Below are positions 1 through 64,000 of a stretch of 64,000 bases of DNA, in pieces (positions within the stretch are counted from its first letter, which is position 1; each line of letters starts with the position of its first letter). Source of the stretch: Buxus sempervirens (taxonomy: Eukaryota; Streptophyta; Magnoliopsida; Buxales; Buxaceae); assembly GCA_947561395.2 (NCBI GenBank), contig OX387186.1, forward strand, positions 8,297,888 through 8,361,887, given 5' to 3'. The position numbers and the translations under genes are program-made. Under the pieces are notes generated by a model. The model was not told where the DNA came from and did not search any database. It was given only the letters and a program-made list of their open reading frames with translations.

Positions 1-227
1 AATTGTTGAGAGATTGGTCGATTAAAGAAACAGGAATAATATAGTGGATATCTCTGGACAAAAATAATTCTAAAATCGTCTCTCTTTTTTTAATGGAAAA
101 TAGCATTTATATATTAATGTTTACAGTTCCTTACATGTACATGGGTAATGATCTATTGCATAATTCTAAAATCCTCTCACCTACAAAATTTAGTTCTTTC
201 CTTTTTTAAACTCAAAAGTTCTACCAT
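1..227. repeat. First part of a dispersed repeat, interrupted by a LINE
   Basis: Positions about 20-227 resemble 11736-11860 upstream of the phospholipase gene. The same repeat resumes at 3845 after the LINE insertion, because 3845-3990 matches 11860-12000. The 17-bp sequence at 211-227 is repeated at 3845-3861 with one mismatch and is the LINE target-site duplication. No gene was recognised here. Confidence 0.6.
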
Positions 228-1306
228 TTTTTTTAACCAACAAACATTTTCGATACCAAAAAAAAAAAAAAAAAACAACTAACATTTTCATTAACCAATT
301 GAACGAACATAAGTGACCTCTCTTACTTGATCAAAAATAAAGATTGAGAGAAAGTGGGGAGGGATTTGTAACCAAAGATAAGAAAAGCAAAATTAGCAAG
401 ACAATCAGCCGGTCGATTGCCCCTCCCGAAACGAGAGCATTTCACCTGGAGCCACTCTGTGGTGCCAGCGTGAAACACATGGATGGATGCCATTTCAAAA
501 GGGGCACCACACATTCAAATTCCATCCTAATCGGTGGATGTTGGAAACGATGGGTCTAATCTTCCAAGGAATATATACCGAAGAAGTAGCAAACGGATTA
601 ATAAGGACTTGAGAATCTCCTTCCAGAATGATCTAGTTAAGCCTTAAGGCTACTGCAAACTTGGTTGCTTCCCATAAAGCCAAGGCTTCCGCTTGTAAAC
701 TTGTAGTTGCCTCCACCGATGATGCAAAAGCTGCCATAAAGTTACCAGCATTATCCCGAGCAATACCTCCCACTGCTGCTGATTGAGATGCTTGATGGAA
801 AGCTTCGTCAAAATTTTTTTTTCACAAAATGGCCTTCAGGTTTCTTCCACACGACCTCTACAAGTCTTCTACCTTCACAGTCAAAGGGATTCTCTTTTTG
901 CAGAAAAGCAGATTCCTTTTGAAGTTTACAGATACGACGGCAGGCCCCTTCTACTGACGGTCTAATTCTTTCAAAGACTGCTTCATTCCTTGCCTTCCAG
1001 ACCACCCAAACAAAATTTGCAACCTATGAGAGGAACAATCTTTTGTTAAAACTAGAAGGGGAATTAGCAGATAGAGGAAGATTAGAAAGGTTAGAGAACC
1101 AAAGTAAAAAGGAAGAAAGGGGGCCATAGGACTAAGTGGATCCTCCAATCTCTTTCAGCCAAATCGCCCAAGAGAATGAGCAATGTATCATCAAGTGCTC
1201 CAAGCTTTCTCCTGCATCTTGACACAAGGGGCACATTGCATCAAAACCACCTATTATAGAATTAAGAAAATCTGTAGCAGGAACTCCGTTAGAAAGGCAT
1301 TTCCAC

Positions 1307-2758
1307 TAGAGCTGTAAGTAGGGTGGGTTGGACCGGGTTTCTATGAGTTCGGGCTGAACCCAAACTAAAATTATTTGGCCCAAACTCAGTGAGCCCAAAC
1401 TGAACCTTAAAACTTTTTCTTGAGTTCGGGCTAGGTTTGGGCCAACCCAAATTAAATATACACTCAAGATAATTGTATTTGAAATCCTTTTATAACAAAG
1501 CAAAAATAAAATTGATGAACTAAAATATTAACTAGGATGCAACAGAGATAAAAAATTATTCAATAAATGTAAATCGGAAAAGATAGAATAAATTCATATA
1601 TTCCTATGAGTATCTTAAATATTTGTCTTTTCTTTGTAAAAGTGAGGATACTCTATTCAATTAATTAACTTTACTGTTCCTAGGTGTGTAAGTGAGTATA
1701 CTCTACTTGATTAATTTAATTTGTCATTCCTATGGTATGTATTTAACTGTCACTATAGAATCCACTTCAACATGGTCAATAACCTTTCTTGAAGGTTCTA
1801 GAAGACTAATATGGACAAAGCAATAGTAATCCAATTTTTCTCATGGAATGTTGGATAAAAGTAACTCCAATCCTTTTTTTATTATCAGTAATTAGAGATG
1901 TTATTTGTATATAATAAAAGATAGTGATGAAACATGACTATAGGGTACACAGATTGTGTACCTAATACTCTACATTTGAGATTTGAAACCTAAGACCCAG
2001 CAAAATATCAACTTAGTAGACTTCCCTACCCTCCCTCTAATCTAAAATGAATCTCCTAATAAGAATTCCTGAACTGAGACATTCCCCATCAACTCTACAG
2101 AAGATAGCCAATCAGACATCATACGTACGACTTTTTGCTCAAGGTTCTCTGCATTTCTTTCTTGGTTCCTAAAGATCCTATGGTTTCTTTCTCTCCAAAT
2201 CCCCCAAGATATGGCTGCTGGAGTGACGTTCCATAGCATCGCATTTCTAGATTTTCCTTTCTGAACCCCCATGACTGTATAGCCTTAGCATAATTCTCAG
2301 GTTGAACCCATGGTGTTCTGAATTTTGCAAGAATTCTGTCCCACATCTTTCTTGCTTCCCTACAATGAACCAAGAGATGATGCACTGTTTCTTCATCCTC
2401 TTTACACATTATGCAACGATTAGGGAGCTGCCACCCTTTAGTCTTTAAGTGATTGACCATGAGTATCTTATCCAACGCAGCTGAGCATAGGAAAAAGTAA
2501 CTCCAATCCTTTTAAGCAATAGACAAAAATATGTTATGAAAAAGCTACGTATGGATATAAGTTATAGGTTTCTTTTTTGGATGTAGTTATGCTTAGATAT
2601 AACTCATGTGTTTCTTCTTGAGTTCGGGCTCTTCAGGCTTTTCGGGATGTGAAGTACGAACCCAAACTCAACTTCAGGCCTAAAATTAAGCCCGAAAGTC
2701 TTAGTTTGGGTTATTATCTGGGTTGGTTTGGGCGGGCTGATCAAAACTTACAGCTCTA
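1307..2758. mobile_element. hAT-like non-autonomous element nested in the LINE
   Basis: Terminal inverted repeats read TAGAGCTGTAAGT at 1307 and its complement ending at 2758. The flanking 8-bp sites are ATTTCCAC (1299-1306) and ATTTCCCT (2759-2766), 6 of 8 identical, and removing the element rejoins the LINE zinc-binding domain. Subterminal sequence is low-complexity (GGGTTGG, TTCGGGCT runs). No transposase is visible. It contains a separate LINE fragment at 1878-2492. Confidence 0.75.
1857..2513 (-). mobile_element. Second 5'-truncated LINE, nested in the hAT-like element
   Basis: A perfect 21-bp direct repeat (1857-1877 and 2493-2513) flanks a minus-strand segment. That segment encodes an RT zinc-binding domain (CIMCKEDEETVHHLLVHC near 2410-2360) followed by an ISWGIWRERNHRIF block near 2200, then a 3'UTR-like tail ending in a short poly-T at about 1878. 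It differs from the LINE at 228-3844, which has its own zinc-binding domain at 1306-1140, so this is an independent insertion. It is only about 615 bp long, a typical 5'-truncated LINE. Confidence 0.8.
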
Positions 2759-3861
2759 ATTTCCCTATAAACAATTTGATTTCATTTGGGCAGAACAGAT
2801 GCCAATTTTCAGCCAAAGCATCCCATTCTCAGTGGTTGGAATGCCAGCTTTTAAATGATAAGCTGATGCAACCATAAACTTATTAGATGCAGTGCTAGAG
2901 CAGAATTTACAATCCCTTTCACCAGTTGTGTCAATGAAAGTCTGCAGAATTTTTCTCACCATTGGAGGCTCCCAAAAGTAATTCAAAATATTGAGGTTCC
3001 ATTCTCCTTTTCCTGGTTGATCAACTGGCTTACTGTAGATAAAGTAAAATTATATAGATTTCTCTGGACGTGAGCAGTGGTTGAATGGGCATGAATTCAG
3101 GCATCTTTCGTGGTATTAACAGCTCGCCCATTTGCTATTGTCCAGGCATTTCCCTGTCTCACCCAAGGCTTTAACGCATGCAAGTGTTTCCAACCACATG
3201 AATGATTTGTCCTACAAGGAGCAGAAAGAAAATCAGATTGAGGGAAGTAGGTGTTCTTCATAATCTTACCCCAGTAGCTGGTGTGATTGTTTGACAGCTG
3301 CCAAGCAGCTTTGAGCATCAAGGCTAGGTTCATTTCATGGGTTCTCTTGACATTAAGCCCACCGTTCCTTCAAGGCAGCATTATCTTTTCCCAACATAGC
3401 GCATGAAGGCTTGATTGTTGGCCACTTTTTCTCCAAAAAAATTTTCTAGCCATTTGATCTATCTTGTTGGTTATCCTCTTAGGCGAACAGAAGCAATTCA
3501 TATAATGACTTGGCTGGACACTCAGAACAGCTTGAATAAGAGTCAATCTACGGTATCTACCCATTTGGGAAAGAGTGAGGGCTTTCCAACTATCTAATCG
3601 GGAGTTCATTTTCATCAAAAGCTCTTCACATTCTTTGGCCTTAATCTTTCTCCCCACAGTCGTCATCCCCAAATACCTGTTTATCCTTTAGATCTGGTAA
3701 CATTGAAGATTCTCCTGATTTGATCACGACGAATCCTCAAGGTGTTCTTACTAAATTGAATCGAGGACTTGCTTCCATTTATTGCTTGTCCTGATTCAAC
3801 ACAGTACCAGTATAAAACTCTAGACAAAATGTGAGCCGCCCTTTCTCAAAATTTCTACCAT

Positions 3862-4560
3862 GTCCCTACCTTTTCTCAATTGAAGCTATAAAATACCAGA
3901 TATCACCTGTAACGATATTGTCCATTTTAGCCTATTAGACCTTACAATTTTGGGACAACATTGTCCGTCTTAACCCATTAGACATTTCTCTCTCTCTTCC
4001 ACCATTCGACTATTTTATTGTCTTTCAAAGGTTGACCACTGAATACTTGGCTAGATTTTGAGTCTTCCTCACATGCCTGAGATATTAAGTTAATAACATG
4101 GATTTCTTTAACTATGGTCCTGGAAAGTTGTAGTTCATTTAATCTAGTTTGATGTTCCTATATTTGTATTCTAAAACTATGGAGAAACTAATAGGAGATG
4201 ACTCATTGTAATCTTTATTTTTCTCAATTCTGTATTATTTCATGTTCTACATATTGAGTGCTCAGGTACTACTGATAAACCATGCCTTTGGCAGCACCTG
4301 GCAGAGCAAGTTTAAATCATTGACAAAGGCAGATGCTTTCATTGTCCCAATTAAAAGGACACTTCTACACCATCTCAATATTTTGCCATGGTATGAACAA
4401 AACATATTTTACAGTTACTTTTGACATTATTTGGAAATATAAAACATATTTTAAAATTGCTTCTGATGTTAATTGGAGGTGTAAACCATAATAATAGGGT
4501 TGACTATATTTCAACTCATAGAATTGTTTCCTTGGTTTTCAAGGTTCAAAGTCGGAAGGG
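3862..4560. other. Intergenic; end of dispersed repeat, then unassigned
   Basis: The segment 3862-3990 is the second half of the repeat that starts at about 20. From 3990 to 4560 I see AT-rich DNA with no recognisable gene. It may hold decayed LRR exons of the following receptor-kinase pseudogene, but no LRR motif is readable. Confidence 0.4.
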
Positions 4561-5170
4561 GCTCTCTATGTGTCCATGGAGAGGAGTGCTATGACCATCT
4601 ACCCGGTGAGTAGCAATGGGGCTTTCCCTGCAGTACCAAATAAAAAGAAAAATCAATCTAATCATCTCTCACCCCGGCGTTATTCATATTCCTATTCTAA
4701 CAACCAATCTGCTCAAATGCCTACTGATTCCCATTTAAAGCCGACCAAGCAGCATCATTTAGCAAATGGTTCATCTCAAAAGAGATGGAAATATGTCTTT
4801 GTGATTCCAGCTGCGCCTTCCTTCTTACTATTGCGGCAGCCATGCTTTGTCTATGTCGGAGTCGTAGAGTGACAACTATAGGTCCTTGGAAGACTGGTTT
4901 GAGTGGCCAGCTGCAGAAGGTTTTTGTCACAGGTAATTTTACTGTTTGTAACCTGAAGCATATTGTGTTTTTTTTGTTTGAGATTTCTAAATCATGCTGA
5001 GAAGTGAAGCACATCTTGATATGATATTTAGGGGCCCCCAAATTAAATAGATCAGAGCTAGAAATAGCTTGTGAGGATTTCAGCAATATTATCGAAACAC
5101 TTGCTGATTGCACAGTGTTCAAGGGAACACTGTCAAGTGGAGTTGAGATTGCGGTTGCATCAACTGCAAT

Positions 5171-5425
5171 CAGTGGCGGAACCAGGACTCCAAATCTGAG
5201 GGGGCAAAAAAAAATTTCAATTAACACTTTTCATGAAATATAGAAATTTCAATGAGTTGGGGGGACAAACCAGAAATTTTAGAGGGGTTCTCATGAAATA
5301 TAGAAATTTTAGAGGGGGCAAAACATAAATTTTAATTAAAACATATAAAAAATATATATATATTTTTAAATAAAAAATAAAAACTGGGGGGGGCCCAATT
5401 GTCCCCCCTAGCTTTAACGTGGTTC
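5171..5425 (+). mobile_element. hAT (Tip100-like) MITE inside a pseudogene exon
   Basis: It begins with CAGTGGCGGAACCAGG, continues with the same internal sequence as 8104-8448, and ends in the same CCCCCCTAGC...AACGTGGTTC sequence but without the final bases of the right terminal repeat. It interrupts a kinase N-lobe exon just after VASTAI. The right edge and the adjoining exon sequence are lost, so no TSD partner is visible. Confidence 0.65.
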
Positions 5426-6462
5426 GGTATTTCAGAATGTTGACAATTGAAGTCCCTGGTTTAACATTTCATGTCAGTAATGAATAGTTTACAGTAATGA
5501 TCTACTTTTTCTTTTTGGTTGGAACTTGCTGTAGATTGACACACTATCACGCATTAACCACAAGAACTTTGTCAATCTCCTTGGCTATTGTGAGGAGGAT
5601 GAACCATTCACCAGGATGATAGTGTTTGAGTATGCTCCCAATGGGACCCTCTTTGAGCATCTGCATGGTACTTTTTGATACACAACTTTGTTGAGGAATT
5701 TAGACCGCACGGAGGTGGGGATTTAAATGTGGAACCAAAAACATGTTTATTTCATTTTGCAGTTAAAAGAGTTTGAGCATCTTGATCGGAATATTGCTAG
5801 GACAAGGATAATTATGGGAATAGCTTATTGTCTTCAATAAATGCACCATGGTCGTCTCAGCACACCTGTAGCACATCCCAATCTGCAGTCAAATTCTATT
5901 TATCTGACAGATGATTATGCTGCCAAGGTACGCTATAACCCATTGCATTGTAGTGTGTTCTGACATCCACCATTTATCAAAATATCAAAATCGAAGATTG
6001 TTGTAGTAGATGAGTCAGGGCATTTGGAGCTGCCACCCCTTGCTGATACTGAAACAAATGTCTACAGCTTTGGGATATTGCTGCTAGAAATCATATCTGG
6101 AAAGCTCCCTTATTCGGAAGAGCAGGGATCACTTGTGAATTGGGTCGATACAAAATTAGATGCTCTGAAATTTCCATAGTTTACAAATTGGGTTGCAGTC
6201 TAGTGTTTCTATATATTTTTGTGGTCTTAAAACATTTGACGAAGCACTTATTACTCACTTGTAGGCTGTTGAACACCTGAATGGTAAGCAGGGTATCAGC
6301 TACATGATTGATCCCACGCTCAAGTCCTTCAAAAACAATGAGCTTGACATCACCTGCGAAGTAGTTCAGGAGTGCATCCATCTGGATCCAAGGCAGAGAC
6401 CTACAATGAGGGAAGTCACCCGCAAGTTAAGGAAAGTGCTAGCGATATGGCCTGATGCTGCA

Positions 6463-6697
6463 CAATTCGCTTCCTGTGGATCCCTAATCCAGACCCCTTA
6501 CGTGAACCCCTCTTCGGATCCCTCCACATGTCATGTACTACAAAAGTGAGTGATGAAGCTATAGACAAAATTGGTGATTGACAAAAGTGAATGAGGTAGG
6601 TACAGACAAAATTGGTTGTTCATACAAGACGCGTGGAAGGATCCGAAGAGTGGTTCACATTAGGGGTCCAAATCAGGGATCCACAGGAATTGAACTG
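6463..6697. mobile_element. 235-bp MULE-type foldback MITE in the last pseudogene exon
   Basis: The two halves are near-complete inverted copies (left starts CAATTCGCTTCCTGTGG, right complement starts CAGTTCAATTCCTGTGG, then about 60 more matching bases). A perfect 9-bp TSD, GATGCTGCA, lies at 6454-6462 and 6698-6706. Removing the element restores the reading WPDAA-TPKLSPLW. The 9-bp TSD points to the Mutator superfamily. The foldback at 25740-25930 is a relative. Confidence 0.85.
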
Positions 6698-7046
6698 GAT
6701 GCTGCAACCCCAAAACTCTCTCCTTTGTGGGGGGCAGAACTTGAGATTCTCTCTGTAGACGCCACTTAAAGCTTCAATGGCTCTTCTGTCCTGTAAATTA
6801 AGTCTCTCTTTCTCTCTCTCTCTCTAGCTGTCATATACAAGAGTAGTTGTATAATCCATGGTTTTCGTGCACACTGATACTCAACAAGTCTTCTTTACCC
6901 AATTTCTCAATCAATTTCTTCTCAGACCGTTTCCTCAAACTGTTCCTCACGGTGGCGTTAGTTTTGCGACACGCATCCCTTGTCTTAAGCCCGTTTGTTT
7001 TGAGCGCAGCCGTTCCCTTCTCCAAGCCGGCTTGAATAAAAAAATA

Positions 7047-7499
7047 GGGAAATTTAATTTTTAGTGGTACCTTATCAAACTATTTAAGATTTAGTCTGCA
7101 AAGTTTTGCGTTTTAACTTTTAGTACACCTTTATCAAAATAATTAATTTTTAATGCCATTTCACTATTACAAATCAACTATTCCAAAAATGCCCTTACGT
7201 CACTTATCCAAATGACTTGTACAAGTCACTTTATTGACTTGTACAAGTTAATTTTTGACTTGTACAAGTCATTTTATTACTTGTACAAGTCTAAAATAGC
7301 TTGTACAAGTCAATTTATTACTTGTACAAGTCTCGGAAGTAAATTGTATAAGGGTATTTTTGGAAGAATTTATGTGTAACAGTGAAATGACACTAAAAAT
7401 TAATTATGTTGGTAAAGATGTATTAAAAATTAAAACTCAAAACTTTGTCGACTAAATCTTAAATAGTTTGATAAAATACCACTAAAAATTAAATTTCCC
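7047..7499. mobile_element. 453-bp MULE-type MITE with palindrome array
   Basis: Terminal inverted repeats begin GGGAAATTTAATTTTTAGTGG and extend over about 70 bases. A 9-bp TSD, AAAAAAATA, lies at 7038-7046 and 7500-7508, although the A-run weakens it as proof. The centre carries six CTTGTACAAG palindromes between 7216 and 7330. Confidence 0.7.
7216..7330. repeat. Six CTTGTACAAG palindromes phased at about 21 bp
   Basis: Copies of the 10-base palindrome start at 7216, 7238, 7259, 7280, 7300 and 7321. The spacings are 22, 21, 21, 20 and 21 bp. The linkers are AT-rich and differ from one another. Confidence 0.9.
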
Positions 7500-8050
7500 A
7501 AAAAAATAATAGTTTAAAAAGTCGTCTTCCCCAACCCGGCTTGAATAAAAAATAATAGTTTTCAAATACATCTCTCCCCTTCCCCAGATATTGATTAAAA
7601 TAGTATAGAATAGGTCTGTATTCCATTTTTTTCCCGATACCATTTTGGTTTGATCTCCATTTTCGTCTGATCTCCATCTTCCCGTTACTGCCGGCAACGA
7701 CTTTATTACGTGCGGCGACCAGTTCAAGCGACCACATTCCGGCGACATTTGCCACAGAACAAAGCATCCGATCTCGCCACCTCTGGCCCCAGCGTTCGTC
7801 ACGATCTTTCCCGACGCAATCTCTGTTTCGCAGCAGACCATCTTTACTGTCCCCGTCGTGTACATGCTTTTCATCATCTTCTGCTGCTTTGATCACCCAG
7901 TTGCTGCCAAGTATTGTTGGATAATGTAATTCGCAAGGGAAGTCTCCTGTACAGATTACCATAAACAGAACAATCAATGAAATGAGGTTGCAGAGAAAGA
8001 CATTAATTAATATTAATGAGAAGATTTATGGGTGAGAAGTGACTTACAAT

Positions 8051-8081
<31 letters not shown>
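8051..8081 (+). repeat. Homopolymer of 31 G
   Basis: An uninterrupted run of 31 guanines, followed by GTGGTGGTG and further G-rich sequence up to the MITE at 8104. Such a run is G-quadruplex-prone, and its exact length may be a sequencing or assembly estimate. Confidence 0.9.
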
Positions 8082-8082
<1 letters not shown>

Positions 8083-8103
8083 GGTGGTGTTGGGGGTTGG
8101 GGG

Positions 8104-8448
8104 GAGTGGCGGAACCAGGGCTCCAAATCTGGGGGGGCAAAAAAAAAAATTTTCAATTAACACTTCTCATGAAATATAGAAATTTCAATGAGTTGGGGGG
8201 CCAAACCAGAAATTTTGGAGGGGGTTATCATGAAATATAAAAATTTCAATGGGTTGGGGGGCAAATCAGAAATTTTATAGAAATTTTATAAAAATTTCAA
8301 TGGGTTTAGGGGGGCAAACTAGAAATTTTAGGGGGGGCGAAACATAAATTTTAATTAAAAAATATATAAAATGTATACATTTTTAATTAAAAAACAAAAG
8401 TTAGGGGGGGCAATTGCCCCCCCTAACCACAACGTGGTTCCGCCACTG
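8104..8448 (+). mobile_element. hAT (Tip100-like) MITE, complete copy
   Basis: Terminal repeats AGTGGCGGAACCA (from 8105) and TGGTTCCGCCACTG (to 8448) are flanked by a perfect 8-bp TSD, GTTGGGGG, at 8096-8103 and 8449-8456. The interior has long G and C runs and ATGAAATATA(G/A)AAATTTCAATG repeats. It belongs to the same family as 5171-5425 and 33427-33655. Confidence 0.85.
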
Positions 8449-8976
8449 GTTGGGGGTTGGGGGTGGTCTTTGATGGGGAGATGTTGAATTGGGTGATTAA
8501 GGGAATTGGGGCGAGTGGACAGCCCAAGACACCAAGCAAAAGCCTCAGATCTTGTCTCTTGGCGGCGCCATTAACATGGATGAAAGATGGAAGCTACTTA
8601 TACTTGTGGAGAGGAGGCTTTTCTGCATTCCGACCCATCCACGAATTACGTCCCAAGAGCTCTCCTTCTTGCCGCCTCCGCCATGAGTGTCGATGTTGGG
8701 ACCTTCCATTAGAGGCGTGAGAGGTTGTTGTTGTGTCCACCACCTCTGCATCCTCCGAGCTCTGGAACTCATTGTATTAACTTAATGAAAAATATTATTT
8801 TTTTGAAAAAAGCTATTTTAATCGAGACCTGGGAAAGGGTAAACGTATTTGAAAAATGTTTTTTTTTATTAAGCCGGTTTGTTAAAGGGCACTTTTTAAA
8901 ATATTATTATTTTTATTAAGCCGGCTTGGTGAAGGACGGCTGCAGTTAAAACCGACTGAGGCTCAAAACAAGGATT

Positions 8977-9318
8977 CAGATCATCTATTGTTGAGCCTAT
9001 AAATTGGCTCAACCGGGCTCAACCATATCCAATAACCGCTTGCCAAGTAGGCAAGCAAAACTACTTCTCCATTCGACTTAAAATCTGCTGGAGCCGTAGG
9101 CTGGAAGATCTACTAGTCCAACGGCAATGCATGTATCCACATAAGTATGTAAAGCTGACGTAAGCACATGTATTGCCGTTGGACTAGCAGATCTTTCGTC
9201 TCCTCTACATTTTCTCTCGGTGTTGGAAAACGAAAAAGTGAAAAATTGAAAATCACTTTTTAAGGATAGTTTATTGGGTACGGTTGAGCCAATTTACGGG
9301 CTCAACCGTAGATGATCT
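8977..9318. mobile_element. Foldback MITE (GGTTGAGCC family) with an inner inverted repeat
   Basis: The ends form an inverted repeat (GATTCAGATCATCTA..GTTGAGCC and its complement at 9280-9318). A second inverted repeat lies inside at about 9105-9192 (AGATCTACTAGTCCAACGGC and complement). It shares termini and the TTGCCAAGTAGGCAAGCAA block with the MITE at 55511-55727. The TSD is not clear. Confidence 0.65.
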
Positions 9319-9798
9319 GAATGGGTTTAAGAGAAGGGACGCGTGTCGCAAACTAATGCAGGTGTGAGGAACGGTTTGAGGAAACTGGTCTGAGAAGAAA
9401 ATGATTACCAATTTCTCCCTTCTTTTTCTTATGCTGTTGTGGTGATACTTTTATCTGATCGTTTCATATTTTCCTATACAAGTGTGATGACACCAAATGT
9501 CTATTGTAAGATGAGAGACTAATATGTAGAACTAAAAAGTTAGCGGACTTGGTAGTTGTTCTGTGAATCATTTGCACTTTTTTATTGCTGCTGAAAAATT
9601 GACATAAAGAATGCTGAAATGAATTATGTTTTCTGATTAGGATCTACTGAAACCAACTGGATCTTCAAATTGAAGATTACCACACCAAGGCTGCAGGACT
9701 ACTGATTGTTGGGTGCAATGTTGTTAAACAGGATTTTCTCCTTTTCTGGAACTGAATTCATTTCCGTATTTTATTTTTTTGGGCTCTTAAGAATACAA

Positions 9799-9967
9799 TG
9801 TAAAGTTGTAGATTACAAAAGAGATAGGAAACAAGTTGAAGCTTGATAAGAGAATTTAATAGAGAGAGAGAGATTGTTTTTTAACTCCCCTTTTATTTGA
9901 AAATAATATGGACTATTTATAATAGTCGTACAAGGCTGGGAAGGATACCATAACCACAACACTAACA
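9799..9967 (-). mobile_element. Possible short Copia-type LTR fragment
   Basis: The minus strand reads TGTTAGTGTTGTGG at its start, a TATTTATAATAGTC-like TATA region, CT repeats, and ends CTTTACA. That is LTR-like, but no partner LTR or target duplication was found. Fossil remnant, low confidence. Confidence 0.3.
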
Positions 9968-10130
9968 ATCCTCCTACTAGAGATAAAAGACTTCTACTAA
10001 ACATATAAAGACTCCCTCTACTAAAGATAAAGACTTATCAATTTATGTAAAACACAACCATCCAACTAAAGCTAATGATCAACATCCACAACTATATTCC
10101 ACGGAAGTTGGTTGCCGCACATTTGAAAGC

Positions 10131-11381
10131 TCAACTCCAAACCAGCTGAGGGAAGTCAGGATCAGGTATGTCTTCATTGTCCGGAGGGGCCAACACCCAT
10201 TCCCCATCTTCATCAAGGATCATCCCTTTGTTCTTCTCAACCCACCATGAAGATGGAACCAAGTACTCATTTTTCAGAATATCACTGGACTTGTTAACCA
10301 GTGCAAGGCTCCTCTTCACCTTCAACTCAAACTCTCCCTCTTTTCCATTCCAGCCTGCAACTATATGTAGCATACCTTGCAGGTTATGCCAGTCACTCGG
10401 GTTACGCGACTCCTTCAAGCTCGGCGACTTCCCGGTGTCGATCACCAGCTCGACTCCTGGGGAAGCAAACCCTAGCAGAGCACTTGGATATTCTGGTATG
10501 CGATCGATCCCATTTTTTATATGCAAGATCCGAAGGTTTGGAAACGACTTCAATTTTTTAACGAATGCTTCATTCCCCACTCGGGGACTGCCGAATACAA
10601 AAGCTGATACAGGTATCGTCAACCCATTTTCGACCACATCGAAAGCACTCAGGATTGCAAGACACGCCCCCAAGCTATGGCCTGTAAATGTCAAGCTCAG
10701 ATTCTCATCTTTGTACTGACTCACCAGTTCCTTGATCTTGGTCAGAAGCTGAGTTCTTGCACTAGTCTTTGTGAAAGTAGAATTTGGGTTATCTGAATAG
10801 TAAAGTGTGAACCAACCATTCATGACCTTCGGCTCATCTTCGCCGTCGTTACAGCCGAGTATCCCATCATACCAGTGGTGCTGGGCCTCGGCCGGCTTCA
10901 ACAATGGCTTGACGGGTACAAGGTTCAAAAGTAGATCGTCCATCTTTTCCAAATTTCGTATAGTCCCACGCCATGCAACGTAAATTTCACGTCTGCCCAA
11001 GACTTTGCTCACCTCGTCGGAGGTTACCGCAATGTATCCGATCCAGTTGGATTCTTTATCCCGAGCTTTATTGGAGCAGAAGTGCAGGAGGAAGTCAAAT
11101 GGAAACTCGACACTGGCGGTTGCGTAGAGGAAGCCGACGACATTGTAGTCGGAGGCTGATGGAAGCTCCACCTTCTTGAAGAATGAGTGGTGGCCGTAGC
11201 GGCTGCTGCCGCAGAACCTGGAGTTTTCATCGTTGTTGAAAGCGTCGTAGGTGGCCTGGCAGAAGTCGCCGCACCGGAGAATGAGTTTCCGGAGGCTGAG
11301 ATTAAGGGGTTCAAGCAGACCTTCCCACTGGTTGCTTCCTAGCAATTCTTCCCATGTTAGTTTTTTTTGGTCAGTCTCCAT
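10131..11381 (-). CDS. Phospholipase A1-II (class-3 lipase), intronless
   Basis: A 416-residue uninterrupted frame of the plant phospholipase A1-II family (relatives of PLA1-IIgamma/DSEL). These enzymes lack a transit peptide and hydrolyse the sn-1 acyl chain of phospholipids or acylglycerols in the cytosol. The alpha/beta-hydrolase core includes YVAWRGT (134-140, oxyanion region), the nucleophile elbow GHSLG (234-238, Ser236), FGSPRVGN (263-270), NGIDRIPEYP with the probable catalytic Asp293, and DWHNLQGMLH with the likely catalytic His at 332 or 339. The C-terminus PSSWWVEKNKGM..DEDGEWVL is typical of the family, and the length is as expected. No N-terminal signal is evident. It looks intact. 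In Arabidopsis a PLA1-II gene lies in the chromosome-4 duplicate of the DOG1 region, which fits this position beside the MDIS1-like pseudogene. The specific paralogue is inferred. Confidence 0.93.
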   Translation of the reverse strand: METDQKKLTWEELLGSNQWEGLLEPLNLSLRKLILRCGDFCQATYDAFNNDENSRFCGSSRYGHHSFFKKVELPSASDYNVVGFLYATASVEFPFDFLLHFCSNKARDKESNWIGYIAVTSDEVSKVLGRREIYVAWRGTIRNLEKMDDLLLNLVPVKPLLKPAEAQHHWYDGILGCNDGEDEPKVMNGWFTLYYSDNPNSTFTKTSARTQLLTKIKELVSQYKDENLSLTFTGHSLGACLAILSAFDVVENGLTIPVSAFVFGSPRVGNEAFVKKLKSFPNLRILHIKNGIDRIPEYPSALLGFASPGVELVIDTGKSPSLKESRNPSDWHNLQGMLHIVAGWNGKEGEFELKVKRSLALVNKSSDILKNEYLVPSSWWVEKNKGMILDEDGEWVLAPPDNEDIPDPDFPQLVWS

Positions 11382-11493
11382 GGTAGAAGAAGATCTTAAA
11401 AGTGGGAAGAGAGTGCGAAATCAGGAGAAAGAGATCAGATGATGAAATTGAGTGGGAATGAAAGTTGGTGTGGGAGATGAACAAATGGTTGGC

Positions 11494-11503
11494 TATAAAT
11501 AAT
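11494..11503 (-). promoter_or_regulatory. Possible TATA box of the phospholipase gene
   Basis: The minus strand reads TTATTTATAG about 115 bp before the ATG. The match is imperfect in this orientation (the plus strand reads TATAAATAA), so it is tentative. Confidence 0.35.
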
Positions 11504-11735
11504 GTGCTCAGAGTCATCAATCCATCACGGAGTAAACGTGGAAACATTTTGTCAATTAATGGCCTTAGATCTTGTAGAGATTTTTTGACATATGGAAAGA
11601 TTTGTCAATTAATGGCCTCAACAAGATTTGAGGCCATTAATTGAGAAATTTTTTTTTATCAAAATTTTTTTTTTGAGATTTTTTGACATATGGATTATTT
11701 TTTTTTTTCTTAGGAACATATATGGAATGTTTTGG

Positions 11736-12000
11736 AAGATATATTAACGAAACAGGCATAATCACAGTGGATATCCCTGGACAAAAATAATTCTAAGATC
11801 CTCTCACCTACAAAATTTGGTTCATTCCTTTTTCAAACTCAAAACTTTAACCATGTTCTTACCTGTTTCAAAATTTCACCTAAAAAATTTGAAGCTATAA
11901 TGCGGATCTCACCTGCAGCAATATTGTCCATTTCAGCCTACTAGACCTCACAGTTTTACAGCCACAATGTCCGGTTTAACCCATTAGGCCTTCCGGTTTT
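11736..12000. repeat. Dispersed repeat, uninterrupted copy
   Basis: This copy corresponds to 20-227 joined to 3845-3990 and shows what that region looked like before the LINE inserted. It lies 350-620 bp upstream of the phospholipase start codon. Confidence 0.6.
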
Positions 12001-12068
12001 GTGTTTTGTTTTTGGGTTTTAAATTAAAAGGCTTCAATGCTTAAGTAAATCATAAGCATATATATATA

Positions 12069-12335
12069 ATGCATTTCTTCCGGTGGTAATATGAAACCAC
12101 CAGATGAAATGTGTTTTGGGATGTGGACCCCTCTATTGAAATGGGACAACTATCCAAACCACCAGATAAAACGTGTTTTGGGATTTGAGCCCCTCTATTG
12201 AAATGGGACAACCATATGCACATTTCACACTGGTACCACTGAATGACACCAAATGAAATAGTCCCCACATCCCTGAACGCATTTCATCTGGTGGTTTCAT
12301 ATTACAACCGAATTCTAACACCAGAGGAAATGCAT
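12069..12335. mobile_element. MITE with inverted ends and an internal duplication
   Basis: The ends ATGCATTTCTTCCGGTGG and the complement (ending near 12335) are inverted, each followed by AATATGAAACCACCAGATGAAAT. A stretch of about 65 bp containing GTGTTTTGGGAT and CCCCTCTATTGAAATGGGACAAC is duplicated in tandem (about 12095-12220). Flanks are TA-rich, so the TSD cannot be read. Confidence 0.6.
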
Positions 12336-12344
12336 TTATATATA

Positions 12345-12569
12345 CTAGCAGGGCTCACGTGCATTACTGCACACACGTTAAAAAAAGGGGGGGAGGGAGC
12401 GGTTTTAAAACGGATTGTTAGGTTTTGAGAAATTTGAGACACTTTTGACCATTGTACCTTTTTGCTGATAAGTATTAGTAGTGAATGTGTAAGGGCTATT
12501 GTGGAAAGATGAATATTGTGCTTGGCACACTTCCCAAGGGAGCGCTTGGATTTATATATATATATATGA
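12345..12569 (-). mobile_element. Short non-autonomous Helitron (probable)
   Basis: The minus strand starts TCATATATATATATA at 12569 and ends in CTAG at 12345. A GTGCAGTAATGCAC hairpin lies shortly before the 3' end. It sits between A and T as Helitrons do, with no TSD. A second 3' end of this kind is seen at 37208. Confidence 0.5.
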
Positions 12570-13900
12570 TTCCCGCATCTACACCTTTCTCTTTCTTTTT
12601 ATTTTTAGTTATTAGAACATAAACAATGTTTCTTTAATCTTCTTTGGCTTTTTATCTTTTTTTTTTATTTATCAAATAACACAATCTGAACTGAGATTTT
12701 TCAATGACCTATTCCGCGTGATTAACGTTAACATGTTTTCAATGATTTTGAGAGCAAGTTTGTCTTTTTATCCCCATCTTTCTTACTCCCCTCGTTTTTG
12801 GACAAGAATGAAGATTGTTGTACGATTTTAGTCCGGAGGTGGTCCTGACATGAAGTCCCGCCTTTACAACGAAAATGTAGGGATTTGTTCAAATGGTAAG
12901 TTTCATTTCGTCATTTTTCAGCTAGGACCCATCAACCCCCGTGAGACGGCTATTGTGTTTTCACATTTTCCAATATGAAAACAGCTTTTTCAAATGAAGA
13001 ATAGCGGTCGTAAAATACTGCACATGGTAGCATCTCACAGAGGCTGCTAGGTCTGTAACATAGACCTAACGATAGATGATTTCATTCCGGACTTTGCCTG
13101 TCACTTGAACCCATGTAACTGCATGGCATTGGTTATGGTTGGATTCATTTTACAAATCCAACCGTAGATGATTCAATTCAAAATCCATCGAGCTCTGAAA
13201 TAAACTAATCCTATGCATATGCAGATAAATGAATTTAAATCATCTACAAACGTGTCCATAAAAGGTGCTCATTTGTAGCGTACTCGTGATTGTCGATATG
13301 GTGATCACTTGTCCACTATAGACTATAGAGTACTCGTCAGTAAATGATTTAAACCCAACATAAAAGAGAAGGGAGTTATACAACTGGTTTGGAAAAAAAA
13401 ATGAAACTATTTTGTAATTGTTCAGATTTAGGGAAACTAAATTCAAATATATTAGAGAGATACCTATGTATTAATGAAACCATTTATTATTAAACTTTAA
13501 CAAAAATATGATTTTTTTTGTCACGTTTCCCAAGGAGAACATTATCTTGCATGATACAAGATCTATCATCAATTCAATACGTATGCCCCAAAATTGATTA
13601 ACTCATTCCACTTGGGATAAGACTATTGATAGGCCCATCCCATAATATTCCATGTGTCATACTGCATGCATAAGAAAATCAACCACGAGGCACATTGACA
13701 CACTTTCTGTTTCCGCATGACGAAACTCTTGCCTTTTTTCTGTTTCTTATTGACCTATCATAAAAAAAAAGGCCAAAAGCTAAGCACACTACACCATCGA
13801 TCACAGCTGATCGATCATCGAAAGGACAACGTTCCTTACAACCTAAGTTACTTGGGTTCATTTCACCCACGAGGCTCGAACCTAAGGTCAGGTTTAGAGC
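12570..13900. other. Intergenic, no gene seen
   Basis: AT-rich sequence without a supportable coding region. Short stretches near 13055-13185 resemble the ends of the foldback MITEs (GTAGATGATTCAA) but do not form a clear element. Confidence 0.4.
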
Positions 13901-14044
13901 TTTGGATTTGGGGAGAAAAAAAAAGAAAGTTAAAAAAGAAAAAAAAAATAAAGAAAAGAAAAATACTGATTTTCTTTCTTTTTTTGATGTTTGGATGAGA
14001 TGTGAAATGAGAAGAAAAGAAAAATATATTTTAATAAGATAATG

Positions 14045-14285
14045 GGTTGGGGTGATAGACGGTGGTGGCGGGTGGCGGGCGGCAGTGGGTAGTGGTGTTA
14101 GCGAGCGATGGTGGTGACGGCTAGTGGTAGTGGTGGTGGTAGGTGATGGTGGTGATTGGCAATGATGGGTGGTGGTGAGAGGTGGTGGTGATCGATAGTG
14201 GTGGCGAGTGATGGTGGGTGGTGGGTTGTGGTGGATGGTGCTAGTGGTGGGGTGGATGGGTGGTGTGAATAGTGATAAGTGATGG
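14045..14285 (+). repeat. GGT/GGTGG-rich minisatellite
   Basis: About 240 bp made almost wholly of degenerate GGTGGTGG-type units with a very strong G-over-C bias on the plus strand. It could form G-quadruplex structures. A smaller CAC/ACC tract lies at 53840-53940. Confidence 0.8.
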
Positions 14286-14364
14286 TAAATTTTTTTTCAA
14301 AATTCTTACCTTTTTGGAGAGAAAATATTTTACATTTGAGAGAAAGATGAAGAGAAAATTTAGA

Positions 14365-15091
14365 GGCTGCGTTTGGTTAGCCGGATAGTTCCAGGTTTTG
14401 TCGGAAAGCTAACTTTCCTTAAATAAAAAGAGCGTTTGGTTAACAAGAAAACATGGGATGTTCCACAGAAAGTAAAATCAGTCAAACCACTTTCAACGCA
14501 TGTTTTGCCCAATTTCATCTTCCGACCAAAATGGTCGGATTTTGCTAAAAAATCAAAACTGATTTATGTTCTCACTTATTTGACCCTCCTTATTTGGTGT
14601 TTAACTTCTCTTTTATTAAATATTTAAGTAAAAAAAAGAAGGAGTTAGGTATCGTGTGTACTTCATTTAAAAAAAAAAACTAAAGTAAAAAAAAAAAGGG
14701 TGAAGTGTTGCGTGTCGTTTTTTCAAAAAAACTTTAAATAAAAGAAATATATATATGGGATTACTAATATATTATTTATATTAAACTGAATATATATTCA
14801 AAAGGTTAAGTTTATTCATATTTTCATATAAGAAGTTAGTGTTTATAGTATTTTTTTTTTCAATTTTATATGTTTTTATATGGACAAAATTAAAGGTAAA
14901 ATAAGAAAATGTAACACTTTTCCCATTCATTCTAATTTACCAAATAGCACAACCAGGATTTTCCACCATTTTTCATAAATTTTCCAGATGCATACAAACA
15001 GAAATTTAACTTTCACTTTCTGAAATATTACTTTCTGCAAATCACTTTCTCAACGGACTTTCCAAAATAATCCGGCCATCGAAACACAGCC
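14365..15091. mobile_element. MITE with GGCTGCGTTTGG-type ends
   Basis: The left end GGCTGCGTTTGGTTAGCCGG and the complement of the right end (GGCTGTGTTTCGATGGCCGG) match at 15 or more of 20 bases. The core is AT-rich with no coding capacity. Flanks share AGA on both sides, too short to assign a superfamily. Confidence 0.55.
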
Positions 15092-15267
15092 AGAAAGAAA
15101 ATCTCATTTTCTTTCATCTAAATTAAATAAGAGAAAAGAAAATTTTAGCATTTTCCTTTCTTTTTTCTTCAAATCCAAGATTATAAACCACAATAACTAG
15201 ATTACAAACCACAATAACTAACTGAGTACTAGGGTTTTGATTCCCTGCAACGGAAGTAGAATTTTCT

Positions 15268-15945
15268 TCATACTTTGACACGCCTGCGGTCGTGATCTAG
15301 CCCCCACGCGTGGACCCCGAAGTGCAACTCGCTCGCGGCGACCAAGAACTCCACGGCCTGCTGTGGGGTCAGGATCTCCACAACCCTTCGAATCGTTGTC
15401 AGCCGTAGATCGTCCGCCATCTCTAGAATGTTCACCAGCCGTTTGATATTTTCGTCCGGATCTGAACACGTGGAGACCAGGTCGCCGGCGCTGTCCTGCC
15501 ACTCGAACAGCTCCTCTGAGATCTCGTTCTCCTCTCTCACCGTTTGGCATTGCAGCTCACTGACGCGCCCGAGTTGGCCCGGGGAGAGATCCCCCAGATC
15601 GCCGGTTCGGTGGCCGCGGAGGATGTCGAGGATTTGGGCCTCGAATCGGACGCTGGACTCGGTGTAGACAAGGTGGAAGACGGTGGTGGGTCGCCAGCCG
15701 CCGATCCAGAGTAAGGAGCGCTCGAGGCAAGTGGTCCAGTCGGGGGTGAACATGGAGAGGACGTCGTGCTTGATGGCTTGTGACTTGCGTAGGTAGTATT
15801 CCTGGTAGTGGGTTAGAACCTTGTCGACGAGTTGGGTCAGGCGTTGTTCGTCTTGGGCGTTAGTGGGCCTCGGAGCGGAGGCGACTTGCTGGTGGAGGTG
15901 GCGGAGGCGATCGAACCATGTCTCGTAGAAGCTATGGAAGCACAT
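15268..15945 (-). CDS. DOG1-like protein (seed-dormancy/TGA-DOG1 domain), copy 1
   Basis: A 225-residue single-exon frame of the DOG1 family (DELAY OF GERMINATION 1 and DOG1-like), plant proteins sharing the DOG1 domain also found in TGA bZIP factors. In Arabidopsis DOG1 controls seed dormancy through the ABA-pathway phosphatases AHG1/AHG3. Visible family blocks are SFYETWFDRL (5-14), HYQEYYLRKSQAIKHDVLSMF (46-66), TPDWTTCLERSLLWIGGWRP (67-86), DLSPGQLGRVSELQ, VREENEISEEL, ADDLRLTTIRRVVEILTPQQAVEFLVAASELHFGVHAWG near the C-terminus. The GGWRP form is nearer to DOGL proteins than to DOG1 itself (GGCRP). It ends soon after the conserved HAWG, as most family members do. It looks intact. A CT-rich leader and G-box/ABRE-like motifs lie upstream. 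Confidence 0.9.
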   Translation of the reverse strand: MCFHSFYETWFDRLRHLHQQVASAPRPTNAQDEQRLTQLVDKVLTHYQEYYLRKSQAIKHDVLSMFTPDWTTCLERSLLWIGGWRPTTVFHLVYTESSVRFEAQILDILRGHRTGDLGDLSPGQLGRVSELQCQTVREENEISEELFEWQDSAGDLVSTCSDPDENIKRLVNILEMADDLRLTTIRRVVEILTPQQAVEFLVAASELHFGVHAWGLDHDRRRVKV

Positions 15946-16045
15946 TGTCTGGAATCTGGATTTGCCAGAGAGAGAGAGAGAGAGAAATAGGCAGAGAGAA
16001 AGAAAAAGTGAGACATAGACGGGTCGGATTGGACCTGTAGAACAA

Positions 16046-16150
16046 GTATATAGGTTACATTTCTCTCTCTCCCTCTTACTTAGCTTCTGTACAGGTGGCT
16101 TTGTGCGGCGAATACTTAGTATCAGAGAATGGCACGTGCACTATACGTGG
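16046..16150 (-). promoter_or_regulatory. Promoter boxes of DOG1-like copy 1: TATA, G-box, ABRE-like
   Basis: On the minus strand a TATATAC box lies at 16046-16052, about 100 bp before the ATG, followed by a CT repeat in the leader (15969-15985). A palindromic CACGTG G-box is at 16133-16138 and an ACGTGG core at 16145-16150, both within 210 bp of the ATG. These are typical binding sites for ABA-responsive bZIP factors. Functional use is inferred. Confidence 0.45.
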
Positions 16151-16838
16151 AAGCAGAAGAACGATGATTGAGGATCCCGATGATCAAAATGGCCTTGTAA
16201 TTTTTTTTTGGTAATAAATAGAACTATATAATTTTGGGCGAGGAAATTTGGTGGTTTTGCAATCCTCAAACAGACAAATGTTCAGGATCATATTGTAGAA
16301 GATGTGAAATCCAAATGTATAACTTGGCTACTAACTTGATCTCCAAGGTTATATTTAGCTAGCTAAAATTTATGGTAGAACTAAATTATTGTTTAGTAAT
16401 CATTACACCTAAAAGCTTTTAAGTAAAAGGTGCAATTATGTTTATAAGAAGGCTCAAATATGATATTTCAACACTTTTCCGTATCTGCGACTTCACATTC
16501 ATATATTGGATACAAATAAATGCCAAGGCAAACTAGTCTCGAGTTTAACACAAGACCTCCTGCTCCGATACCATATTAAATGATCGTTGCATTTAAAAGT
16601 TTAATAAAAAAATATAAGCTCATTAAAAAAAGAAAAAAATTTTTTTTTTAAAGTATCCTACTTAAAATGAAGGGAAAATAATGTGAAACAAATAGAAGCG
16701 ATTTTTATACGGGTTTTTCCATCAAATTTTAATTTAATAAACATCACCCAATTACTAATGAGTGAGAACTCTGATTGTCCATTAAAAATAAAAAATAAAA
16801 GAGAGAACGTGATTGTCGCAAAGGAAGGAAGCGTTTGT
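16151..16838. other. Intergenic between DOG1-like copy 1 and the CACTA element
   Basis: No gene is visible. The stretch at 16540-16620, with CAAGACCTCCTGCTCCGATACCAT, resembles a common dispersed plant repeat whose complement contains a TGGTATCGGAG tRNA-Met-like string, but its class is unclear. Confidence 0.35.
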
Positions 16839-18375
16839 CATCACTACAAAAATTAAGGCCTTTAGCGGCGGACTAAGACTGTCGCTAAAGCCTCTAAAAC
16901 CTCTAAAACCGCCACTAAAAAGTCTAGGGTCTGACAGTAGCCCGGCCCTGATTGTACCATCACTAAATCTTTTAGCGGCGGTCATTTTAGCCTTAGCCTT
17001 TAGTGGCGGTTCTTGTATTTTTAGAAAAAAAAAATTACCAGCGCGCCCCTTTCCTATTTCCCACTCTGCCCTACCCCCTGCTTGTGCTTCCCCTCCCCAA
17101 CCATACTTGTGATGGCAAATACTGTTTGTTACGGAAATTGCACAATCTTCAAGCAACTGCAAAAGAAATAACAAAATATCATAAATATGAAATAGAGCAT
17201 TTGAGAACTGATTCCAATAGAAGTTTGCATATGGTGTATACTTCAGTTAAGAACCAAAGAAAAAAAAAACAAAAACAAAAAGGGGGAGGGAAACAGTTAT
17301 GTGGGAGTGAGCAAGGCGTGCAAAATTGAATCAAAGATGAGAACAACAAAGACAAGGTCCTTACATTGGTTAAATAAAGGCTCCGCACTTTGATGGAAAC
17401 TTATCGAATATTCCTTGTATAATACAAATTGTCAACAGAACTATTTCTATGGAGTTTCATTTTCCATGATGGTTTTTATCATGTTATAATCTTGAACAGA
17501 ATTTGGAAGGTAGATCTCACAATTATGTTCAAAATCTACGTTTGACTTATGCACTCATGATTACTCTCTTTATCAGAACAAAATTTTGATGGTTACCCAA
17601 GTTTAGAAAGAAAATCATTAGATTGATAATCTAGTCCATCCAACTTTTATTGTGATAGGATCTAACACATTAAAAAAATTAGGACTGGGATTAACAAATC
17701 TCACCATTATGCTCAAAATCTAGGTTTGAGTTATTCACTGCAGATTCCCTTCCTCAAAATAATGGGCTCACACTTGAAACCAATCACATCAATTACATAA
17801 ATATGCAAATAAAGCTCAGGATACCTAGTATAAGTTAATTTCTGCATAAATAAAAATAGAACGATGCTAATCTCTTTGGCTTTTTGGGCTTAATTGGTTG
17901 ACCTCTTCAGCTTTTGCTACATTGTTTGACATTTATCTGGTGAAGTTTTTGAAGAGTACATAAGATATACAGTTCAGTCCTATATCAAAATATAGCACCA
18001 AATGCAATGATTTAAAGAAGACATAAATTCTGGTTTAAAATAACCTCACAGATCACAAAAATTTGAATAAAACCTTAGCTCTAATTCAGATTTCAATTTT
18101 CATAACCAAACACACCAAACAAAGGGTATTTTTTTGTTGATAAACTGGCTGTTTCTGTGATATATTTCTGTTGCCAGAGTTTCAATGATGTATTGTTAGT
18201 TTCCTTGACTTTCTAGATCACTTTGCAATTGCAATATGGCATTCAATTATTTCATATTATCTTATTATCATAACGTAAGGAAATTTGCATCACATTTAAA
18301 GGTAGTCACGTTTGCATCACTGAGGCAACTGTTTAAGGATTACCTGTACAGCGAGTGCTTGATTGAAGGTAATAG

Positions 18376-20391
18376 TGTGGAGACCTAGTCAAATATATTA
18401 GTGGTTGACCCCAGTCACTATATTGACTCCGTCAAGTCCCTAGAATAAAGGCTTATGATTGGTGCTGTGCAGGGTTTTGTGTGCCTGCACACTCACCATG
18501 TACAAGTATTAGGAAAGGGGCTGATTTAGTCTTTTCACTTTTAAGTTAGGGATTTGGAAAAAAAAAACCTAATCTCCATCTCCTTCCATTCAATCGCAGG
18601 AGGCAAAAAGAAACCTAGAAGGGAGAGGAGAGAAATCGAAGGCACTAACTAATCTTCTTCAAATCAACTCTGCAGCAGGAAGGTAAGTGGGATTGTTATT
18701 TCTTCCATGGATGCATACATTCAGAATCTAGGGAAGAACTAAAATATTTTAGGTTTGAGTGCCAAAAACGATTGGTAGAATCATAACGTTCAACTGTTTT
18801 GTTGATTTCTTTTATTCGTGATATTGCCGTGAACCTATGCGTGATTGGGTTGAACGATTCTTATTACTCTATGGAATCGTCTATTTCTTCATGTTGCAAA
18901 AAGCTGCATTGATGACATGTGCAATTATTTGGGTTCTGCGATTGAAATAAATAATGGTTTCTCCGATTCGTGAATGGTTTTGAGTTCGTCCTTTAGTAAT
19001 TTTCTTTTGGTTTCTCATATTGGTCAGAGTGGGTTTCTGTGGTGATTGAGTTCCACGCTGGAGAATGATAAGTTGTTGGTTTCTCTATTTTATTTATTCC
19101 TCAATCCGTTTTACTCAATCCTTTCTTTTGGGTCCGTTGAAGAAACATTAATTGATTTTGAGAACAAACAAACAATTATGACGTGTTGGACTTTTTCAAT
19201 AGTCTTTTGTAAGTTAATGATTGCTACAAACCATGACACCTACAGTGCAAATTCCATAACAGCTACAATGTAATGACGATTTGCTCATTTCCCCTCACAT
19301 ATTCATAGTATAAAATTATTGTTATTCAAATTGTATAATGTGACTATTTCTTTTAAATGGAGTTGTTCTATATATTGAGAAATACGTAAATATTACGGAA
19401 TTATGTGTTAGTATTAAGTATTGTGCTTATAATGATTATTTTAGATTGTATAAACCTAGGGTTTAAATTATGTATAATTCCTTGTGAATTCACTTGTATT
19501 GTTAGCCCTAATTCTGTTGCCGGCATTGTTTATGTGAGTGTTATAACCCTGTATTGTTTGATGAAAATGTCGGGTGTACGTTTATTGGTCGGGCGTGTTA
19601 TGGGAACTGAGCGGTGACTCGACAGACATGCACTGGAACTGAGCAGTGACTCGACAGGCATGTGCTGGATCAGAGCGGTTTACTCAGACAGACACGACCC
19701 AGTTGTTGGTGCTTACATAAAAATGCTATGACCAGGGAGTTGTGTTTAGTATACAGACTGGCATAGTTGATATGGTGTGATAGTTTATTTTTAAGTGGAA
19801 AATTGTGTTGTGTTCTTGTTATCACTAAGAGTTATTTTCTTAATATCTTGATGTTTGTTTTTCTTACCTTGTAATTGGTTAAATTGATTGACATGTTTTA
19901 TGACTACAAATATTATTTTTGTAATGGTGTCTTGCTAGTTTCTACTAAGCCTGTATATGACGTAACTAATGACTTGATTTTTGAAGTATGTAATTCATGT
20001 AGGGAATAATAGCCCTACTTACTGAGTCGTGAAACTCACTCCTTACTTATTTTCAGGTAACCGCAAGACTGTGCAAATGAAGTAAAGGGACTAACTCGGA
20101 TAGGAGTGATTGATTTGGACATTGAATATCTTAGTGTTCTAATTGGGTGTTGAACTTGTATTGGATGTTTCATGTTACTTCGACGAATTTGTTAGACTCA
20201 CAAATTTATCCTTAGCTTTGTTAATGAGACATCTCTTTATTTTCCAATGTAACCCTAAACACTATTACAAGGAAATATTTTGTTTGGTAGTTAACGACAT
20301 TGAATGAATTTTAGGAATCGCTTACAAGCAGGGTCACGTTCCGGTCCTATACCTTGTAACATTATACAAGTGACGGATTCGGGGCGTGACA
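18376..20391 (+). mobile_element. Solo LTR (2.0 kb) inside the CACTA element
   Basis: It starts TGTGGAGACC and ends GGGGCGTGACA, flanked by a perfect 5-bp TSD, AATAG (18371-18375 and 20392-20396). No internal retroelement region is left, so this is a solo LTR formed by recombination. Its start and end motifs resemble the LTR at 23018-24564, pointing to a related Ty3/gypsy family. A tandem repeat of about 38 bp (GAACTGAGC(G/A)GTGACTCGAC) lies at 19608-19665. Fossil. Confidence 0.85.
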
Positions 20392-20526
20392 AATAGCCAA
20401 ACCAATGCTTCATGAAGGAGCACAAAAATCCTCTGTCAATCGATGAAGAAGGAGAAGACTTAGAGAAAAAAGTAAAGCCATATACAGTGAAGAATCAGAG
20501 GCATCAATTCAAATCACATGGCAACA

Positions 20527-20664
20527 GATCAGGAAGCAATTGTCATCCACAGAGCCATCACATATTATAAGGCAAAATACATATATTATTCAAAACAGAT
20601 CAGGAAGCAATTGTCATCCACAGAGCCATCACATATTATAAGGCAAAATACATATATTATTCAA
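20527..20664. repeat. 71-bp tandem duplication
   Basis: The sequence starting GATCAGGAAGCAATTGTCAT is present twice in tandem, almost identically. It lies between the solo LTR and the Pack-MULE. Confidence 0.8.
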
Positions 20665-20767
20665 CTTAGTGCAGGAAAATTAACAATAAATTATGTATTT
20701 CACTTCTATTAAGAAGAATCAAAATCAGTAGATTTAAGGGAAGAAAAGGGAGGAGGCATACCGTGAG

Positions 20768-22337
20768 GGGTTCACATCTTCTCCTACGCCCTCTCTCTTA
20801 CAAAATTACAGCGTCAATAACAAAATGCCACCTGTCCCCACAAAAAGTTATCAAACTTACGGCGTTTGTCTTTTTATTTCTCCGTCTCCCTCAATTTCAA
20901 ACCACTAACTCCCTCCTCTCCCTCCTCGGTCAGCCTTTACTCGTCTTCGTCAAAACCCAAAAAGGAACCTACCCCATGTCTTCTTCTTCACGGAACAATT
21001 TTAGCACAAAATATAAAAGTTCCACAAATTTCGACTCAGATCAAAATCATTTGGATTTTAGGACAAGATACCATGGAACTGATTAATCTAGACCTGCTAT
21101 CTCAACACGTTTTGGATGCCACATGGTCTCGGAATCCATTAATGAACTCCCCCCAAAGCTTTAGTTCGGTCTGTAAATATTAAATTCAGAAACCCCATCA
21201 AACAACTACACAGAAATCATCTCTGAACTCTCATCAGTAACTGGTGTAAAAAAAATAAAAAATTTTCAATTAAATCTCTTTACCAATCTTGCTATGCATA
21301 CATTCAATATTCGAAACCCGAGGAAAAAAGTGGAAAAAAAGAAACTGGATTTCGATCTCGGTGCTACAAACCCGGAATCCAAGGGTACTCGTGGAGGAAA
21401 TCAGGAACGGCGGAAGCAGCTCGGAGGTGCTCGTTGAAGGCGCGCCACTTTTCGTCAGGTATGAAGGGAGATCTGCACAGTGGGCACGTTTTCTGATCAT
21501 GGTCCATCCAACGGTCCAAGAAGCTCCGGTGGAAAATGTGTCGGCAGTTCGTCAACCTCCTGATTTCTTCTTCTCCCTCGAACTTATACAGGCAAACGGT
21601 GCAACTTTCCGGTGTGTCTCCCTCGCCGTCGGAAATCGAGTCCCGGAATTTCACCACGGGTAGACAATCTCTGAGTAGAAGAGCGGATATGGTGACCTCC
21701 GCCACTGTAGGAGATGACCTCGTCCAAGGAGATTTAGCGTAAGGAGATATTGGCTTGTTCTAAGGAGACATGTTGTAAGGCGAACTCTCTGCATTGAGAG
21801 GATTGCGGTCATAGTAGCCGGGACTTGCTGCGGAAGCACTGCTATGGCGAGTTGGGTAATCATCTTTGTTGCTAGTCGATGAAATGTTTGGATCAGAGAA
21901 CAAGAGGTTGCCGAATTTGGGACGTGGTATACTGTTCACCTTGGCAAACATGGTGCCTCCTCGACCGTCTCTCATTCTTAATCTACGACGCTCTTCTTAT
22001 CATAAACTAGAAAACCAAAGAGACCAGACGCCACCAGATACGAAGAAAGACGAACCAGGAGATTTGAAGAACTAAATATGGAAAAATTGATTGGAGGGAG
22101 AGAATAACAACGAAGCAGGTGAATAGAAGAACGACGGGTAGTCAAAGGGTTCATTTTTTGGGTTCTGAGGTGGACGCCGAGGAGAGTCAGTCAAAAAGAT
22201 TCGTTTGAAATTGAGGGAGACGAAGAAATAAAAAGACAAACGCCGTAAGTTTGATGACTTTTTGGGGGGACAAGTGGCATTTTGTTATTGACGCTATAAT
22301 TTTGTAGGAGAGGGGGCGTAGGAGAAGATGTGAACCC
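20768..22337. mobile_element. Pack-MULE carrying host gene fragments
   Basis: Long terminal inverted repeats of about 135 bp (20768-20905 and 22200-22337) start GGGTTCACATCTTCTCC. A 9-bp TSD reads TACCGTGAG at 20759-20767 and TACTGTGAG at 22338-22346 (8 of 9). Instead of a transposase it contains sequence of two host genes on the minus strand (21364-21975). It is inserted in the CACTA element. By its long TIRs, 9-bp TSD and captured genes it fits the Pack-MULE definition. Confidence 0.85.
21364..21975 (-). pseudogene. JINGUBANG-type N-terminus joined to a BRH1-type RING-H2 domain
   Basis: Reading the minus strand from an ATG at 21975, the first about 70 codons (RPKFGNLLFSDPNISS, then SSASAASPGYY, then SSPYNMSP) resemble the N-terminus of JINGUBANG-type WD40 proteins. 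In the same frame, after one TAG codon (21760-21762) and a SPYAKSPW-like stretch, comes a RING-H2 protein of the BRH1/RHA2 type: ISALLLRDCLPVVKF, then CTVC, RRLTNCRHIFHR, LDRWMDHDQKTCPLC and PFIPDEKWRAFNEHL. The RING has lost its sixth zinc ligand: HRxC is here HRSF. With that loss and the stop, the gene product is probably not a working E3 ligase. It lies wholly inside the Pack-MULE. The RING assignment is firm; the JINGUBANG assignment is from memory and less certain. Confidence 0.7.
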
Positions 22338-23017
22338 TACTGTGAGATGAAAAACTTGGTGGACTAGGCAACCAAACATGTAAGAGAGCCAAATGCCTTT
22401 TTCATCTCTTCAATTCGCTACTGCAAACATCTTCACCAATAGAACAATATAAGAGAAAGAAGCATAGATCTGCAGGAACGAGCTGCCAAATTTCTCAGAT
22501 TTCACCATTTTAGAAAGAGAGAGGAAGATTAGAGAGTGGAGGAGGATGGAATAGGGATTGAAAGACAGAGATACAAAGAGAGTTCTCCAATTTAAAGGGT
22601 TTTTCTCAAATTTTGAGAGAGATAGAGAGATCGGAGAGAGTGGGGAGGGATCGAAGCTATTCTTCAGAGAAATCACAAAAAATTAGTGAAAAGTAGTGTA
22701 ATCAGAGAAAAATTAGGCTTTCACAAGTGAGAGAAATCAAGATCGATGTTCACAAAGATGGTCATATTTGCTATTCTCTAATTTCGCAAGAGAGATTACC
22801 ATTACAGGGGTATTCTCCTATTTCACAAGGGAGACAGATCTGAGGGCGAAAATAGGGTCCGTCTGTGACTTTTAGCGGCAGTCTATAACAAACTGATTCT
22901 AAAACTCTTCTAATATCCTCCACTAAATGCAGTTTATTTTGTAGTGCATGCAATGCAGGTTTGATTTTATGGAGATCTAACTTCCCTTCAAATATATGCA
23001 AATTAGTGTTTTATTGC

Positions 23018-25720
23018 TGTCACGCGCTGAAAGCACACATCGTGTATAACTATACACATGTGGGTTTGGACGTAACCTTGCTCGTAAGCGAATACAACCT
23101 ATGAATTAATTTCGTCTCGAAACATGAAATTTCATTTAATAAGCTTAATTGTCAAAGTTATAGCAGAATTTCATGCAAAAAGATGATAAAAATTCAAACC
23201 AAGTTTAAACCACCTAACTATTACATGAAATCAAACAGAACACTGCAGGTTCGAATCTTAAATAGCAACATGTTCATAAGATCCACTAAACATCATTAAT
23301 TCTATAATTTCTCACTTCCTCTCGTCTCCACAATTTTGATGGTTTCCTACAAAATAGTAAGGGGTGAGTTTACATAAACTCAGTAAGTGGAATTAATGCA
23401 CTTCATATGATCACATGCAAAATTTCAATTTTACTTAATATAGGTACAACCAATATTATATATACGTATATGATAAACTATACTCATGCATGTATTTCCT
23501 AAGTTCATTTATAGTCAATATATACCATATACATAAAACTTAGATATAAGGGATCATGTTTTTTTATCAAATTAACATTGAATTTAACAATTAACATCAA
23601 AAGGATTTAACAGGATATACTATGAATGAAATTCACCATGACAACGAGATATTTACCTGATAATAAATAAAAAATTAATAAACGGAAATGAAATTTAAAA
23701 GATTAAATTAAACTACGTCTATAGTAAAATCAGACCACCATATCTCAATATCCCAGTAAACCATCTAGTCACTCTGGGTACTCTAACTAGTGATTTACAC
23801 TAGTACTATATAGCCAAAAGTTTAACCCCAAAAGCAATCACGTTGAAGAACAAAAAATAATTGAAATTGAGTTCATTCCCAAAAGCAATCACGTTAAGGG
23901 AACCAAATAATTGAAAATAAGTTTACCCCAAAACAAAAATAATAAAAACGAGTTCAACCCCAACACGTTATCGTCAACCCAATTTTATTCAACCCAACAC
24001 GTTATCATCAACCCAATTTTAAATGCACGATCACTCATATGTAAATCCACATATCTACTACTTACACTGATCATACCGAAATAATAAAAAATAATACTCT
24101 TCCCTTAGATTCATGCTAACACACTCAAAAGCATTCCATAAACTCTAGAGTCATATATCATATAATCAAACGATGATAATAAGAAGAATAGAGCATTATA
24201 AGCATATGGAATGAATTAAAACCATTTATCTTCAATAGATCTTTGATCAAAAGTAGCAAATCCACAAGTTTTCGGTACTTTTCTTCCCAAACTCTTCCTT
24301 AAAGTGGCCATACTCTCCAAAAACGAAAATAGGGTTTTTGGAACTCCTAATCTCTTAATTCAACCCTAATATCCTTCATTAAAAGAGAAACAAATCTTAG
24401 CCTTTGATTACTTTTCAAATCTCAATAAATTATATATGATAAGGTGTATGTGCAAACACCAATACAACTATACACAACCAATAGGAATTGGCAATATTGA
24501 GGACTCATGGTCTTGGTTAAACTCTTACTAGCATTAAATTATTATGCTTGGCCAGGTCCTCACATTCTCCCAACCTTATGGGAATTTCGTCCTCAAAATT
24601 ACAATAAACCAATAATATAAAAAAAAAATAATACCAAAAGCATACATATTCAGAAAACAGATATGGATATCTCTTTCTAACTTCTTCTTCTGGCTCTCAG
24701 GTTGCTTCCTCTTCACTGTGATTTCTCCATAATACTTTCACCAAAGAAATAGTCTTCTTCCGCATCACATGCTCCTTACGATCAATGATTCTCTGTGGTA
24801 TTTCTTCATAAGTAACATCCGCTCTAAGCGTTATAGACTGCCAACTACCTCCAATCGGTATGCTTCCTTCATAACCTTCTCAACAATCTCAAAAGGTCCA
24901 ATGAAAAGTGGAGCTAGCTTCGCTTTCTTCCCAAGTCTGAATACTCCTTTTAAAGGGGACACCTTCAGGAATACAAAATCTCCTTCATAGAACTCCAGTT
25001 CCCTTCTTCTTCTGTCAACATAACTTTTCTGACGGTTTTGGGTTGCTTTAAGTCTATCTCTGATAATCTTGATATTATCTATAGTTTCGTGTACATAGTC
25101 TAACCCCAATACAACAGTATCACCTTCATCAGTCCAGCACATTGGAGATCTACATGGCCTTCTATAAAGGGCTTCAAATGGTGCCATCCCAATGTTGGCT
25201 TAGAAACTATTGTTATATGCTAACTTAACTAGTGGAATATGGCTCTCCCAACTACCTCCAAAGTCCAAGACACAAGCCTTCAGCATATCTTCAAGCACTT
25301 GGTTAACTCTTTCAGTCTAGCTATCTGTTTAAGAGTGAAAGGCAGCTTTATTCCCATGGCTTTGTGCAAACTATTCCAAAACTCCGATGTAAATCTTGAG
25401 TCCCTATCTGACACAATGGTAACTGACACTCAATGACATCGAATTACCCTAGATACATATAACTATCCCAGATCATTCATGCTAATCTTAGAATTGATAT
25501 GTAGGAAATGTGCTGATTTTTTCAAATGATATACTACTACGGTACTACCCAAATGGAATCATGGTGATTACGAGTCGACGTCATAGGCAAACCCACAATA
25601 AAATCCATAGACACATTCTCCCACTTCCAAATTCCAGTATCTAGTGGTTGGAGAGGTCTTGCCTGTGGTAAACATCTTCGAGCCTCTACCTACACCCTTA
25701 TTTGGAGCTTTTCATAGGAT
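23018..25720 (-). mobile_element. Truncated Ty3/gypsy element: 3' LTR plus end of pol
   Basis: On the minus strand, partial integrase sequence (about 25700-24830, including WENVSMDFIVGLP and MAPFEALYRRPCRSP) is followed by a purine-rich tract and an LTR of about 1.55 kb. The LTR begins TGTGAGGACC near 24564 and ends GCGCGTGACA at 23018. The 5' LTR, gag, protease, RT and RNase H are missing. It is a broken fossil with several further breaks and looks older than the element at 26556-31750. Confidence 0.8.
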
Positions 25721-25734
25721 TGTACCAAGTATAA

Positions 25735-25932
25735 TTAAAAATTGAGTTCAAATCCTGTGGATCCTTTATCTAGACTCCTTATGTGGATCCTTCACAAGAT
25801 TATGCCATGTGCCCCTTAAAGCATTTAAGAAAATTACGTTTACACCATTCAAGGGGCACATGGCACAATCTTGTGGAGGATCTACATAAGGAGTCTAGAT
25901 AAAGGATCCACAAGATTTCAATTGTTAAATAT
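25735..25932. mobile_element. Foldback MITE related to the one at 6463
   Basis: Two inverted arms of about 80 bp (TCCTGTGGATCC, TAGACTCCTTATGTGGATCC and complements) surround a short centre. The arm sequence matches the termini of the 6463-6697 MITE. A further degenerate half-copy continues to about 26035. The TSD was not resolved. Confidence 0.6.
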
Positions 25933-26550
25933 TTACAGTTATACCATTCAGACGGTTTTCAATCCACATGGCATGATCCTATGGAGGCTGCTAATAAAAG
26001 TGTAGATAAAATCACCGCGGGATCTCAATTGCGATTAGTCCAATCCACATTCATGGTTAGTAAGAACTTTTATTATAGAAAGAGCCTTTGATACAAAAAT
26101 TTTTCCGAAACAATGAGAAAGTCGGGTTGCCCTTTAGTACTAAACACATCTCAATGGGTTTGAGATCCCAACGGACCACATTGATGCAATGCTCTTTACT
26201 ATGAGATGATGGTAATGTGCTTTAATCCTTTTAACAAAGTTAAATTTAGCAGTCTTCTTGATGTTCTATTTTCTACCAACATGGCTTGAAAAGCCACAAT
26301 GTTGGTAACATTTATCCTTGCTGGTTTAATATACTCATACTGTAGAGTCATATTAAATCTCTCTCTAGCAGGCTTCTTGCAGATCAAAATTCCGAGTAAA
26401 ACCAAAAACGTTCATCAGTGTCTTTGGTTGATAGCGTGTATCAATGGTGATTCAATGACGTCCCAAAAAAGAAAGGGAGCGAGGGAGGGAGAGACGTTCA
26501 CAAGGGAGGAGAAAGAGAGAGAGAGAGATTTGATGACCAAGAAAAAGAAA
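25933..26550. other. Intergenic, no gene seen
   Basis: Contains a degenerate MITE half, AT-rich sequence and a purine-rich (GA) tract at 26460-26530 next to the 5' LTR of the following element. Confidence 0.4.
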
Positions 26551-26555
26551 GAACT

Positions 26556-26940
26556 TGATACGCATACGGTGAATGCATGCAAGGCAAGGCTGCGTACCAC
26601 ATGCATGCAAGGCACCAAGCTGGAGACCTGGTCGTGCATAACCGATTAGTTGTAGTTGTTTAGTTGTTTTAAGTTTGTTAGTTGCATAAGGCTGGGGTGT
26701 GCTGGTCTTCAGCCATTCAGGTAGGAATTAGTGGGGTTAGTTTGTTAGTAGCAGAAAGATAGGATGTGCTGGTCTTCAGCCATTCAGGTAGTGGTTGCTA
26801 TTCTCTAGGGAGTTTGTTTTCCTGAAGCTATAAATGTATTCAGAAGGACTGAAATGATATATCGGTTATTTGATTAGAATTCTTACTCTCTTCCGTTCTA
26901 AATCCTTCTTTATCTTCTCTACCCAAATTCATTCTTATCA
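26556..26940 (+). repeat. 5' LTR of the Reina-like element
   Basis: 385 bp, starting TGATACGCATACGG and ending ATTCTTATCA. Contains a duplicated GTGCTGGTCTTCAGCCATTC block and a TATAAATG-type box near 26829. Confidence 0.95.
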
Positions 26941-29900
26941 GTGGTATCAGAGAGCCAGGTCCAATCATGGACACTCGCGGCAAAACTAATGCTGAATTCC
27001 GCAATGATGTCAATGAAGCCTTAGCAAGACATGAGTCAAGCTTCGATCAGGTTCATGCTGCCCTACAAACGGTGTTAACCGAGCTTCAAGCTATTCATAC
27101 CTCACATCGCCCAAACACTAGCCATCCTGAAACCAATCCCTTCGCACCTGAAGAATCTTCACACCGGCCATATACTTCTCGCTCAGATGCCACTTGCGAC
27201 CGCTCCCGTCAAAATCTCAAATTGTATTTTCCAAAGTTCAACGGCGAAAACCCAAGGAACTGGGTATACAAGGCAGAACAATATTTTGAGTTTCAAAATA
27301 TTTCAACCGATCAACAAGTTCAGCTCGCCTCCTTCCATTTAGAGGGCATCACCCTACAATGGCACAAATGGTTGACGAAGTTTCACGGACCACTCTCTTG
27401 GGATGAGTTCACCAAGCCGTTACTACTCCGTTTTGGTCCAACCGATTACGAGGACCCGTCGGAAGCTTTAACTCGCCTTAAGCAAACCTCCACCGTGGCA
27501 GATTATCAAGAGAACTTTGAAAAGCTATCCCACCGGGTTGATGGCCTGCTAGAAAATTTTCTAATCGGGTGTTTTATTGCAGGACTTCGAGACGACATTC
27601 GCTTTGACGTAAAAATAAAACAACCCAGAACACTGGCAGATACAATCGGAGTAGCTCGGCTAATTGAGGAGCGAAACCAATTACAACGAAAACCAAACCA
27701 GCAATTTCGCTTCCAACCCGCATTAGCGACACAGAAGGCATCACCCATAGCTGGGGTGCTGGGGCCTCCACCAACCCAGCGCATGAACCAAGGCTCAAAT
27801 ACCCTGCCAGCAACATTCCGTCGAATCACCAATCAAGAAGCACGGGAACGTTGAGAGAAGGGGTTGTGTTATTATTGTGACAACAAGTTTGCTCCAGGCC
27901 ATCGTTGCATACGGCCACAACTAATTATGATAGAAGATTCACCTCATTCCAGTCTCGAGGATGTCGACGATGGTCAACAAGAACCAGAAATTCAGGAAGC
28001 TATACCCAAGATCTCCTTCCATGCAATTGCAGGTACGGAACATCCATAGACCATACGCGTTTTGGGCAAACTGAAAAACAAAAATGTAACAGTGTTGATA
28101 GATGGCGGCAGCACTCATAATTTCATCGACCAAATCATAGCTTCCAAGTTCGGGTTACCAGTAAACCGGGACAAGAAGTTTCAAGTGATGGTTGCAAACC
28201 GAGAGAAAATTGAATGTGCGGGGCAGTGTCGGGCACTCACACTCGCCATTCAAGGTCATTCCGTCACTGCAGACTTCTACATCCTTCCCGTCGCAGCATG
28301 CCAATTGGTATTGGGGGTCCAATGGCTTGAAACTCTCGGACCCATCGAGACGGATTACAAGCTGCTAACCATGACCTTCACGGTCGATGAGGTTCCCCAC
28401 ACCTTCCAAGGATTGCGACATACTGGCATCAAAGCCTTAACGGACAAGGAGTTCAATGGATTACAAGGTACTGGATTGTTTTTTCAAATCATTCCTTCAA
28501 TCAGCAGCAGCCAAACGAACTCATCTCCACCGGATATGTGCCGCCTCCTAACGGAATTCTCTCATGTATTTGAAACGCCAACCAGCTTGCCCCCAAAGCG
28601 GTCATGTGACCATCAAATTCCATTGTAGCCGAACACAGAGCCGGTGAGCGTAAGACCATATCGATACCCTTATTACCAGAAAACTGAGATAGAAAAGATG
28701 GTAAAAGAACTTTTGCAATCGGGTTTGATAAGGCATAGTCACAGTCATTTCTCGTCGCCGGTTCTGTTAGTGAAGAAGGCAGACGGAGCTTGGCGGTTTT
28801 GTGTGGATTACCGGGCCTTGAATGACAAAACGGTCAAAGATAAGTACCCCATTCCCGTGATCGATGAACTACTGGATGAGCTTCATGGAGCTAAATTCTA
28901 CTCGAAGTTGGATTTACGGTTGGGATATCACCAAATTCGAGTGAAAGAGGAAGACAGTCTGAAAACAGCTTTTCGGACTCATGAAGGACATTACGAGTTC
29001 ATCGTAATGCCCTTTGGACTTACAAACGCACCTGCAACCTTCCAAAGCCTCATGAACGACCTTTTCCGTCCCTATCTCCGAAAATTTATTTTGGTTTTCT
29101 TTGACGACATTTTAGTATATTCGAAATCATGGGAAGACCACCTCGCACATGTACAAACTGTTTTACAAATCCTATCATCTAACAGTTTGTTTGCGAAGGA
29201 ATCGAAATGTCGATTCGGGGTTTTGCAGGTGGAATACTTGGGTCACATAATTTCAGAACAGGGAGTGGCGGTTGACCCCACCAAAATCTAAGCCGTCATT
29301 GAGTGGCCTACACCAACAACGGCTAAAGGGGTCCGCGGGTTCCTCGGGTTAGCCGGCTACTACTGAAAGTTTATACGCAATTTTGGGTGTATAGCGGCTC
29401 CTTTGACCTGACTCTTGACCAAGGAGGGATTTCAATGGAATGAGGCAGCAGAGATGGATTTCAAGCAATTGAAGGAGGCATTGACGTCCCCACCAATTTT
29501 ATGTTTACCAGATTTTTCACAACCGTTCATGGTGGAACGCGGGATCGGACTTGGTGCAATCCTATCCCAACAAAATCGACCGGTGGCCTATTTTAGTGAG
29601 GCATTGAAGGGTTCGGCTTTAGCGTTGTCCATCTACGAGAAGGAGATGTTGGCTATCGTCAAATCAATCAAAAAATGGCATCCGTATTTGCTTGGCAAAC
29701 CGTTTACAGTCCGCACCGACCAAAAAAGTCTCAAGTACGTGCTAGAGCAACGGATAACTACACCGGCACAAACCTGATGGCTGCCAAAGATACTTGGTTA
29801 CGATTATGAAATTGAGTATAAAAAGGGGCCCGAAAATCAAGGTGCGGATTCCTTGTCGCGTGTGGTTGAATTTCAATTCCTATCTATTTCAATGCCACAT

Positions 29901-31355
29901 GCAGATTGGTGGCTAGTCCTTCAAAAGGAAGTCCAACAAGACTCATTTTATGAAGAGTTGACCAACAAAAGCCCTTCACAAGCAACTCACCAGCCGATTC
30001 AGAGAGATGGCGTATGGTTCAAGCGAGACAAGGTTTATTTAAGTCCTACCTCAACATTGATTCCCAAAATCATTGCCGACTGCCATTCTTCACCCATCGG
30101 TGGACATTTCGGGTTTCATAAAACCCTCTCCCGCATCAAGCATAGTTTCTTTTGGTCTAGCATGCGTCAGATGGTGAAGGAATTTTTACAGTACTGTGAT
30201 GTTTGTCAAAGGTACAAAACCGATTGTATGAAGCCGGCGGGGTTACTTCAGCCGCTCCCAATCCCAACTCAAATGTGGACAGATGTTTCGATGGACTTTA
30301 TCGAAGGGCTTCCATCTTCACAAGGCTATACTGTCATCATGGTAATTGTGGATTGATTGACGAAGTATGCTCACTTCGTGGCCTTGAAGCATCCATTTAC
30401 AGCCATGACTGTCACCAAGGCATTTGTAGCCAACGTAGTCCGCCTCCATGACATTCCAACATCCATTGTTAGCGACAGGGACAAGGTATTCATCAGTTCT
30501 TTTTGGCGCACACTGTTTCAGCTGCAGAGCACCAAGTTGTGCAAGAGTTCAAGTTACTATCCCCAATCTGATGGCCAAACCGAAGTGGTAAATCGTACCT
30601 TGGAGCAGTATCTGAGATGTTTTGCAGGGGACCAGCCACGGAAATGGGTAGAATGGATCCCCTGGGCAGAGTTTAGCTACAACACATCCATCCACTCCTC
30701 CACCAAGATGACGCCTTTTGAAGCAGTTTGTGGCATTTCGCCCCCTAGTCTACTGACTTATGTACCAGGCACTTCCCGCGTCCAAGCGGTAGATGAGTAC
30801 TTACTTGACCGTGATGCCATTTTACGTGAGCTACGTCACAACCTTCAGGTGGCTCGAGATAGAATGAAATGTCAGGCTGATAAACACCGACATGAGGTCT
30901 CTTTTGTTGTTGGAGATTATGTGTATTTGAAACTACAGCCATATCGACAAACGTCTATGGCCTCTCGAGGCTCTATGAAGCTCGCACCACGCTTCTTTGG
31001 TCCATATGAAATCATTGAAAAAATTGGGGCGGTGGCCTATAGATTGGATTTACCTCCGAACTCTCAAATCCATAATGTGTTCCATGTCAGTTTGCTACGG
31101 AAGCATTTGGGATCGGTAATACCTGCTTCTACACAACTTCCACCAGTCTCAGATACTTCGTCCATCCTTCCACAACCCGATGTTGTTCTTGATCGACGTG
31201 TGATTCGCAAGGGTAAATACCGTCCAAAAACCAAAATTTTGGTCAAGTGGATAGGTTCACCAACTGAAGATGCGACATGGGAAAACGAGTGGCGCTTTAC
31301 CAAGACATATCCACAATTTTATCCTTGTGGACAAGGATCTTTAAGTGGTGGGGAA

Positions 31356-31750
31356 TGATACGCATACGGTGAATGCATGCAAGGCAAGGCTGCATACCAC
31401 ATGCATGCAAGGCATCAAGCTGGAGACTTGGTCGTGTATAACCGATTAGTTGTAGTTGTTTAGTTGTTTTAAGTTTGTTAGTTGCATAAGGCTGGGGTGT
31501 GCTGGTCTTCAGCCATTCAGGGTAGGAATTAGTGGGGTTAGTTTGTTAGTAGCAGAAAGATAGGATGTGCTGGTCTTCAGCCATTCAGGCCATTCAGGTA
31601 GTGGTTGCTATTCTCTAGGGAGTTTGTTTTCCTGAAGCTATAAATGTATTCATAAGGACTGAAATGATATATCGGTTATTTGATTAGAATTCTTACTCTC
31701 TTCCCTTCTAAATCCTTCTTTATCTTCTCTACCCAAATTCATTCTTATCA
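31356..31750 (+). repeat. 3' LTR of the Reina-like element
   Basis: 395 bp, nearly identical to 26556-26940. It is slightly longer because of a short repeat expansion of CCATTCAGG. The element's polypurine tract precedes it. Confidence 0.95.
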
Positions 31751-32010
31751 GAACTCTCCTTGAGTTGACGATTTCATCCCGGAGTTCAGAGCCTCCCGTA
31801 TGACACAGCCCGCCCGTATGGTGTTGTTATTCATTACGTACATCTTTGTTATTTACTTTCACAAAACCGAAGTTTATGAACTTCAAACTACAACTATAAC
31901 TGAGTTTGTCTTCTATGATCTCCTCTCATGGGAAACATTACAAAGCTCTTGTAGCAACTAATTAAAAGATCGATCCATAAAAGATAAAACTTCTCTGAAC
32001 TCTACGACTA

Positions 32011-32733
32011 CTAGCTCTCATGGCGGCGCTCTCTCTTCTTTCCCAATTTCCTCAGCTGAAGTTGAAGCATCGAAGCGGCAACCATGAAATCAACACCCTG
32101 CAAAGGCGACAGCAGATCCAACACCCCTTTCAGTGCCTTTAAGCGAACACAGTCGGCCATCTTCAAGACTCTCTCCAACCCACTCAACAAGGTCTTCATA
32201 GCCACTTCCACTAAGCCATCCACCTCTTTGGTCAAGAGATAGCTTCCTTTGGCATGGCTCGCTAGCCTAGCTAACTCGAGCATTCGCCGGTCCGCCATGG
32301 ACACTTGCTGCCTCTCCATTTCTCTGTCAACTCTATCTTCTTCCAATCTGATCCTCGTCTTCAACTCTTCCAAGCGCTTGAGTTGTTCCTCTGATATTAC
32401 CTCCAAACTTGCCCCAGGAACTCGACTATTTCGCAGTGAGTTCACGAGTTGGAAGACCAAAGAGGGTTTCCAACCCGTCATCCAGAGGTAAGCATTCTCC
32501 AGAGGACTCAACCATGGCGGTGAATAGAAGAGAAGAACGTCTTCATGAGCCGCAGCCCATTTAGCAGTGTAGTATTCTTTATAGTGGGTCGTGACTTTAG
32601 AAACCAGAGACCGGTGTTCTGGTTCATGAGATGGGTCCTTCGAAGCAGAGCGAAGCTGTTGTAGGTGAACCTCGTGCTGTTGCATCCATTCCTCATAGAA
32701 TGCGGAGAATCTCTCCTCAACTGGGCTTCTCAT
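32011..32733 (-). CDS. DOG1-like protein, copy 2
   Basis: A 240-residue single-exon DOG1-family protein. An in-frame ATG lies 26 codons further upstream, but its extra residues do not resemble the family and would reach into the core promoter. I therefore take the ATG at 32733, which gives MRSPVEERFSAFYEEWMQQHEVHL, the usual family start. Other family blocks: HYKEYYTAKWAAAHEDVL, FYSPPWLSPLENAYLWMTGWKPSLVFQLV, ISEEQLKRLEELKTRIRLEEDRVDREM, and a C-terminal ADCVRLKALKGVLDLLSPLQGVDFMVAASMLQLQL. It lacks the HEWG/HAWG motif near the end and is the most diverged copy. It looks intact. The Reina-like retrotransposon ends 260 bp downstream of its stop, and a clear TATA box and seed-type motifs lie upstream. 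Confidence 0.9.
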   Translation of the reverse strand: MRSPVEERFSAFYEEWMQQHEVHLQQLRSASKDPSHEPEHRSLVSKVTTHYKEYYTAKWAAAHEDVLLFYSPPWLSPLENAYLWMTGWKPSLVFQLVNSLRNSRVPGASLEVISEEQLKRLEELKTRIRLEEDRVDREMERQQVSMADRRMLELARLASHAKGSYLLTKEVDGLVEVAMKTLLSGLERVLKMADCVRLKALKGVLDLLSPLQGVDFMVAASMLQLQLRKLGKKRERRHES

Positions 32734-32823
32734 GATTTTATGTTTCTGAGCGAGAGAGAGAAAGGGAGCGATGATAGATACCTGAACTTGGATAGCTTGG
32801 GAGAAGAGCAACTGTGTAGGAGG

Positions 32824-32830
32824 GTTTTAT
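32824..32830 (-). promoter_or_regulatory. TATA box of DOG1-like copy 2
   Basis: The minus strand reads TGTATAAAACC, a good plant TATA box, about 91 bp before the chosen ATG at 32733. It lies just upstream of the alternative upstream ATG, which supports placing that ATG in or near the 5' leader. Confidence 0.6.
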
Positions 32831-33075
32831 ACAGAGGGTTTAAGAAGGGTTACCAGGTGGGTGCTGGAGTCCAGGCCACGCTACATTTTGGGTGGTGAGT
32901 TTGCGCAGTTCGTGGCTTGTGCATGGCTTACGCGCAGCACTTCACCATCCTTGCGTCTGCAGAGCCAAGGACGCTTTGAGAGACGGAACCGAGTTTCTGG
33001 CTTTTGTGCACCGTCTCCTGACGCCGACTCTCCTCATCTGCCTCAAGAGTTCTGCACGGTTTATTTCCTTAACCA

Positions 33076-33120
33076 ACGTGGCACTGATTTAGGAAGCCTC
33101 TCACACGTGGGGCGCATGCA
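33076..33120 (-). promoter_or_regulatory. ABRE, G-box and RY cluster upstream of DOG1-like copy 2
   Basis: Within 45 bp there is an ACGTGGC ABRE (33076-33082), a CACGTG G-box (33104-33109) and a CATGCA RY core (33115-33120), 340-390 bp before the ATG. This pairing is typical of seed-maturation promoters bound by ABI5/bZIP and ABI3/FUS3/LEC2 factors. Activity is inferred. Confidence 0.5.
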
Positions 33121-33359
33121 GCCACGATTTTTTTCATGTGGAACCAGACGACCAGAGAGGAAGTTAACTGGTAGTTTTGCCGTTTCGCCTCTTTAACTAC
33201 TTCATCGTCTCATCGAAGCAAAACAGTAAGTGCTCGGGAAGACTTCAAACCAAATTCCAACAAGAGAAATTAATAGTTCGGTACTACTGAGGCAAGATCT
33301 TTGATATAAAATTATTAATGCTACATTCAATTCATTCCGTTCATCTTAATATAATGTTG

Positions 33360-33418
33360 TGTATGTGCTTCGGATTTAGGGATGGATATAATGTTGTGTA
33401 TGTGCTTCGGATTTAGGG
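33360..33418. repeat. 37-bp tandem duplication
   Basis: ATAATGTTGTGTATGTGCTT and the following GGATTTAGGGATGG are present twice in tandem directly before the hAT-like element. Confidence 0.8.
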
Positions 33419-33966
33419 ATGGCAACCGGTGGTGGAACCACTTTAGAGTTAGAGGGGGCAATTGCCCCCCTTAAAATTTTATTTTTTAATTTAAAATATA
33501 TTTTTTCCTATATGTTTTGATTGAAATTTATGTTTTGCCCTTTCTAAAATTTCTGGTTTGCCCCCTTAACTCATTAAAATTTCTATATTTCATGAGAAGT
33601 GTTAATTGAAATTTTTTTTTGTCCCCTCAGATTTGAAGTCCTAATTCCGCCACTGATGGCAACAGGACGGGTTTGGGATAGGATTTCATAAATCCGAATA
33701 CCGGCCAATACCAAACCTTAACCTGTTCCTATTGGGTTATAATAAGGTAGATTGGGTTTGACCTAATTGTACCATGTCATGCATAAATGTGTGTTTTAAA
33801 TGGAAAATATAAATTAACAATACATATATAGATTAACGTGGAGTTGGGAAGGTGGGCTAAGCCCGAACCTGTCCTTAACCTGATTAATTTTTGCAATACC
33901 AAATACAAACTATTAAGGGTAGGGTAAAGCTGATTACCGATTTAACCCACCCCATTGCCATCCTTA
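33414..33966. mobile_element. hAT-like element with low-complexity subterminal region
   Basis: Left end TAGGGATGGCAAC and the complement of the right end TAAGGATGGCAAT form terminal inverted repeats. The interior has GGGTTTGGG/CCTAACC-like low-complexity sequence and no coding capacity. It is interrupted by a Tip100-like MITE at 33427. The outer TSD was not readable. Confidence 0.6.
33427..33655 (-). mobile_element. hAT (Tip100-like) MITE, third copy, nested
   Basis: Same family as 8104-8448 but in opposite orientation and shorter (229 bp). Ends are CGGTGGTGGAACCAC and TTCCGCCACTG. A perfect 8-bp TSD, ATGGCAAC, lies at 33419-33426 and 33656-33663 and proves the insertion into the surrounding hAT-like element. 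Confidence 0.85.
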
Positions 33967-34227
33967 AATGTCTTCAGCCCATACGGGTTTTTGCTTCACA
34001 CAATTAGTGAAGGAAACTCCTGTCATCCATCTTTTCCAAATCATGTAAATTGACGATTTTTTATTTATTTATTAATGAACCTTTTTCTTACTAAGTCACT
34101 AACTACTATCTAATTTTTTAAAATTTTCTTATAGCTTGGACATATATTTGCAATTTGAAATAATTATATTGAACCTCAAACCTTTAATCCACCATATAGA
34201 TTATACTAGATTTTAAAACCCCCGCCA

Positions 34228-34275
34228 CACTACAAGAATAGTGACTTTTAGTGGCGGTTAGTAACCGCTATATTT
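34228..34275 (+). mobile_element. Isolated CACTA terminus
   Basis: CACTACAAGAATAGTGAC followed by TTTTAGTGGCGG is a CACTA terminal plus subterminal motif. No partner end is visible nearby, so it is a remnant. Confidence 0.4.
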
Positions 34276-34621
34276 CCAAAAGATTTGGCAAGTAACCAAA
34301 GCCCTGATTTATATTAACCCTAAATTATTACTTCAAAGCCAAAACCTGAAATCTGATTTAAACTTAAATGTCGATACTAAACCTAGTTGTTTGATGTTAA
34401 ACAAGTGGGCTTGGTTGACGAATCATTGTCCCATGCAAGCTCTAAATTATGAAAAAGGGTCAATTTTTTAAATATATTTATAAAAACATTCTATTAAGAT
34501 GCTAAATTGTAGAAAAGGGCCACTTTTCTCCATAATTATAAAAAATCCATCGAAATTAAATTACAGAATCACTTTTCAAAAAAAAAGTTAAATTTGAGGA
34601 TCAATTTACTTGGGACACAAA

Positions 34622-35157
34622 TAGGATTGTAAACGAGTCGAATATGGTATGGATCTGCTAAGATCCAAATTCAATCCGATAAAAAATATCGATCGATATT
34701 TGAATTCGACCGATCATCCGACAGATCTTTCTTATATAATACCGAATTCAAATCCGATTGATTATCCAATATCCGAATCCGATTACATTATATATGGAAA
34801 AAAATTAAGATACTATAAACCTCAAATTAGTGGATCAAATAAAGATGTATTAATTCAAATCTATCTTATATTATGGCCTTAAATCAATAAATATTATATG
34901 AAACCTTCATTCTTTCTATATTAATATATAAAAAGACTTAAAAAGCTTAAAAAAATATAACATATATATAAAATAAACGGTCGGATCTTTATCGGGTTGA
35001 ATATGTGGAGTACCATATTCAAATCCAGATATAATCGGATTCGGATAATCGGAAATTATTTAGATAATTAGATCTAAATTAAGATCCATATCTATTCAGA
35101 TAATCACGTCGAATTTGGATCAGATTCGGATCTTTATTTGACCCATTAACAGCCTTA
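34622..35157. mobile_element. hAT-like element, 536 bp (GGATAATCGG family)
   Basis: Ends TAGGATTGTAAACGAGTC and complement TAAGGCTGTTAATGGGTC, with an 8-bp TSD of GACACAAA (34614-34621) and GACACAAG (35158-35165). The subterminal part is dense in ATCCGAAT/GATCCG words, with no coding capacity. The copy at 38688-39214 is the same family in the opposite orientation. Confidence 0.8.
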
Positions 35158-35674
35158 GACACAAGCACATTGTACATGGGACACAAGCTTATCTTACATG
35201 GGATACAGGGGCATTCTACATGGGATACGAGTGCATCATACATGGGTTTGTCTATAATAAAATGACACTATTTTTTAATTATTTTTGAAATGTGACCCTT
35301 CAGATTATTATGTTTTAAAAGTGGCCTTTTTGTTAATTCGGCATCTTAGTCGGCTGTTTTTATAAATATTTAAAAAAAACCCCTTTTTCATTATTTTTGA
35401 AAAAGGGTCCTCTGGTTGCGTGTTCGACTGTTCGGTTTTGGAGGAATACATGGATTCCAGTTTTCCCGTCTGTCACCGGAACATATTTCCTTCTCCACAA
35501 TACTCTCGACACTATGTAACGCACCGTGTCGGCACCAGGAGGCCGGTTAGGGTCGTGGCGGGCAGGCAAATCTACACGTTCTCGGAGATACCCCAGTTGA
35601 AGTTCTTCAACCCTAGGTGACCGCAGGTCCTCTCCTTCACCCAACCTAACAAGCAATTGAAGGTCTGTGTTCAC

Positions 35675-36421
35675 ATGGAAAATTCTGATCATCGCCGCCC
35701 ATCTCGTTGCTGCTTTGACGACTGGCTCACCCAATAAGAAGCCGACCTTCAAGAACTCCTCCAAGCGTTAAGCCTCGACGCTGGTGACGAAGACGATCGC
35801 CAGCAACTCGTCGACAAGGGTGTCCAACACTACAAAGACTATTGCGAGAAGCGAACAGTTCTCGCCCGAGTGGATGCGCCACCATTCTTCGCCCCCAGTT
35901 GGTGCAGCTCCTTGGAGAACTCCCTTCTCTGGATCGGCGGTTGCAGGCCCTCGTTATGCATCCGACTCGTTTACGCGCTCTCGGGATCGCAGCTCGAGTC
36001 TCAACTCGCAGAATTCTTTCAAGGGATGAGGAGAGGAGACCTGTGTGGGCTCTCAGCGAGGCGACTCGAGCTTGTGAACAATCTTCAGATCAAGACCATT
36101 AGAGAGGAGGAGAAGCTCTCATCACAGATGGCGAGTCTTGAGGAGGAGATAGCTGACCAGCCACTGGTTCAGATAGCGAGGGAGTCAGCGCATGTGGGTG
36201 AAGACTCGAATGGCGATGTGGAACGCGTTCTCAACACTAACTCGCTTGCCATGGCGAGTATGCTGGATGAAGCGGATCAATTGAGGGTGAGAACGTTCAC
36301 GGCGCTGCTAGATATTCTGACGCCGAAGCAGGGTGTGGAGCTTCTGGCGAACGCGAAGAAGCTTCATCTCTCCGTGCACGAGTGGGGAAAACGAAGAGAT
36401 GGGCAGAACGGAAAAGCCTAA
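35675..36421 (+). pseudogene. DOG1-like, copy 3, with an in-frame stop at codon 21
   Basis: An ATG at 35675 opens a frame that reads to 36421 in one phase (248 residues if the stop is ignored), but codon 21 is TAA (35735-35737). Copy 4 has a glutamine there (NWVIQQEE versus DWLTQ*EA). The rest is a well-kept DOG1 domain protein: HYKDYCEKRTVL, FFAPSWCSSLENSLLWIGGCRPSLCIRLVYALSGSQLE, then LVNNLQIKTIREEEKLSSQMASLEEEIAD, and EADQLRVRTFTALLDILTPKQGVELLANAKKLHLSVHEWG. The GGCRP and LHLSVHEWG blocks make it, with copy 4, the most DOG1-like of the four. The good preservation suggests a recent loss, an allele, or use of a downstream start such as 35870, which would drop the first 65 codons. It lies between two inverted copies of a hAT-like element. 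Confidence 0.85.
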
Positions 36422-37207
36422 GTAAGATATACACCACAGGACTACTTGTATTTAGTTATACGTATGTATATATACCTTAATTTTTTAGGGTTAGGTTTAC
36501 GTTTCACTGCTTATGTTTGTGTGTGTTAAGGGTTACGATATAAATCAGGATTTGATGTTTTGAAAATGGAAGTTGCATGTGAGTGGTAATATACTTTCTT
36601 TATATACATATATATCTTGATACACCTTTCTTCTTCATTCTCTTATATTTTTTTTTCTTAGTCGTACGAAGGCAAGAAGGGGAGGGGAATTCAAGGATGA
36701 ATTAATTGCATACGATTTTGTTCAGGGAGATCAGGGGAGGGAGTGTTATGGCGCTCAAACTCTTTAGCAAAGAGTTTCAGACAGGCCAAATCCTTCCCGG
36801 TCAGACGTGTAGGAATTAGGTGAAGGCTTAAAGGCAAAAACAATAAAATAAAACTTAGGTAAAGGCTTAAAAAGGGAAAAATAATAAAATAAAACTAACT
36901 TCTTAATTAACTTCGGAAGGCGGATTGTACAGCCCTATCTACACTTTTATTTACACTTTTATTTACAGCATTGAATCAGTGTCGCTCAATGTGGGTCCTA
37001 CACAAAAAAATAGAACCTAAAAAAAATGGATGAACAATAAGTGAACGGCATCCTATATATGCTGCAACCTCATTCCAATTAACTTCGACTCGGGGTCGGT
37101 TTTTTCTTCAAATGGAAAGTAGAACATATTTTTGGAATAAAAATTTTGGGAAAAAATTTATTTCGCTTTTTCTTTTTTAAACTTTTTGGAATCCTTTCAG
37201 GTGAAAA
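36422..37207. other. Intergenic downstream of DOG1-like copy 3
   Basis: AT-rich sequence, probably including the 3'UTR of copy 3. A short direct repeat (AAACTTAGGTAAAGGCTTAAA type) lies at 36820-36900. No gene was seen. Confidence 0.4.
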
Positions 37208-38060
37208 CTAGCGAACAGCCCGTGCATTGCACGGGCATCACATGTGAAATTTCATCACATGTGGAATTATTACGATTATAAGTGAATAGGGAAAAATTAA
37301 TTAATTTTAGATTATAAATTTAATTATATTATTATAATAATTTAATTAATTAATACATAATTATATTAAATTTACCGATAGTTAATTTATAATATCATTT
37401 AATTATATATTTATAATTAAGATAATTATAAATTAATAAGGAAAAGATAATTAATTGTATAACGGTAATGAAATTATATTACCTTTGATGATAATTGCCA
37501 ACTTTTCCCTATTATATTATTACAATTTAATATGGTTTATGAAAAGATAATAAGTATTAATCCTTTATTACAGTAAATTATAGCTGGTAAAAGATTTTTA
37601 CAAAAGCTTTTTGCCTACTAAGACAATTATAAATGAATAGAGAAAAAATAATTAATTTTATATTAGAAATTAATTATTTTATAAAATTAATTATAATAAC
37701 TTGATTAATTCAGATATTATACTATAATTATTTATATTCAATTTTAAATATAACTTTATTATATTATACTGATAATATAATGAAGTTAATTAATTAAAAT
37801 TTTCAGATAGTTAATTTATAATATTATTTAATTATAAATTTATAATTAGGAAAATTATAAATTAATAAGGAAAAGATAATTAATTGTATATCGATAATGA
37901 AGTTATATTATATTTCATGATAATTGCCAATTTTTTCCTATTATATAATTACAATTCAATATGGTTTATGGAAAGAAAATAGGTATTAATCATTTACTGG
38001 AGTAGATTATAGCTGATAAAAGACTATTACGAAAGATTTTGCCTTTAGTGAGATGCATCA
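37208..38060 (-). mobile_element. Possible Helitron remnant with AT-rich tandem repeats
   Basis: On the minus strand the sequence ends with a perfect GCCCGTGCA/TGCACGGGC hairpin, ten bases, then CTAG followed by T, a textbook Helitron 3' end at 37208. The body is over 80% A+T and holds two tandem copies of a unit of about 350-420 bp (37272-37622 and 37623-38040) with the block GATAATTAATTGTATA in both. The 5' end could not be fixed, so the right boundary is a guess. Confidence 0.4.
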
Positions 38061-38202
38061 TTTCTTGGAATCCGTGTATGCCACGTAACTCCAAGACCCG
38101 TAAATCTGTGCATTACCAATTTTATGAAAGCTTTTCTTCACATGCCATTTAACTCCAACACCGGGCTCCCTTGATACAGAGAAATTGGTACAGCGAAATT
38201 GG

Positions 38203-38537
38203 TTTTTAGTGATATTTCTTTAAAACAATCCAGATTCAATCACCTAATTCTCAAAAATTAGAAATCATTGATATTTTTTAAAATAATTGAGAGCGCGTGT
38301 CATTTTATTCTTCCAAAAATACCCTCAGATGACTTATAAATCAAATTTTTTGTCAATATCTTTTTAATGATCGAAGTTAAGAAGTTTTTTGAGGGCATTT
38401 TTGAAAGAAACTTTATGAGTATTAAAATGATACTCGTTCTCAATTATGTTTTAAAAGTACCACTGGTTTTTAATTTCAAAGAATTAGATGATCACATCTA
38501 AATTGTTTAAAAAAAGTATAACTAAAAATCAAAGAGG
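38203..38537. mobile_element. Foldback MITE
   Basis: Left arm GGTTTTTAGTGATATTTCTT and the complement of the right arm (TTTTTAGTTATACTTTTTTT), followed by an AATTTAGAT(G/T)(G/C)A-type block on both sides, form an inverted repeat of about 65 bp. A partial further arm is at 38565-38650. Confidence 0.55.
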
Positions 38538-38687
38538 GCGGCCTGATTTGACGTTGACACTCATTCTAAATTATTTTATAATAGTATCACTTGTTATTAA
38601 TTTCAAATAATTAGATGATCATTTCTGAATTGATTTAAAAAATAGCACGAAGACCCGCCGTTTGATTTGACGTGTCGGGGGTCGGGC

Positions 38688-39214
38688 TGTCAATGGGTCG
38701 GATAAAGATCCAAATCCAATCCGAATTCAACCTGATTATCCGAATATGGATCTTAGCTTTAGATCCGATTATCCGAATAAGATCCGATTATCCGAATCCG
38801 ATTATATTCGAATTCGAATATGATATTGCCAATATTCGACCCGATAAAGATCCGACCGTTTATTTTGTATATATGTTATGTTTTTTATGCCTTTTTAATT
38901 CTTTTTTATATATTAGTATAGAAGAAATAAAATTTTTATATAATATTTATTGATTTAAGGTCATAATATAAGACAAATTTGAATTAATACAACCTTATTT
39001 AATCCACTAACTTAAGGTTTATAATATCTTAATTTTCTTCTATATATAATGTAATCGGATTCGGATATCGGATAATCGGTCGGATTTGAATTCGGTATTA
39101 GATATGAAAGATCCGTCGGATAATCGGTTCAAATTCAGATATTAGATTTTCTTATTGGATCGAATTCGGATCTAAACAGATCCGTACCGTATTCGACCCG
39201 TTTACAGCCCTCGT
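38688..39214. mobile_element. hAT-like element, second copy (inverted relative to 34622)
   Basis: The complement of 39214-38690 aligns over its length with 34622-35157 (GGGCTGTAAACGGGTCGAAT, then GGATCTG, then TCCGAATCCGATTACATTAT). No coding capacity. The TSD is unclear. Confidence 0.7.
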
Positions 39215-39982
39215 CCCCTAGTCGGGGGCTCTTTCTTGGCTTTTCTTTATCTAAGCGACACGGGTGATGAGATCACTGGTTTTTTATTTCAAAGAATTAA
39301 CCCGAAGCCCTGTGAGCCTGCCACTAGGGGGAGCCTGCCATCTCACCCGCCACCCCGTCCCGCTTAATATATAAGATTTCAGATTTTACTTTAATCCCAG
39401 GACTTTTAAATATATCAAAAATGGCATGGAAGTTCATCAGTTTTACATAAATCAGATAGGCGAATCGCAGGCGAGAAATTGATGTCGCCTGAATTGCAAT
39501 AGAAGAAGATTTGGAAGAAGAGGATGGGGGGTACGGTAGATGACGAAGAAAAGGAGAAAAACGCATTCTGCAACCATGGCGCACAATTTTAAGTGGTTGG
39601 ACTTGGAGCCCACCATAAGAGCTGACTAGTTAGAACCCACGAAAGACCTTAAAGCTAACACCAAGCAAGGATCATTTAGCGGACTACCGACAGCTTTCTG
39701 GAGGTGAGAAACCGCCGCTCGATCAGCTAAAGCTTGAATAGACTTTTGGTGGATGGTTGGCTGCAGGTTTTGCTGAAGAGAATTTCAATTCAAAGAAGAT
39801 GGCCAACCAAAGAGTTTGACCTAGTTGCACAACCCTAACCAACTTTTATTAATTCTGCAAACTCGCTCACCAACGCACCAGAACCAGTAGAAAGCAGGGA
39901 AAAGAAAGTAGAAACCTTAACGTAACTAGTATTTAAATTTGTCTAGACAGGTTCTTCCTTTTGATGCATCTTTCCTCCTCTT
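39215..39982. other. Intergenic downstream of DOG1-like copy 4
   Basis: No supportable gene. Includes the 3' flank of DOG1-like copy 4. Confidence 0.4.
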
Positions 39983-40714
39983 CTATGTACCGTGCTGGAG
40001 GCTGACCCATTCATGGATGGAAAGACGAAGCCTCATCACTGCTACTAACAGATCAACCGCTTGAAATGGCGTGAGGATGCTTGCCAGCTCCTTCAGAGTG
40101 TGCAGCCTCAACTCGTCGGCGTCCTCCAATAAACACGCCAACCCAAGGATGTGTGAATTAAAAGCCTGGTCCACACGCCGGTTCGACTCACCAACTGGTG
40201 TCGGCTCGCTGTTCCCGACGAGGAACGTTTGCTCATCAGCTATGTCTTCCTGTAAACTCGCCATCCGGTTAGACAGCTTCAGCTCCTCCTGAACAGTCTG
40301 GCAATGGAGATCGTTCACCATGTTGAGTTGCGGAGCGGAGAGGTCGGCCAGGTTTCCCGTCCTCACGCCCTTCAGGTACTGGGTTAAGTGTTGGCCAAAC
40401 TCGAAGCCGCAGAGGCTGTAAAGCAGTCGAATGGAGATAGTGGGTCTGCAGCCGGCGATCCATAGGAAGGAGTTCTCCAATGGGGTGCACCAGGTGGGGG
40501 AGAAGAAGGATAGGGCGTCGTCTTGGAGCAGCGATCTTCGCGTCTCGTTGTACTCTTGGAAGTGTTTGATGTTGTTGTCGGCAACTAGACGGAGCTTGAT
40601 GTCGTCGTCGGCGTCTATGGCTAGAGCCCGAAGGAGCACTTCTATGTCTTCTTCCTGTTGAATAACCCAGTTGTTAAAGCAGCAATGAAATCGATTTTGA
40701 TTATGAGTCGCCAT
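39983..40714 (-). CDS. DOG1-like protein, copy 4 (DOG1-type)
   Basis: A 243-residue intact single-exon DOG1-family protein and the closest paralogue of copy 3. Blocks: FHCCFNNWVIQQEEDIEVLLRAL (N-terminus), HFQEYNETRRSLLQDDALSFF, SPTWCTPLENSFLWIAGCRPTISIRLLYSLCGFEFG, DLSAPQLNMVNDLHCQTVQEELKLSNRMASLQEDIAD, VGESNRRVDQAF, then EDADELRLHTLKELASILTPFQAVDLLVAVMRLRLSIHEWV. The order VGE..VDQA..L..ADxLR and the GCRP motif are as I recall them in Arabidopsis DOG1, so this is the best candidate for the true DOG1 orthologue in the window. Where Arabidopsis DOG1 has a C-terminal tail added by splicing, this copy stops nine residues after the HEW motif. A TATAAAT box lies about 40 bp upstream. Confidence 0.9.
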   Translation of the reverse strand: MATHNQNRFHCCFNNWVIQQEEDIEVLLRALAIDADDDIKLRLVADNNIKHFQEYNETRRSLLQDDALSFFSPTWCTPLENSFLWIAGCRPTISIRLLYSLCGFEFGQHLTQYLKGVRTGNLADLSAPQLNMVNDLHCQTVQEELKLSNRMASLQEDIADEQTFLVGNSEPTPVGESNRRVDQAFNSHILGLACLLEDADELRLHTLKELASILTPFQAVDLLVAVMRLRLSIHEWVSLQHGT

Positions 40715-40753
40715 TTCAATCTTCTGTGTTATCTTTGAGAGATAAGGCTTTGA

Positions 40754-40760
40754 ATTTATA
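40754..40760 (-). promoter_or_regulatory. TATA box of DOG1-like copy 4
   Basis: The minus strand reads CTATAAATTC 40-46 bp before the ATG at 40714. This implies a very short 5' leader of about ten bases if used. Confidence 0.45.
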
Positions 40761-40774
40761 GGCGACGTAAATGA

Positions 40775-41410
40775 ATATTAATGGATTGATTTGGCTGTGT
40801 CTATAGGAAAGGATAACAATGTGAGTTCTGATCTGCCAGAATAAGCACAGCAGCAATAGGTAAAATATTATTTCCCACCTTAAAGCAGTCGATCGAGAAA
40901 GTCATTTCCAAGGTGAGAGGGCAAAACAAAAACTTAGACAGAGATGTGAAGCTTACCACATGGGGCTGGAGTTTTAGGCGAGGAGAAATAAAGCGGGGCA
41001 AGGACGGCAAACGAAATCTAATCTTAAAGATTGGGTGCCAAAACTAGGGTTTTGACGTTTTGTTAAAAAGGAAACCCACGCCCCCTCTTTGTTTTCATGC
41101 AATGAAACAGTTCCTTGGGTGATTTACATGACGACGGACTGGCTATTTAGTCCCATATATAATTCACATGAAAGACATCAGCAAACTGAAATTTATCCTC
41201 CAGATGAAAACAAGGAGAGAGTATCTTCCCAAGGTACGAAATCTTTAGTATAATGAAGAGCAAATTTCTCAGCCCTAACCTTAACTCTGGTTGATGAATA
41301 GTGCTCGGTCAGGTGAATTGGATCGATTCTCGTTTTAGGTTTGATGGTGAGAAGCACTTCAAAGCAGACTCCTGCAGTGAAACGGACTTCACTTGTGGAA
41401 TACAATTACA
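40775..41410. other. Intergenic, no gene seen
   Basis: Upstream flank of DOG1-like copy 4. No coding region and no repeat were recognised. Confidence 0.4.
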
Positions 41411-42267
41411 TAGAGGTGGAAATTGTGACCCGTAACCCGCCAACCTGCTCAGTCTAAATGGGTTTGGGTTGACCCATTTAATAATTGGGTTGGGTTTGGG
41501 TTTGGGTTTTCTCAACCTGCCTAAAAACAGGTTGACCCAAACCCAACCCATCAACCCATTGGGTACCCATTTAAATTTTAAGTTTTTTTCCCCTTTATCT
41601 CTCATACCCAATTTATATTCTATTTTATTATGTTATCGAGTACATGTAATTGATTAAGCCTATTAATTTAATACTATGAGACTTTAATTATTAAATTTTT
41701 TTTTATAGTTAATGTTATTTTATTAATTTTGAGAATTAATAATATTGCTATATATACCCAAGTTGTTTATTTATTAAATAATACATAGGTGAAATGATTA
41801 TATAGTTTTGTATTACATAAACTTTAAAGTTTATATATGTGTATGTATGTATGTATATTTATATATATATATATTTTATAAAGTTATATTTTTAATACAA
41901 TGCATGTGAGACTAACTATTGTAACTTCATTTAAATTCATTTAATTACCTTTAGGCATTTCTAATCTTCTTCTCATGTAAATTTTGCTTATTTTTTTGGA
42001 AAAGAAAACATGTTTATTAAGTGTTTCTATATTATTTATTAAGGTTTTACTATATTAAATGAAGTTTTTATATAAGCATAATTGGACTTAAAATAGAAAT
42101 AAAAATTAAGTAAAAATAAACGGGTCAGGTTGGGTTCAACCCGTTTATTGTCCGGTTGGGTTTGGATTGGCGATTTCTCAACCCATAATTAAACAGATTG
42201 AACCCGACTCAACCCATTTAGCTATCAAACCCGTTTATAACCCGAACAATTTTCATAAACCACCTTA
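41411..42267. mobile_element. hAT-like element with CCCAACCC-type subterminal runs
   Basis: Left end TAGAGGTGGAAATTGTGACCCG and complement of the right end TAAGGTGGTTTATGAAAATTGTTCGGG. The first and last about 150 bp consist largely of GGGTTTGGG / CCCAACCC words, and the centre is very AT-rich. The TSD was not resolved. Confidence 0.6.
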
Positions 42268-43611
42268 CACGTGTATATTAAAAAATGGACCTTCAACGGC
42301 GGGCACGAGCCGTCTGTAAAGGTCCTAAAAACCACCGGGAATATACCGTATAAGGGGCTCGCGTACAAGATAATATCAACATCTTTTTACACGGCACTGT
42401 TGGCTGCCGTTAAAATGCAACTAATTGAAGGCAGTTTTTTGTTTTAATGAATTTTATGGCGGTTACTTTGTGCTAATAAGCTAGATTTAGTAAATTAAAA
42501 AAGATTTTGTTTCAGCGCCCCTTCCTCTTAATTTTTTTCAATCACACCCTTGATCAGTGCTCTTTTTGCCTCTCTAATTCTCCCGTCCTTATCTCTTCTA
42601 TTTTTATCCTCCACCACACAAACATTTGAAAGTAATTTTCCAAAAGAATTTCATATTTCCACTAATGCACTCTTAAAATTAATTTTCTTCTCAAAATGAA
42701 AGGAAAATGTACTTTTACTCTCCTTTCTAGTGTTTTCCACCAAATTAAACATAGCCTAAAGGATCAATAACATTATCCCAAACCTACACGTTTACCGAAA
42801 ATTAATCTTTGGGTTGGGCTCAACTCATCCAACTGTTGACACCCATTTTTCAGAGAACTATATATAACATCTGCTGCAGTGTTATACTACATGCAATGAT
42901 CACTGCTATGGCCATGAGATGCTGCAATGTGGAATATATCACGGATTGTGTTTTTTATTGTTTTGCATGGGGTCAACTTGAAAAACAAATGCTATAAGAT
43001 GCTCCACATGACAGCATTTCTCGACCAATGCAGTAAAAAACCGTGGAATATTAATTTCATCCCATGTGAAAGGCCTTAAAGGTTTCCTTAAGTTGTACAT
43101 ATTTGGGAAGCTTTATCAACCATGGTTGATGATTTCGGATCTGCAGTAATGTACACGTAGTTTGAGTTTGAATGAAGATTGGCACAAAAAGCTTTATGCC
43201 CCATACAAAACCAGATATGTTTAAGGCAGCCCATAAACCTAAATAAGTTAAAAAAGTTTGGGTTGCTGAAACATCTAAACACCGACTCACCGAGTAAAAG
43301 CAAATCCAAAAAGTCCAAACTGAGGGCGAATGGAAACAAAGGGCCAAAAGTAGATTGACTTACTACAATACTAACAGCTTCAATACCCATAGGTCCCATA
43401 CTGCAACAAACCAAGATGTCATTACCTAAGATGATTTCAATCTAAACCATTTGATAGGGGTTCCTCCGGATTAACCAAACACATGTACTTGGATCATATT
43501 TAACCTATGTACACCCAAATTCAATAACCCGACATATGCATTCCTTGGATCAAAGATCAAACTAACAGCCAGGATAGAAGCTTTTGTTTTTTTTCTCCTG
43601 ATAGCCTGGAC
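42268..43611. other. Intergenic, no gene seen
   Basis: A short stretch at 42285-42360 (AACGGCGGGCACGAGCCGTCTGTAAAGG) resembles CACTA subterminal repeats but has no ends. The rest is AT-rich without recognisable coding sequence. Confidence 0.35.
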
Positions 43612-44318
43612 TAGAGTTGCTTATTGGGCCAGGCTACGGGCTGGGCATGACACGGCCTGCTTGGGAAACGGGCAGGCCCGTATAACAATAAACCAGGCAT
43701 GACATGGCCCGTGGCATGGCTAAGGCTGGGCCGTGCCGTGCCATGCCTAGGCACGTGCGCGGGCTAGTGGGCCGCATATTATATTTATTAAAATATTCAT
43801 AAATAGAAAAAAAGGAAACAAAATGAATAAATAACACAAAAAATTCTAAAAATATATATTTATTATTCACACAAATTTTTTACACATATTGGGATGTAAT
43901 CTTCTCCACCCATCTTCTTCCAATGCCAACATGTTCGGGTTCACATCCTATTCAGTGGCCAACGGGGCAGGTTCATACATGGGTCATACTCCCCTCATAG
44001 TGATAGGCCAGTGGGGTCACCAGTTCCCGTTCTTCCTCCGTTCATCCACGACCTTTCTCTGCTCACCCACATGTTTATGCCACTCCTTGATATCTTTCCG
44101 TTAAAATAGGCTTCATATCCCCAGCAATTTCCTTTTACACATGCATATCCAGTTTCAGGCAGCAACTACCATGTGTATCATGGCAAAGAATGTATAGAAG
44201 TTTTTCTTATTTTTCCTATTATCATAAATGTGTTATAAATTTATAGAGTCCATGTTTCCTTACGTAGAAAGTAATGAAAAAGATGTTAAAAGAGTACATT
44301 ACTTTCTTTTCCTTCCTG
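43612..44318. mobile_element. hAT-like element (GGGCC-rich family), left part
   Basis: Begins TAGAGTTGCTTATTGGGCCAGG and continues with GGGCTGGGC / CACGGCC words, then AATAATAAATATA-type sequence also seen in the copy at 44319-45028. Its own right end was not found, so it is probably truncated. Confidence 0.5.
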
Positions 44319-45028
44319 TAGGGGTGCTTATCGTGCCAGCTCGCACGGCCCAGGCATGACTGGGGCGTGCCGGGCGGGCTGCGGCACGCTCTACCCATTT
44401 AGCCAAGACCCTGGCCCGGCATAGCTGCCTGCTCCGGCCAGGGGTATTAAAAGTAATTTTTTTAAAGAAAAAATTAAAAAAAATCACAAAAAAATCCAAA
44501 AAAATTCTGAAAAACATTTTTATTATTCACAAAATTGTCTTACACATATTGGGATAGATTTTGCTCAAAAAAAATATAAATTATACCCATTAAAGACTTA
44601 AAGTAGTCTAATTAAAAACTATGGACTTAACAAATATATTTAATTGGAAATTTTATAACAATTTTTTGGGCTTTTTTATATCTAATTGTTTTCTTAGCTT
44701 TGATTGATTATATAAGAGCTTCTATAATTATATTTTCCAACAATCGTGGGGGTATCCTTAATTTTTAGCTAAAATAATTTAATTATGATACTATTGATGC
44801 AATAAGTTGATATGTTCTAATGGTTAAGAAAACAGACTTGAAAATTGTTAAGCTAGATTCAAACCCTGTTGTCGACGGTTTCCATTTCCTTTTTCAAACC
44901 CAATCCACGAACCTAGTTGGCTCAGCTTAGCGGGCCGGCGCGCGTGCTAGCGTGCAGCGGCCCGTCGGACCACGTGCCCAAATGGGCCGCGGCCCAAGCC
45001 CCCCAGGCCCAGCCCGATAAGCACCCTA
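44319..45028. mobile_element. hAT-like element (GGGCC-rich family), complete copy
   Basis: Terminal repeats TAGGGGTGCTTATCG and complement TAGGGTGCTTATCGGGCTGGG. TSD is CCTTCCTG (44311-44318) and GATTCCTG (45029-45036), 6 of 8 identical. Near 44818-44880 it contains a tRNA-derived-SINE-like stretch (A-box-like TCTAATGGTTAAG and B-box-like AGATTCAAACCC). Confidence 0.65.
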
Positions 45029-45036
45029 GATTCCTG

Positions 45037-46120
45037 CCTTCTTTATTTTGTTTTGTCACGAAAATAATTTTGATTTGACAGGAAATTGATGAGAGACTTT
45101 TAATAAAAAAGTAGAACTTTTTTTTAAAATAATTTTCTGAAGATCCACGTTTTCGTATGAACCAAACACATAAAAAGTTCATTTCCTTGCACTTTCTCGA
45201 CTTTCTAGAGTCCGCAGTGTTTTTCTTATTGAAAATTTAAAAAAACCTCCACCATTGAATGCTACTCATGTCAACATCTCCCTCAAACCGCTTGGAGAAT
45301 ATTGCGAAAGATATCACCCGAAGATAATATGGATTGTGAGACGTACGTCTCTCTACCTGTCATGTCATGACATGTGGCAATGTTCCGGTCCAGCTTGCTT
45401 CTGGACGTGGCTTATGCAGACCCAATAGGATTCTAAGCCCAATTATACAATACAAGAGGTGTGGAGCCCTCTTATCCCTTCTGGTCCCACCGGAGGATTC
45501 CCAATGCTCCTACTTTTTTTTTTGTCAATAAATGGACACCTCCTTGTGTTTCCACCTTACGATTTCCCTCTGTCTTTGAAGATGTGTGATGGAAAAGGCA
45601 ATGGGGGCTCATTTATCAAAATTAAGGGGCGCCCCAATTGTTTCTGTTCCACTAGTTTGGGCAGCTCTAGCTCCTCCTCCTCCACTCATTTTTATGCAAC
45701 TCTCATGTTCCCAAAGGAGAAGATTCGTTTGGATAATGGATAACTGTCTCCAGGTGAAGGTTTGGTCTTTTAAATAGAAGTTTCTATTTAATTTGTTGAG
45801 ACATTCAGAGTCATAAATATTTCGTGGATGGAGATGACCTGCTCATGCTTTTACCATAAATAGCACCACAGATAACGTACGATCCTGATACGTAGATTGC
45901 AACCCCACTGCGTCTCCGGTAAACGTTACTGAAATTTTGCTACTTTTAGGCAGCATGAGCTCTGTAACGAGGGGGTCTTGGTCTCTTGTTGCCCGGAATC
46001 TATGAGAGGATTTGTTTTGTTGAAGAAATAACCTCTTAATTTATCTTATCTTGGTCTCTGACAGGAGAATTCTCTCCTTAAACCTGCCTTTGGGCAAGGT
46101 TTAAATTCCCTGGTTCCCAG
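45037..46120. other. Intergenic upstream of the CIPK gene
   Basis: No coding region supported. Probably holds the CIPK promoter. I could not single out a convincing TATA box near a likely start site. Confidence 0.35.
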
Positions 46121-46126
46121 GTTCTT

Positions 46127-46163
46127 CCCTCTTTCTCTCTCTCTCTCTCTTTCTCTGTCTTCC
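46127..46163 (+). repeat. CT-rich tract in the CIPK 5' leader
   Basis: TTCCCTC followed by an uninterrupted CT run of about 20 bases and TTTCTCTGTCTTCC. Such pyrimidine tracts are common in plant 5' leaders and core promoters. It lies 150-190 bp before the ATG. Confidence 0.6.
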
Positions 46164-46312
46164 CCACCTTCCCCAGATAGGTTGAGGGTGGGATCATCAT
46201 TGTCGTTTATGTTTCACGTCAAAGAATCGAGGAGAATGCCAGAAGATGCTAGTGGTGGTGCAATCAAATAAGTACGGATTTTCACGTCTGGTGGGACGAA
46301 CCAGGAGCAGAA

Positions 46313-47692
46313 ATGGAGAAGAAAGGGACCATCTTGATGCAAAGGTACGAGCTGGGGCGAATGCTGGGGCAGGGGACCTTCGCAAAGGTCTACCATGGAC
46401 GGAACTTGAGCTCGGGCCAGAGCGTCGCCATTAAAGTCATCGACAAGGAGAAGGTATTAAAGGTTGGGATGGTCGATCAGATTAAGCGGGAAATCTCCGT
46501 GATGCGGCTGGTTAAACACCCCAATATCGTTCAGCTCTACGAGGTCATGGCCAGCAAGACGAAGATCTATTTCGCCATGGAGTACGTGAAGGGTGGCGAG
46601 CTTTTCAACAAGGTCGCCAAGGGGAAGCTCAAGGAAGACGATGCTCGCAAGTATTTCCAGCAATTGATCGGCGCCATTGATTTCTGTCACAGCCGGGGAG
46701 TCTACCACCGGGATCTGAAGCCTGAGAATCTGCTCCTTGACGAGAACGGGGACCTGAAGATCTCTGATTTCGGCCTGAGCGCACTGTGGGAATCCCGGGG
46801 ACAAGATGGCCTTCTGCACACGACGTGCGGGACGCCGGCGTACGTCGCACCGGAGGTGATCAACAAGAAGGGCTACGATGGGGCCAAGGCAGATATCTGG
46901 TCTTGTGGGGTTGTGCTGTTTGTATTAATGGCGGGTTTTCTCCCCTTCCATGACACCAATCTCATGGAGATGTATCGGAAGATAAGCAAAGGAGACTTCA
47001 AGTGCCCGCAGTGGTTGCCAACGGAGGTCCGGAAGCTTTTGTCGAAAATCCTGGACCCCAATCCGAGGACAAGGATCACGGTGGCTAAGCTCATGGAGAA
47101 TCCATGGTTTAAGAAGGGATTCAAGCCGGCGGAGGCAGTCCAGCCCCGGAGAGAAGAACAGATGCAGATGAGCCTGGTGGATGTGCAGGCAGCCTTTGCA
47201 ACAAATCACTCGGAGGGCAGTTCCGAGAAGATAGTAGCTGAAGCTACGACCTCCATGATGAGACCCACTTGTATGAACGCATTCGACATTATATCTCTGT
47301 CACCAGGATTCGATCTGTCTGGTCTGTTCGAGCAGGACAGAGATCGGAAACCAGAGTCCCGATTCACGAGCACAAAGCCGGCGTCTGCAATAGTGTCGAA
47401 GTTGGAAGAGATTGCGGAGGTGGAGAGGTTTCAGGTGAAGAAGGAGGACGGAACTGTGAAAATGCAAGGGAGCAAGCAAGGGAGGAAGGGACAGCTTGCC
47501 ATTGACGCTGAGATTTTTGAGGTTACGCCTGCACTTTACGTGGTGGAAGTGAAGAAAGCTGCGGGAGACACGTTGGAGTACCAGAAATTCTGTAACCAGG
47601 AGTTGAAGCCTTCTCTCAAGGATATAGTGTGGACATGGCAAGGAGGAGACCAGCCTCCGCCCCAGCCTCAGCAACCACTACCTGCTGCTTAA
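46313..47692 (+). CDS. CIPK20: CBL-interacting protein kinase, CIPK20-like, intronless
   Basis: A 459-residue intact SnRK3/CIPK serine/threonine kinase. These kinases are recruited and activated by calcium-bound CBL sensors and act in ion, ABA and stress signalling. The kinase domain spans about 12-266: P-loop GQGTFAKV (19-26), catalytic Lys41 (AIK), Glu60, HRDLKPEN (132-139, Asp134), DFG (152-154), activation segment to APE (179-181), all present. The CBL-binding NAF block is [19 protein letters not shown] (321-339), followed by the phosphatase-interacting (PPI) region and a C-terminal DIVWTWQGG, then a Pro/Gln-rich tail. [25 protein letters not shown]-type kinase wording and the [30 protein letters not shown] order match CIPK20 as I remember it better than CIPK12/19. 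In Arabidopsis CIPK20 is the immediate neighbour of DOG1, supporting orthology. The start is the first in-frame ATG giving a family-typical N-terminus. Confidence 0.93.
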
Positions 47693-48980
47693 GTTTCTTT
47701 TTCAATCTGTTACTAAGCATTTTTCTTGTCGTCTCTTTCTGCAATTTGTTTCCATTTTTCTGTCTTTGCTCTGTTACTTGCTCGACTCGCCCACCAAGAT
47801 ACTTGTGCTCTTGATAAGTGTACAGTGGGAACTTGGTATCAAAGAGGTCTCTTTTACAATAATCATCCACCATTCAGACATTAATGGCCTGTGCAAGCTC
47901 AGCAATTAGGATCGATTATAAAAACTTTCGGGACTTGGAAATTCTATTTCTACATGAATTCGATTATAACAGGGTGATAATTGCCAATAATTCTGATAGT
48001 TAGCCATTCTGGCATTAGATCAGTGGTTGTATGAATTAAACACAGCATAGATGAGCTCTAACGTACAGAGGGCATGTGCTACAAGGGCAGGACAAATAAG
48101 CCTGGGTCGATCCAAAGTTGGGACCAAGCTGCACCATACAAAAAACAGGTGCTCTAGAGGCCGAAACAGCCTCAGTGTGCAGGGTTATGAGCCTCTTGTG
48201 TCTACCAAAATAGCCCCTGCGACCCTAAAATGTCCTAAAGAAGTCGCATCCATAACCAAGAACTAGTTGCAAAACGAGACAAGCCTCACATATTTTAGGC
48301 CCATAACAAGGAATCATGGTTTCCTATGAATCTAGAGCATAAACATTTCAACACCTTCTTTCGTGGACCATTGTGGTGTCAATAATAGAGGTGATTTTGT
48401 CGTACAACCGAGCATCTCCTTCCACTAAACTTTAGTTGGAGACTTCACCCTACAATTTACAAAAAAAAACAATAATTAAATACCCACCAATTCTCATCTT
48501 TACTTTCCATAAGTTTCACTTCATATAGTGGATCTTGTGCACCATAATCCTGTGCTCTTCCCTTTTATTTATCATACCAATCATCCCTAGCATTTCACAT
48601 GTGCAACTGTTTCCCTGAGGAGTTTAAGATGGCTTGGTTCTTCCTAAAGATCTTTACTTTTCATTGGACTAAGGATGAATGATTTTGATGTTAGGACTGA
48701 AGCTCTATTGGGATTACTCTTTGTTGTTATCCCTTGTTGTATCTAGAAGAATGATAATGCTACTTTTGATGATAAAGGCAACTCTTGGGACACAATGGTC
48801 AAAAAAGGATCAATTCCATTGGTTTTGGTTTTAACAGAACTTTAGGAATAAAAAATATAAATCCTTTTTAACTAACTAGAAATCCATACATCATCAATTA
48901 ATGAATGACAAAAAGAAGAGAATAAAGAAACTCTATAAATTGGGAAGAATTCCTGGGAAAGGAAATGACAAAATTGAAGA
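47693..48980. other. Intergenic downstream of CIPK, no gene seen
   Basis: The first about 120 bp are T-rich and likely the 3'UTR. The remainder shows no supportable coding sequence. Confidence 0.4.
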
Positions 48981-49720
48981 GAATAAAGAAACTCTATAAA
49001 TCGGGAAGCCTGCCTGGGAAAGGAAATGATAAAAACAGAAAAAGAACCCTCCATAATACTCTCATAATAGATCTCCAACAGTAAACCCTTGAAAATAGAA
49101 TCCTTGGAAACACTACTGTTGGCTAAAAGGTCAGCTAGTTGTTACTTGATCCAGGCATTATCGAGAACGAAAAAAATTTAGAACATATGCCAAGCATCGT
49201 CTAAACAAACCATGTGAATGAATCTCCAACAGAAATATTGAGACTGAGGAAACCAAAAAATAGCAATGAAAGAACACCTCTGAACAATATGAATAGAAAA
49301 TCACATGCATTTCCTCTCTCTAAGCCCCATGATGACGGCATAACAGTAAGTCCTAATCACATTATCCTCTCTGGTTGAGCAAGAGAATGCATGGATGATG
49401 TTGCTCATGGTCTCTGAAGACTCTATTGATCTCTAGAGAACCATGATTCTCAAGCAAGCACCCATCAAAATTTAGCTTAACCGTTCCAATCCTAGGAATT
49501 TGCATACCACAAAAAAAGAGTCTTTTAAGGGCCTAGAATCAAGGCCGGTGGGCTGCAATGAGCCTAACTTGTGTAATGACAGAAAAAGAATCAAATATAC
49601 ATCCTAGAATATCCATATGTTGCTCTTTACCCCTATACCTTTCAATCCTAAACCTAGTAGCCTCCATTGGAAGAACAGGTCTAGGAGCAAAGCTGACATG
49701 ATGCTCAAAAGCCACAAAAA
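48890..49720 (-). mobile_element. LINE-type RNase H remnant
   Basis: The minus strand carries decayed RNase H wording: a FVAFEHHVSFAPRPVLPMEATRF-like piece near 49700-49600, GTVKLNFDGCLLENHG near 49490-49440, and QLADLLANSS near 49140. No other LINE domains are readable, and ends and TSD were not found. A 60-bp direct repeat (GAGAATAAAGAAACTCTATAAAT.GGGAAG) lies at 48915-49030. Confidence 0.5.
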
Positions 49721-50590
49721 ATGACTCTATAAACATAGGGCAACAAAGAAAAATGATTTAGTGATCTACCAACACTGTAAAACTCATAACGTACACTCAG
49801 ACAAATCACAAGCCTAAAGAACAAATATTTCACTTTCTTTTTGAGGAAATTGAAAAATAAATACAATCCACAAAAGTCCTTGGTCCTATAAGGAATAACA
49901 GGCTCCAAAAGAAGGCTAAAAGGGAGTCATGAGTAGATGCCGGGCTAATTGGATGACAGCTAAAAAGGATTCAGTAGAGAAGATTCCTCAAAGGTCAGGG
50001 CATCAGATTAGTAATCTGCTCATTAGGATCAACGAAAAATGTAACCAGTATACTCAATAATAAGAGGATCTAAGTTGGCCAATCTTGGGTCCAACTGGGA
50101 GGGTGGTTAAAAAACAGACAAAAGAAGATAACAAAGAGAGATCATCAGCATGGATGGATCATGAAGGCATGAACAAAGCAAGAATGAAGATATGAGGTAA
50201 TGAGAACTAAGCTGAGTCTAGCCCCACTAATTACCCATCCAAAATCAAATACGATTTTACTTCCCAAAGCAAGACTAACAAAGGGTAAAAATAAAGCAAG
50301 TGCAGACAAATAATTCCAAGCACCAAAGCCTCCCACTTTTCTCACAAATCAAATATAACAGTTATGTCCTCCCGAAGTGACAACCACTCTTGTAAATGCC
50401 ATACTTGCTTTGTTGACCGGGCACCATAAACCCCACTTAATAACTCTATCTTTATATACATATTAGTCAAAATAATTACATAGAAACTTATGTTATTGGG
50501 GTTTATCAATCCCCAGCCTATCAATTTAAGGAGCAAAATGTACCTGAAATACTTAATGATAATTATTACCAAAAAAAGGGGAATAAGAGT
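49721..50590. other. Intergenic, no gene seen
   Basis: Moderately AT-rich. Stops in all frames and no repeat recognised. Confidence 0.35.
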
Positions 50591-50594
50591 AAGA

Positions 50595-50700
50595 GATCAA
50601 GCAGTAGCTCAGGGGACTGCATTAATGTGTAGCACAATGTAAAGTGAGCAGTAAAAATGGGGGATTCAATGCAAGTGTTGGTCCATTCTTATAAAAAATG
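50595..50700 (+). repeat. tRNA-derived SINE-like remnant
   Basis: A-box-like GTAGCTCAGGGG (near 50606) and B-box-like GGGGATTCAATGC (near 50659) about 50 bp apart resemble the tRNA-related head of a plant SINE. No tail or TSD was confirmed. Confidence 0.35.
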
Positions 50701-51262
50701 AAACTTGCTTATTGGTCGCCTAAATGGCTATCATATATTCAACAACCAGCATCACTACTACAAACACATATAAATTCGGTTAGACACTTAAATTTTGACG
50801 GGGGATGAATTCCTTACAACATTACCCATGTTGTTCCAAAGCCATGCATAAGATCCACTCTGGTGAAACCACATTCGCTCAATGGCACAGTTAAACACAA
50901 ACTCGCAAAAATTAAGACAATTAGACATGTACTTTCCAGAAGTATCAGAACACGACATCCTTCATTTCCTTGTAACAGCAGGGACTTGCATCCTGCTGTC
51001 AACTATGAAGCTACATTATGGTGCTACAGTCTTATTTCCACCAACTATATCATCATCATAGCTAGAACTTAGAAGCCAAATTTTGGGGGAAAAAAGGAGG
51101 GAAAGGAAAAAGGAAAGAGATTGGAAAAATTAGAGTTCCTAAACATAAAACAAATTGAAGAGACGCCCTCTCATTGCAAAAACCATTAAAAGACGGACTT
51201 ATTACAGAGGTCAATAGAATTTCAAAAAAACAAAAAAAAAAAGCCCTAAAGAAAGTAAGAGA

Positions 51263-51574
51263 TCATTCGACAGCTTTGTTTACCATATCCGATTGCTTTT
51301 CAAGGGATTGAGCCTTCTGCTGAACAGACTTGCGTTGGAGATCTCTCCACGTATTGATCGCAGCCGTGCAAACGACTGAAACATCATCATACGATAATCG
51401 ATGAAAATTTCGGGAAAAAAAACAACAATAACAACCGTAATCTGATGTAGAACAACAACTAAAAAACAAGATTGAATAAGAGAGATCGATGGATGGGGAG
51501 GAAGGAACAGTACATCCAGCGCCAACGAAAGCAAACAAACGAACAAGCTTCGAGCCCGCGTCTCCCCCCGCCAT
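51263..51574 (-). CDS. Small conserved-looking membrane protein, two exons, 57 residues
   Basis: Exon 1 is 51574-51514 and exon 2 is 51375-51263, with a 138-bp GT-AG intron (51513-51376; donor GTACTG, acceptor TTTCAG) in phase 1. The spliced product starts MAGGDAGSKLVRLFAFVGAG and continues FVCTAAINTWRDLQRKSVQQ, ending DMVNKAVE. Residues about 10-27 are hydrophobic and could be one membrane segment; the tail is Gln/Lys-rich and probably helical. Unspliced reading gives an odd Ser/Tyr/Cys-rich middle, which supports the intron. I recall similar short plant proteins of unknown function (MAG.DAGSK..R....GAG..CTAAIN.WRD) but no named gene. The function is unknown. Confidence 0.75.
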   Translation of the reverse strand: MAGGDAGSKLVRLFAFVGAGCTVPSSPSIDLSYSILFFSCCSTSDYGCYCCFFSRNFHRLSYDDVSVVCTAAINTWRDLQRKSVQQKAQSLEKQSDMVNKAVE

Positions 51575-51719
51575 CTCCTCTGGAATCACTACCTCGACTT
51601 CTCTCTTTCGTATCTCGAGGGCTTCTGAGTGCTTCCCTCCTGTAATTTTTTTAGGGGTACGTATTGTGGTCTGGCTCACCAGGTTACGGTAGCTGGTGAG
51701 GCAAGAACTCTTTTTGGCA

Positions 51720-53160
51720 TCAACTTCTTTCTTTCAATTTACGGTTTTCATCTGTAAAATTTTAAAATCCTTCTCAAATCTAATTCTCTCTTTATCTAGC
51801 AATCTTTATATTTCATTAAGATTTTTGTTTGCAATTACCATGAAAAAATAGAGAAAATTTGAAAAAGAGTATAGACTTAGAGCAACCTAGTATAGTCTTC
51901 AAGGAAAGAATTTTTTTTTTTCCTATCCCAATATCATGTTTTGTTTTAAATTTTAAATTCTAAATTCTAAATTTTCTTACATCTTATACCCAAAACACCC
52001 TCCAATTTGTTCCCAATTTACTTCAACATCAAGGGTTGTTACTGCCATGTGTATGAGTATCATAACTAATTGCCCACGCCCTTTTTGTTTCTAATTCTTT
52101 TGCTATTATGCGCGTGCAATTCCCTAGTATCATCTTCAGGGGAATATGTTTTGTTTTAAAATTGGAAAATTGTAAATTTTTTTACATCCCAATATTTTCC
52201 TAAACAAACCTAGTGAATGATTTTGTAATATACATCCTTGCTATATATTTGATGAACTTTTAATTCATATAACAGTGATTGATGATGTTTGAAGATACTT
52301 TTTTATCAAATATAGCCCGTCTTACAATTAAGCATTACTAGAGATATCCAACTTATGACTAAGATCAAACGCTATATATTCAAGTACATACTAAATTTAT
52401 ACACATAATACCATATAGAGTTTATTAACTACTTAACTAGTAGTTTGGGGCCTAAGGAAAGCATTTTGCGTTTTGGAAACATCACTCCACGCATAACCTA
52501 CACTCAAGTTTGGGCCTAAAATCGAGTTGGTACAAAGAAAGAACAAAAGTAACTTATTATGTCGGGCTCATGTTAGGAAGAAGTCGGTGGGCTTCAAGTT
52601 GGGCTGTGCCCAAGTTCTAACTCTATTATTGAGCATGGTACTCCTTGAAAGTTCAAACAAATAGGCATATAGGCAAAACACAGAAGCATTGAAATTTCCA
52701 ATTACGAAAAAAAAGAAAAAGGGATATAGGCATTATTTATTAAATAAAAATAATTTATAAATGGTATGTGTTTGCATAAAATTTTCCGCACTGTTTCTTT
52801 CGCTAGAAAACAGGTGAAAAAAAAATATTTTTCAGAATTTTAAAATGTTCTTGTGTTTATTGCAATGGAAAATTTAAAATGGGGAAAAATATAATCCCAA
52901 TTGCAAAAAATATGGAGTAAAATAATTTAGATGACCGTTTTTATATACTTGACACGTCACCTCTATAATTATATGTCGTGGGTTATTTGTCACCTCTATA
53001 ATTAAATGTGACATGGTTTATTTATATTAAATGTGTAAATCTTATTTGGAAAATTGGAGTGGAGATCTCGGTCTTGGGCAAGAGTCCACTTAGAGGGGGG
53101 TTCCTAGCATTCCTTAAGGCGTGGCAAACACGGACATGGGAATCGTCGACAGCCAGTGAC
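51720..53160. other. Intergenic, no gene seen
   Basis: AT-rich sequence with homopolymer runs. A short direct repeat (CACCTCTATAATTA(T/A)ATGT) is at 52965-53015. No coding region supported. Confidence 0.4.
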
Positions 53161-53171
53161 GAGTCACAGCA

Positions 53172-53760
53172 TGTTGACCTGGAATGACGAAGACGTCAAA
53201 TGATTTATAATTCCACATCCTGACATGTGGGACCCAGTGTGTGCCAATCAGAGAGCTTTGTCCCTTATCATTTGAAAGCTTTATCTTTTATTTGATTCTT
53301 ATCATGAACCTAGACATCCATGAGACTAGTTTCAAGATAAACATGAAAACATTCTTGAAGCATAAATATAAGAACTTTATTCCATTTGAGGGACCCCTTT
53401 GATCTTTAGTTGCTTGGAGCAATCCTTCTCTTCTTCTCTAAACCTTCTCCACTTGCTACTGAAAATTCTTTAAGTCCGTCTTGCCACTTACTTGTCTTCT
53501 ACACATTCTTCAATCCTTAAAGGAGCTCTCTGGCTTGGTATACGTAAAGATTACTTGAGTATTGTCTGTCTCTCGTTCTAGCCATTGCCTACCTGTCATG
53601 CCTTATCTACCCCAACTCCTCTTCTGTTTAGTAACTACGCGAGAACGGCTGCTAAGTTAGCGGTTTAAGCCAACGTTGAACGTACCTCTCCTACTTAGAA
53701 TCGAGATTTGAAGACATGTTATCAGCATTTTGACACCGTGGAAACAACATTAGACACGTG
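53172..53760 (+). mobile_element. Possible LTR remnant followed by a degenerate primer-binding site
   Basis: A stretch beginning TGTTGACC and ending TTATCA is followed at about 53727 by TTTTGACACCGT..GGAAAC, reminiscent of the TTTTGGCGCCGTCTGTGGGAA site of some Ty3/gypsy elements. No second LTR, TSD or coding part is visible. Fossil, speculative. Confidence 0.25.
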
Positions 53761-53839
53761 GACGTGGATTCAAAAAAGACATGTGCAAATAACTTCACTA
53801 TTTTTTGGCAAATGTTATTTTCCAAAGAAAGAGGAAAAT

Positions 53840-53945
53840 CACCGCCATCATACCGCTACTACAACCACTTGCTACCACCATCATCATTGCCACAGCTACA
53901 CCACCACCACCACCATACTACCGCCACCACCAATACCACTAAATC
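53840..53945 (+). repeat. CAC/ACC-rich microsatellite
   Basis: Degenerate repeats of ACCACCACC/CATCAT type over about 100 bp. Confidence 0.7.
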
Positions 53946-55500
53946 TTTGTAACCATTACCGCTATTATTGGCACCATCGTCAAAATCGAAAACATTTTCC
54001 ATCTTACAACAAAATGACAAAAAATAAAAAATGAAAAATTTTAAGGATTTATAAGCATCCCTTTGTCCTCTTGTCCTTGAGAACCTTTGGCTAATGTGAG
54101 TGTCTTTTTCTCTTGATTTTACTTGCAATGACAGATCATAACCAAATCTCAGTTGAATTGTAATTGAGTTAGTGAAAGAGAGGTTAGTGGTAGTTTTAAA
54201 ATTTTAATGTGTCAGGACTTTGTCTTTTAGGTGAAAAGTAGGATTAGTTATAATAATCTATGATCTTAGTTGCCATTCCATTTGGATTGCTTGCGGGTTA
54301 GGTCGGCCTTTTCTAAAAGTTCACACGTTATGGGGCAGGTTACATGAGCACATGTACATCTTTTGAAATAAACAAAAGAGTCCAGCAAATAGAGCCAATG
54401 CTCTAACTTATATTCCAGTCTTTAATATCAAGGTTTTAAGTCTTTTCTAGCACTCTTTTTCGTATTTTTTTCTCTTTTATTTTTGGCACATGCACTAACA
54501 TATAGTCGTTGCAATCGATACCGTCCTCTGGTTAAAAAGCACAAAATCGAACATATAGCGACAACTTAAACGACAACATTTCAATTAAAAGCAACTTGTT
54601 AGGAAGACTGTTTGATTTTGCAATGTATAACCAACATTCTAAGAAATACCCTAACATATTTGTTCACTAGACTCGGCCTTGATCACGCTCATTGCAAGGC
54701 TTAACACAGAATTGCTACAAAGTGTGTATTACACTAGTTGACAAAACAGACAATAGTTGGCTTGTTACTTTCCCACATTCCCTGCCCTCGGGTTACAATT
54801 AATCTATATATCTATACCATATGTAATGAGAATAGGTCTCTTGGGAAGCGTGCGAATAACTATGTATGACTTTTCTGAATAGCTCTTACCGTTCGTTGAT
54901 AAGGCATAATTAAAATAGGACTAAAATAGTCAAAACTCTCCTTATTCGTTTTAGACAGTTACAAAATTGTTCCTTCGGTGCAGTACTGCATTTGCACCCG
55001 ACTAGTTGCAAAGACCAAAATTCTGCCATCCATTACTTTAATATATGCATGCAAGCGTCGATGTTGACCGGCAACCAAAGGGAATAGAGTAGAGTCTGGT
55101 CAATGTCTTCTTTAGCTTACTTATCGTGCACTGAAGTCAATTCATGGCTGGCTCTCTCTATTTTTGTTTGGCTATGTCGTTCACACCTTTTTTTTTTTTG
55201 GTAACATGTCGTTCAGACCTTCCACACTTGGAAATCATTTGATAATTATTAATAGGTCTAGCACATGATTTCATTTCAAACCCACACATGACTCTCAGCT
55301 AATTTTCTATTCCTTCCTAATTCTATCACTCTTTGTCGTTACAACGACTATTACTAATTTCTACTGAAATTCCTCCGTTCATGGTGGGGCCGCCAACCAC
55401 TAAAGGTCCATGGAATTGTAGTCTAATTAACGGCGGTTAACGTAGAGTAAAAAAGATAATATTTTAATATTAACTACTAACAATCCCTTTGAAAAAGGAC
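53946..55500. other. Intergenic, no gene seen
   Basis: AT-rich, no coding sequence or element ends recognised. Confidence 0.4.
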
Positions 55501-55510
55501 ATTTTATTCG

Positions 55511-55727
55511 GAATGAGATCCTCTGCGGTTGAGCCCGTAAATGGACTGAACTGTATCCAATGGTTGCTTGCCAAGTAGGCAAGCAACCATCATTCATAGG
55601 AGAGAAAGTGAAAATCATTTTCTCGTTTTCCCATACAGGAGAGAGAATGGTTGCTTGCCTACTTGGCAAGCAACCATTGGATACGGTTGAGCCCATTTAC
55701 GGGCTCAACCGTAGAGGATCTCATTCC
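55511..55727. mobile_element. 217-bp MULE-type foldback MITE (GGTTGAGCC family)
   Basis: Terminal inverted repeats GAATGAGATCCTCTGCGGTT and complement (to 55727), with a perfect 9-bp TSD, TTTTATTCG, at 55502-55510 and 55728-55736. Each arm holds the near-palindrome TTGCTTGCCAAGTAGGCAAG, so the whole element folds on itself at two levels. Related to 8977-9318. Confidence 0.85.
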
Positions 55728-55736
55728 TTTTATTCG

Positions 55737-57373
55737 TTTCAAAAAAATTAAATGACTAAAAAGGTTATATTAAATAGATACGTATAATATAACAAAATAA
55801 GAAAATATAAATGCAAATATATAATAATGGACTTTTTTTTTTTTTTTGATAAAAAGGAATAAACATAGCACGAAGTTGCATCCAAGTTAATGAAGGCGGT
55901 TCAACCATTTTTCTTTTTGATGAAGCAAGAGGGAGAAATTATGTTGGTTTGGTGGATTACTATATTTGCTCTTTTCCTTACCCAGGAAAAAGAAAACCCA
56001 TGAAAGTGGTTCAAAGGATAAAGTCCCAAACGTACCCAAAAAATAAGATCATTTATTTGCATTTAAGTCACTCGTCTCCTCCATCTTAAGGAAACAAACA
56101 AGGAACCTGTGAGCCGTGTCATCTCATTTGAATGATCGAACCCACTTGTACGGTGCTAAGAATTCCAACCGATATGTTACCAAAAAAAAGAAGTCCCACC
56201 GATAACAAAAGGGTAATTTTTCTTTTTCTCTCTCATCCCGGTTAGCCTATCTACTTATGGGGTATGGTAAAGGTTCTCTCAAACATGCAGAAAATTCCAA
56301 AACTTTTCAATTCATGAAGAGTCGTCTCAATATTTCATGACGTTAAGACTTGAGCATTTCTTTCAGAGCCAAAATCCTGTGGTTCGCCAGGTTGCATTTT
56401 GGGGTGTGAGCCCCCTTATTCACGTTTCACGCTGGAACCATTGAGTAGCTCTAGACAAAACGGTCTCTGTTAAGATGTGCTTGACTTTTTATTTCAGAAA
56501 ACCTATTGTTAAATTATCTTTTGGATGACATATGAGATCGAATATTTATACCTTTTCCACAAATGAGTCCGTAAATGAGAAGGTATAGACTATTCGGTCC
56601 TATTGATGAATTACAACTCCACTAATATGAATTAATTACAAGCCAGAAAATGAGAATTAAAAGCTTGTCGGCCACGATTATAAGTTTCTGTATAGGGAAT
56701 TAAAAGTCAAATGTTAGGAGTTATAAGTCTATTGATGGGATCACTCCCATCGTTTGACTTGTATTACCATCGACAGATATTTCTAATCCATCGATAGGAT
56801 CAAATGATCTATATTTTCTTAATTCCAAGATCATTTGGTCATTTTCCGAAAAGTATAACTAAGAGTTATTATATGTCATCCAAAGGTATTTCAAGAGTAA
56901 TTTTTCTTTTAATTTTCTTTAAATTTAATGCAATAAATTTGTAATTATTCAAAACTTTTTAAATTTTTTGCAATTATTGAAAAAGTAATATTCGGCTGCG
57001 TCAAGGGCATTTGCGTCACTCTGAACATAAACGCTCTTCGCAATTCACGCACCATCTGCCGGTTTTATAATTATGACTCTTGCTCAGAGTTACAGTTGAC
57101 GATCAAACAAAAATATTACTCGAACCACCTGCCATTTATCGGTTATTAAATTTACGCCGCCGTTAACAACTCCGTTAAACTTAACACCGTCAGCTTACTC
57201 CTTCCTTCCCATAGTATAGATAGCTACGACAAAACTGGTTAAAGTACTGCGCCCCATTTGCAGTGTCGCATCTTTCTTCTACCGCGACGACAGGGAGCTG
57301 AAGCTCTCTCTGTCTGCAAATCCTTCCATGGCGATGAAGACGAGTACGAGAGAGTCAACGTAAGATTTCTGTA
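55737..57373. other. Intergenic upstream of the receptor-like kinase
   Basis: AT-rich for the first 1.2 kb. The last 400 bp are less AT-rich and probably contain the promoter and 5' leader. A weak TATAGATAG string is near 57217. Confidence 0.35.
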
Positions 57374-59648
57374 ATGGAAGTGTTGTCAAAGCTTCTGTTG
57401 GTTCTCTCTCTTCTTGCTTTCGCGGAATCCGCCTGTGACAGTTCCGACCGGGAGTTGATATCTAAGGCTTTCAGCTCCGTCTCTGGGTTCGACGTCTCTG
57501 AGTTTAGGTCCATTAATGGGAGCTGCGCAAATCCTCCGATAAAGGAAATAAGACTACCGTCCAGGAATCTGAGTGGAACAGTGTCATGGGTGATTCTTAG
57601 AAATCTGTCTCAGTTGCGGACGATCGATCTCTCCTGCAATTCGCTGCGAGGGTCTATTCCAAGCGGCTTTTGGTCGATTCGGAGCCTCGTTGAGGTCAAT
57701 CTCTCCATGAATCGTCTCGGAGGAAGTGTTTCCTTCGAACCCACATCGGAAATCGACCCGTCTTCGTTGTTGTCGTCATCGATTCAGGTGCTGAATCTGT
57801 CCAGTAATCGGTTCACGAACTCGGTGCAGCTCTCTGGTTTCGCAGACCTGAGAGTTCTGGACCTTTCACACAACGATCTCAGGCATTTTCCTACTGGCCT
57901 CAAGAACCTCCCGAAGCTGGAACACCTCGACCTCTCGAGTTGCAACATATCAGGAAATTCGAAACCCATCTCCGGTCTCCGCTCGTTGAAGTACTTAGAC
58001 GTCTCTGATAACTCCATGAACGGTACCTTCCCCTCCGATTTTCCCCCTCTCGCGAGTCTCAAGTTCTTGAACGTCTCTCTCAACAACTTCACCGGACTGG
58101 TTGGGTCAGACAAGGTACAGAAATTTGGCAAGTCTGCATTCATCCAAGCTGGGATTTTTAACTCTTCGAAGACCTCAAAGATCCCAATTCTAACTCATTA
58201 TCGAGCCCCACCTCCAAAGCCTCTCAGAAAACACAAAACCCTAATCAAACACATACACCACAAATCCAAGAAACCCAAATCCAGAAACCAAAAACTCATT
58301 CTGGGTCTAACAACTGGAGCTGGTGCATTGCTTGTGATTGCAATGGCCGTTTGTATAGGCTGTACGTACAGGAGGAGAAAGATGGCGAAGAGGCAACAAT
58401 GGGTGATCTCTAAACCGATCCAGTTGCAGTGTAAAGTCGAGAAATCAGGACCCTTCTCATTCGAGACCGAGTCGGGGAAATGGGTGGCCGACATCAAGGA
58501 GCCGTCGTCGGCACCGGTGGTGATGTTCGAGAAGCCGTTGATGCAGCTTACATTCACGGACCTGATCGCTGCCACGTCGCACTTCGGGAAGGAGTCCCAG
58601 CTCGCCGAAGGTCGTCGTGGGCCGGTTTACAGAGCCATCTTGCCTGGAGATATCCACGTGGCAATTAAAGTCTTGGAAAAGGCAAGGGAAATTTGCCACG
58701 CGGCCGCCGTCGCCATGTTCGAGGACCTCTCTCGGCTTAAACACCCCAACCTCCTGCCATTGTCGGGCTACTGTATTGCAGGTACTGCAACTGTAGTTCT
58801 TGATTTTTCTTAGAGCGTGATTTGGTAGTTCACGAACGACCAAATTAAATACTTTCACGGGTTTTAAAGATAGTGACATCAGCAATGCACTTAATTAACG
58901 CTGGTGGATTGCACGTACCCGCCAAACCAAACCCTAGGGATCGACGGCATTGGTAGTTGCTACCTGTTCGATCATTTAATTTCTGTACATCGCGACTTAC
59001 TAGATCTCTGTTGCAGGTAAAGAGAAGTTGCTGTTATACGAGTTCATGGCGAACGGAGACTTGCACCGGTGGCTGCACGAGCTTCCGGCGGGGGAGACCA
59101 ACGTGGAAGACTGGAGCATGGACACGTGGGAGAATCAAAACGACGGTGTAACTTGCTCAAGCATCTCGTCGTCGGAGAAGATGAGCTGGCGCACGCGCCA
59201 CCGGATCGCCGTCGGGATCGCTCGTGGGCTGGCGTATCTCCACCATGCAGGCTCGAAGCCCGTTGTCCATGGCCACCTCGTCCCTTCCAACATCCTACTC
59301 GCGGATCGCTTCGAGCCCCGCATCGCCGATTTCGGCCTCCGGGGAGACGAGGACATCGGGAGCACAGAAACCGACGTGTACTGCTTTGGGTTAGTACTGA
59401 TAGAGCTCCTCACCGGGAAGCCTGCGTCCGAAGAGACAGTAGCTTTGGTGAGAGACTTGGTGAAGGAGAGAGAAGGGACGAAGGCTTTGGACCCCAGGCT
59501 GAGACACGAAACTGACTCAATGAGCGCGATGGTGGAGAGCCTCCGAGTCGGATACTTGTGTACGGCCGAATCGCCTCGGAAGAGACCGACGATGCAACAG
59601 GTTGTCGGGCTCCTCAAGGACGTCCACCAGACGGCTGATTTGAGTTGA
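57374..59648 (+). CDS. LRR receptor-like pseudokinase, CaMRLK/MEE62 type, two exons
   Basis: Exons 57374-58781 and 59017-59648 with a 235-bp GT-AG intron (donor GTACTG, acceptor TTGCAG) give a 679-residue protein. Order: signal peptide (about 1-19), a short ectodomain of roughly six leucine-rich repeats ([69 protein letters not shown]), a basic juxtamembrane stretch, a transmembrane helix at about 307-329, then a kinase-like domain from about 400. The invariant Lys is kept (VAIKVL, about 432) and DFG is present (about 573). The glycine loop is AEGRRGPVY, and the HRD catalytic motif is replaced by HGHLVPSN (about 553), so it should lack normal phosphotransfer. This matches the Arabidopsis calmodulin-binding RLK/MEE62 family by memory. 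In Arabidopsis MEE62 sits three genes from DOG1, as here. Plasma-membrane location expected. Confidence 0.9.
58782..59016 (+). other. Intron of the receptor-like pseudokinase gene
   Basis: 235 bp, GT..AG. Splicing joins G (58781) to GT (59017) to make a glycine codon, giving [13 protein letters not shown], the expected kinase wording. The intron contains in-frame stops. Confidence 0.9.
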
Positions 59649-59767
59649 CTCGTCTCGTCATCGATGTATTCCAAACCCATTCCAAGTTGCCTTTCTTCTT
59701 ATTGTCAAAAAAAAAAAAAAAATTTTTGCTTTTCTTCTTCTTTGGGTTGTGTTATTGCCAAGCTTGT

Positions 59768-59808
59768 TTTTGCTATTTCCACACACGTTTTTGCTATTTC
59801 CACGCACG
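59768..59808 (+). repeat. 20-bp tandem repeat in the 3' flank
   Basis: Two copies of CACGTTTTTGCTATTTCCAC-like sequence side by side, about 120 bp after the stop codon. Confidence 0.7.
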
Positions 59809-59839
59809 TTACAAGGATTGGTGTTAGAGGGTTGCCAAT

Positions 59840-60593
59840 AGGGCTGCAACTTGGGTCGGTTAAAACCGAAACCGAACCGGTCCAACTCAACTTTGGGTCG
59901 GTTTGGTTTGGATTATAGTCTTTAGGTAGGTTTTAGTTCTAAAAATAGAAAACCAAATTTGTTTAGTTCGATTTTGGGTTGAAAGCTCGGATTAACCAAA
60001 CCAAACCGAATTTCCTAAATGTAAAACCGAACCAAAATATAATAATATATATAAAGTATACAATGGATAAAGTTGTAATAGTAAAATATAACTTAAAAAT
60101 TATAAGTTATAAAGTAATGAATGAGATTTTTATTTTATAAATCTTTATAGTTAATTATTAAATTAATTCATGAGTTTAAAGTGCAATCCAAAACAATTAA
60201 CATATGACTTGGGATTCTAAGCTATTTGCTCCATTTTATGTATGCATGTGAACTACTTAAGAGATTGGACCGCATGTAAGTGATAATCCTTTAAATTTGT
60301 TGTGTATATTCTTTAAAAAAATTTTTTGGCAAAAGTAGGAATCTGTCTTGATAATAGGTTTTAAGTATGGGAAAATAACCCGAACCGAACCGAACCGAAC
60401 TGAATTTTGCAATTCAATTCAGTTTGGATTGGGTTACGGGTTTTTTTTAAATAATCGGTTCGGTTTCGATTTGGGTATTTCGGTTATGTGGTCAGTTCGG
60501 TTCAGTTCTAAGCCAACCATCAATAACCTTGGTTTGGTTTTGGGTTGAGGCCAACCCAAACCAAACCTCACCGAGTTGCAGCCCTAACCCTAA
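59840..60593. mobile_element. hAT-like element with CCGAACCG-type subterminal runs
   Basis: Starts AGGGCTGCAACTTGGGTCGG. Its right end carries the complement of AGGGCTGCAACTCGG followed by ACCCTAA. A perfect 8-bp TSD, TTGCCAAT, is at 59832-59839 and 60594-60601. Subterminal regions are rich in AACCGAACC and TTGGTTTGG words, the centre is AT-rich, and there is no coding capacity. Confidence 0.75.
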
Positions 60594-60601
60594 TTGCCAA
60601 T

Positions 60602-61540
60602 AGTACTCGCCTTTAATTTTGCTGTAATATAATACGTAAAAAACAAAAGAGAATGGAGGACAAAGGAGAGTGGGAGAGGGTAGGGCTGACTGGGGCTTTT
60701 CTTGGGTCAGAAAAAATTAAAAAAATGGCACTAATTGCATGTCTCTTGTGAGACTGAAAGCGATGAATCTCATGATCTCATCTCTATTATTCTTCTTCTT
60801 TTGTTTGATTGTATCTGATTCTTCAAACGAAAAGAAAAGGCCAGACGGGGATTTGCCGAAGATGCAGTGTATGTTCGTAAAAGTGCTTATGGCATCCCAC
60901 CTGTTAGCTGATTGCGAGAGCTGATGTGCGTCCGTTGACCGTCACTTTTGTGGACTTCTCCATCATGTGGTCCCTTTGGAAGACTTTTATCGAGCGAAGC
61001 ACGGAAGACTTTTATCGAGGTTCCAGGGTTTAGTGTTCAGAGCCTGTGACCAATATAGACAGAGTTCTTTCTCTGGTGGGCAAACATCCAATTATCCAAA
61101 CAAATGGGGTGGGCCACACAGGTTGAAATGCAGCACGTGTCAGAATCTGGGACTAAGTTTTGCTTGTCGAGTTGCCGTAAACTCCACGTCTCGCATGAGC
61201 TGTTAGTGTTGTTTGATGGGACTTGATCTCTTTTCGAATTCTGGTCTGACGGTGCAGTGTTGGTATTGGCTCGTGGGCGGGTTCAGAGCACCAACGTACT
61301 TAGGAATTGACAGATTTGCGCCTTTAGCTAACAAGAGCCTGCAGGTGAAGAACACCGAGAGTCATCTTGCCATTGATCATTTTACTAGCTATTACAACGT
61401 GAGATGAGATATTTTAGAGAAAATTGCTCTTACCTGCCTCAAGTTTCTGAACTGCAAATACCTCTCCTCTCTCTTAAAAAGTTTCTCAAATTAATGATAT
61501 TAGCCCTCCCCTTATTTACTAGATTTATTAAAATTTTAGT
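60602..61540. other. Intergenic, no gene supported
   Basis: GC content is slightly higher than in neighbouring DNA. A 61-codon plus-strand frame at 60739-60924 has a hydrophobic start (LMISSLLFFFFCLIVSDS) but no recognised family, so I do not call it. Confidence 0.35.
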
Positions 61541-61544
61541 TGGC

Positions 61545-61785
61545 GTTTGGGGTTGCTAGTACTTAAAAGATAAGTTGGTTTATCTAAATACTTATCCATA
61601 GTTGTAAAAAAATGCTTATCTGAAAAAATTGGTGTTTGGTAAATACATGTATTATGTGGCATTTGGGATTGCTAGTGCTTATGGATAAGTACTTAAAAGA
61701 TAAGTTGGTTTATCTAAGTAGTAGTTGTAAAAAAGTGCTCATCTGAAAAAATTGGTGTTTAGTAAATACATATATTAAGCACTTG
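61545..61785 (+). repeat. Tandem duplication of about 120 bp
   Basis: Two similar copies containing GGCGTTTGGGGTTGCTAGT or GGCATTTGGGATTGCTAGT, AAAAGATAAGTTGGTTTATC and CTGAAAAAATTGGTGTTT lie one after the other. Confidence 0.7.
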
Positions 61786-61799
61786 CAAAGAAGAGGAGT

Positions 61800-64000
61800 A
61801 GCAGTTGTTGAAGAAGAGTTCTCGCAGAGAAGATTTCACAGAGCTCGATCAAGATAAAAAAAGAGATGAGCTTATCGTAATAGAGGAAGGAGAAGCTCCT
61901 CTCAAGAGCTTCTCCTTATGGGTCTGTGAGACATGGGAAAAATCACCGGGGTGATTTCCCCTCTGTCAACACACGAGCTCAACGTAAAATGGGAGAGTCG
62001 CCACCATTCAGATTTTTGGAAATGGTGTGAATGGACACCAAAAGATTCAAAAATAAGCAAAAAGAGCTAAAAGGCAGATACTCGAGTAAAAATAACTCTA
62101 CTTGAAAATCAAATCTAGAGATGGGTAAGGGGATTAGATTATGAACAGGGGAAGGTGTTAGGCACCCCCATTCACCCACACAAGGTGGTTGCCAAGTGTT
62201 GTTCAAGCTAAAAAATGGGAAAGCTTGCTAAAAATCATTAAAAACCTTGAAAAAGGACAAATGTATGATATCTTCACATGAAAATCCAAATGAATTCCAA
62301 ATCCTCTTTTATGTCAATATCACTTCTGGAATATCACCAAAAAGATGGAAATCAAAGTAAAAGTTGCACAAAACCAAGTTGAGTTAAATCCAGAAAATTC
62401 GATAAAAGCAAGAACCATTTGTCTTGAAATCATTTAAATCCAATTTTAAATTGAATCAAACCAAATTCATTTGAAATATTATGATAGATAGAAGACTCAT
62501 GCAAATTTTCAATCCATTCCGGTTAAAATCCTAGGAGTTATTCTCCTTTGAAATCTGTTGCTGGAGATAATTAAAAGTGATAAGTGGGCAACTTTGGAAA
62601 ATCATTTAGAAACCTCGGCTCCATATAAATCCATGAAATTTGGTGTGAGTGAAGTCTGTATGGCCATCTTTCAAACGAAACTCACCTCATACAAAAATTC
62701 ATTCGGAGGTGCCTTGGGTGGCCTCCCAAACAGGCCCCAAAGATCACAGATTTACCCAGAAAAGTGCTGTTGAGCAGTTCTGAGTAAATCTGTTACCAAC
62801 AACACAAATGGAGTCAAAAAATTATGAAATCAACTAGATTTGAAACTAGACTTCCATAGGAAACTCAGAAACAAGAATCACTCGAATCGGACTTAAAACG
62901 AACACATGGTGCTCAGTCGAAGTGACAGGTTCCGTATTCAGACCTGAACTGACCTATCAACTTCGATAGAGAGGTGTCAAACATCCGCTTGATAGAAATT
63001 AATGAAATTTTACAGGCATAAACTAGACAGCCTCACCTTTCCCATAGCTCTGGAATCACACCAAAATTCATTCGGACGATGAAGTTACGAGTGTCCGAAG
63101 TTGGGGTACAGTTGCTGTCAAGTTAAGCCTTTTTTGAGTAAAATCAATTTAAAACAGTGATCCAGTGTATGGAATCCGTGCAAGATGAATCAAAATCACT
63201 TTCAAAAGATATTGAAGAGCCTCTAAGAAGAAATGGGGCACAAGTTTGGCTCACCATCCTCTTCGATTGGAAAGGATATGCCAAAAACCCCAAAAGTGAG
63301 CAAAAATGCCCAAAACCGAGAGGTTGAGCCTAGAGGCCTTCAATACTCAACAAAACTTGCTTGAAATCATATTGAAAACCAACCAGAATTATTCCAGAAT
63401 TATTTAAGCCTATTTATTCCAGATTTATCGCAATGAATGCAATGAATCCGAAATATGAGCCAAATCCGACAAAAAAGTGCTATGTGTGTATGTGTATAAA
63501 AATCCATTCAAAAACAATATAACAACATATAGCATATAGCATGCATTTAGATCAATCCAATGGGGTTCTAAAACAACCTAGGGTTCCGTTCCATTATCGT
63601 TTCCCTTAGTTCTCTCTCCCTGTTAAACACAGTTCTTCAAGATAATCTTGGGGTACTTTGAATATGAAACAGTTTTCATAGATTCAAAAGGCTTATTCAA
63701 ATAGGTTCTAATACTAGGATCAATCCCCAGTCTCGTTTCCCTTAGATCCCGCCTTCACGTTTTACGGCTAGGGGGAGTCTCGAGGTACTTTGAGTAAGAG
63801 AAGGGTTTTCATACACATAGAAGAGGCTTTATTCTACAGAAAAGTAGAAGAAGAAATCTAGATCTAGAATGTAAAAACAGAAAAATAAAGAAAGGTTTGA
63901 GGCTTACCTGGGCTTCTGGAAGCAAGACTGCAGCGGTTTCCCTCTTCACTCGGAGCTCTTTGATCTCCAACTTCTTGGCAAAAGTTCTTGGCAAGAGTTA
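61800..64000. other. Unassigned sequence, possibly retroelement untranslated or LTR DNA
   Basis: The stretch has moderate GC content, no long frames and strings such as GGGAGAGTCGCCACCATTC (61990) and GGTGTTAGGCACCCC (62153), which I associate with untranslated leaders of some plant LTR elements. No ends or coding domains are visible, so it stays unassigned. Confidence 0.3.

Follow-up and report, generated by a model that had tools for sequence, protein, structure and literature searches.

The window analysed here, a 64,000-nucleotide stretch of Buxus sempervirens contig C8 (OX387186.1, 8,297,888-8,361,887, forward strand; genome 676.5 Mb), is best read as one copy of an old conserved block whose gene order comes from inheritance, duplication and differential loss, a reading to which we give a probability of about 0.85. 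Four further neighbours predicted from Arabidopsis (ALOG, PYL, DUF688 and RPL11) lie on the expected sides within 0.2 Mb, and since two of these families are rare, with 5 ALOG and 4 DUF688 matches in the entire genome, the window is very probably the DOG1/DOGL block. Our observations comprise its gene content, the flanking markers, paralogous blocks in the same genome and Ks values; the further copies of the neighbourhood suggest that the arrangement is old.

Gene content of the window

Pfam matches and the sequence itself confirmed the gene content given by the initial annotation: a broken MRH1/MDIS1-like gene, a PLA1-II lipase, four DOG1-like genes, a CIPK, a small gene and a MEE62-like receptor. 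The features, in window positions, are:

4612..6546, plus strand: MRH1/MDIS1-like receptor remnant; juxtamembrane/transmembrane and kinase pieces, frame broken
10131..11381, minus strand: PLA1-II-type class 3 lipase; single exon, GHSLG motif
15268..15945, minus strand: DOG1-domain gene W1; DOG1 (PF14144) open reading frame at 15.3 kb (Pfam)
26556..31751, plus strand: Gypsy-type LTR element; gag, RT and integrase/chromodomain pieces
32011..32733, minus strand: DOG1-domain gene W2; PF14144 open reading frame at 32.0 kb (Pfam)
35675..36421, plus strand: DOG1-domain gene W3; PF14144 open reading frame at 35.7 kb (Pfam), in-frame stop at codon 21
39983..40714, minus strand: DOG1-domain gene W4; PF14144 open reading frame at 40.0 kb (Pfam), sister of W3
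46313..47692, plus strand: CIPK, intron-less, kinase and NAF; VAIK, HRD, DFG and APE present
51263..51574, minus strand: small predicted gene, probably of two exons; protein begins MAGGDAGSKLV
57374..59648, plus strand: MEE62/CaMRLK-like LRR receptor kinase; two exons

The DOG1-domain genes are flanked on one side by the MRH1/MDIS1-type receptor and on the other by the intron-less CIPK, with the lipase between receptor and DOG1; Pfam placed Lipase_3 at 10134-11420(-), Pkinase and NAF at 46253-47689(+), and LRR and kinase at 57338-59645(+). The labels MEE62-like, MRH1/MDIS1-like and CIPK20-like come from position, family and sequences without a database source rather than from comparison with Arabidopsis records, PLA1 being the one gene for which Arabidopsis orthology was assessed with a database sequence.

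Mutual identity among W1-W4 is 26-43%, and Ks is 1.30 for W3/W4 and 2.20 for W1/W4, values that rule out recent tandem duplication as their source; the array is old. With its early stop, W3 would be a pseudogene unless translation begins further downstream and yields a shorter protein. The Gypsy-type element, whose two terminal repeats (386-396 nt) are 96% alike, has inserted within the array. The window also holds a RING-H2 fragment at 21.4 kb.

No LRR exons were seen in the MRH1/MDIS1-like remnant. Against the other copy on this contig, C8:8.274-8.277 Mb, its pieces show 91-95% DNA identity, with 80% for one 238-nt piece just after, and against C14:10.35 Mb about 70-77% (150 of 548 MRH1-like candidates were scored). 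The window MRH1 and PLA1 genes arose together by recent tandem duplication, their counterparts forming another pair 27.6-30.5 kb upstream of them. MRH1-type receptor pseudokinases are described as having a degraded beta-3 lysine and DFG motif (PMC5353636). The beta-3 lysine is missing here: both C8 copies, that of the window and the one upstream, read AVAST and the C14 copy AVASS, and ADISF stands at the expected DFG position of the upstream C8 and C14 copies (aligned by eye), the two in which this region was read, as that part was not seen in the window copy; these changes match the MRH1 type.

The window lipase had been proposed as a relative of At4g18550, and here the tree decided otherwise. 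AtPLA1-IIgamma (PDB 2yij), which we take to be the At4g18550 product, groups at 100/99 with genes at C8:7.58 Mb and C14:11.60 Mb, which have two exons and lie 0.7 Mb upstream on C8 and on C14, and not with the window lipase, whose orthology to At4g18550 is rejected.

By comparison with Arabidopsis CIPK sequences that lack a database source, the window CIPK is probably of CIPK20 type. It is sister to the C14:12.014 gene with 99/98 support, or 94/91 (not starred) once these Arabidopsis rows are added, and the 12-type and 20-type names rest on them. In the first comparison, one such row bearing the label CIPK20 fell with C3, away from the window CIPK, and we judged that label to be probably mistaken. 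The window has a single CIPK, and the pairing of 12-type and 20-type genes seen in CIPK19-CIPK20 occurs instead at C14:12.014/12.030 Mb. Searching the window by tblastn with the C14 and C3 CIPKs gave no CIPK12-like gene or remnant, the hits being the CIPK already described and, weakly, two segments of the MEE62-like kinase. A pattern search for plant CIPK relatives gave no matches in viral contigs and 38 in genome contigs, none of them confirmed.

The small gene has no Pfam match, and its sole match in the genome, with a query that included the presumed intron, was itself. In the MEE62-like kinase, HGH replaces the expected HRD (about 59268) while the VAIK lysine and DFG are intact; such a loss of a catalytic motif, as in MEE62/CaMRLK pseudokinases, suggests that this receptor is perhaps a pseudokinase too. 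MEE62 itself is catalytically inactive. Among the 87 of 2042 candidates scored, LRR relatives lie on C21 (38%), C11 (38%) and C3 (32%).

Flanking genes and the Arabidopsis order

The order on C8, in Mb, is ALOG 8.105, PYL 8.192, DUF688 8.205, the second MRH1 copy 8.275, the window genes 8.303-8.358 and an RPL11-type fragment 8.469. PYL and LSH/ALOG thus lie past the MRH1 side of the block. DUF688 adjoins that side, as it presumably does MRH1 in Arabidopsis, where we take it to be part of the shared order; RPL11, which we also assume to lie past MEE62 in Arabidopsis, is found past MEE62 as one exon-sized fragment that scores 39 bits and has a stop in range. PDB matches identify the PF10604 gene on C8 as PYL-like, its best scores being for PYR1 (198 bits) and PYL9 (195 bits) and that for PYL13 lower (163 bits); it is at most a candidate PYL11-13 orthologue.

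According to published accounts, Arabidopsis chromosome 5 carries MEE62 (At5g45800), CIPK19 (45810), CIPK20 (45820), DOG1 (45830), MDIS1 (45840), PYL11 (45860) and PYL12 (45870), and chromosome 4 carries LSH9 (At4g18610), PYL13 (At4g18620), MRH1 (At4g18640), the DOGL genes (At4g18650-18690) and CIPK12 (At4g18700). The Buxus order of LSH9/ALOG, PYL, MRH1/MDIS1, DOG1/DOGL, CIPK and MEE62 matches that of the Arabidopsis DOG1 (At5g45800-At5g45870) and DOGL (At4g18610-At4g18700) regions. Unlike in Arabidopsis, one Buxus copy unites markers split over the two chromosomes, has four diverged DOG1-like genes, has no CIPK12-like gene and places a PLA1-II gene of another lineage between MRH1 and DOG1. 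In the openly licensed literature we found no account of the DOG1 block across species, which does not imply its absence from print.

Paralogous blocks in the same genome

With C8 excluded, three places bring together at least four of seven families in a span of 1.75 Mb (six on C1, four each on C3 and C14), the C3 count including an LRR match of just 32% identity. Two such places arose in 0 of 20,000 runs of random placement and, with placement confined to one quarter of the genome's length, in 25 of 20,000 runs, three arising in one run. The families were those of the window and the predicted neighbours, with the lipase, the small gene and RPL11 left out; the width was picked after C14 had been seen, and C6 was taken, as a guess, to be 58 Mb. 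MRH1-like matches above E 5e-12 were dropped (among them C14:9.84, C8:6.31 and C9:46.08; C12:26.65, at 3.7e-12, was kept), as were LRR matches weaker than about E 1e-20. Of 18 PF14144 matches, 8 were set aside because their short, exon-sized open reading frames pointed to TGA-type genes, and of 30 NAF matches 17 that did not form a complete gene in a single exon. Each of the 14 PF10604 matches (11 loci) was taken as PYL-like, those on C8, C1 and C3 having been read and those on C8 and C1 compared with PDB.

Between C8 and C14, Ks is 1.29 for CIPK and 1.41 and 1.48 for two exons of one lipase pair; between C1 and C3 it is 1.30 and 1.14. The C14 block is rearranged (MRH1 10.35, DUF688 10.41, ALOG 10.78 and CIPKs 12.01-12.03 Mb), and C14 gave no DOG1-domain match in the genome search, no PYL match and no close MEE62-like match among the candidates scored. 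The C1 copy, spread over 1.2 Mb, holds DOG1, PYL and CIPK, and the C3 copy PYL and CIPK. Because this deeper C1/C3 duplicate carries the same families, the linkage predates the C8/C14 duplication. A second Arabidopsis set corresponding to C1/C3 may lie around CIPK14 (At5g01820) and CIPK15 (At5g01810), which have adjacent locus tags.

Discussion

From locus-number order and family identity we infer that this block and the Arabidopsis one descend from a common ancestor; why particular genes were lost is likewise inferred. The old block would have run ALOG, PYL, DUF688, MRH1/MDIS1, DOG1-like, CIPK pair, MEE62-like and RPL11, and Arabidopsis would retain it as two partly lost copies on chromosomes 4 and 5. 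An earlier duplication would have produced the C1/C3 copies, and the Buxus lineage's own genome duplication the C8 (window) and C14 copies, of which C8 would have lost its CIPK12-like gene and the integrity of one MRH1 copy, and C14 its DOG1-domain, PYL and close MEE62-like genes. Co-regulation of the block genes would not be needed to explain the order. The pairs C8/C14, C1/C3, C21/C11 and C4/C12, whose Ks values are for the most part alike and whose losses complement each other, resemble paralogons left by plant whole-genome duplication, and there is no difference in principle from fractionated paralogons, the DOG1 neighbourhood here having at least two ancient copies. The finding is conserved synteny with fractionation, mostly as expected from genome duplication followed by loss.

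That the window resembles the Arabidopsis DOG1 locus through chance proximity of common plant families is scarcely credible, unless these families cluster for another reason: receptor kinases and lipases do belong to large families with many matches, but the rare ALOG and DUF688 were forecast ahead of the search and both found beside the window, and random placement fails to yield such an arrangement. The initial annotation had seen in the window a single block from before the duplication that united what the two Arabidopsis copies carry, At4g18550 among them. Several DOG1-like genes, a chromosome 4 feature, do occur with the MEE62-like and CIPK20-type genes of chromosome 5, and the match to the DOG1/DOGL block, in neighbours and copies, holds; however, the PLA1 tree opposes At4g18550, and the C14 partner, with Ks of 1.29-1.48, rules out a single unduplicated block. 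As one of a duplicate pair and with no CIPK12-like gene, the window therefore does not hold the full content of both Arabidopsis copies, and the single-block origin is very unlikely.

PYL, DOG1 and CIPK families interact with PP2C phosphatases in ABA and dormancy control, and selection could have kept them linked for this reason. The C1 copy, with all three, and the C3 copy, with PYL and CIPK, would fit, but losses are complementary between copies, C14 has no PYL or DOG1 match, the C1 copy is widely spread and an LTR element sits within the DOG1 array; we give this explanation very slight odds indeed. In a broader form, the DOG1 neighbourhood would be among several ancient paralogous blocks in which PYL and LRR receptor genes accompany a pair of intron-less CIPKs, with PYL, DOG1 and CIPK linked before the C8/C14 and C1/C3 lineages split and the linkage partly kept by selection or shared chromatin control, which we consider unlikely.

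Inheritance of an old block with duplication and differential loss suggests that PYL, MRH1, CIPK and MEE62 are old companions of the locus and PLA1-II a local addition. It offers a setting in which to trace how the DOG1/DOGL genes arose, and the neighbourhood can serve to locate DOG1 orthologues when their sequences, like those of W1-W4, have diverged too far.

Results

Gene content of the window

The assembly (G000) spans 676.5 Mb in 247 contigs; 13 large contigs of listed length total 610 Mb and, with C6 (at least 48.9 Mb), come to no less than 659 Mb, a size compatible with 14 chromosomes. The host genes listed in the initial annotation were found in the window (G000:C8:8297888-8361887):

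MRH1/MDIS1-like receptor: remnants only
Class 3 lipase (PLA1): single exon
PF14144 (DOG1-domain) genes: four, W1 to W4
CIPK: kinase and NAF domains
Small gene: without family match
LRR receptor kinase (MEE62-like): two exons

The four DOG1-like genes are old; W3 and W4 share 43% identity (support 100/99), and for the remaining five pairings BLAST gave 26-35%, with values up to 39% in local matches. W3 carries an in-frame stop, and a Gypsy-type element lies within the array. LINE-type reverse transcriptase remnants occupy window positions 2122-3687, upstream of the broken MRH1-like gene (zf-RVT at 2122-2511, with adjoining minus-strand ORFs). A minus-strand RING-H2 gene fragment (21367-21759), one ring position seemingly altered as judged by eye, is flanked by 135-nt inverted repeats, 95% complementary (20768-22337), an arrangement that suggests capture by a mobile element of foldback or other type.

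In none of the MRH1-like copies is the beta-3 lysine kept: the motif reads AVAST both in the window and in the copy upstream on C8, and AVASS in the C14 copy. The upstream C8 copy and the C14 copy also read ADISF at the expected DFG place (alignment by eye). Degraded lysine and DFG motifs are likewise reported for Arabidopsis MRH1 (PMC5353636). The MEE62-like gene has HGH at the expected HRD place, with VAIK lysine and DFG kept. Given these motif losses, the earlier wording "receptor-like pseudokinases" is reasonable on sequence alone. Broken pieces 83-92% identical to the MEE62-like receptor (G000:C1:9160770-9167064), distant from every block copy, read as a transposed or segmental pseudogene.

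The window lipase had been equated with At4g18550, which a PLA1 tree of 14 rows contradicts: AtPLA1-IIgamma (PDB 2yij, taken to be At4g18550) clusters with 7x0d and with two-exon genes, three of them copies at C8:7.58 Mb and one at C14:11.60 (100/99), and the window lipase and its tandem copy fall outside. AtPLA1-IIgamma shares 62% identity with the C8:7.58 genes, 60% with the C14 gene and 42% with the window lipase. From ALOG it is 0.5 Mb to the C8:7.58 cluster, which lies past it much as At4g18550 lies past LSH9. Recent tandem duplication produced the window's MRH1+PLA1 pair (lipase Ks 0.13; DNA pieces 90-95% identical, one short piece 80%).

Conserved neighbours and duplicate blocks

We take the Arabidopsis DUF688 places to be At4g18630 and At5g45850, and those of RPL11 to be At4g18730 and At5g45775. 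Arabidopsis gene places came partly from published work (PMC5226650, PMC5723141, PMC7516787, PMC5353636, PMC3890537, PMC7465105, PMC4930220, PMC8705616). ALOG, PYL and DUF688 were predicted beforehand past the MRH1 side and RPL11 past the MEE62 side, and each family was searched genome-wide. All four turned up on the side expected of them, three at 91-193 kb ahead of the window and the L5_C fragment 107 kb beyond its end:

C8:8.105 Mb: ALOG (one of 5 genome matches)
C8:8.192: PF10604 gene (one of 14)
C8:8.205: DUF688 (one of 4)
C8:8.469: L5_C fragment, RPL11 family (one of 8)

Against the PDB the PF10604 gene scores highest with PYR1 (198 bits) and PYL9 (195), and lower, at 163, with PYL13; by its sequence it is PYL-like in the general sense. 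The order ALOG-PYL-DUF688-MRH1-DOG1-CIPK is the same on Arabidopsis chromosome 4 and C8, and MEE62-CIPK-DOG1-MDIS1-PYL on chromosome 5 matches C8 in reverse.

Block copies elsewhere in the genome (positions in Mb)
C14: MRH1-like 10.35, DUF688 10.41, ALOG 10.78, two-exon PLA1 11.60, CIPKs 12.014 and 12.030
C1, deeper copy: DOG1 69.98, DUF688 70.39, MRH1-like 70.40, ALOG 70.48, PYL 70.65, CIPK 71.21
C3, deeper copy: ALOG 60.43, PYL 60.59, LRR receptor 60.68 (32% identity), CIPK pair 61.26/61.32
C4, possible third old pair: DUF688 22.19, DOG1-like pair 23.51/23.53
C12, possible third old pair: DOG1-like 23.80, MRH1-like fragment 26.65

The C12 DOG1-like gene (L089, G000:C12:23796141-23797141) has one in-frame stop; its C4 relatives at 23.51 and 23.53 are open and mutually 94% alike. 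With C8 left out, none of 20,000 random placements gave two extra places holding at least four families (three observed); when placement was confined to one quarter of the genome, two or more arose in 25 of 20,000 runs.

Ks (NG86) was 1.29 (CIPK), 1.41 and 1.48 (two exons of a single lipase pair) for C8-C14, 1.30 and 1.14 for C1-C3, 1.14 for C4-C12, 0.98 and 1.99 for C21-C11 and 1.09 for C22-C15. Since eight of these nine values fall within 0.98-1.48, the remaining one being 1.99, and all four C8/C14 versus C1/C3 comparisons (three CIPK, one PYL) are saturated, an older duplication seems to lie beneath one specific to this lineage.

In a tree of 13 complete single-exon CIPKs, out of 30 NAF matches, the window CIPK and C14:12.014 are sisters (80% identity, 99/98), and C3:61.261 joins them at the next node (97/93). 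The second C14 gene (12.030), 16 kb from the first, is 81% identical to a putative AtCIPK12 sequence. A putative AtCIPK20 groups with window and C14 (94/91, not starred), a placement that is a lead rather than a test; another sequence labelled CIPK20 grouped with C3 instead (94/92), and we think it is CIPK15. Intron-less CIPKs of two different types are paired at four places (C3:61.26/61.32, C14:12.01/12.03, C21:11.84/11.88, C11:36.36/36.38). Among the matches listed, three of the top-scoring LRR-receptor relatives of the MEE62-like gene lie 0.14-0.58 Mb from the CIPK pairs on C21, C11 and C3.

Discussion

The initial annotation saw in the window a single pre-duplication block holding the genes of both Arabidopsis copies, At4g18550 included. 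The listed genes are there, but this exact version is very unlikely because a C14 partner copy stands. PYL, DOG1 and CIPK families all act on PP2C phosphatases, and a shared target could have kept them linked; gene losses on C14 weaken that case, which we regard as highly improbable, and there is no sign in these data that the linkage has any function. The simplest account (probability about 0.85, tempered by the C8 gene being placed no more closely than PYL-like) is that the gene order was inherited from an ancestral block, which would have been copied by repeated genome duplication, with independent gene losses then making the copies differ. The linkage of CIPK and receptor genes may be older than the split between C8/C14 and C1/C3.
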